Below, one piece after another: positions 1 to 35,904 of a stretch of DNA of 35,904 nt. Every line of letters starts with the position of its first letter. Position 1 is the stretch's first letter. Under the pieces are notes generated by a model. It searched no databases. It was not told where the DNA came from and saw only the letters and a program-made list of their open reading frames with translations. Made by a program: the position numbers and the translations under genes. The DNA comes from Microcoleus sp. MP8IB2.171 (GTDB lineage: Bacteria; Cyanobacteriota; Cyanobacteriia; Cyanobacteriales; Microcoleaceae): the NCBI GenBank assembly GCA_030248405.1, contig JARCMA010000429.1, positions 1 to 35,904 of the forward strand, read 5' to 3'.

Positions 1-500
1 CATGTCCTTACGCATCGGTTACCTAAAAAAATCGTGTGATTATTCTGCATCTGCGTTAATCTGCGTTCATCTGTCTTCATCTGCGGTAAAAATTTAACCA
101 ACGATGACAACAGACAATTTGACTATCTCACTCATATACTAACGATGCAACCGGTCACCTAAAAATCCCCGCTCTTATCTGCGTTCATCTGCGTTCATCT
201 GTCTTCATCTGCGGTTAAATTTAACCAATGATGACAACAGACAATGCCGATGTAACCGAACATGATATGAGTTATACTAAGCCTGGACAGAAATGCAAAT
301 TTAAAATTTTCAATTAAACAGGACTAAGGCCAACTGTCACACTTAAATCAACTTGTAGGGTGCATCAGACGAAGTTATACATGGATAGAATAAGGATTTC
401 AGCCTCTGACGCACCCTACTCTATGTGCCAGTTGCGTAAGTCCTATTAAATTCAACCTGCCAACTCAAATCTTCAAATTGAAATTACCATCACTAATTTC
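1..500. repeat. Gene-free left end filled with repeats
   Basis: I see no gene here. A roughly 100-bp unit occurs twice in direct orientation (14-118 and 146-245). Each copy has a (T/C)ACCTAAAAA motif, then stacked CTGCGTTCATCTG-type decamers, then AATTTAACCAA(C/T)GATGACAACAG. Similar TTCATCTGTG decamers recur at 9240-9270. A separate nested inverted repeat lies at 320-444. The adenylate cyclase promoter should lie in 445-500, but I see no convincing box. A contig end in such a repeat is typical of where an assembler stops. Confidence 0.75.
320..444. repeat. Nested inverted-repeat (MITE-like) element
   Basis: Inner arms GTAGGGTGCATCAGA (354-368) and TCTGACGCACCCTAC (405-419) pair with one mismatch. 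Outer arms AGGACT...CAACTG (320-336) and CAGTTG...AGTCCT (429-444) pair around them. GTAGGGTGCGTCAGA-type repeats are common between cyanobacterial genes. It has no coding capacity, so a non-autonomous mobile element or a structured repeat are both possible. Confidence 0.65.
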
Positions 501-2267
501 ATGAAACTGCGTCAAAAGACACTGCTGGTTATTGGTCTAAGCCTCGTAGGGCTAGTTGGGGTTTTGTATGCTACCGCATACATCCATCTCATGAAGCATA
601 CCCAAGACTTGGAGGTAGATTATACTACTCAGGGAGTGAAACGCGCCTTAGATGCCTTAGATGAGGATGTTAGCAACTTGAGCGTCTTGGTTCGCCAGTT
701 AGGTGCTTGGGACGACACCTACAACTTCATGGTGGATACCGACAAACGCTATCTCAAAACGAATCTTTCTAATCAGACTTTCTTAGATTTTAGGCTCAAC
801 ACAACCGTATTAATCGACTCTGACCGTCGAACAGTCCTCAGCAAAGGCTTCGATTTCAAGTATCAGAAAGGGATTCCCGTATCAAAGGGACTGCAACAGC
901 ATTTGACGGCTAGCAGCCTTTTAGTGCAACACGCTACACCAAAAACCAGTCATGAGGGAATCGTTATAGTACCAGAAGGGCCATTGCTGATTGCCTCTCA
1001 TCCGATCGTCACCAACAAATTCAACGGCCCAATTCGCGGCACGCTGGTCATGGGACGCTACTTAAACGCTGACGAAATCAAGCGTTTAGCCACTCTGACT
1101 CAGTTATCTATAACTATCCATCCTTTAAATAATGTACAGCTACCTCCCAACTTACAGGCAATGAGTACCGCCTTGGCAGAAAAAGAGAAGCAAGAGGTGG
1201 TGGGAGAAATCCCAAATCCCAAATCCCAAATCCAAAATGGGGAGATTCTCGTCCGACCGCTAGATGAAAATGCGATCGCAGGTTATACCATATTGAAGGA
1301 TATCTACGGCAAACCAGCTTTACTAATGGAAGTTAAATTTCCAAGACTTATTTACAACCAAGGAAAAGCTAGCCTAATTTATCTCCTCTTCTCACTCATT
1401 GGAGCCGGGTTTGTGTTTGGAATCGGCAATCTATTGCTATTAGAAAAGATGGTTTTGTCGCGGTTGGCTAGTCTCAGTAATGGAGTCAAAAGCATTGGTG
1501 CAAGCGGCGATCTTTCCTTGCGCGTATCCAGTGCTGGAGAAGATGAATTGTCCAGTCTTGGAGGAACCATTAACTGGATGCTAGAAACATTAGAATATTC
1601 TTTAAAACAACTCAAATCCGAACAAGAAAAAGCAGAACACCTACTGCTAAATATCTTGCCATCAGCAATTGCAGAGCGGTTGAAAAAAGAAGAATCTATC
1701 ATTGCCGATAGCTTCCCCGAAGCCACTGTTCTATTTGCTGACATCGTTGGCTTTACCAAACTGGCAGCGCGTACATCTCCGGTAGAACTGGTGAGCTTAC
1801 TTAACCAAATATTTTCCGCATTTGACCGACTGGTTGAACTGCATGGGTTGGAAAAAATTAAAACAATTGGCGATGCTTATATGGTGGTTGGAGGTTTGCC
1901 CAACCCACGGCCCGATCACGCCGCCGCCGTCGCCGAAATGGCTCTTGATATGCAGGAGGCAATCAAGGAATTTAACATGGCAAATAATGTAGATTTCAGT
2001 ATCCGAATTGGCATCAACACAGGGCCTGTTGTCGCCGGAGTCATAGGTATCAAAAAGTTTATCTACGATTTGTGGGGTGACACGGTTAACACTGCTAGCC
2101 GCATGGAATCTCATGGTGTGGCAGGCTGTATTCAAATGACAGAAGCAACTTACAAGTGTTTAAAGGACAAGTTCGATTTTGAAAACCGGGGTGTAATCCA
2201 GGTAAAAGGCAAAGGAGACATGACCGTTTATCTACTCGTGGGCAAGAAAGCTATAGCTAGGGGCTAG
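501..2267 (+). CDS. Membrane-bound class III adenylate cyclase (CHASE4-HAMP-cyclase)
   Basis: Predicted to make cAMP from ATP in response to an extracytoplasmic signal. The 588 residues hold a first membrane helix (about 7-28), a CHASE4-like periplasmic sensor (about 40-285, with the typical WDDTYNF at 70-76), a second helix (about 290-314), a HAMP linker (about 315-370) and a catalytic domain (about 400-580). Metal-binding Asp414 (FADIVGFT) and Asp458 (GDAYM) are present. Lys454 (EKIKTIGD) and Asp523 (YDLWGD) match the adenine-selecting pair; guanylate cyclases usually have Glu and Cys there. Asn530 and Arg534 complete the active site, so the enzyme looks intact. A 7-bp tandem repeat (1209-1236) adds an IPNPKSQIQN stretch to the sensor. 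The ATG falls directly before a basic, hydrophobic N-terminus. The ligand is unknown. Confidence 0.93.
   Translation: MKLRQKTLLVIGLSLVGLVGVLYATAYIHLMKHTQDLEVDYTTQGVKRALDALDEDVSNLSVLVRQLGAWDDTYNFMVDTDKRYLKTNLSNQTFLDFRLNTTVLIDSDRRTVLSKGFDFKYQKGIPVSKGLQQHLTASSLLVQHATPKTSHEGIVIVPEGPLLIASHPIVTNKFNGPIRGTLVMGRYLNADEIKRLATLTQLSITIHPLNNVQLPPNLQAMSTALAEKEKQEVVGEIPNPKSQIQNGEILVRPLDENAIAGYTILKDIYGKPALLMEVKFPRLIYNQGKASLIYLLFSLIGAGFVFGIGNLLLLEKMVLSRLASLSNGVKSIGASGDLSLRVSSAGEDELSSLGGTINWMLETLEYSLKQLKSEQEKAEHLLLNILPSAIAERLKKEESIIADSFPEATVLFADIVGFTKLAARTSPVELVSLLNQIFSAFDRLVELHGLEKIKTIGDAYMVVGGLPNPRPDHAAAVAEMALDMQEAIKEFNMANNVDFSIRIGINTGPVVAGVIGIKKFIYDLWGDTVNTASRMESHGVAGCIQMTEATYKCLKDKFDFENRGVIQVKGKGDMTVYLLVGKKAIARG
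1209..1236. repeat. In-frame heptameric tandem repeat (ATCCCAA)
   Basis: Three exact ATCCCAA copies plus a degenerate fourth lie inside the cyclase gene. This type of short tandem repeat is usually intergenic in cyanobacteria. Here it keeps the frame and encodes a short Asn/Pro/Gln-rich stretch in the periplasmic sensor. Confidence 0.8.
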
Positions 2268-2271
2268 GGAA

Positions 2272-2333
2272 AGAGAAGAGCAGAGGGGCAGAGGAGCAGA
2301 GGGGCAGGGGGGCAGAGGAGTAGAGGGGCAGAA
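2272..2333. repeat. Purine-rich short tandem repeat (GGGGCAGAGGA type)
   Basis: Irregular 8-10-bp units of GCAGAGGGGCAGAGGA type start 5 bp after the cyclase stop codon. Such G/A-rich arrays are common between genes in filamentous cyanobacteria. No U-tract terminator is visible. Confidence 0.8.
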
Positions 2334-2449
2334 ACATGAAAATGTGATTTTTTGAACAAAAACATCACAACTCCGAAAGAGCCAGAATTTCAGGAATCAT
2401 CTTATTTGTTTTTGTAGCTGTAGGTAACTTATAAGCAGACTCAACAAAT

Positions 2450-2863
2450 ATGAACTTTTCCTGGTTGAAATCCTCAAAGAAAGGCTGGATTTTTGCTTTT
2501 TGGTTCTACTTTGCTCTTTTAATCACAATATCTATCTCAGCATACTTGAAAGTTCTCCCTGTTAAATCCTCCACCATCCCTTATTACGATACAATAGGCC
2601 ATTTTATATTGTTAGGTATGGCAGCCTTCTTCGGTCATCTAGCCCTAAGCAAACGAAAAATTTCTGTCTGGTCTATTTCAATACCGCTGGCTCCACTTCT
2701 AGTGGCAATTAGTTGTATAGCTGATGAGCTGCTCCAGACACTTTCACCCAACCGAAGTGCTAGTTTTTACGATCTAGCAGCTGACTGGGTGGGCATCGCG
2801 ATCTTTTATTTATTAGCAGAACGAGTAAAATTGCAAAAGTCACTAGGTGAGGAAAAACTATGA
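2450..2863 (+). CDS. VanZ-family membrane protein
   Basis: A 137-residue protein with about four hydrophobic helices (roughly 14-33, 47-66, 73-95 and 108-123). It carries the VanZ-like pattern of polar residues: DTIGH near 49, ADELLQ near 90, and PNRSASFYDLAADWVG near 98-113. VanZ of Enterococcus is linked to teicoplanin resistance, but the wider family is found in many bacteria without antibiotic clusters and its biochemical role is not established. No resistance gene is near, so I do not infer resistance. The stop codon overlaps the ATG of the zinc-ribbon ORF (ATGA), so the two are probably translationally coupled. Confidence 0.85.
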   Translation: MNFSWLKSSKKGWIFAFWFYFALLITISISAYLKVLPVKSSTIPYYDTIGHFILLGMAAFFGHLALSKRKISVWSISIPLAPLLVAISCIADELLQTLSPNRSASFYDLAADWVGIAIFYLLAERVKLQKSLGEEKL

Positions 2864-2958
2864 AATGTCCTGCTTGTGAAAATCAGTTAACCCAGATAGT
2901 TGCTGGAAGTATAACGGTTGATGCTTGTAAAGGCGGTTGCGACGGAATGGAAAGGTAA
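2860..2958 (+). pseudogene. Truncated TFIIB-type zinc-ribbon protein (32 codons)
   Basis: This ORF is too short for the ORF track. It begins MKCPACENQLTQIVAGSITV and has CPAC and CKGGC, the two cysteine pairs of the small zf-TFIIB family. Members I know continue past CKGGCGG with IWFDNFEL-like sequence. Here the frame reads CKGGCDGMER and stops, and the bases after the stop do not resume the family sequence. The start overlaps the vanZ stop by 4 bp, as for a real operon gene. I read it as a remnant that lost its C-terminus, though a minimal two-knuckle peptide could still be made. Confidence 0.65.
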
Positions 2959-3134
2959 CCAGTAAACAAAGATGGGGGAAAGCTGCGATCGCATAATTCA
3001 GAAAAGACCGCTCAACTAAATAAACTCTTCAGAAATTTGGCTTGCTTTGTTCCAGCTACTATGTTATGTAGTTTGGATTTATTTCTGCTACAAATGAACA
3101 CCCTCTGGTGTAGAGACGTTGGTTCCATATAATG

Positions 3135-3187
3135 GGTACGTTGTTGCGCTTTAGCGCTCTTTGAGCGCTAAAGCGCAACAACGTACC
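3135..3187. repeat. Long hairpin repeat, TACGTTGTTGCGC family, copy 1
   Basis: Arms beginning GGTACGTTGTTGCGCTTTAG pair perfectly over about 25 bp around a 3-nt loop. The right flank TTATAACTAGCAACTT nearly matches the flank of copy 2 (CTTATGACTAGCAACTT, 6651-6667). A further copy lies at 16659-16710. Confidence 0.85.
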
Positions 3188-3209
3188 TTATAACTAGCAA
3201 CTTACGTTA

Positions 3210-3253
3210 CTACAGATGTAGAGACGTTTCATGAAACGTCTCTACATCTGTAG
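3210..3253. repeat. 44-bp perfect palindrome
   Basis: The left half CTACAGATGTAGAGACGTTT is followed by CA and then its exact reverse complement. The inner 28 bp are identical to the sequence at the axis of the whole window, which links the large inverted repeat to this repeat family. Confidence 0.9.
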
Positions 3254-3316
3254 CTTGTCTGCAAAAAGTTAAAATAGAAGCAGATTGATTATTGTTATGC
3301 CTCAATTTGTTAGCTC

Positions 3317-4801
3317 ATGACAACCGCTGCACCAGTTAAAACTCAGTACGAAGCCGTGATCGGTTTAGAAACCCACTGTCAGCTTAGTACCGACACTAAG
3401 ATTTTCTGCAATTGTTCTACCGAATTTGGCAGTCGCCCAAACCAGAACGTTTGCCCAATTTGCATGGGTATGCCGGGAGTGTTGCCAGTACTCAATGAGA
3501 AGGTACTGGAGTACGCCGTCAAAGCTGGGATAGCCCTCAACTCTGAGATTGCACCCTATAGCAAATTTGACCGCAAACAGTATTTTTATCCCGATTTGCC
3601 TAAAAATTACCAAATTTCTCAGTACGACCTGCCTATTGCCGAGCATGGTTGGCTAGAAGTTGAATTGGTGGATGAAGCGGGTAAAGTTACCCGCAAAAAG
3701 ATTGGTATCACTCGCCTGCACATGGAGGAAGATGCGGGAAAGTTGGTTCACGCGGGTAGCGACCGCCTTTCGGGTTCCACTTACTCTCTGGTAGACTTCA
3801 ACCGCACGGGTGTAGCTTTAGTAGAAATTGTCTCAGAACCGGATATGCGATCGGCCCTAGAAGCTGCTGAATATGCCCAAGAACTGCGCCGAATTCTGCG
3901 CTATTTGGGTGTCAGCGACGGCAATATGCAGGAAGGTTCCCTGCGCTGCGACGTGAATATCTCCGTGCGTCCGGTGGGACGAAAAGAGTTTGGCACGAAG
4001 GTAGAAATTAAGAATATGAACTCCTTCAGTGCTATTGAAAGGGCGATCGATTACGAGATCGATCGGCAAACCACAGCACTGGAAGCCGGTGAGCGGATTG
4101 TGCAAGAAACTAGGCTGTGGGAGGAAGGCAGTCAACGCACTATCAGTATGCGGATCAAGGAAGGTTCCAGCGATTACCGCTATTTCCCCGAACCCGATTT
4201 AGCTCCCATTGAGGTGACATCCGCGCAGCTACAGAAGTGGAAGTCGGAACTGCCAGAACTCCCGGCCCAGAAACGACACCGCTATGAAAGTGAATTGGGA
4301 CTTTCTGCCTACGATGCGCGGGTACTGACAGACGATCGCTCCGTGTCCGAATATTTTGAAGCCGTTGTCGCCGCTGGTGCCAATTCCAAGCAAGCGGCTA
4401 ATTGGGTGATGGGCGATATCAGCGCCTACCTCAACAACGAAAAACTTAGCATCGCCCAAATTGCCCTCAAACCGGACACCTTAGCTGAACTGATTTCCCT
4501 AATCGAAGCAGGCACTATCAGCGGCAAGATTGCCAAAGATATTCTACCGGAGTTGTTCTCTAGTGGTGGTTCGGCTAAGGAAGTGGTCGATCGCAAGGGA
4601 TTAACCCAAATCTCGGATACTGTAGCTCTAGAAACCATCATCGATGAAATCTTGGCGGCAAATCCCAAAGAGCTAGAACAGTACCGCAACGGCAAAACCA
4701 AACTGTTGGGCTTCTTTGTCGGACAGGTGATGAAGAAAACATCTGGTCGAGCCGATCCCCAGCTGACCAACCAACTGCTGGCCCAAAAGTTGAAATCTTA
4801 G
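3317..4801 (+). CDS. gatB: Aspartyl/glutamyl-tRNA(Asn/Gln) amidotransferase subunit B
   Basis: GatB of the GatCAB complex phosphorylates and then amidates Glu on tRNA-Gln (or Asp on tRNA-Asn), making the correctly charged tRNA in organisms without glutaminyl-tRNA synthetase. The 494 residues match the family's usual length. The N-terminal catalytic cradle starts [14 protein letters not shown] zinc-type Cys set (C31, C33, C46, C49; CNC...CPICMG) is present, as are [10 protein letters not shown] and EIKNMNSF signatures. A helical domain and the C-terminal YqeY-like tail (ending near [16 protein letters not shown]) follow. gatA and gatC are not in the window, as is common in cyanobacteria. A strong terminator lies about 110 bp downstream. 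Confidence 0.97.
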
Positions 4802-4884
4802 TCTCAACTTTAACAAAAAGCGGCCAGACTTCACCAAAAAAATACAATAAGGGGTATCACCCCTCACCCCCAACCATTTATAAT

Positions 4885-4949
4885 CGTGTATGTAGATGCA
4901 CCCTGATGATCGGGAGAGTCGTCCATCCAAGCGACTCCCCTTTTTTTTT
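4885..4949 (+). ncRNA. Candidate small RNA between gatB and argJ
   Basis: A perfect TATAAT (4879-4884) is followed within about 65 nt by a GC-rich stem and nine T's. This promoter-terminator spacing suggests a short transcript starting near 4891. No good -35 box is visible and I do not recognise the RNA family. The simpler reading is that the stem is only the gatB terminator. Confidence 0.3.
4911..4949 (+). terminator. Rho-independent terminator after gatB
   Basis: GGGAGAGTCG (4912-4921) pairs with CGACTCCCC (4932-4940), leaving one bulged A, around a loop of about 10 nt. Nine T's follow at once. It is the clearest terminator in the unique half. Confidence 0.8.
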
Positions 4950-4974
4950 GAGGAGCTAGTGCCGCTACGCGGAA

Positions 4975-5002
4975 GTCAAAAGTCAAAAGTCAAAAGTCAA
5001 AA
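4975..5002. repeat. Heptameric tandem repeat (GTCAAAA)x4
   Basis: Four exact 7-bp units, the cyanobacterial STRR type. No function is implied. Confidence 0.9.
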
Positions 5003-5194
5003 GTAAAGAATGGAGCGGTCTTAGGGGGAGTATGTAAACGGAAGCGATATTAGACAAACATGGGTTGACTTGACTGAAAATCCCTCGCAGCAAGAGTTTC
5101 TTCAATTCTTTAATCTAAAATCTAAAATCTTTAATTTAAAATCTAAAATGGTATGATCCGCTCTCAGACAAGCAAAAGGCTGGAGGGGAAAGTT

Positions 5195-6436
5195 ATGACA
5201 GAATGGCAGGAAATCAGCGGTAGCGTGACAGCACCCAGGGGGTATCGTGCGGCGGGGATTACGGCTGGACTGAAAGCTTCGGGATTACCGGATTTAGCTT
5301 TGATTGTGTCGGATGTGGAGGCGATCGCAGCTGGAGTATTCACCACCTCTGTTGTACGTGCCGCCCCTGTGGATTACTGCCGTCAGCGGCTGCAATCTAA
5401 ACCAGGTGCCAGCGCTATTCTCTGCAACGCTGGACAAGCTAATGCTGCTACAGGTTCCCAAGGTTGGATTGATGCGATCGAATGCGCCCAAAATTTAGCT
5501 CAAATACTGAATATTCCCTCAGACTCTATCTTGCTAGCATCTACTGGCGTCATCGGTCAGCGGATTAAGATGGATGTGCTGAAAGCAGGAATTCCTGAAC
5601 TCGTCGCCGCCTTATCGGAAACCGGAGGCGATTCAGCTGCAAAGGCGATTATCACCACAGATTTAGTGCCAAAATCGATCGCCCTAGAAACAATCATGCA
5701 CGATCGTCCAGTCCGAATCGGGGGAATTGCCAAAGGTTCGGGTATGATTCATCCCAACATGGCGACAATGCTATCTTTTGTTACCTGCGATGCAGCGGTT
5801 TCTCCTTCCCTGTGGCAACAAATGTTGAGTCGCGCCGCCGATAAAAGCTTCAATCAAATTACTGTTGACGGCGATACCAGTACCAACGACACCTTAATTG
5901 CTTTAGCTAACGGACAATCTCGCACACCCGCGATTACCGAAATAGGCCCAGAAGCAGAAAAGTTGGAGGCCATGTTAACAGCAGTTTGTCAGCATTTGGC
6001 AAAAGCGATCGCACGGGACGGCGAAGGTGCCACCTGTCTCGTTGAAGTAGTAGTTTCTGGCGCAACTGATGACAAAGCGGCGCGTCAAGTTGCCAAAACG
6101 ATCGCCGGTTCATCTCTAGTTAAATCAGCTATTTTCGGTCGCGACCCCAACTGGGGAAGAATTGCAGCAGCAGCTGGACGTGCTGGTGTCGCCTTCGATC
6201 AAGAAAATTTGCAAATCAGGTTAGGTAATTTCTTACTAATGGAAAACGGACAACCTTTAGCATTCGATCGATCTGCTGCTAGTGCATACTTGAAAACAGC
6301 AGCATCTGGTGCTTATTTGAAAGAAGATACCGTTTTAATTTCAGTAAGTATTGGCAATGGAGGTGGTTTTGGTAAAGCTTGGGGATGCGATTTGACTTAC
6401 GACTACGTGAAAATTAACGCCGAGTATACGACTTAA
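5195..6436 (+). CDS. argJ: Bifunctional glutamate N-acetyltransferase / amino-acid N-acetyltransferase
   Basis: ArgJ moves the acetyl group from N-acetylornithine to glutamate, releasing ornithine (the cyclic arginine pathway), and in bifunctional forms also acetylates glutamate from acetyl-CoA. The precursor cleaves itself before a Thr nucleophile into alpha and beta chains. Here the KGSGMIHPNMATML motif is intact, with Thr191 as the cleavage and nucleophile residue. TVDGDTSTNDT and GRDPNWGRI are further ArgJ signatures, and the C-terminus GCDLTYDYVKINAEYTT is complete. The ORF track starts 14 codons earlier (5153), but the ATG at 5195 has a good GGAGG 9 bp upstream and begins MTEWQEISG, so I use it. 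It appears to stand alone. Confidence 0.96.
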   Translation: MTEWQEISGSVTAPRGYRAAGITAGLKASGLPDLALIVSDVEAIAAGVFTTSVVRAAPVDYCRQRLQSKPGASAILCNAGQANAATGSQGWIDAIECAQNLAQILNIPSDSILLASTGVIGQRIKMDVLKAGIPELVAALSETGGDSAAKAIITTDLVPKSIALETIMHDRPVRIGGIAKGSGMIHPNMATMLSFVTCDAAVSPSLWQQMLSRAADKSFNQITVDGDTSTNDTLIALANGQSRTPAITEIGPEAEKLEAMLTAVCQHLAKAIARDGEGATCLVEVVVSGATDDKAARQVAKTIAGSSLVKSAIFGRDPNWGRIAAAAGRAGVAFDQENLQIRLGNFLLMENGQPLAFDRSAASAYLKTAASGAYLKEDTVLISVSIGNGGGFGKAWGCDLTYDYVKINAEYTT

Positions 6437-6447
6437 TCTCTTGTGGA

Positions 6448-6464
6448 GCAGGCATCTTGCCTGC
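6448..6464. repeat. Short hairpin after argJ
   Basis: GCAGGCATCTTGCCTGC forms a 6-bp stem 12 bp after the argJ stop. The same motif is common after cyanobacterial genes. It has no U-tract, so a terminator role is uncertain. Confidence 0.6.
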
Positions 6465-6541
6465 TATGGGGTGTGGGGCGGGCTACGAGAACCTACCCCA
6501 CAACAAAAGGGGCGGTATATTGTAGGTTAGGTTTCTTTACT

Positions 6542-6673
6542 TAACTCAAATTGCTAGTTACTTGCATCAGGTCTTGCTCGGAATGGGTACGTTGTTGCGC
6601 TTTAGCGCTAAAGCTCAACAACATACCTACTGCATACAAAGAGCCTCAATCTTATGACTAGCAACTTGAGTTA
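6542..6673. repeat. MITE-like element with 19-bp terminal inverted repeats, hairpin family copy 2
   Basis: TAACTCAAATTGCTAGTTA (6542-6560) and TGACTAGCAACTTGAGTTA (6655-6673) are inverted with two mismatches. Between them lies the TACGTTGTTGCGC hairpin (6586-6627), here with two mismatched pairs. It has no ORF. The layout suggests a non-autonomous mobile element, but no target-site duplication could be confirmed. Confidence 0.7.
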
Positions 6674-6691
6674 CTCACTGAACCTACTAAG

Positions 6692-6719
6692 CAATGACCA
6701 ATGACCAATGACCAATGAC
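6692..6719. repeat. Heptameric tandem repeat (CAATGAC)x4 containing the start codon of the next gene
   Basis: Four exact 7-bp units. Each holds an ATG; the last (6715) is the start of the Rpn-like gene. The three upstream ATGs open frames of 4-5 codons, and the one at 6701 ends in TGA at 6716-6718, overlapping the true ATG. No Shine-Dalgarno sequence is visible. Confidence 0.85.
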
Positions 6720-7614
6720 TAAATCAGCAGATATCGGTAGCAAAAGTTTAATTAGTTTAGCACCCGATGCTTGGGTGAAATGGGTAACGCAGTCCCCCAA
6801 TATAACGGCGCGAGATATTCTTACCTCTGAGTTCCAATGGATTAGTCGGGAGGGAGATGTAATAGTAAAAGCCTACAGTCCACAAATCGGCGAGTTTTTA
6901 GTGCTGAACGAGATACAATTGCGCTATAATAATCGGATGCCTTTACGAATGCGAGCTTACGCAGCACTAGCAGAAGAGCGATACAACTTGCCAGTCTACC
7001 CGGTACTGATTAATATTTTGCAACCAACACCGGGAGTGGTTATAGCTAGAGGCTATGAATCGCAGGTTTTCGGATTAAGAGCAACTCAGGAGTATCGCGT
7101 AATTAATCTCTGGGAAGTAGATGCCCAAACAGTTTTTCAACAACAGTTAACATCTTTGCTTCCCTTTGTACCAGTGCTGAGAGGTGGTGGTGAGGAAGCA
7201 GTAGTGCAGCAAGCAGTCCAACTTTTACGTGCTGATGAACAGTTGAATGAGTTGGAAAACCTGTTAGCTTTTTTTGCTACCTTTGTATTGGAAACTCGTT
7301 TAGTCCAGCAAATTATGAGGTGGGATATGGCTGTTTTACGAGAATCGCCTTGGTATCAAGAGATTTGGAGGGAAGGAGAACAACGAGGTTTACAACAAGG
7401 TTTACAACAAGGTTTACAACAAGGTTTACAACAAGGAATCTTGTCAGCTATTGAATTTGGTTTGGAGCTAAAATTCGGTAGTGAGGGATTACAGCTATTG
7501 CCAGAAATATCTCAGATTTCGGATGTGGATGTATTGAAGGCAATTCAGGAAAGACTCAAGACGGCAAATAGTTTGGAAGAGGTGCGGCAAATTTATGGAG
7601 TAAGTGAAATTTGA
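6715..7614 (+). CDS. Rpn-family PD-(D/E)XK nuclease-like protein
   Basis: A 299-residue protein resembling the recombination-promoting nuclease (Rpn, formerly putative transposase) family, which is expanded in cyanobacteria. Asp48 (EGDVIV) and Glu66-x-Gln68 (LNEIQLRYN) fit the D...ExQ form of the PD-(D/E)XK active site. The next helix (RMRAYAALAEERY) and the strand VYPVLINIL fit the family. The C-terminal half has a helical region, then four in-frame copies of LQQG (a 12-bp DNA repeat at 7387-7434); GxxQG arrays of this kind are common in Rpn proteins. The start lies inside a heptamer array. E. coli Rpn proteins have DNA endonuclease activity; activity here is inferred only. Confidence 0.78.
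   Translation: MTKSADIGSKSLISLAPDAWVKWVTQSPNITARDILTSEFQWISREGDVIVKAYSPQIGEFLVLNEIQLRYNNRMPLRMRAYAALAEERYNLPVYPVLINILQPTPGVVIARGYESQVFGLRATQEYRVINLWEVDAQTVFQQQLTSLLPFVPVLRGGGEEAVVQQAVQLLRADEQLNELENLLAFFATFVLETRLVQQIMRWDMAVLRESPWYQEIWREGEQRGLQQGLQQGLQQGLQQGILSAIEFGLELKFGSEGLQLLPEISQISDVDVLKAIQERLKTANSLEEVRQIYGVSEI
7387..7434. repeat. 12-bp coding tandem repeat (GGTTTACAACAA)x4
   Basis: Four exact 12-bp units encode repeated GLQQ. Copy number can change without a frameshift, so it is a likely length polymorphism. Confidence 0.9.
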
Positions 7615-7630
7615 CCATCAGTGTGAGGTT

Positions 7631-7663
7631 AGAAACCCGGTTTTTTGAAAAAACCGGGTTTCT
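7631..7663. terminator. Perfect AGAAACCCGG hairpin, possible terminator
   Basis: AGAAACCCGGTTTTTT and its exact complement flank a single G, 16 bp after the Rpn-like stop codon. The T-run sits inside the stem, so it could terminate transcription on either strand. It is also a dispersed repeat: related arms are at 7781 and 9299-9365. Confidence 0.5.
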
Positions 7664-7817
7664 ATTCTGGTGCTTATCCGAACAGATTCGTAGGTTGGGT
7701 TGAGGAACGAAACTAGGGCAAATTCGTTGGGTTTCGCTTCACTCAACCCAACCTACAAAGAAATGGCGAGGGTATTGTTCAAAAAACCGGGTTTCTATTC
7801 TGGTGCTTATCTGAACA
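7648..7817. repeat. Inverted-repeat element flanked by 37-bp direct repeats
   Basis: The 37 bp starting AAAAAACCGGGTTTCTATTC occur at 7648-7684 and 7781-7817 with one mismatch. Between them, GTAGGTTGGGTTGAG (7690-7704) and its exact reverse complement (7742-7756) form an inverted repeat. No ORF is supported. It could be an insertion of the inner element next to a duplication, or a tandem repeat of a composite unit. Confidence 0.75.
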
Positions 7818-7889
7818 CTATTAAGTGGTGCGTTACTACAATTTTCTCATCCTGTGTCACAATAAACCAAAGTGTCTGGAAAGCGCGAC

Positions 7890-8990
7890 ATGGTTTGGGC
7901 AGCAGGTCAGCGGTTGCAGAATGATAAGTATATTATCGAGAAAATCCTGGGAGAAGGCGGTTTCGGGATTACTTATCAAGCACGACACACGCTGCTGCAA
8001 CAGCTAATGGTGATTAAAACGCCCAACGAAAGGCTGAAAAATGACCCCGAATACCCGAAATATTTGCGGCGATTCGTGGAGGAAGGGCGGCGACTGGAAA
8101 AACTCTCTGAACAGAAGCATCCCAATATCGTGCGCGTCAGGGATTTGTTTGAAGAGGGGGGGATATACTGCCTGGTAATGGATTTTGTAGCAGGGGAGAG
8201 TTTGTTTAATTTGGTGCAGCGGCGAGGGGCGTTACCTCCCACAGAAGCGGTGGAGTACGTGCGACAAATTGGGGAAGCTTTGACGGTGGTACATCAAGCG
8301 AGACTGGTGCATAGGGATGCTCACCCAGGCAATATTATGGTACAGAGAGATGGTAAAGCAATTTTGATTGATTTTGGCATTGCTGGGGAAATTTTCCCTA
8401 CTACTGTTAGTTCAAGGTTTTTTGCCCATCCAGTTTTTGCCCCTTACGAACAGAGGATGGGCTATCGGGAACCAACTGTTGATGTGTACAGTTTGGCTGC
8501 TTCTCTATATTATGTTGTCACTGGTCAACGTCCAACACCTTCGTCAAAACGTAAGCGGAGGAAGGTGCGATTAGTTCCACCTAAGCAACACGCTGATATT
8601 AGCGCTGAGTTAAATCGGGCGATTCTCAAGGGGATGAAGTTGGAGGCGAAAAACCGTCCTCAGTCGATGCGGGAATGGTTGAAGTTGTTGGAAGTGGCGA
8701 ATCGCACTGTCGAGGTTAGTTTACCGCCGAAGAAACAAATAAGTATTCCTTGGGTTTGGCTAACAAGATGGTTGTTAATCTATGCAGTTTTAGGTTTCTT
8801 TTCAGCACCTTCTGCTTTGGCTTGGGCTTTTGCTTTTGGTTTTGGTTTTGCTTTTGGTTTTGGTTTTGCTTCGGAAGAGTTACTCAAGTCCTTCAGCAAG
8901 TTTCACACATTTCTAATCTTGCTTGGAACTTCTTGGTTAGGACTGGGTTTAGGATGGTTGGCGTATCAGATATATATGATAATTCGATAA
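7890..8990 (+). CDS. Membrane-anchored serine/threonine protein kinase
   Basis: A Hanks-type kinase domain (about 14-270) is followed by a hydrophobic C-terminus. Counting from the upstream GTG at 7872: glycine loop GEGGFGITY (27-35), ATP-binding Lys49 (VIKT), catalytic loop HRDAHPGN with Asp149 and Asn154, and IDFG with Asp167. All key residues are present, so it should be active. The tail has membrane segments at about 297-340 and 346-371; the first contains an (AF)(GF) low-complexity run encoded by TTTTGG/TTTTGC repeats (8829-8870). I prefer the ATG at 7890 because GGAAAG lies just upstream and MVWAAGQ is the usual start of these cyanobacterial kinases; the GTG adds six residues. The substrate is unknown. 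Confidence 0.92.
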   Translation: MVWAAGQRLQNDKYIIEKILGEGGFGITYQARHTLLQQLMVIKTPNERLKNDPEYPKYLRRFVEEGRRLEKLSEQKHPNIVRVRDLFEEGGIYCLVMDFVAGESLFNLVQRRGALPPTEAVEYVRQIGEALTVVHQARLVHRDAHPGNIMVQRDGKAILIDFGIAGEIFPTTVSSRFFAHPVFAPYEQRMGYREPTVDVYSLAASLYYVVTGQRPTPSSKRKRRKVRLVPPKQHADISAELNRAILKGMKLEAKNRPQSMREWLKLLEVANRTVEVSLPPKKQISIPWVWLTRWLLIYAVLGFFSAPSALAWAFAFGFGFAFGFGFASEELLKSFSKFHTFLILLGTSWLGLGLGWLAYQIYMIIR

Positions 8991-9123
8991 GATTGCACTA
9001 CCCTTCGTTGAGGTTGGCAATGGGGCGCGATTTTGTCCGCTTAGTTGAGGTACGAAACCCAACAAATGCGATAGGTTTCGCTTTTCTAATACCAATTATT
9101 GAGATCTTGCACCAACGCATTCA

Positions 9124-9180
9124 CCCGCCTGCGAATCAATTCGCAGGCTAATAGCGAAAGTCCACTAAAGTGGACTGAAA
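9124..9180 (+). repeat. Two-hairpin dispersed element, copy A
   Basis: Hairpin 1 (9127-9148) has 9-bp arms GCCTGCGAA/TTCGCAGGC with loop TCAA. The linker is TAATAGCGAA. Hairpin 2 (9159-9176) has arms AGTCCACT/AGTGGACT. Copy B at 9401-9455 (opposite strand) keeps the linker and changes both stems in a paired way. Confidence 0.8.
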
Positions 9181-9298
9181 GACTATCCCAAAAACCAATC
9201 AAAAACAGTCATCATCTGCATAGCAAAAAATCTACATCCACATCTGTGTTCATCTGTGTTCATCTGTGGTTAAAAATATCCAAATCTTGCCCAAAGTC

Positions 9299-9365
9299 AG
9301 AAACCGGGTTTTTCGCAATTAACCCTACCCCAAAACCGAAATCTTTGCTAAAAAACCCGGTTTCT
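9299..9365. repeat. AGAAACCGGG inverted repeat
   Basis: AGAAACCGGGTTTTT (9299-9313) and its exact reverse complement (9351-9365) enclose 37 bp without coding content. It belongs to the same family as the hairpin at 7631-7663. Confidence 0.75.
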
Positions 9366-9400
9366 TAAGTCTAATAGTCTAAACTCCAAATAGAAATATT

Positions 9401-9455
9401 CAGTCCTCTTCAGAGGACTTTCGCTATTAGCCTGGGAATTGATTCCCAGGCGGGT
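9401..9455 (-). repeat. Two-hairpin dispersed element, copy B
   Basis: Read on the minus strand it matches copy A, with stems GCCTGGGAA/TTCCCAGGC and AGTCCTCT/AGAGGACT. The C-G pair in stem 1 becomes G-C and the A-T pair in stem 2 becomes T-A, so base pairing is kept. Confidence 0.8.
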
Positions 9456-9542
9456 CTGTTAGCAGATATAATGGCTATATAAACGAAAAATCATGCAAAT
9501 TGTAGTATAGCAACCGCCAAGGCGGTTAAGCCATAAATCTGG

Positions 9543-9640
9543 GTAGGGGCGAAGCATTCCGGCATATAATTTATTGGTTAAAACCGAAGATTTACTACCC
9601 GAATGCTAATGCCTCCGGCACGCTACGCGAACGCCCCTAC
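9543..9640. repeat. GTAGGGGC inverted-repeat element
   Basis: GTAGGGGCGAAGCATTC and a GAATGC...CGCCCCTAC right end enclose about 60 bp, including CGCTACGCGAACGCC, a sequence type often seen between cyanobacterial genes. It lies just after the 3' end of the first DUF29 gene. Confidence 0.6.
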
Positions 9641-9654
9641 TGTCAAGAGTCGTA

Positions 9655-10173
9655 TCATCGTCTCCCAGCTTTCCAATCTTCCCCACCCGGAAGCTGAGTC
9701 AAATAATCATCAATAACTCCAGGTAACTGCTTAATCGAATAATTATACATCAATTTCATCAAGCTTTGAGACTGACTAATTACCAAACTTCTATCTACCA
9801 TTTCAGCAAGTTGAAATGGACTGTAAGCACCATTCAACACTTCCTCACTCGCGTCGCGAATTGCTTCCTCAAATTCATCGTCAAGCATTGATTCCCACTC
9901 ATCTATCTTAACATAGTAAGACGTTTTGTTATCTTGCAAATTCAGCTTCTTAATTTCTCTAACTGAATTGCGAATTGAATTAGCCCATGAATTAGTTAAT
10001 CGTTGCTCAAGTTGGTTTTTAATCAAGTGAATTAACAAGATTTTGAGATAAGATTGGATATTTCGCAGTATCGCCTGTTTACTCATTCCCTCTAATTCAT
10101 CAACTATTGTCAAAGCATCTGCGTAACGTCCCTCCAAAATGCTTTTTCTTAAATCGATTAGTTCTTGAGTCAT
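9655..10173 (-). CDS. DUF29 family protein, array copy A
   Basis: A 172-residue protein starting MTQELIDLRKSILEGRYADA, with the DUF29 pattern EGMSKQAILRNIQSYL...LIHLIKNQ and a mostly helical prediction. DUF29 is a soluble, all-alpha family much expanded in cyanobacteria, with no assigned function. It is the last of three tandem genes on this strand, 33 bp after copy B. AAGGAGGAA lies 11-19 bp upstream of the ATG, a strong but long-spaced ribosome site. The first 62 nt are identical to copy B, which points to recent duplication or gene conversion. All three copies end in a PGG(E/Q)DW motif. Confidence 0.88.
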   Translation of the reverse strand: MTQELIDLRKSILEGRYADALTIVDELEGMSKQAILRNIQSYLKILLIHLIKNQLEQRLTNSWANSIRNSVREIKKLNLQDNKTSYYVKIDEWESMLDDEFEEAIRDASEEVLNGAYSPFQLAEMVDRSLVISQSQSLMKLMYNYSIKQLPGVIDDYLTQLPGGEDWKAGRR

Positions 10174-10206
10174 AACTTTTGTGATTCCTCCTTGGCTATC
10201 TTATTT

Positions 10207-10722
10207 TCACCTATTTATCCAATCTTGACCACCTGGTAACTGAATTAAATTGTCCGCTAAAAATGTGGGTAATTTCTTGGCTGAATGGGAATATGTTAAG
10301 GCTAATAATTTCTGAGAAATATGGATTATTTGAGTTCGATCGACTATTTCTGAAAGTTGTAATTGGCTGTATGCTCCATTCAATACTTCTTCACTTGCTA
10401 AAGCGATCGCATCTTCAATAATTTCTTCTTCTAGCATACTCTCCCATTCATCTAGCTTAATGTAATAGGATGTTTTATTATCCTTAAGATTCAGTTCTTT
10501 AATTTCTCGAATGGAAAAGCGAATTGAATTAGCCCACGAACCAGTTAATCGCCTCTCTACTTGATTTTTAATCAAATGAATCACCAAAACTCTCAAGAAG
10601 GATTTGATCTGACGTAAAATTGCCTGTTTACTCATTCCCTCTAATTCATCCACAATTACTAAAGCATCTGCGTAACGTCCCTCCAAAATGCTTTTTCTTA
10701 AATCGATTAGTTCTTGAGTCAT
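10207..10722 (-). CDS. DUF29 family protein, array copy B
   Basis: A 171-residue paralogue of its neighbours, with the same MTQELIDLRKS start and LPGGQDW end. The middle differs: it has one extra residue in EEEIIEDAIALASEEV and its own HIP1 site. It lies 25 bp after copy C and 33 bp before copy A, which fits a single operon. Function is not known. Divergence is concentrated after the first 20 codons. Confidence 0.88.
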   Translation of the reverse strand: MTQELIDLRKSILEGRYADALVIVDELEGMSKQAILRQIKSFLRVLVIHLIKNQVERRLTGSWANSIRFSIREIKELNLKDNKTSYYIKLDEWESMLEEEIIEDAIALASEEVLNGAYSQLQLSEIVDRTQIIHISQKLLALTYSHSAKKLPTFLADNLIQLPGGQDWINR

Positions 10723-10747
10723 AAGTTTCGCACTGTTTATTTCACTA

Positions 10748-11269
10748 TTATTTTTGCCGATTCAATTTCCAATCTTCCCCGCCAGGTAACTGAGTTAAAT
10801 TTTCAGCTACCACTGCGGGTAAATCCTTAGCCGAATGGTAATATGTCAGAGTCAACAATTTGTCAGCGTTCTGAATTACCTGGGTTCTATCCACTATTTC
10901 AGTAAGTTGAAACTCATTATATATCCCATCCAGCACTTCCGAACTCGCGTCGCGAATTGCTGACTCGATTTCCTCTTCGAGCCAAGTATACCATTCATCC
11001 GAATTGATGTGGTGGGATGTTTTATTTTCCTTGAGATTCAGTTTTTTAATTTCCACAAGTGGATTACGAATAGAAGCAGCCCACGAACTGGTTAATCGTT
11101 GCTCAACTTGATTCTTAATCAAGTGAATTAACAAAATCCTTAAATAGGATTGAATATTACGCAGAATTGCCTGTTTGCTCATTCCTTCTAATTCATCCAC
11201 TATTACTAAAGCATCGGTGTAGCGTCCTTCCATAATGCTTTTTCTTAAATCGATGAGTTCTTGAGTCAT
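10748..11269 (-). CDS. DUF29 family protein, array copy C (promoter-proximal)
   Basis: A 173-residue member. The ORF track extends it to 11377, but the 36 extra residues match neither paralogue and are encoded by repeat-like DNA, so I start at the MTQELIDLRKS shared by all copies (11269). It is the most divergent of the three (SIMEGRYTDA, SHHINSDEWYTWLEEE). As first gene of the array it probably follows the operon promoter; a TATAAT lies about 25 bp upstream. The function of DUF29 is not known. Confidence 0.88.
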   Translation of the reverse strand: MTQELIDLRKSIMEGRYTDALVIVDELEGMSKQAILRNIQSYLRILLIHLIKNQVEQRLTSSWAASIRNPLVEIKKLNLKENKTSHHINSDEWYTWLEEEIESAIRDASSEVLDGIYNEFQLTEIVDRTQVIQNADKLLTLTYYHSAKDLPAVVAENLTQLPGGEDWKLNRQK

Positions 11270-11294
11270 AATTATCGCCACCACTTGTAAGTAA

Positions 11295-11300
11295 ATTATA
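11295..11300 (-). promoter_or_regulatory. Putative -10 box of the DUF29 operon
   Basis: A perfect TATAAT read on the minus strand, 25 bp before the ATG of copy C. The sequence 17 bp further upstream (TCGAGC) does not match a -35 box, so this is only suggestive. Confidence 0.4.
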
Positions 11301-11554
11301 CCATTCAGAAGCGGGAGGCTCGATATGCCTACGGCAATCTGCACGTGAAGCGAAGCTATCGCGTAAGCGAATCGCACTTTTTGTCCTAATAATTAAAGTT
11401 GAGCTAAGATAAGCTGTTGTATATCCTACCGCAGACAGATTGCCCAATATGCCGCCAGTATTAGCCCTGCGTTTGAATAACTGCGTTAATCTAGAAATAC
11501 ATATCAAAATTTGAATTAGTAAAACGCTACTTATCTTAACTGGGAGCATCCAAA

Positions 11555-11941
11555 ATGCTCAAGAAAATCGCGATCCTTTGCCTCGCCTTTATTTTGGGAA
11601 TCGCCATCCTACCCCGTCTTACACTGGCTCAATCGACAGGATACCTAGAATCCCGTCTTTCTAGAGTAGAATCAGATAACTTTCAATTGCGATCGCAAAT
11701 CGATCGCATCGAGTCCCAGCTAAATCGACTCACCAGTCGCGCAGACTTTCCCAGAGTGGAAATAGCCAGACCAACACCAGCACCCGTACCGCCACGCGCT
11801 ACCCCTAGAGTAAACAGGCAAACTACATCTCAAGACCCAATGTTCTCTAGACTCGCCACCCTTGTGATAGAACTGAAGGAACGAGTAAAAACACTAGAAG
11901 CACAAGTTGCACAATTGAAGAGACAACAAAGCGGAAGGTAG
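11555..11941 (+). CDS. Exported coiled-coil protein, unknown function
   Basis: A 128-residue protein with a clear signal peptide (MLKKIAILCLAFILGIAILP, cleavage predicted after LTLA at about residue 25). The mature part starts with a coiled coil (about 30-60, LESRLSRVESDNFQLRSQID), then a Pro/Arg linker (PTPAPVPPRATPRV) and a second coiled coil (about 100-125, ELKERVKTLEAQVAQLKRQ). It is probably periplasmic. No enzymatic motif is present. GGGAG lies about 10 bp before the ATG. It is 13 bp upstream of the P-loop gene, so the two may be cotranscribed. Confidence 0.82.
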   Translation: MLKKIAILCLAFILGIAILPRLTLAQSTGYLESRLSRVESDNFQLRSQIDRIESQLNRLTSRADFPRVEIARPTPAPVPPRATPRVNRQTTSQDPMFSRLATLVIELKERVKTLEAQVAQLKRQQSGR

Positions 11942-11954
11942 GAATAACTGTACA

Positions 11955-12503
11955 ATGAAAGGATATGTTGTGCCACAGAGTAGACGCATTTCCGTAGTTG
12001 GCACCAGTGGTTCTGGTAAAACAACTTTAGCGCGTCAAATTTCCCAGCGCCTTGCCATTCCCCACATAGAATTAGATGCACTCTACTGGGAACCCAACTG
12101 GACAGAAACCCCTACTACTATTTTCCGAGAAAGGGTAGCACAAGCGCTGACTGACGACAGCTGGATTGTTGATGGCAATTACAGCCCAGTACGCGATATC
12201 GTTTGGGGAAAAGCCGACACTGTTGTCTGGTTGGACTACTCTCTAGCGGTGATTATGGGAAGACTGGTGCGGCGGTCATTTCGGCGGGTAGTAATGCAAG
12301 AAGAACTGTGGAGTGGTAACCGCGAAACATGGCGAATAACATTCAGCCGCGATTCTATTCTACTGTGGGCGCTTCAAACTTATCGCAAAAGGCGAAAAGA
12401 ATATCCCATTCTATTTGATCGACCCGAATATTCCCATCTTAAAATTGTGCATTTGCGATCGCCACAAGCTACACAAAATTGGCTATCCAATCTCAAAGCC
12501 TAG
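11955..12503 (+). CDS. P-loop NTPase, adenylate-kinase/FlaR-like
   Basis: A 182-residue protein with Walker A GTSGSGKTT (about 16-24), then ARQISQRLAIPHIELDALYWEPNW and DDSWIVDGNYS. This is the pattern of small nucleotide-kinase-like P-loop proteins often annotated as 'DNA topology modulation protein FlaR' or 'AAA family ATPase'. The Arg-rich RLVRRSFRRVV segment could be the lid. The substrate is unknown, and the FlaR name rests on old genetic evidence, so I give no symbol. It converges on the methyltransferase gene, with a strong hairpin between them. Confidence 0.85.
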   Translation: MKGYVVPQSRRISVVGTSGSGKTTLARQISQRLAIPHIELDALYWEPNWTETPTTIFRERVAQALTDDSWIVDGNYSPVRDIVWGKADTVVWLDYSLAVIMGRLVRRSFRRVVMQEELWSGNRETWRITFSRDSILLWALQTYRKRRKEYPILFDRPEYSHLKIVHLRSPQATQNWLSNLKA

Positions 12504-12529
12504 ACAGTCTACCTCTACCTCTCTATTAG

Positions 12530-12548
12530 CCCCCCTTTTTAAGGGGGG
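12530..12548. terminator. Bidirectional hairpin between convergent genes
   Basis: CCCCCCTT-TTT-AAGGGGGG forms an 8-bp stem midway between the convergent stops at 12503 and 12578, suited to ending both transcripts. The segment and the following GGTTGGGGGGATC form a repeat common in cyanobacteria. Confidence 0.55.
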
Positions 12549-12577
12549 TTGGGGGGATCTTCTTCCTCCTGTGCGGT

Positions 12578-13201
12578 TCATTTCCTTGCCTTTATCACCT
12601 GCAAACTCCCACCCGCATACAAAATCTGCTCCTTCTCCCGAAACCCAATCTCCGCCAACAACCCAGGCAAATCCGTTTTCAGCAAGTTCCATGCCGTTTC
12701 TGTCTCAAACAATAACAAAAATAACGATATCGGCGGCCAAAATAAGGGATTCGTCGGCGCGTGAAAATCCACCAGCGCAAACACCCCACCCGGTTTCAGC
12801 ACCCGATAAACCTCTTTGATAATTTGTCGCAATTGCTCAGCTTGCATTTCGTGCATCGCCACGCTGGTATGCACAAGGTCGAAAGAATTGTCTGCAAACG
12901 GCATATCTTCGGCAAAAGCTTCGGTATACTGAGCTTGAGGCACATTCTGCCGCGCCCGCTTCAGCGATAAAGGTGAGGCATCCAATCCCGTCACATTCTG
13001 GGAGTATTGCACTAGAAATTGGGTTGCCTGACCGCTACCGCAACAAAGGTCTAGTACCTTGGTATCTGGAAGGATGGTCAAACCTTGCAAAGCTAACTGG
13101 CGGAATCGCCCTTCTCCACCAACGCTAATGGCAGCAAGACGAGAAATCCCATCGTACAACCACTGATATCGATAGCTCCAGTCCCTTAAAATAGTTGCCA
13201 C
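12578..13201 (-). CDS. Class I SAM-dependent methyltransferase
   Basis: A 207-residue protein with the SAM-binding motif VLDLCCGSGQAT (about 49-60), an acidic strand end GLDASPLSL, EDMPFADNSFDLVHTS (motif III region) and LKPGGVFALVDFH. This is a Methyltransf_11/UbiE-like fold. The acceptor cannot be told from sequence. The gene starts with GTG; GGAGG lies about 9 bp upstream, which supports this start. It is divergent from hemH across 111 bp. The next ATG inside would remove the SAM motif. Confidence 0.88.
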   Translation of the reverse strand: MATILRDWSYRYQWLYDGISRLAAISVGGEGRFRQLALQGLTILPDTKVLDLCCGSGQATQFLVQYSQNVTGLDASPLSLKRARQNVPQAQYTEAFAEDMPFADNSFDLVHTSVAMHEMQAEQLRQIIKEVYRVLKPGGVFALVDFHAPTNPLFWPPISLFLLLFETETAWNLLKTDLPGLLAEIGFREKEQILYAGGSLQVIKARK

Positions 13202-13312
13202 TGCTTAATCCCTCCTGAAATTGTGTATTCCTTGCTGCTAATTGAAACCATTAACACGATATATTGTTAAAATCGGTAACGAATCTGAAAATATTGGGAA
13301 ACTGTAATAGCT
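13202..13312. promoter_or_regulatory. Divergent promoter region, methyltransferase / hemH
   Basis: A 111-bp gap between divergent starts must hold both promoters. It is AT-rich, with ACACGATATATTGTTAA in the middle. No consensus boxes are clear. Confidence 0.4.
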
Positions 13313-14476
13313 ATGGGGCGTACTGGGGTTTTACTACTTAACTTGGGCGGACCGGATCAACTGGAGGATGTCCGTCCCTTTCTGTTTAACCTATTTTCCG
13401 ACCCGGAAATCATTCGGCTGCCGTTTCCCTGGTTACAAAAACCGCTGGCATGGCTCATCTCTACACTGCGAGCTAAGAAATCCCAAGAAAACTATAGCCA
13501 AATTGGCGGTGGATCTCCTCTACGCCGCGTTACAGAAGCCCAGGCTCATGCCCTGGAAGAACATTTGGAGCAAAAAGGACAACCAGCAAGTGTCTACATA
13601 GGGATGCGGTATTGGCATCCTTTCACGGAAGAAGCGATCGCACGCATGAAACGCGATCGCATCGATCGTCTGGTTATCCTCCCCCTCTATCCCCAATTCT
13701 CCATCAGCACCAGCGGTTCCAGCTTCCGCCTTTTGGAAAAAATCTGGCAAGAGGACCCCTCCGTAGGCCCGATCGACTACACCGTCATTCGTTCCTGGTA
13801 TCAGCAACCCGGTTATCTGCAAGCAATGGCCCAGCTAATCGCCCAAGAACTCGATCGCTTTGAGAATCCCGATCGAGTTACCCTCTTCTTTAGCGCCCAC
13901 GGCGTCCCCGTCAGCTATGTAGAAGAAGCTGGCGACCCCTACCAGGAAGAAATAGAGGATTGCACAGTCCAAATTCTCAAAACGCTGAATCGACCCAATC
14001 CCCACACTCTGGCTTACCAAAGTCGGGTCGGCCCAGTAGAATGGCTCAAACCCTACACCGAAGATGCCATTAAAGAACTCGCCGCCCAAGAAGTCAAAGA
14101 TTTGCTAGTAGTGCCCATCAGCTTTGTCTCCGAGCATATCGAAACCCTGCAAGAAATTGATATGGAGTACCGCGAACTAGCTGAGGAATCTGGCATTCAC
14201 AACTTCCGCCGCGTACCCGCCCTCGATACCAATCCTGTATTTATTGATGCCCTAGCAGATCTAGTCGTCGAAGCCCTCAACTCTCCCAGTGTAAAGCTTT
14301 CCGAAGTAACACAACTCAAGAAGCAAGTCAAGATGTACCCGCAAGAGCGTTGGGAATGGGGCATAACTCCATCTGCTGAAGTTTGGAACGGTCGTATAGC
14401 AATGATTATCTGTATTGACCTAGTGTTGGAACTGCTCAGCGGTTATGGGCCTCTACACCTAGTCGGACTACTCTAG
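13313..14476 (+). CDS. hemH: Ferrochelatase with C-terminal CAB/Hlip domain
   Basis: Inserts Fe2+ into protoporphyrin IX to make haem, the branch point against chlorophyll. The 387 residues start [20 protein letters not shown]. The conserved His196 ([10 protein letters not shown]) and Glu277 ([11 protein letters not shown]) of the active site are present, as is the long [10 protein letters not shown] signature. After about residue 330 a linker leads to a chlorophyll a/b-binding-type helix ([17 protein letters not shown]), the extension typical of cyanobacterial and plastid ferrochelatase. That helix anchors the enzyme in the membrane and is linked in the literature to pigment binding and dimerisation. 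It is intact and a strong cyanobacterial marker. A tandem ATTTTGG-like repeat follows the stop. Confidence 0.97.
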
Positions 14477-14552
14477 CAATTTTGGATTTTAGATTTTGGA
14501 TTTTGGATTGAAAAGTAAAATTTGAAATCTGCAATCTGCAATCTAAAATTAC
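14477..14552. repeat. Short AT-rich tandem repeats between convergent genes
   Basis: GATTTTGG-type heptamers, then AATCTGCAATCTGCAATCT. They lie between the stops of hemH and the DUF4126-like gene. No clear terminator stem is seen. Confidence 0.65.
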
Positions 14553-15134
14553 TCAGGGTTGTTTGTGTCGCGATTCCGGTAGACGCTTATTTTGTTTATA
14601 CCAGCGATACCATTCACCAGAACTGCGAATTGCTAACCACAGCAGGATCATGGCAATTAAGCCTCCCTGTCTGGGTGCATCAAAGGCTAAAAGTACCAGC
14701 GCTACGCACAAGATATCTTGGGCAAAAACAGCCCACAAGGGTAAACCTCGCAATCGAAAGAACCACCCGACTTGGACGAGTTGGAGTACCAGGGCTAACA
14801 ACCCGCCGACTATACTAACTAACATAATTAACCAAGGGGCAACGTCGGCGGCTTCAGCCACCGCAACCCCCATAATCGCCCCGACAATGGGGCTAAACAA
14901 GAGATGGATAATTTGCAGTACGCGCTGCCCTAATAGCTTTTTGGAAGCAAACAACTCAAATAACGACCAGCTGGTGAGGATTCCCACCACTACCTGTGGA
15001 TGAATCAAAGATAGAATCGGTACGCGAGACCAAAGATTATTTCCCTGCAAAAGGCCAATCAATAGGAGGGGCAGGGCAATTCTTCCCACTCCTACCGCAG
15101 CAGCAGCAGAGAGTGCGGCTAGGAGTTCGATCAT
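14553..15134 (-). CDS. DUF4126-like integral membrane protein
   Basis: A 193-residue, very hydrophobic protein with about five or six helices, beginning MIELLAALSAAAAVGVGRIALPLL. The glycine/alanine-rich first helix, the LFELFASKKL segment and the LFSPIVGAIMGVA motif match the DUF4126 family of unknown function. The tail RWYKQNKRLPESRHKQP is basic and probably cytoplasmic. It is divergent from gdhA across about 210 bp. Confidence 0.78.
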   Translation of the reverse strand: MIELLAALSAAAAVGVGRIALPLLLIGLLQGNNLWSRVPILSLIHPQVVVGILTSWSLFELFASKKLLGQRVLQIIHLLFSPIVGAIMGVAVAEAADVAPWLIMLVSIVGGLLALVLQLVQVGWFFRLRGLPLWAVFAQDILCVALVLLAFDAPRQGGLIAMILLWLAIRSSGEWYRWYKQNKRLPESRHKQP

Positions 15135-15345
15135 ACTTACTCTTCTGCCTGTAGTTAACGGCTATGCTCGAAAAAACAGGCGGGCTCCAACTTACTTAAT
15201 GTTTCTTAAGTTTAACTATTTTGGCCTGGAGGTTGCACTGCTTAACAAGCATAAGAGCTAGACTTGCTGACAACCTTATTAAATTGTTACGATAAATTTT
15301 ATAAAGATGTGCTTAAATATACTTACAGTAATTAAAAACCATGCT
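15135..15345. promoter_or_regulatory. Divergent promoter region, DUF4126-like gene / gdhA
   Basis: A 211-bp AT-rich gap between divergent starts. TTGTTACGATAAATTTTATAAAG (15283-15305) may hold the gdhA -10. No NtcA-type GTAN8TAC site stands out by eye. Confidence 0.35.
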
Positions 15346-16632
15346 ATGAAAAATTCCCTATTTGCTGATGCTAGTCAAAGGCTAGAAAAGGCACTGAAAT
15401 ATGTCTCAATTTCAGATGATGCGATCGAACATTTAAAATTTCCTAAAGCAAGTTTAAGAGTGTCTATTCCCGTGCGGATGGATGATGGTTCTTTGAAGAT
15501 TTTTCAGGGTTATCGCGTTCGGTATGACGATACCAGAGGGCCAACCAAGGGAGGCGTCCGCTATCATCCAAACGTTTCAATGGATGAAGTCACATCTTTA
15601 GCGTTCTGGATGACGTTTAAATGTGCTGTGTTAAATCTGCCTTTTGGCGGTGCTAAAGGTGGGGTGACGCTGAACCCCAAAACGTTATCGAGACTGGAGT
15701 TGGAACGTTTGAGTCGCGGTTATATAGATGCGATCGCAGACTTTATTGGCCCCGATGTTGATATTCTAGCACCCGATGTTTATACCAACCCGACAATCAT
15801 GGGTTGGATGATGGATCAATATAATATTATCAAGAGGCAAATTACCCCAGCAGTTGTCACCGGAAAACCAGTTACAATAGGCGGAAGTTTAGGTCGAGAT
15901 ACCGCAACAGCAACCGGAGCTTTTTTTGTTATTGAAACCATTATGTCCAAATTTGACAAGCTACCCAGAGAAACCACGGTAGCAGTGCAAGGATTTGGCA
16001 ATGCGGGTAGTGTGCTGGCAGAATTACTAGCGATAAATGGTTATAAAGTAGTGGCGGTAAGCGATTCTCAAGGCGGAATTTATGCCAAACAAGGTTTAGA
16101 TATTCGCAGCATCCGACGCTGCAAAGAATTTATCAAAGGTATGCACGCCGTCTATTGTGAAGGCACAGTTTGTAGCGTCATCGAACATGAGATTTTGACG
16201 AATGCAGAACTTTTAGCTTTAGATGTGGATGTACTCGTTCCAGCAGCTTTGGAAAACCAAATTACAGAAGAAAATGCCAATGATATCAAAGCAAAGTTTA
16301 TCTTTGAAGTTGCCAATGGGCCGGTTACATCTGCTGCCGATCGAATTTTAGAAGAAAAAGGAATTTATATCGTTCCAGACATTTTGGTGAATGCAGGTGG
16401 CGTGACAGTTAGCTATTTTGAGTGGGTACAAAATCGCAGCGGACTTTATTGGACACTGGCAGAAGTAAATCAAAGATTGAAGGACAAAATGATTGAGGAA
16501 ACAGAGAATATTTGGAAGATTGCTCAGGAATTATCGGTTTCCATGCGAACAGCAGCTTACATTCATGCGCTGAATCGTTTGGGTGAAGCGATTAATACTA
16601 AAGGGACTAGAGATTATTACGTGAATGGGTAA
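15346..16632 (+). CDS. gdhA: Glutamate dehydrogenase (Glu/Leu/Phe/Val family)
   Basis: Catalyses reversible amination of 2-oxoglutarate to glutamate. Numbered from 15346, the protein is 428 residues: an N-terminal catalytic domain with Lys68 (RGPTKGGVRYHP) and catalytic Lys104 (PFGGAKGGV), PDVYTNPTIMGWMMDQY, then a Rossmann domain with GFGNAGSVLAE and a C-terminal AAYIHALNRLGEAI. I cannot assign NAD versus NADP. The ORF track starts 13 codons earlier, but those residues (MCLNILTVIKNHA) do not resemble the family, while MKNSLFADASQRLEKALKY does. No Shine-Dalgarno sequence is clear. A long hairpin follows 26 bp after the stop. Cyanobacteria mainly use GS-GOGAT, so GDH is auxiliary. Confidence 0.95.
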   Translation: MKNSLFADASQRLEKALKYVSISDDAIEHLKFPKASLRVSIPVRMDDGSLKIFQGYRVRYDDTRGPTKGGVRYHPNVSMDEVTSLAFWMTFKCAVLNLPFGGAKGGVTLNPKTLSRLELERLSRGYIDAIADFIGPDVDILAPDVYTNPTIMGWMMDQYNIIKRQITPAVVTGKPVTIGGSLGRDTATATGAFFVIETIMSKFDKLPRETTVAVQGFGNAGSVLAELLAINGYKVVAVSDSQGGIYAKQGLDIRSIRRCKEFIKGMHAVYCEGTVCSVIEHEILTNAELLALDVDVLVPAALENQITEENANDIKAKFIFEVANGPVTSAADRILEEKGIYIVPDILVNAGGVTVSYFEWVQNRSGLYWTLAEVNQRLKDKMIEETENIWKIAQELSVSMRTAAYIHALNRLGEAINTKGTRDYYVNG

Positions 16633-16658
16633 GGGGAGAAAAGAGCGATCGTTTTGTG

Positions 16659-16710
16659 TTATTGGTACGTTGTTGCGCTTTAGCGCTTTAGCGCAACAAC
16701 GTACCAATAA
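16659..16710. repeat. TACGTTGTTGCGC hairpin family, copy 3
   Basis: A 21-bp perfect stem from TTATTGGTACGTTGTTGCGC and its complement encloses a 10-nt loop. It begins 26 bp after gdhA and 7 bp before the small convergent ORF, so it may also act as a transcription barrier. Confidence 0.85.
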
Positions 16711-16717
16711 CCAACAA

Positions 16718-16825
16718 CTATTTCTTCCAAGGCAGTTTTGTACCCATTTCGGTCAGCGCTGAGAATATCAGATACAGGATAAGCAACCCAATTCCAGTGA
16801 GAAAAGCCAAAAAATCGCTGTCCAT
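16718..16825 (-). CDS. Putative 35-residue single-span membrane protein
   Basis: This ORF is too short for the track. It reads MDSDFLAFLTGIGLLILYLI, then a polar tail ending KLPWKK. It has one hydrophobic helix (about 5-24), an acidic N-terminus and a basic C-terminus, a layout seen in many cyanobacterial small membrane proteins. It is divergent from the glycosyltransferase and convergent with gdhA. The Shine-Dalgarno match is weak (AGAG). I do not recognise the family. Chance is possible, but the well-formed helix flanked by charged ends argues for a gene. Confidence 0.5.
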   Translation of the reverse strand: MDSDFLAFLTGIGLLILYLIFSALTEMGTKLPWKK

Positions 16826-16893
16826 CTTTGCTCTTAGCCAATACTCAGCTAATATTAACGCAATACGCTAACGCATTTTGGGAAAGTGGTGTA

Positions 16894-17889
16894 ATGAGGA
16901 AATTGTATTTCTTAGTTCCTGGGACAGGTGGCAAGTTTGCCTGTGGCGGTCTTTGGGCAGAGTTAAAAACATTCAATCTTGCCAAGCAGGTTTGCAATGC
17001 TGAGGTTGTCACTTACCGCCAACGGGAAAACAACACACTTTTCTTAGATGACTTACTAAAGCAGAAAAACTTAGATGATGTAATTTTTGTGATTAGCTGG
17101 GGATTTCATATTCCCAAACTTGCTGCCAAGTTAAAATCATATAACGTTATTTACCATGCTCACAGTGCGGGATACAAATTCAGTTTGCCTTCAAGTATTC
17201 CCATCATGACTGTGAGCCGAAATACAATGGGATATTGGGGACAAAATTCTCCTAATTCACTCATTTATTATTTGCCCAATCAGATTTCTGATGAATTTGA
17301 AAACCTTAACCAAAAACGGGATATTGATGTTTTAGTGCAAGCTCGAAAATCTTCTGAGTATTTAATTGAGGATTTGATTCCAGTATTGCAGAAGCAGTGT
17401 AATGTATTCGTTGTTGATTCCTATGTGAAAGATTTAACAGGACTTTTTAATCGAGCCAAGGTTTATCTGTATGACTCCGCTGAGTACTGGGCGCAACAGG
17501 GAGTCAGCGAAGGATTTGGTCTGCAACCAATGGAAGCTCTAGCCTGTGGTTGTCAGGTTTTTTCTAGTGTCAATGGTGGATTATCGGATTATTTAGATCC
17601 TGGATTTAATTGCTATAAAATTGCTGGATACTCAAAAGAGTATGATGTTCAACGCATTTTAAAAGTGGTTAAAAATTCAGCATCACTCACATTGTCGGAA
17701 CAGGTTCTTGCAGAGTATCGGGCTGAAAATATTATTAAACGGTTAGAGGTTATTTTACAAGATATCAATGATTTTTTCGATAGTAAAAAACATTACTCTC
17801 CCAATATCCAGAGTTTGACGAGAATGCGTGTTGCTCAACTTTCAACTCAAAGAATATTAGGCAAGCTGAAGAAAAAGTTTTTTAGCTGA
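16894..17889 (+). CDS. Glycosyltransferase, GT4-like (GT-B fold)
   Basis: Numbered from the ATG at 16894 the protein has 331 residues. It starts MRKLYFLVPGTGGKFACGGL, the glycine-rich first loop of GT-B enzymes. The C-terminal donor-binding half has the EX7E motif in SEGFGLQPMEALACGCQVFSS (Glu206 and Glu214) and GGLSDYLDPG. It should transfer a sugar from a nucleotide donor; donor and acceptor are unknown. The track's start at 16828 is a TTG and would overlap the small divergent ORF, so I reject it. GC content is lower than in gatB or hemH, which could mean transfer. The stop is 63 bp from the window's axis and the gene is complete. Confidence 0.87.
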   Translation: MRKLYFLVPGTGGKFACGGLWAELKTFNLAKQVCNAEVVTYRQRENNTLFLDDLLKQKNLDDVIFVISWGFHIPKLAAKLKSYNVIYHAHSAGYKFSLPSSIPIMTVSRNTMGYWGQNSPNSLIYYLPNQISDEFENLNQKRDIDVLVQARKSSEYLIEDLIPVLQKQCNVFVVDSYVKDLTGLFNRAKVYLYDSAEYWAQQGVSEGFGLQPMEALACGCQVFSSVNGGLSDYLDPGFNCYKIAGYSKEYDVQRILKVVKNSASLTLSEQVLAEYRAENIIKRLEVILQDINDFFDSKKHYSPNIQSLTRMRVAQLSTQRILGKLKKKFFS

Positions 17890-18015
17890 AAAGCGATACA
17901 ACGGTATTATATCGTTTGGATTTATTTCGGCTACAAATGTAGAGACGTTTCATGAAACGTCTCTACATTTGTAGCCGAAATAAATCCAAACGATATAATA
18001 CCGTTGTATCGCTTT
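17890..18015. other. Interval across the palindrome axis
   Basis: 126 bp between the mirror-image stops of the two glycosyltransferase copies. It contains only the repeat at the axis and its symmetric flanks. The true genomic sequence to the right of about 17966 is unknown if the fold-back is an artefact. Confidence 0.9.
17914..17991. repeat. Palindrome axis in a dispersed hairpin repeat
   Basis: The axis (17952/17953) bisects a 28-bp self-complementary sequence at 17939-17966 with half-site GTAGAGACGTTTCA. The same 28 bp occurs at 3218-3245 as the core of a 44-bp palindrome. The left flank GTTTGGATTTATTTCGGCTA is also repeated at 3071 with one change. The junction therefore sits inside a member of a dispersed repeat family. 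How far the natural palindrome extends beyond 28 bp cannot be told from a folded sequence. Confidence 0.9.
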
Positions 18016-19011
18016 TCAGCTAAAAAACTTTTTCTTCAGCTTGCCTAATATTCTTTGAGTTGAAAGTTGAGCAACACGCATTCTCGTCAAACTCTGGATA
18101 TTGGGAGAGTAATGTTTTTTACTATCGAAAAAATCATTGATATCTTGTAAAATAACCTCTAACCGTTTAATAATATTTTCAGCCCGATACTCTGCAAGAA
18201 CCTGTTCCGACAATGTGAGTGATGCTGAATTTTTAACCACTTTTAAAATGCGTTGAACATCATACTCTTTTGAGTATCCAGCAATTTTATAGCAATTAAA
18301 TCCAGGATCTAAATAATCCGATAATCCACCATTGACACTAGAAAAAACCTGACAACCACAGGCTAGAGCTTCCATTGGTTGCAGACCAAATCCTTCGCTG
18401 ACTCCCTGTTGCGCCCAGTACTCAGCGGAGTCATACAGATAAACCTTGGCTCGATTAAAAAGTCCTGTTAAATCTTTCACATAGGAATCAACAACGAATA
18501 CATTACACTGCTTCTGCAATACTGGAATCAAATCCTCAATTAAATACTCAGAAGATTTTCGAGCTTGCACTAAAACATCAATATCCCGTTTTTGGTTAAG
18601 GTTTTCAAATTCATCAGAAATCTGATTGGGCAAATAATAAATGAGTGAATTAGGAGAATTTTGTCCCCAATATCCCATTGTATTTCGGCTCACAGTCATG
18701 ATGGGAATACTTGAAGGCAAACTGAATTTGTATCCCGCACTGTGAGCATGGTAAATAACGTTATATGATTTTAACTTGGCAGCAAGTTTGGGAATATGAA
18801 ATCCCCAGCTAATCACAAAAATTACATCATCTAAGTTTTTCTGCTTTAGTAAGTCATCTAAGAAAAGTGTGTTGTTTTCCCGTTGGCGGTAAGTGACAAC
18901 CTCAGCATTGCAAACCTGCTTGGCAAGATTGAATGTTTTTAACTCTGCCCAAAGACCGCCACAGGCAAACTTGCCACCTGTCCCAGGAACTAAGAAATAC
19001 AATTTCCTCAT
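18016..19011 (-). CDS. Glycosyltransferase, GT4-like (mirror copy)
   Basis: Mirror of 16894-17889 with an identical 331-residue protein and intact EX7E motif (Glu206, Glu214). Two identical copies converging tail to tail 126 bp apart are best explained by the fold-back. Confidence 0.83.
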   Translation of the reverse strand: MRKLYFLVPGTGGKFACGGLWAELKTFNLAKQVCNAEVVTYRQRENNTLFLDDLLKQKNLDDVIFVISWGFHIPKLAAKLKSYNVIYHAHSAGYKFSLPSSIPIMTVSRNTMGYWGQNSPNSLIYYLPNQISDEFENLNQKRDIDVLVQARKSSEYLIEDLIPVLQKQCNVFVVDSYVKDLTGLFNRAKVYLYDSAEYWAQQGVSEGFGLQPMEALACGCQVFSSVNGGLSDYLDPGFNCYKIAGYSKEYDVQRILKVVKNSASLTLSEQVLAEYRAENIIKRLEVILQDINDFFDSKKHYSPNIQSLTRMRVAQLSTQRILGKLKKKFFS

Positions 19012-19079
19012 TACACCACTTTCCCAAAATGCGTTAGCGTATTGCGTTAATATTAGCTGAGTATTGGCTAAGAGCAAAG

Positions 19080-19187
19080 ATGGACAGCGATTTTTTGGCT
19101 TTTCTCACTGGAATTGGGTTGCTTATCCTGTATCTGATATTCTCAGCGCTGACCGAAATGGGTACAAAACTGCCTTGGAAGAAATAG
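19080..19187 (+). CDS. Putative 35-residue membrane protein (mirror copy)
   Basis: Mirror of 16718-16825. The ATG is at 19080 and the TAG at 19185-19187. One hydrophobic helix and a KLPWKK tail. Confidence 0.48.
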   Translation: MDSDFLAFLTGIGLLILYLIFSALTEMGTKLPWKK

Positions 19188-19194
19188 TTGTTGG

Positions 19195-19246
19195 TTATTG
19201 GTACGTTGTTGCGCTAAAGCGCTAAAGCGCAACAACGTACCAATAA
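19195..19246. repeat. TACGTTGTTGCGC hairpin copy 3 (mirror)
   Basis: Mirror of 16659-16710, with a 21-bp stem, between the small ORF and gdhA. Confidence 0.85.
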
Positions 19247-19272
19247 CACAAAACGATCGCTCTTTTCTCCCC

Positions 19273-20559
19273 TTACCCATTCACGTAATAATCTCTAGTC
19301 CCTTTAGTATTAATCGCTTCACCCAAACGATTCAGCGCATGAATGTAAGCTGCTGTTCGCATGGAAACCGATAATTCCTGAGCAATCTTCCAAATATTCT
19401 CTGTTTCCTCAATCATTTTGTCCTTCAATCTTTGATTTACTTCTGCCAGTGTCCAATAAAGTCCGCTGCGATTTTGTACCCACTCAAAATAGCTAACTGT
19501 CACGCCACCTGCATTCACCAAAATGTCTGGAACGATATAAATTCCTTTTTCTTCTAAAATTCGATCGGCAGCAGATGTAACCGGCCCATTGGCAACTTCA
19601 AAGATAAACTTTGCTTTGATATCATTGGCATTTTCTTCTGTAATTTGGTTTTCCAAAGCTGCTGGAACGAGTACATCCACATCTAAAGCTAAAAGTTCTG
19701 CATTCGTCAAAATCTCATGTTCGATGACGCTACAAACTGTGCCTTCACAATAGACGGCGTGCATACCTTTGATAAATTCTTTGCAGCGTCGGATGCTGCG
19801 AATATCTAAACCTTGTTTGGCATAAATTCCGCCTTGAGAATCGCTTACCGCCACTACTTTATAACCATTTATCGCTAGTAATTCTGCCAGCACACTACCC
19901 GCATTGCCAAATCCTTGCACTGCTACCGTGGTTTCTCTGGGTAGCTTGTCAAATTTGGACATAATGGTTTCAATAACAAAAAAAGCTCCGGTTGCTGTTG
20001 CGGTATCTCGACCTAAACTTCCGCCTATTGTAACTGGTTTTCCGGTGACAACTGCTGGGGTAATTTGCCTCTTGATAATATTATATTGATCCATCATCCA
20101 ACCCATGATTGTCGGGTTGGTATAAACATCGGGTGCTAGAATATCAACATCGGGGCCAATAAAGTCTGCGATCGCATCTATATAACCGCGACTCAAACGT
20201 TCCAACTCCAGTCTCGATAACGTTTTGGGGTTCAGCGTCACCCCACCTTTAGCACCGCCAAAAGGCAGATTTAACACAGCACATTTAAACGTCATCCAGA
20301 ACGCTAAAGATGTGACTTCATCCATTGAAACGTTTGGATGATAGCGGACGCCTCCCTTGGTTGGCCCTCTGGTATCGTCATACCGAACGCGATAACCCTG
20401 AAAAATCTTCAAAGAACCATCATCCATCCGCACGGGAATAGACACTCTTAAACTTGCTTTAGGAAATTTTAAATGTTCGATCGCATCATCTGAAATTGAG
20501 ACATATTTCAGTGCCTTTTCTAGCCTTTGACTAGCATCAGCAAATAGGGAATTTTTCAT
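19273..20559 (-). CDS. gdhA: Glutamate dehydrogenase (mirror copy)
   Basis: Mirror of 15346-16632, identical protein with catalytic Lys68 and Lys104. The track extends it to 20598; I keep the MKNSLFADA start at 20559. Confidence 0.92.
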   Translation of the reverse strand: MKNSLFADASQRLEKALKYVSISDDAIEHLKFPKASLRVSIPVRMDDGSLKIFQGYRVRYDDTRGPTKGGVRYHPNVSMDEVTSLAFWMTFKCAVLNLPFGGAKGGVTLNPKTLSRLELERLSRGYIDAIADFIGPDVDILAPDVYTNPTIMGWMMDQYNIIKRQITPAVVTGKPVTIGGSLGRDTATATGAFFVIETIMSKFDKLPRETTVAVQGFGNAGSVLAELLAINGYKVVAVSDSQGGIYAKQGLDIRSIRRCKEFIKGMHAVYCEGTVCSVIEHEILTNAELLALDVDVLVPAALENQITEENANDIKAKFIFEVANGPVTSAADRILEEKGIYIVPDILVNAGGVTVSYFEWVQNRSGLYWTLAEVNQRLKDKMIEETENIWKIAQELSVSMRTAAYIHALNRLGEAINTKGTRDYYVNG

Positions 20560-20770
20560 AGCATGGTTTTTAATTACTGTAAGTATATTTAAGCACATCT
20601 TTATAAAATTTATCGTAACAATTTAATAAGGTTGTCAGCAAGTCTAGCTCTTATGCTTGTTAAGCAGTGCAACCTCCAGGCCAAAATAGTTAAACTTAAG
20701 AAACATTAAGTAAGTTGGAGCCCGCCTGTTTTTTCGAGCATAGCCGTTAACTACAGGCAGAAGAGTAAGT

Positions 20771-21352
20771 ATGATCGAACTCCTAGCCGCACTCTCTGCT
20801 GCTGCTGCGGTAGGAGTGGGAAGAATTGCCCTGCCCCTCCTATTGATTGGCCTTTTGCAGGGAAATAATCTTTGGTCTCGCGTACCGATTCTATCTTTGA
20901 TTCATCCACAGGTAGTGGTGGGAATCCTCACCAGCTGGTCGTTATTTGAGTTGTTTGCTTCCAAAAAGCTATTAGGGCAGCGCGTACTGCAAATTATCCA
21001 TCTCTTGTTTAGCCCCATTGTCGGGGCGATTATGGGGGTTGCGGTGGCTGAAGCCGCCGACGTTGCCCCTTGGTTAATTATGTTAGTTAGTATAGTCGGC
21101 GGGTTGTTAGCCCTGGTACTCCAACTCGTCCAAGTCGGGTGGTTCTTTCGATTGCGAGGTTTACCCTTGTGGGCTGTTTTTGCCCAAGATATCTTGTGCG
21201 TAGCGCTGGTACTTTTAGCCTTTGATGCACCCAGACAGGGAGGCTTAATTGCCATGATCCTGCTGTGGTTAGCAATTCGCAGTTCTGGTGAATGGTATCG
21301 CTGGTATAAACAAAATAAGCGTCTACCGGAATCGCGACACAAACAACCCTGA
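20771..21352 (+). CDS. DUF4126-like membrane protein (mirror copy)
   Basis: Mirror of 14553-15134. A hydrophobic protein of 193 residues with a basic tail and unknown function, divergent from the gdhA mirror copy. Confidence 0.76.
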   Translation: MIELLAALSAAAAVGVGRIALPLLLIGLLQGNNLWSRVPILSLIHPQVVVGILTSWSLFELFASKKLLGQRVLQIIHLLFSPIVGAIMGVAVAEAADVAPWLIMLVSIVGGLLALVLQLVQVGWFFRLRGLPLWAVFAQDILCVALVLLAFDAPRQGGLIAMILLWLAIRSSGEWYRWYKQNKRLPESRHKQP

Positions 21353-21428
21353 GTAATTTTAGATTGCAGATTGCAGATTTCAAATTTTACTTTTCAATCC
21401 AAAATCCAAAATCTAAAATCCAAAATTG

Positions 21429-22592
21429 CTAGAGTAGTCCGACTAGGTGTAGAGGCCCATAACCGCTGAGCAGTTCCAACACTAGGTCAATACAGATAAT
21501 CATTGCTATACGACCGTTCCAAACTTCAGCAGATGGAGTTATGCCCCATTCCCAACGCTCTTGCGGGTACATCTTGACTTGCTTCTTGAGTTGTGTTACT
21601 TCGGAAAGCTTTACACTGGGAGAGTTGAGGGCTTCGACGACTAGATCTGCTAGGGCATCAATAAATACAGGATTGGTATCGAGGGCGGGTACGCGGCGGA
21701 AGTTGTGAATGCCAGATTCCTCAGCTAGTTCGCGGTACTCCATATCAATTTCTTGCAGGGTTTCGATATGCTCGGAGACAAAGCTGATGGGCACTACTAG
21801 CAAATCTTTGACTTCTTGGGCGGCGAGTTCTTTAATGGCATCTTCGGTGTAGGGTTTGAGCCATTCTACTGGGCCGACCCGACTTTGGTAAGCCAGAGTG
21901 TGGGGATTGGGTCGATTCAGCGTTTTGAGAATTTGGACTGTGCAATCCTCTATTTCTTCCTGGTAGGGGTCGCCAGCTTCTTCTACATAGCTGACGGGGA
22001 CGCCGTGGGCGCTAAAGAAGAGGGTAACTCGATCGGGATTCTCAAAGCGATCGAGTTCTTGGGCGATTAGCTGGGCCATTGCTTGCAGATAACCGGGTTG
22101 CTGATACCAGGAACGAATGACGGTGTAGTCGATCGGGCCTACGGAGGGGTCCTCTTGCCAGATTTTTTCCAAAAGGCGGAAGCTGGAACCGCTGGTGCTG
22201 ATGGAGAATTGGGGATAGAGGGGGAGGATAACCAGACGATCGATGCGATCGCGTTTCATGCGTGCGATCGCTTCTTCCGTGAAAGGATGCCAATACCGCA
22301 TCCCTATGTAGACACTTGCTGGTTGTCCTTTTTGCTCCAAATGTTCTTCCAGGGCATGAGCCTGGGCTTCTGTAACGCGGCGTAGAGGAGATCCACCGCC
22401 AATTTGGCTATAGTTTTCTTGGGATTTCTTAGCTCGCAGTGTAGAGATGAGCCATGCCAGCGGTTTTTGTAACCAGGGAAACGGCAGCCGAATGATTTCC
22501 GGGTCGGAAAATAGGTTAAACAGAAAGGGACGGACATCCTCCAGTTGATCCGGTCCGCCCAAGTTAAGTAGTAAAACCCCAGTACGCCCCAT
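21429..22592 (-). CDS. hemH: Ferrochelatase with CAB/Hlip domain (mirror copy)
   Basis: Mirror of 13313-14476, identical 387 residues with His196, Glu277 and the C-terminal WNGRIAMI helix. hemH is normally single-copy, which argues against a real duplication. Confidence 0.94.
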
Positions 22593-22703
22593 AGCTATTA
22601 CAGTTTCCCAATATTTTCAGATTCGTTACCGATTTTAACAATATATCGTGTTAATGGTTTCAATTAGCAGCAAGGAATACACAATTTCAGGAGGGATTAA
22701 GCA

Positions 22704-23327
22704 GTGGCAACTATTTTAAGGGACTGGAGCTATCGATATCAGTGGTTGTACGATGGGATTTCTCGTCTTGCTGCCATTAGCGTTGGTGGAGAAGGGCGAT
22801 TCCGCCAGTTAGCTTTGCAAGGTTTGACCATCCTTCCAGATACCAAGGTACTAGACCTTTGTTGCGGTAGCGGTCAGGCAACCCAATTTCTAGTGCAATA
22901 CTCCCAGAATGTGACGGGATTGGATGCCTCACCTTTATCGCTGAAGCGGGCGCGGCAGAATGTGCCTCAAGCTCAGTATACCGAAGCTTTTGCCGAAGAT
23001 ATGCCGTTTGCAGACAATTCTTTCGACCTTGTGCATACCAGCGTGGCGATGCACGAAATGCAAGCTGAGCAATTGCGACAAATTATCAAAGAGGTTTATC
23101 GGGTGCTGAAACCGGGTGGGGTGTTTGCGCTGGTGGATTTTCACGCGCCGACGAATCCCTTATTTTGGCCGCCGATATCGTTATTTTTGTTATTGTTTGA
23201 GACAGAAACGGCATGGAACTTGCTGAAAACGGATTTGCCTGGGTTGTTGGCGGAGATTGGGTTTCGGGAGAAGGAGCAGATTTTGTATGCGGGTGGGAGT
23301 TTGCAGGTGATAAAGGCAAGGAAATGA
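22704..23327 (+). CDS. SAM-dependent methyltransferase (mirror copy)
   Basis: Mirror of 12578-13201. On this strand the AGGAGGG ribosome site and the GTG start at 22704 can be read directly. Confidence 0.86.
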   Translation: MATILRDWSYRYQWLYDGISRLAAISVGGEGRFRQLALQGLTILPDTKVLDLCCGSGQATQFLVQYSQNVTGLDASPLSLKRARQNVPQAQYTEAFAEDMPFADNSFDLVHTSVAMHEMQAEQLRQIIKEVYRVLKPGGVFALVDFHAPTNPLFWPPISLFLLLFETETAWNLLKTDLPGLLAEIGFREKEQILYAGGSLQVIKARK

Positions 23328-23356
23328 ACCGCACAGGAGGAAGAAGATCCCCCCAA

Positions 23357-23375
23357 CCCCCCTTAAAAAGGGGGG
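23357..23375. terminator. Bidirectional hairpin (mirror)
   Basis: Mirror of 12530-12548, CCCCCCTT/AAGGGGGG stem between convergent stops. Confidence 0.55.
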
Positions 23376-23401
23376 CTAATAGAGAGGTAGAGGTAGACTG
23401 T

Positions 23402-23950
23402 CTAGGCTTTGAGATTGGATAGCCAATTTTGTGTAGCTTGTGGCGATCGCAAATGCACAATTTTAAGATGGGAATATTCGGGTCGATCAAATAGAATGGG
23501 ATATTCTTTTCGCCTTTTGCGATAAGTTTGAAGCGCCCACAGTAGAATAGAATCGCGGCTGAATGTTATTCGCCATGTTTCGCGGTTACCACTCCACAGT
23601 TCTTCTTGCATTACTACCCGCCGAAATGACCGCCGCACCAGTCTTCCCATAATCACCGCTAGAGAGTAGTCCAACCAGACAACAGTGTCGGCTTTTCCCC
23701 AAACGATATCGCGTACTGGGCTGTAATTGCCATCAACAATCCAGCTGTCGTCAGTCAGCGCTTGTGCTACCCTTTCTCGGAAAATAGTAGTAGGGGTTTC
23801 TGTCCAGTTGGGTTCCCAGTAGAGTGCATCTAATTCTATGTGGGGAATGGCAAGGCGCTGGGAAATTTGACGCGCTAAAGTTGTTTTACCAGAACCACTG
23901 GTGCCAACTACGGAAATGCGTCTACTCTGTGGCACAACATATCCTTTCAT
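23402..23950 (-). CDS. P-loop NTPase, FlaR-like (mirror copy)
   Basis: Mirror of 11955-12503, identical 182 residues with Walker A GTSGSGKTT. Confidence 0.83.
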   Translation of the reverse strand: MKGYVVPQSRRISVVGTSGSGKTTLARQISQRLAIPHIELDALYWEPNWTETPTTIFRERVAQALTDDSWIVDGNYSPVRDIVWGKADTVVWLDYSLAVIMGRLVRRSFRRVVMQEELWSGNRETWRITFSRDSILLWALQTYRKRRKEYPILFDRPEYSHLKIVHLRSPQATQNWLSNLKA

Positions 23951-23963
23951 TGTACAGTTATTC

Positions 23964-24350
23964 CTACCTTCCGCTTTGTTGTCTCTTCAATTGTGCAACT
24001 TGTGCTTCTAGTGTTTTTACTCGTTCCTTCAGTTCTATCACAAGGGTGGCGAGTCTAGAGAACATTGGGTCTTGAGATGTAGTTTGCCTGTTTACTCTAG
24101 GGGTAGCGCGTGGCGGTACGGGTGCTGGTGTTGGTCTGGCTATTTCCACTCTGGGAAAGTCTGCGCGACTGGTGAGTCGATTTAGCTGGGACTCGATGCG
24201 ATCGATTTGCGATCGCAATTGAAAGTTATCTGATTCTACTCTAGAAAGACGGGATTCTAGGTATCCTGTCGATTGAGCCAGTGTAAGACGGGGTAGGATG
24301 GCGATTCCCAAAATAAAGGCGAGGCAAAGGATCGCGATTTTCTTGAGCAT
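23964..24350 (-). CDS. Exported coiled-coil protein (mirror copy)
   Basis: Mirror of 11555-11941. Signal peptide, two coiled coils and a Pro/Arg linker, 13 bp upstream of the P-loop gene copy. Confidence 0.8.
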   Translation of the reverse strand: MLKKIAILCLAFILGIAILPRLTLAQSTGYLESRLSRVESDNFQLRSQIDRIESQLNRLTSRADFPRVEIARPTPAPVPPRATPRVNRQTTSQDPMFSRLATLVIELKERVKTLEAQVAQLKRQQSGR

Positions 24351-24604
24351 TTTGGATGCTCCCAGTTAAGATAAGTAGCGTTTTACTAATTCAAATTTTG
24401 ATATGTATTTCTAGATTAACGCAGTTATTCAAACGCAGGGCTAATACTGGCGGCATATTGGGCAATCTGTCTGCGGTAGGATATACAACAGCTTATCTTA
24501 GCTCAACTTTAATTATTAGGACAAAAAGTGCGATTCGCTTACGCGATAGCTTCGCTTCACGTGCAGATTGCCGTAGGCATATCGAGCCTCCCGCTTCTGA
24601 ATGG

Positions 24605-24610
24605 TATAAT
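24605..24610 (+). promoter_or_regulatory. Putative -10 box of the DUF29 operon (mirror)
   Basis: TATAAT, 25 bp before the ATG at 24636. Mirror of 11295-11300. Confidence 0.4.
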
Positions 24611-24635
24611 TTACTTACAAGTGGTGGCGATAATT

Positions 24636-25157
24636 ATGACTCAAGAACTCATCGATTTAAGAAAAAGCATTATGGAAGGACGCTACACCGATGCTTTAGT
24701 AATAGTGGATGAATTAGAAGGAATGAGCAAACAGGCAATTCTGCGTAATATTCAATCCTATTTAAGGATTTTGTTAATTCACTTGATTAAGAATCAAGTT
24801 GAGCAACGATTAACCAGTTCGTGGGCTGCTTCTATTCGTAATCCACTTGTGGAAATTAAAAAACTGAATCTCAAGGAAAATAAAACATCCCACCACATCA
24901 ATTCGGATGAATGGTATACTTGGCTCGAAGAGGAAATCGAGTCAGCAATTCGCGACGCGAGTTCGGAAGTGCTGGATGGGATATATAATGAGTTTCAACT
25001 TACTGAAATAGTGGATAGAACCCAGGTAATTCAGAACGCTGACAAATTGTTGACTCTGACATATTACCATTCGGCTAAGGATTTACCCGCAGTGGTAGCT
25101 GAAAATTTAACTCAGTTACCTGGCGGGGAAGATTGGAAATTGAATCGGCAAAAATAA
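24636..25157 (+). CDS. DUF29 protein copy C (mirror copy)
   Basis: Mirror of 10748-11269, 173 residues from MTQELIDLRKS. The track start at 24528 adds 36 residues not shared with the paralogues. Confidence 0.85.
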   Translation: MTQELIDLRKSIMEGRYTDALVIVDELEGMSKQAILRNIQSYLRILLIHLIKNQVEQRLTSSWAASIRNPLVEIKKLNLKENKTSHHINSDEWYTWLEEEIESAIRDASSEVLDGIYNEFQLTEIVDRTQVIQNADKLLTLTYYHSAKDLPAVVAENLTQLPGGEDWKLNRQK

Positions 25158-25182
25158 TAGTGAAATAAACAGTGCGAAACTT

Positions 25183-25698
25183 ATGACTCAAGAACTAATC
25201 GATTTAAGAAAAAGCATTTTGGAGGGACGTTACGCAGATGCTTTAGTAATTGTGGATGAATTAGAGGGAATGAGTAAACAGGCAATTTTACGTCAGATCA
25301 AATCCTTCTTGAGAGTTTTGGTGATTCATTTGATTAAAAATCAAGTAGAGAGGCGATTAACTGGTTCGTGGGCTAATTCAATTCGCTTTTCCATTCGAGA
25401 AATTAAAGAACTGAATCTTAAGGATAATAAAACATCCTATTACATTAAGCTAGATGAATGGGAGAGTATGCTAGAAGAAGAAATTATTGAAGATGCGATC
25501 GCTTTAGCAAGTGAAGAAGTATTGAATGGAGCATACAGCCAATTACAACTTTCAGAAATAGTCGATCGAACTCAAATAATCCATATTTCTCAGAAATTAT
25601 TAGCCTTAACATATTCCCATTCAGCCAAGAAATTACCCACATTTTTAGCGGACAATTTAATTCAGTTACCAGGTGGTCAAGATTGGATAAATAGGTGA
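25183..25698 (+). CDS. DUF29 protein copy B (mirror copy)
   Basis: Mirror of 10207-10722, 171 residues, middle gene of the array. Confidence 0.85.
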   Translation: MTQELIDLRKSILEGRYADALVIVDELEGMSKQAILRQIKSFLRVLVIHLIKNQVERRLTGSWANSIRFSIREIKELNLKDNKTSYYIKLDEWESMLEEEIIEDAIALASEEVLNGAYSQLQLSEIVDRTQIIHISQKLLALTYSHSAKKLPTFLADNLIQLPGGQDWINR

Positions 25699-25731
25699 AA
25701 ATAAGATAGCCAAGGAGGAATCACAAAAGTT

Positions 25732-26250
25732 ATGACTCAAGAACTAATCGATTTAAGAAAAAGCATTTTGGAGGGACGTTACGCAGATGCTTTGACAATA
25801 GTTGATGAATTAGAGGGAATGAGTAAACAGGCGATACTGCGAAATATCCAATCTTATCTCAAAATCTTGTTAATTCACTTGATTAAAAACCAACTTGAGC
25901 AACGATTAACTAATTCATGGGCTAATTCAATTCGCAATTCAGTTAGAGAAATTAAGAAGCTGAATTTGCAAGATAACAAAACGTCTTACTATGTTAAGAT
26001 AGATGAGTGGGAATCAATGCTTGACGATGAATTTGAGGAAGCAATTCGCGACGCGAGTGAGGAAGTGTTGAATGGTGCTTACAGTCCATTTCAACTTGCT
26101 GAAATGGTAGATAGAAGTTTGGTAATTAGTCAGTCTCAAAGCTTGATGAAATTGATGTATAATTATTCGATTAAGCAGTTACCTGGAGTTATTGATGATT
26201 ATTTGACTCAGCTTCCGGGTGGGGAAGATTGGAAAGCTGGGAGACGATGA
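25732..26250 (+). CDS. DUF29 protein copy A (mirror copy)
   Basis: Mirror of 9655-10173, 172 residues. AAGGAGGAA precedes the ATG by 11 bp. Confidence 0.85.
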   Translation: MTQELIDLRKSILEGRYADALTIVDELEGMSKQAILRNIQSYLKILLIHLIKNQLEQRLTNSWANSIRNSVREIKKLNLQDNKTSYYVKIDEWESMLDDEFEEAIRDASEEVLNGAYSPFQLAEMVDRSLVISQSQSLMKLMYNYSIKQLPGVIDDYLTQLPGGEDWKAGRR

Positions 26251-26449
26251 TACGACTCTTGACAGTAGGGGCGTTCGCGTAGCGTGCCGGAGGCATTAGC
26301 ATTCGGGTAGTAAATCTTCGGTTTTAACCAATAAATTATATGCCGGAATGCTTCGCCCCTACCCAGATTTATGGCTTAACCGCCTTGGCGGTTGCTATAC
26401 TACAATTTGCATGATTTTTCGTTTATATAGCCATTATATCTGCTAACAG

Positions 26450-26504
26450 ACCCGCCTGGGAATCAATTCCCAGGCTAATAGCGAAAGTCCTCTGAAGAGG
26501 ACTG
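26450..26504 (+). repeat. Two-hairpin element copy B (mirror)
   Basis: Mirror of 9401-9455. On this strand the order is GCCTGGGAA stem, TAATAGCGAA linker, AGTCCTCT stem. Confidence 0.8.
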
Positions 26505-26724
26505 AATATTTCTATTTGGAGTTTAGACTATTAGACTTAAGAAACCGGGTTTTTTAGCAAAGATTTCGGTTTTGGGGTAGGGTTAATTGCGAAAAACCCG
26601 GTTTCTGACTTTGGGCAAGATTTGGATATTTTTAACCACAGATGAACACAGATGAACACAGATGTGGATGTAGATTTTTTGCTATGCAGATGATGACTGT
26701 TTTTGATTGGTTTTTGGGATAGTC

Positions 26725-26781
26725 TTTCAGTCCACTTTAGTGGACTTTCGCTATTAGCCTGCGAATTGATTCGCAGGCGGG
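26725..26781 (-). repeat. Two-hairpin element copy A (mirror)
   Basis: Mirror of 9124-9180, with GCCTGCGAA and AGTCCACT stems. Confidence 0.8.
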
Positions 26782-26914
26782 TGAATGCGTTGGTGCAAGA
26801 TCTCAATAATTGGTATTAGAAAAGCGAAACCTATCGCATTTGTTGGGTTTCGTACCTCAACTAAGCGGACAAAATCGCGCCCCATTGCCAACCTCAACGA
26901 AGGGTAGTGCAATC

Positions 26915-28015
26915 TTATCGAATTATCATATATATCTGATACGCCAACCATCCTAAACCCAGTCCTAACCAAGAAGTTCCAAGCAAGATTAGAAATGTGT
27001 GAAACTTGCTGAAGGACTTGAGTAACTCTTCCGAAGCAAAACCAAAACCAAAAGCAAAACCAAAACCAAAAGCAAAAGCCCAAGCCAAAGCAGAAGGTGC
27101 TGAAAAGAAACCTAAAACTGCATAGATTAACAACCATCTTGTTAGCCAAACCCAAGGAATACTTATTTGTTTCTTCGGCGGTAAACTAACCTCGACAGTG
27201 CGATTCGCCACTTCCAACAACTTCAACCATTCCCGCATCGACTGAGGACGGTTTTTCGCCTCCAACTTCATCCCCTTGAGAATCGCCCGATTTAACTCAG
27301 CGCTAATATCAGCGTGTTGCTTAGGTGGAACTAATCGCACCTTCCTCCGCTTACGTTTTGACGAAGGTGTTGGACGTTGACCAGTGACAACATAATATAG
27401 AGAAGCAGCCAAACTGTACACATCAACAGTTGGTTCCCGATAGCCCATCCTCTGTTCGTAAGGGGCAAAAACTGGATGGGCAAAAAACCTTGAACTAACA
27501 GTAGTAGGGAAAATTTCCCCAGCAATGCCAAAATCAATCAAAATTGCTTTACCATCTCTCTGTACCATAATATTGCCTGGGTGAGCATCCCTATGCACCA
27601 GTCTCGCTTGATGTACCACCGTCAAAGCTTCCCCAATTTGTCGCACGTACTCCACCGCTTCTGTGGGAGGTAACGCCCCTCGCCGCTGCACCAAATTAAA
27701 CAAACTCTCCCCTGCTACAAAATCCATTACCAGGCAGTATATCCCCCCCTCTTCAAACAAATCCCTGACGCGCACGATATTGGGATGCTTCTGTTCAGAG
27801 AGTTTTTCCAGTCGCCGCCCTTCCTCCACGAATCGCCGCAAATATTTCGGGTATTCGGGGTCATTTTTCAGCCTTTCGTTGGGCGTTTTAATCACCATTA
27901 GCTGTTGCAGCAGCGTGTGTCGTGCTTGATAAGTAATCCCGAAACCGCCTTCTCCCAGGATTTTCTCGATAATATACTTATCATTCTGCAACCGCTGACC
28001 TGCTGCCCAAACCAT
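26915..28015 (-). CDS. Membrane-anchored Ser/Thr protein kinase (mirror copy)
   Basis: Mirror of 7890-8990. Complete kinase motifs (GEGGFGITY, HRDAHPGN, IDFG) and a low-complexity membrane tail. An alternative GTG start lies at 28033. Confidence 0.89.
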   Translation of the reverse strand: MVWAAGQRLQNDKYIIEKILGEGGFGITYQARHTLLQQLMVIKTPNERLKNDPEYPKYLRRFVEEGRRLEKLSEQKHPNIVRVRDLFEEGGIYCLVMDFVAGESLFNLVQRRGALPPTEAVEYVRQIGEALTVVHQARLVHRDAHPGNIMVQRDGKAILIDFGIAGEIFPTTVSSRFFAHPVFAPYEQRMGYREPTVDVYSLAASLYYVVTGQRPTPSSKRKRRKVRLVPPKQHADISAELNRAILKGMKLEAKNRPQSMREWLKLLEVANRTVEVSLPPKKQISIPWVWLTRWLLIYAVLGFFSAPSALAWAFAFGFGFAFGFGFASEELLKSFSKFHTFLILLGTSWLGLGLGWLAYQIYMIIR

Positions 28016-28087
28016 GTCGCGCTTTCCAGACACTTTGGTTTATTGTGACACAGGATGAGAAAATTGTAGTAACGCACCACTTAATAG

Positions 28088-28257
28088 TGTTCAGATAAGC
28101 ACCAGAATAGAAACCCGGTTTTTTGAACAATACCCTCGCCATTTCTTTGTAGGTTGGGTTGAGTGAAGCGAAACCCAACGAATTTGCCCTAGTTTCGTTC
28201 CTCAACCCAACCTACGAATCTGTTCGGATAAGCACCAGAATAGAAACCCGGTTTTTT
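28088..28257. repeat. Inverted-repeat element with 37-bp direct repeats (mirror)
   Basis: Mirror of 7648-7817. Confidence 0.75.
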
Positions 28258-28274
28258 CAAAAAACCGGGTTTCT
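28242..28274. terminator. AGAAACCCGG hairpin (mirror)
   Basis: Mirror of 7631-7663, just after the Rpn-like stop codon. Confidence 0.5.
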
Positions 28275-28290
28275 AACCTCACACTGATGG

Positions 28291-29190
28291 TCAAATTTCA
28301 CTTACTCCATAAATTTGCCGCACCTCTTCCAAACTATTTGCCGTCTTGAGTCTTTCCTGAATTGCCTTCAATACATCCACATCCGAAATCTGAGATATTT
28401 CTGGCAATAGCTGTAATCCCTCACTACCGAATTTTAGCTCCAAACCAAATTCAATAGCTGACAAGATTCCTTGTTGTAAACCTTGTTGTAAACCTTGTTG
28501 TAAACCTTGTTGTAAACCTCGTTGTTCTCCTTCCCTCCAAATCTCTTGATACCAAGGCGATTCTCGTAAAACAGCCATATCCCACCTCATAATTTGCTGG
28601 ACTAAACGAGTTTCCAATACAAAGGTAGCAAAAAAAGCTAACAGGTTTTCCAACTCATTCAACTGTTCATCAGCACGTAAAAGTTGGACTGCTTGCTGCA
28701 CTACTGCTTCCTCACCACCACCTCTCAGCACTGGTACAAAGGGAAGCAAAGATGTTAACTGTTGTTGAAAAACTGTTTGGGCATCTACTTCCCAGAGATT
28801 AATTACGCGATACTCCTGAGTTGCTCTTAATCCGAAAACCTGCGATTCATAGCCTCTAGCTATAACCACTCCCGGTGTTGGTTGCAAAATATTAATCAGT
28901 ACCGGGTAGACTGGCAAGTTGTATCGCTCTTCTGCTAGTGCTGCGTAAGCTCGCATTCGTAAAGGCATCCGATTATTATAGCGCAATTGTATCTCGTTCA
29001 GCACTAAAAACTCGCCGATTTGTGGACTGTAGGCTTTTACTATTACATCTCCCTCCCGACTAATCCATTGGAACTCAGAGGTAAGAATATCTCGCGCCGT
29101 TATATTGGGGGACTGCGTTACCCATTTCACCCAAGCATCGGGTGCTAAACTAATTAAACTTTTGCTACCGATATCTGCTGATTTAGTCAT
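28291..29190 (-). CDS. Rpn-family nuclease-like protein (mirror copy)
   Basis: Mirror of 6715-7614, identical 299 residues including the LQQG array, with its start inside the heptamer repeat (29186-29213). Confidence 0.76.
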   Translation of the reverse strand: MTKSADIGSKSLISLAPDAWVKWVTQSPNITARDILTSEFQWISREGDVIVKAYSPQIGEFLVLNEIQLRYNNRMPLRMRAYAALAEERYNLPVYPVLINILQPTPGVVIARGYESQVFGLRATQEYRVINLWEVDAQTVFQQQLTSLLPFVPVLRGGGEEAVVQQAVQLLRADEQLNELENLLAFFATFVLETRLVQQIMRWDMAVLRESPWYQEIWREGEQRGLQQGLQQGLQQGLQQGILSAIEFGLELKFGSEGLQLLPEISQISDVDVLKAIQERLKTANSLEEVRQIYGVSEI

Positions 29191-29213
29191 TGGTCATTGG
29201 TCATTGGTCATTG
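29186..29213. repeat. Heptamer array with start codon (mirror)
   Basis: Mirror of 6692-6719, seen here as (GTCATTG)x4. Confidence 0.85.
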
Positions 29214-29231
29214 CTTAGTAGGTTCAGTGAG

Positions 29232-29363
29232 TAACTCAAGTTGCTAGTCATAAGATTGAGGCTCTTTGTATGCAGTAGGTATGTTGTTGAGCTTTAGCGC
29301 TAAAGCGCAACAACGTACCCATTCCGAGCAAGACCTGATGCAAGTAACTAGCAATTTGAGTTA
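29232..29363. repeat. MITE-like element, hairpin family copy 2 (mirror)
   Basis: Mirror of 6542-6673, with 19-bp terminal inverted repeats. Confidence 0.7.
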
Positions 29364-29468
29364 AGTAAAGAAACCTAACCTACAATATACCGCCCCTTTT
29401 GTTGTGGGGTAGGTTCTCGTAGCCCGCCCCACACCCCATAGCAGGCAAGATGCCTGCTCCACAAGAGA

Positions 29469-30710
29469 TTAAGTCGTATACTCGGCGTTAATTTTCACGT
29501 AGTCGTAAGTCAAATCGCATCCCCAAGCTTTACCAAAACCACCTCCATTGCCAATACTTACTGAAATTAAAACGGTATCTTCTTTCAAATAAGCACCAGA
29601 TGCTGCTGTTTTCAAGTATGCACTAGCAGCAGATCGATCGAATGCTAAAGGTTGTCCGTTTTCCATTAGTAAGAAATTACCTAACCTGATTTGCAAATTT
29701 TCTTGATCGAAGGCGACACCAGCACGTCCAGCTGCTGCTGCAATTCTTCCCCAGTTGGGGTCGCGACCGAAAATAGCTGATTTAACTAGAGATGAACCGG
29801 CGATCGTTTTGGCAACTTGACGCGCCGCTTTGTCATCAGTTGCGCCAGAAACTACTACTTCAACGAGACAGGTGGCACCTTCGCCGTCCCGTGCGATCGC
29901 TTTTGCCAAATGCTGACAAACTGCTGTTAACATGGCCTCCAACTTTTCTGCTTCTGGGCCTATTTCGGTAATCGCGGGTGTGCGAGATTGTCCGTTAGCT
30001 AAAGCAATTAAGGTGTCGTTGGTACTGGTATCGCCGTCAACAGTAATTTGATTGAAGCTTTTATCGGCGGCGCGACTCAACATTTGTTGCCACAGGGAAG
30101 GAGAAACCGCTGCATCGCAGGTAACAAAAGATAGCATTGTCGCCATGTTGGGATGAATCATACCCGAACCTTTGGCAATTCCCCCGATTCGGACTGGACG
30201 ATCGTGCATGATTGTTTCTAGGGCGATCGATTTTGGCACTAAATCTGTGGTGATAATCGCCTTTGCAGCTGAATCGCCTCCGGTTTCCGATAAGGCGGCG
30301 ACGAGTTCAGGAATTCCTGCTTTCAGCACATCCATCTTAATCCGCTGACCGATGACGCCAGTAGATGCTAGCAAGATAGAGTCTGAGGGAATATTCAGTA
30401 TTTGAGCTAAATTTTGGGCGCATTCGATCGCATCAATCCAACCTTGGGAACCTGTAGCAGCATTAGCTTGTCCAGCGTTGCAGAGAATAGCGCTGGCACC
30501 TGGTTTAGATTGCAGCCGCTGACGGCAGTAATCCACAGGGGCGGCACGTACAACAGAGGTGGTGAATACTCCAGCTGCGATCGCCTCCACATCCGACACA
30601 ATCAAAGCTAAATCCGGTAATCCCGAAGCTTTCAGTCCAGCCGTAATCCCCGCCGCACGATACCCCCTGGGTGCTGTCACGCTACCGCTGATTTCCTGCC
30701 ATTCTGTCAT
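29469..30710 (-). CDS. argJ: Bifunctional ornithine/glutamate acetyltransferase ArgJ (mirror copy)
   Basis: Mirror of 5195-6436, identical protein with self-cleavage Thr191. The start at 30710 has GGAGG upstream; the track start at 30752 is less likely. Confidence 0.93.
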   Translation of the reverse strand: MTEWQEISGSVTAPRGYRAAGITAGLKASGLPDLALIVSDVEAIAAGVFTTSVVRAAPVDYCRQRLQSKPGASAILCNAGQANAATGSQGWIDAIECAQNLAQILNIPSDSILLASTGVIGQRIKMDVLKAGIPELVAALSETGGDSAAKAIITTDLVPKSIALETIMHDRPVRIGGIAKGSGMIHPNMATMLSFVTCDAAVSPSLWQQMLSRAADKSFNQITVDGDTSTNDTLIALANGQSRTPAITEIGPEAEKLEAMLTAVCQHLAKAIARDGEGATCLVEVVVSGATDDKAARQVAKTIAGSSLVKSAIFGRDPNWGRIAAAAGRAGVAFDQENLQIRLGNFLLMENGQPLAFDRSAASAYLKTAASGAYLKEDTVLISVSIGNGGGFGKAWGCDLTYDYVKINAEYTT

Positions 30711-31103
30711 AACTTTCCCCTCCAGCCTTTTGCTTGTCTGAGAGCGGATCATACCATTTTAGATTTTAAATTAAAGATTTTAGATTTTAGATTAAAGAAT
30801 TGAAGAAACTCTTGCTGCGAGGGATTTTCAGTCAAGTCAACCCATGTTTGTCTAATATCGCTTCCGTTTACATACTCCCCCTAAGACCGCTCCATTCTTT
30901 ACTTTTGACTTTTGACTTTTGACTTTTGACTTCCGCGTAGCGGCACTAGCTCCTCAAAAAAAAAGGGGAGTCGCTTGGATGGACGACTCTCCCGATCATC
31001 AGGGTGCATCTACATACACGATTATAAATGGTTGGGGGTGAGGGGTGATACCCCTTATTGTATTTTTTTGGTGAAGTCTGGCCGCTTTTTGTTAAAGTTG
31101 AGA
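30711..31103. other. argJ-gatB intergenic region (mirror)
   Basis: Mirror of 4802-5194. Heptamer array (30903-30930), gatB terminator (30956-30994) and candidate small RNA on the minus strand. Confidence 0.7.
30956..30994 (-). terminator. gatB terminator (mirror)
   Basis: Mirror of 4911-4949; the nine T's appear here as an A-run at 30956-30964. Confidence 0.8.
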
Positions 31104-32588
31104 CTAAGATTTCAACTTTTGGGCCAGCAGTTGGTTGGTCAGCTGGGGATCGGCTCGACCAGATGTTTTCTTCATCACCTGTCCGACAAAGAAGCCCAAC
31201 AGTTTGGTTTTGCCGTTGCGGTACTGTTCTAGCTCTTTGGGATTTGCCGCCAAGATTTCATCGATGATGGTTTCTAGAGCTACAGTATCCGAGATTTGGG
31301 TTAATCCCTTGCGATCGACCACTTCCTTAGCCGAACCACCACTAGAGAACAACTCCGGTAGAATATCTTTGGCAATCTTGCCGCTGATAGTGCCTGCTTC
31401 GATTAGGGAAATCAGTTCAGCTAAGGTGTCCGGTTTGAGGGCAATTTGGGCGATGCTAAGTTTTTCGTTGTTGAGGTAGGCGCTGATATCGCCCATCACC
31501 CAATTAGCCGCTTGCTTGGAATTGGCACCAGCGGCGACAACGGCTTCAAAATATTCGGACACGGAGCGATCGTCTGTCAGTACCCGCGCATCGTAGGCAG
31601 AAAGTCCCAATTCACTTTCATAGCGGTGTCGTTTCTGGGCCGGGAGTTCTGGCAGTTCCGACTTCCACTTCTGTAGCTGCGCGGATGTCACCTCAATGGG
31701 AGCTAAATCGGGTTCGGGGAAATAGCGGTAATCGCTGGAACCTTCCTTGATCCGCATACTGATAGTGCGTTGACTGCCTTCCTCCCACAGCCTAGTTTCT
31801 TGCACAATCCGCTCACCGGCTTCCAGTGCTGTGGTTTGCCGATCGATCTCGTAATCGATCGCCCTTTCAATAGCACTGAAGGAGTTCATATTCTTAATTT
31901 CTACCTTCGTGCCAAACTCTTTTCGTCCCACCGGACGCACGGAGATATTCACGTCGCAGCGCAGGGAACCTTCCTGCATATTGCCGTCGCTGACACCCAA
32001 ATAGCGCAGAATTCGGCGCAGTTCTTGGGCATATTCAGCAGCTTCTAGGGCCGATCGCATATCCGGTTCTGAGACAATTTCTACTAAAGCTACACCCGTG
32101 CGGTTGAAGTCTACCAGAGAGTAAGTGGAACCCGAAAGGCGGTCGCTACCCGCGTGAACCAACTTTCCCGCATCTTCCTCCATGTGCAGGCGAGTGATAC
32201 CAATCTTTTTGCGGGTAACTTTACCCGCTTCATCCACCAATTCAACTTCTAGCCAACCATGCTCGGCAATAGGCAGGTCGTACTGAGAAATTTGGTAATT
32301 TTTAGGCAAATCGGGATAAAAATACTGTTTGCGGTCAAATTTGCTATAGGGTGCAATCTCAGAGTTGAGGGCTATCCCAGCTTTGACGGCGTACTCCAGT
32401 ACCTTCTCATTGAGTACTGGCAACACTCCCGGCATACCCATGCAAATTGGGCAAACGTTCTGGTTTGGGCGACTGCCAAATTCGGTAGAACAATTGCAGA
32501 AAATCTTAGTGTCGGTACTAAGCTGACAGTGGGTTTCTAAACCGATCACGGCTTCGTACTGAGTTTTAACTGGTGCAGCGGTTGTCAT
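31104..32588 (-). CDS. gatB: Glu/Asp-tRNA amidotransferase subunit B (mirror copy)
   Basis: Mirror of 3317-4801, identical 494 residues with the CNC...CPIC zinc site. Confidence 0.94.
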
Positions 32589-32946
32589 GAGCTAACAAAT
32601 TGAGGCATAACAATAATCAATCTGCTTCTATTTTAACTTTTTGCAGACAAGCTACAGATGTAGAGACGTTTCATGAAACGTCTCTACATCTGTAGTAACG
32701 TAAGTTGCTAGTTATAAGGTACGTTGTTGCGCTTTAGCGCTCAAAGAGCGCTAAAGCGCAACAACGTACCCATTATATGGAACCAACGTCTCTACACCAG
32801 AGGGTGTTCATTTGTAGCAGAAATAAATCCAAACTACATAACATAGTAGCTGGAACAAAGCAAGCCAAATTTCTGAAGAGTTTATTTAGTTGAGCGGTCT
32901 TTTCTGAATTATGCGATCGCAGCTTTCCCCCATCTTTGTTTACTGG
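32589..32946. repeat. Gene-free hairpin-repeat interval (mirror)
   Basis: Mirror of 2959-3316. Holds the 44-bp palindrome (32652-32695) and hairpin copy 1 (32718-32770). Confidence 0.75.
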
Positions 32947-33045
32947 TTACCTTTCCATTCCGTCGCAACCGCCTTTACAAGCATCAACCGTTATACTTCC
33001 AGCAACTATCTGGGTTAACTGATTTTCACAAGCAGGACATTTCAT
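32947..33045 (-). pseudogene. Truncated zinc-ribbon ORF (mirror copy)
   Basis: Mirror of 2860-2958, 32 codons with CPAC and CKGGC, overlapping the vanZ-like stop. Confidence 0.63.
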
Positions 33046-33455
33046 AGTTTTTCCTCACCTAGTGACTTTTGCAATTTTACTCGTTCTGCTAATAAATAAA
33101 AGATCGCGATGCCCACCCAGTCAGCTGCTAGATCGTAAAAACTAGCACTTCGGTTGGGTGAAAGTGTCTGGAGCAGCTCATCAGCTATACAACTAATTGC
33201 CACTAGAAGTGGAGCCAGCGGTATTGAAATAGACCAGACAGAAATTTTTCGTTTGCTTAGGGCTAGATGACCGAAGAAGGCTGCCATACCTAACAATATA
33301 AAATGGCCTATTGTATCGTAATAAGGGATGGTGGAGGATTTAACAGGGAGAACTTTCAAGTATGCTGAGATAGATATTGTGATTAAAAGAGCAAAGTAGA
33401 ACCAAAAAGCAAAAATCCAGCCTTTCTTTGAGGATTTCAACCAGGAAAAGTTCAT
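33042..33455 (-). CDS. VanZ-family membrane protein (mirror copy)
   Basis: Mirror of 2450-2863, identical 137 residues with four predicted helices. Confidence 0.82.
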   Translation of the reverse strand: MNFSWLKSSKKGWIFAFWFYFALLITISISAYLKVLPVKSSTIPYYDTIGHFILLGMAAFFGHLALSKRKISVWSISIPLAPLLVAISCIADELLQTLSPNRSASFYDLAADWVGIAIFYLLAERVKLQKSLGEEKL

Positions 33456-33571
33456 ATTTGTTGAGTCTGCTTATAAGTTACCTACAGCTACAAAAACAAA
33501 TAAGATGATTCCTGAAATTCTGGCTCTTTCGGAGTTGTGATGTTTTTGTTCAAAAAATCACATTTTCATGT

Positions 33572-33633
33572 TTCTGCCCCTCTACTCCTCTGCCCCCCTG
33601 CCCCTCTGCTCCTCTGCCCCTCTGCTCTTCTCT
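33572..33633. repeat. G/A-rich short tandem repeat (mirror)
   Basis: Mirror of 2272-2333, seen as CCTCTGCCCC units. Confidence 0.8.
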
Positions 33634-33637
33634 TTCC

Positions 33638-35404
33638 CTAGCCCCTAGCTATAGCTTTCTTGCCCACGAGTAGATAAACGGTCATGTCTCCTTTGCCTTT
33701 TACCTGGATTACACCCCGGTTTTCAAAATCGAACTTGTCCTTTAAACACTTGTAAGTTGCTTCTGTCATTTGAATACAGCCTGCCACACCATGAGATTCC
33801 ATGCGGCTAGCAGTGTTAACCGTGTCACCCCACAAATCGTAGATAAACTTTTTGATACCTATGACTCCGGCGACAACAGGCCCTGTGTTGATGCCAATTC
33901 GGATACTGAAATCTACATTATTTGCCATGTTAAATTCCTTGATTGCCTCCTGCATATCAAGAGCCATTTCGGCGACGGCGGCGGCGTGATCGGGCCGTGG
34001 GTTGGGCAAACCTCCAACCACCATATAAGCATCGCCAATTGTTTTAATTTTTTCCAACCCATGCAGTTCAACCAGTCGGTCAAATGCGGAAAATATTTGG
34101 TTAAGTAAGCTCACCAGTTCTACCGGAGATGTACGCGCTGCCAGTTTGGTAAAGCCAACGATGTCAGCAAATAGAACAGTGGCTTCGGGGAAGCTATCGG
34201 CAATGATAGATTCTTCTTTTTTCAACCGCTCTGCAATTGCTGATGGCAAGATATTTAGCAGTAGGTGTTCTGCTTTTTCTTGTTCGGATTTGAGTTGTTT
34301 TAAAGAATATTCTAATGTTTCTAGCATCCAGTTAATGGTTCCTCCAAGACTGGACAATTCATCTTCTCCAGCACTGGATACGCGCAAGGAAAGATCGCCG
34401 CTTGCACCAATGCTTTTGACTCCATTACTGAGACTAGCCAACCGCGACAAAACCATCTTTTCTAATAGCAATAGATTGCCGATTCCAAACACAAACCCGG
34501 CTCCAATGAGTGAGAAGAGGAGATAAATTAGGCTAGCTTTTCCTTGGTTGTAAATAAGTCTTGGAAATTTAACTTCCATTAGTAAAGCTGGTTTGCCGTA
34601 GATATCCTTCAATATGGTATAACCTGCGATCGCATTTTCATCTAGCGGTCGGACGAGAATCTCCCCATTTTGGATTTGGGATTTGGGATTTGGGATTTCT
34701 CCCACCACCTCTTGCTTCTCTTTTTCTGCCAAGGCGGTACTCATTGCCTGTAAGTTGGGAGGTAGCTGTACATTATTTAAAGGATGGATAGTTATAGATA
34801 ACTGAGTCAGAGTGGCTAAACGCTTGATTTCGTCAGCGTTTAAGTAGCGTCCCATGACCAGCGTGCCGCGAATTGGGCCGTTGAATTTGTTGGTGACGAT
34901 CGGATGAGAGGCAATCAGCAATGGCCCTTCTGGTACTATAACGATTCCCTCATGACTGGTTTTTGGTGTAGCGTGTTGCACTAAAAGGCTGCTAGCCGTC
35001 AAATGCTGTTGCAGTCCCTTTGATACGGGAATCCCTTTCTGATACTTGAAATCGAAGCCTTTGCTGAGGACTGTTCGACGGTCAGAGTCGATTAATACGG
35101 TTGTGTTGAGCCTAAAATCTAAGAAAGTCTGATTAGAAAGATTCGTTTTGAGATAGCGTTTGTCGGTATCCACCATGAAGTTGTAGGTGTCGTCCCAAGC
35201 ACCTAACTGGCGAACCAAGACGCTCAAGTTGCTAACATCCTCATCTAAGGCATCTAAGGCGCGTTTCACTCCCTGAGTAGTATAATCTACCTCCAAGTCT
35301 TGGGTATGCTTCATGAGATGGATGTATGCGGTAGCATACAAAACCCCAACTAGCCCTACGAGGCTTAGACCAATAACCAGCAGTGTCTTTTGACGCAGTT
35401 TCAT
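33638..35404 (-). CDS. CHASE4-HAMP adenylate cyclase (mirror copy)
   Basis: Mirror of 501-2267, identical 588 residues with all catalytic residues (Asp414, Lys454, Asp458, Asp523, Asn530, Arg534). Confidence 0.9.
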   Translation of the reverse strand: MKLRQKTLLVIGLSLVGLVGVLYATAYIHLMKHTQDLEVDYTTQGVKRALDALDEDVSNLSVLVRQLGAWDDTYNFMVDTDKRYLKTNLSNQTFLDFRLNTTVLIDSDRRTVLSKGFDFKYQKGIPVSKGLQQHLTASSLLVQHATPKTSHEGIVIVPEGPLLIASHPIVTNKFNGPIRGTLVMGRYLNADEIKRLATLTQLSITIHPLNNVQLPPNLQAMSTALAEKEKQEVVGEIPNPKSQIQNGEILVRPLDENAIAGYTILKDIYGKPALLMEVKFPRLIYNQGKASLIYLLFSLIGAGFVFGIGNLLLLEKMVLSRLASLSNGVKSIGASGDLSLRVSSAGEDELSSLGGTINWMLETLEYSLKQLKSEQEKAEHLLLNILPSAIAERLKKEESIIADSFPEATVLFADIVGFTKLAARTSPVELVSLLNQIFSAFDRLVELHGLEKIKTIGDAYMVVGGLPNPRPDHAAAVAEMALDMQEAIKEFNMANNVDFSIRIGINTGPVVAGVIGIKKFIYDLWGDTVNTASRMESHGVAGCIQMTEATYKCLKDKFDFENRGVIQVKGKGDMTVYLLVGKKAIARG

Positions 35405-35904
35405 GAAATTAGTGATGGTAATTTCAATTTGAAGATTTGAGTTGGCAGGTTGAATTTAATAGGACTTACGCAACTGGCACATAGAGTAGGGTGCGTCAGA
35501 GGCTGAAATCCTTATTCTATCCATGTATAACTTCGTCTGATGCACCCTACAAGTTGATTTAAGTGTGACAGTTGGCCTTAGTCCTGTTTAATTGAAAATT
35601 TTAAATTTGCATTTCTGTCCAGGCTTAGTATAACTCATATCATGTTCGGTTACATCGGCATTGTCTGTTGTCATCATTGGTTAAATTTAACCGCAGATGA
35701 AGACAGATGAACGCAGATGAACGCAGATAAGAGCGGGGATTTTTAGGTGACCGGTTGCATCGTTAGTATATGAGTGAGATAGTCAAATTGTCTGTTGTCA
35801 TCGTTGGTTAAATTTTTACCGCAGATGAAGACAGATGAACGCAGATTAACGCAGATGCAGAATAATCACACGATTTTTTTAGGTAACCGATGCGTAAGGA
35901 CATG
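35405..35904. repeat. Gene-free right end with repeats (mirror)
   Basis: Mirror of 1-500. Nested inverted repeat at 35461-35585 and the two roughly 100-bp units at 35660-35759 and 35787-35891. Confidence 0.75.

Follow-up and report, generated by a model that had tools for sequence, protein, structure and literature searches.

A 35,904-bp mirrored contig in a Microcoleus draft genome, very probably an assembly fold-back at a natural 46-bp palindrome

Contigs whose second half exactly mirrors the first have already been met in cyanobacteria: such "palindromic contigs" were removed from Yellowstone single-cell genomes as very likely assembly artefacts (eLife RP90849, PMC12755884). The artificial concatenation of identical sequence and the inclusion of foreign contigs are both known faults of MAGs (Chen et al. 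2020, PMC7111523), and whole-genome amplification is known to create artificial palindromes in long reads (PMC6218980). The window analysed here, that is the whole stretch of 35,904 nucleotides, is the complete contig C105 of G000, a 6.07-Mb draft genome of Microcoleus sp. MP8IB2.171 with 671 contigs, 90% completeness and 3.4% contamination. There is little doubt, in our assessment, that the window arose as a fold-back artefact of assembly from a single 17,952-bp stretch.

An exact mirror and the content of its arm

The earlier note, made from the sequence alone, had described a spacer-free perfect palindrome with 17,952-bp arms and ORFs mirrored at coordinates summing to 35905, and both descriptions were borne out. 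On direct comparison, the window and its reverse complement agreed at 35,904 of 35,904 bases, without a mismatch, the mirror extending from contig end to contig end around an axis between positions 17,952 and 17,953, with no spacer, and the ORF pairs did sum to 35905. Base counts were balanced accordingly (A/T 10048/10048, G/C 7904/7904). Seventeen thousand nine hundred and fifty-two matched base pairs cannot have arisen by chance. Of 59 further contigs of G000, two were masked, and no other mirrored contig was found among the 57 that could be read (~507 kb), leaving C105 as the only one of 58, so the artefact is not widespread in the bin.

The arm begins with genes for a CHASE4-HAMP-guanylate cyclase and a VanZ-like protein, followed by gatB, argJ, an Rpn-like ORF and a protein kinase gene, and continues with three DUF29 paralogues, an AAA/SKI-like gene, a methyltransferase gene, hemH, a DUF4126 gene, gdh and a glycosyltransferase gene. 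Nothing in this set suggests a mobile or selectable unit. A phage or other mobile element was dropped as an explanation, the arm genes being ordinary housekeeping genes, and a plasmid origin of the arm was unsupported, with only short or low-identity matches.

Several smaller features of the arm were also recorded. The three DUF29 paralogues lie in tandem on the minus strand (9655-11377), with a spacing of ~548 bp and 77-79% identity over 300 nt. A second short palindromic repeat family (GGTACGTTGTTGCGCTTTAGCGC...) has three copies per arm (3135-3187, 6586-6627 and 16664-16705), and similar sequences are present in several genomes of the order. A 12-bp tandem repeat (AAGGTTTACAAC) lies at 7373-7436 within a 299-aa ORF (6715-7614) whose match is annotated as an Rpn-family nuclease gene. 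Inverted repeats of 57 nt (9123-9179 and 9399-9455), 91% complementary and 219 nt apart, look like the termini of a small MITE-like element.

Table 1 Features of the mirrored window.
Feature	Position	Strand	Remarks
Left arm	1-17952	+	Very probably the single real copy; cyanobacterium of G140's genus (f32 g42)
Right arm	17953-35904	-	Exact reverse complement of 1-17952, zero mismatches; in all likelihood a spurious second copy
Fold point, natural 46-bp perfect palindrome	17930-17975	.	GCTACAAATGTAGAGACGTTTCA and TGAAACGTCTCTACATTTGTAGC meeting at the axis; identical 46 bp at G140:C466:9721-9766
Dispersed-repeat segment at the outer end of arm and contig	1-158	+	~30 copies in G140
Second copy of the palindromic repeat, 44 bp perfect	3210-3253	.	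Within the arm; crossed normally by the assembly
Mirror image of the second copy	32652-32695	.	Coordinates from the exact mirror; 30-bp core found at 32659-32688

A single copy in a related genome and the sequence at the fold

In the genome G140 the arm is present in one copy, split over two contigs that overlap by 119 identical bases. Window positions 1-8393 were 100.000% identical to C21 over 8,393 bp, and C21 extends 2,857 bp past window position 1, the outer end of the arm, with ~1.0 kb of this flank aligning with the congener G067 at 93.6%. Positions 9044-17952 were 99.85% identical to C466, with no difference in the 1,943 bp next to the axis. In the congeners G108 and G067, too, the arm's glycosyltransferase end is single-copy. 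Between 8394 and 9043 the window differs from C466 (~86% identity with gaps over 8275-9020), a departure that probably reflects variation between strains at a graph branch and that points to close populations rather than proving a single strain. Its position coincides with the 119-bp overlap of C21 and C466.

At the axis, C466 carries a full natural palindrome of 46 bp, GCTACAAATGTAGAGACGTTTCATGAAACGTCTCTACATTTGTAGC. After the palindrome C466 reads AAACATTTAGGTGGACTCAATCCAGCCT and the window reads the mirror CGAAATAAATCC..., C466 departing from the mirror 23 bp past the axis. G140 itself offers a short native continuation, as C466 stops 28 bp after the palindrome; the contig's final 16 bp agree with what follows the glycosyltransferase gene in the congeners G067 and G108 (GGGACTCAATCCAGCCTTGGCCAATCTGG). 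In both congeners a copy of the palindromic repeat also lies between this gene and the downstream flank. The further downstream DNA of G067 was found in G140 on C207 at 95%; a direct overlap between C466 and C207 beyond the palindrome was sought in G140 and not found, and synteny with G067 suggests that the two contigs join. Sequence comparison at the axis showed the mirrored junction to be absent from C466 and from the syntenic congener loci.

The axis palindrome is the longest perfect palindrome in the arm and in the sampled G140 contigs, the others measuring 44, 38 and 30 bp, and it belongs to a dispersed repeat with copies inside the arm (Table 1) and elsewhere in G140. The assembly crossed the copy inside the arm normally, so the element is here an ordinary short dispersed palindrome. 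A literature search for a name of this repeat returned no paper. The position of the fold is explained by this natural palindromic repeat, a cause that the earlier note had missed.

A linear replicon with a hairpin (covalently closed) telomere, sequenced through the tip, would also be expected to give a mirror of zero spacer with a palindrome at its axis. That C466 runs on past the same palindrome refutes such an end for this near-identical genome, however, and in the congeners G067 and G108 the same glycosyltransferase gene is followed by further sequence and genes; moreover, the same palindrome recurs within the arm and at other sites in G140. We consider the probability of a telomere to be negligible.

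A true and very recent 18-kb inverted duplication in the sampled strain would have been made at the 46-bp palindrome, by template switching or by replication folding back, and dispersed 46-bp cyanobacterial repeats would then be natural seeds of giant palindromes. Such a duplication would also be expected to place its axis on the palindrome, and a de Bruijn assembler would give an identical contig from it. We nevertheless judge it very unlikely, since the arm occurs once in the near-identical G140 and gives way there, beyond the palindrome, to sequence outside the mirror, and the two arms show zero differences over 18 kb with no spacer between them. Long perfect palindromes are, furthermore, unstable in bacteria. 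Also bearing on a duplication, the ends of C105 coincide with the arm ends, and the copy in G140 is single. Assembly fold-back, which the earlier note had put forward as the best explanation, is instead supported by the order of sequence in G140, an independent assembly of this DNA: the arm once, the palindrome at the axis, and then sequence that is not mirrored.

Turning back in a toy assembly graph

For odd k, a perfect palindrome of at least k+1 letters contains a self-complementary (k+1)-letter word, at which a path through a de Bruijn graph can turn back. We built a toy graph of this kind on the real end of C466, using odd k and with the far flank either kept or removed. The graph contained one self-complementary (k+1)-letter word at k = 21-45 and none at k of at least 47. 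With the far flank removed and odd k = 29-45, the unbranched walk returned along the arm and was identical to the window over the part compared; at k = 21 it halted earlier, at an unrelated branch, and at k of at least 47 the toy graph gave no mirrored contig. With the far flank present, the walk reached a two-way branch. A fold-back path can survive in assemblers that pass contigs on from small k to larger k.

Under the fold-back reading, a short-read, de Bruijn-type assembler would have followed the real 17,952-bp stretch (A) into the 46-bp palindrome (P), a copy of a dispersed repeat. With k below the palindrome length, the paths A-P-B and A-P-A' (A' being the reverse complement of A) would have words in common and, if the true far flank B were lost or pruned, the sole remaining path would lead back along A and yield a contig A-P-A'. 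The other end of the contig would halt in the second dispersed repeat, whose copies in G140 are mostly 88-96% identical, making the product symmetric to the base; the mirrored contig would then have been placed in the wrong draft genome. We infer the identity of the assembler, its k values and the manner in which the far flank was lost. The end of G140's own contig so soon after the palindrome fits a spot that is difficult to assemble.

The inverted molecules might alternatively have been made before assembly, as chimeras of whole-genome amplification (MDA), a known source of artificial palindromic reads (PMC6218980, PMC13265396), provided that the library was amplified. We judge such an origin very unlikely as well: mirrors made by MDA would be pervasive, whereas one contig in the 58 examined is mirrored, and the fold lies exactly on a natural palindrome, which the graph alone explains.

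Placement in a foreign bin and comparison with known artefacts

A second fault, overlooked by the earlier note, concerns the bin in which the contig lies. When 391 genomes of the order were scanned with the final 5.4 kb of the arm (12578-17952), G140 matched at ~100% and its congeners G108 and G067 at 91-95%; G140 belongs to family f32, whereas the host bin belongs to family f1. G000 has homologues of its own for the genes tested, and these are divergent from those of the window: hemH and gdh on C335 (76% and 82% identical, respectively), gatB on C431 (78%) and argJ on C626 (79%). The C335 gdh is 99% identical to that of Microcoleus sp. FACHB-DQ6 (locus L018), and the host bin appears Microcoleus-like as judged by this gene; the gdh of the window reached ~82% at best in named genomes, among the matches listed. 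Within G000 the axis palindrome is confined to C105, and the repeats of the window, abundant in G140, are almost absent from the remaining bin. A search of the bin for the sequence that truly adjoins the outer end of the arm (the C21 flank) gave only one weak match, of 317 bp at 80%. The tetranucleotide correlation of the arm (0.76 vs ~0.83-0.87 in sampled contigs of comparable length) is a further hint of a foreign contig, weak by itself. Judged by these comparisons, C105 is a misbinned contaminant from the species of G140 or a very close relative.

The misplacement alters two remarks of the earlier note. That both arms hold normally single-copy genes is correct within C105, but for each gene tested the bin contains a third, divergent homologue on another contig. 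Gene counts are inflated, as had been predicted, but not doubled: C105 makes gatB, argJ, hemH and gdh appear three times in G000, because native homologues exist.

No new biology is supported by this analysis, and the mirror of the window is not a biological feature. Its relevance lies in quality control, as C105 burdens a public draft genome with ~18 kb of false and ~18 kb of foreign sequence. A dispersed palindromic repeat that exceeds the assembly word in length is a simple and checkable cause, for which cyanobacterial assemblies rich in repeats could be screened.

Among described artefacts, C105 resembles the Yellowstone contigs (PMC12755884) in being cyanobacterial and in having its first half mirrored exactly in the second. 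Those came from single-cell assemblies, and the passage describing them gives no cause for the axis, whereas the axis of C105 can be tied to a natural 46-bp palindrome with its native continuation in another genome. With the faults described by Chen et al. (PMC7111523) it shares both a repetition made by assembly and the presence of a foreign contig in a bin; the passage on their example speaks of repeated copies and does not mention an inverted one, whereas the copy in C105 is inverted.
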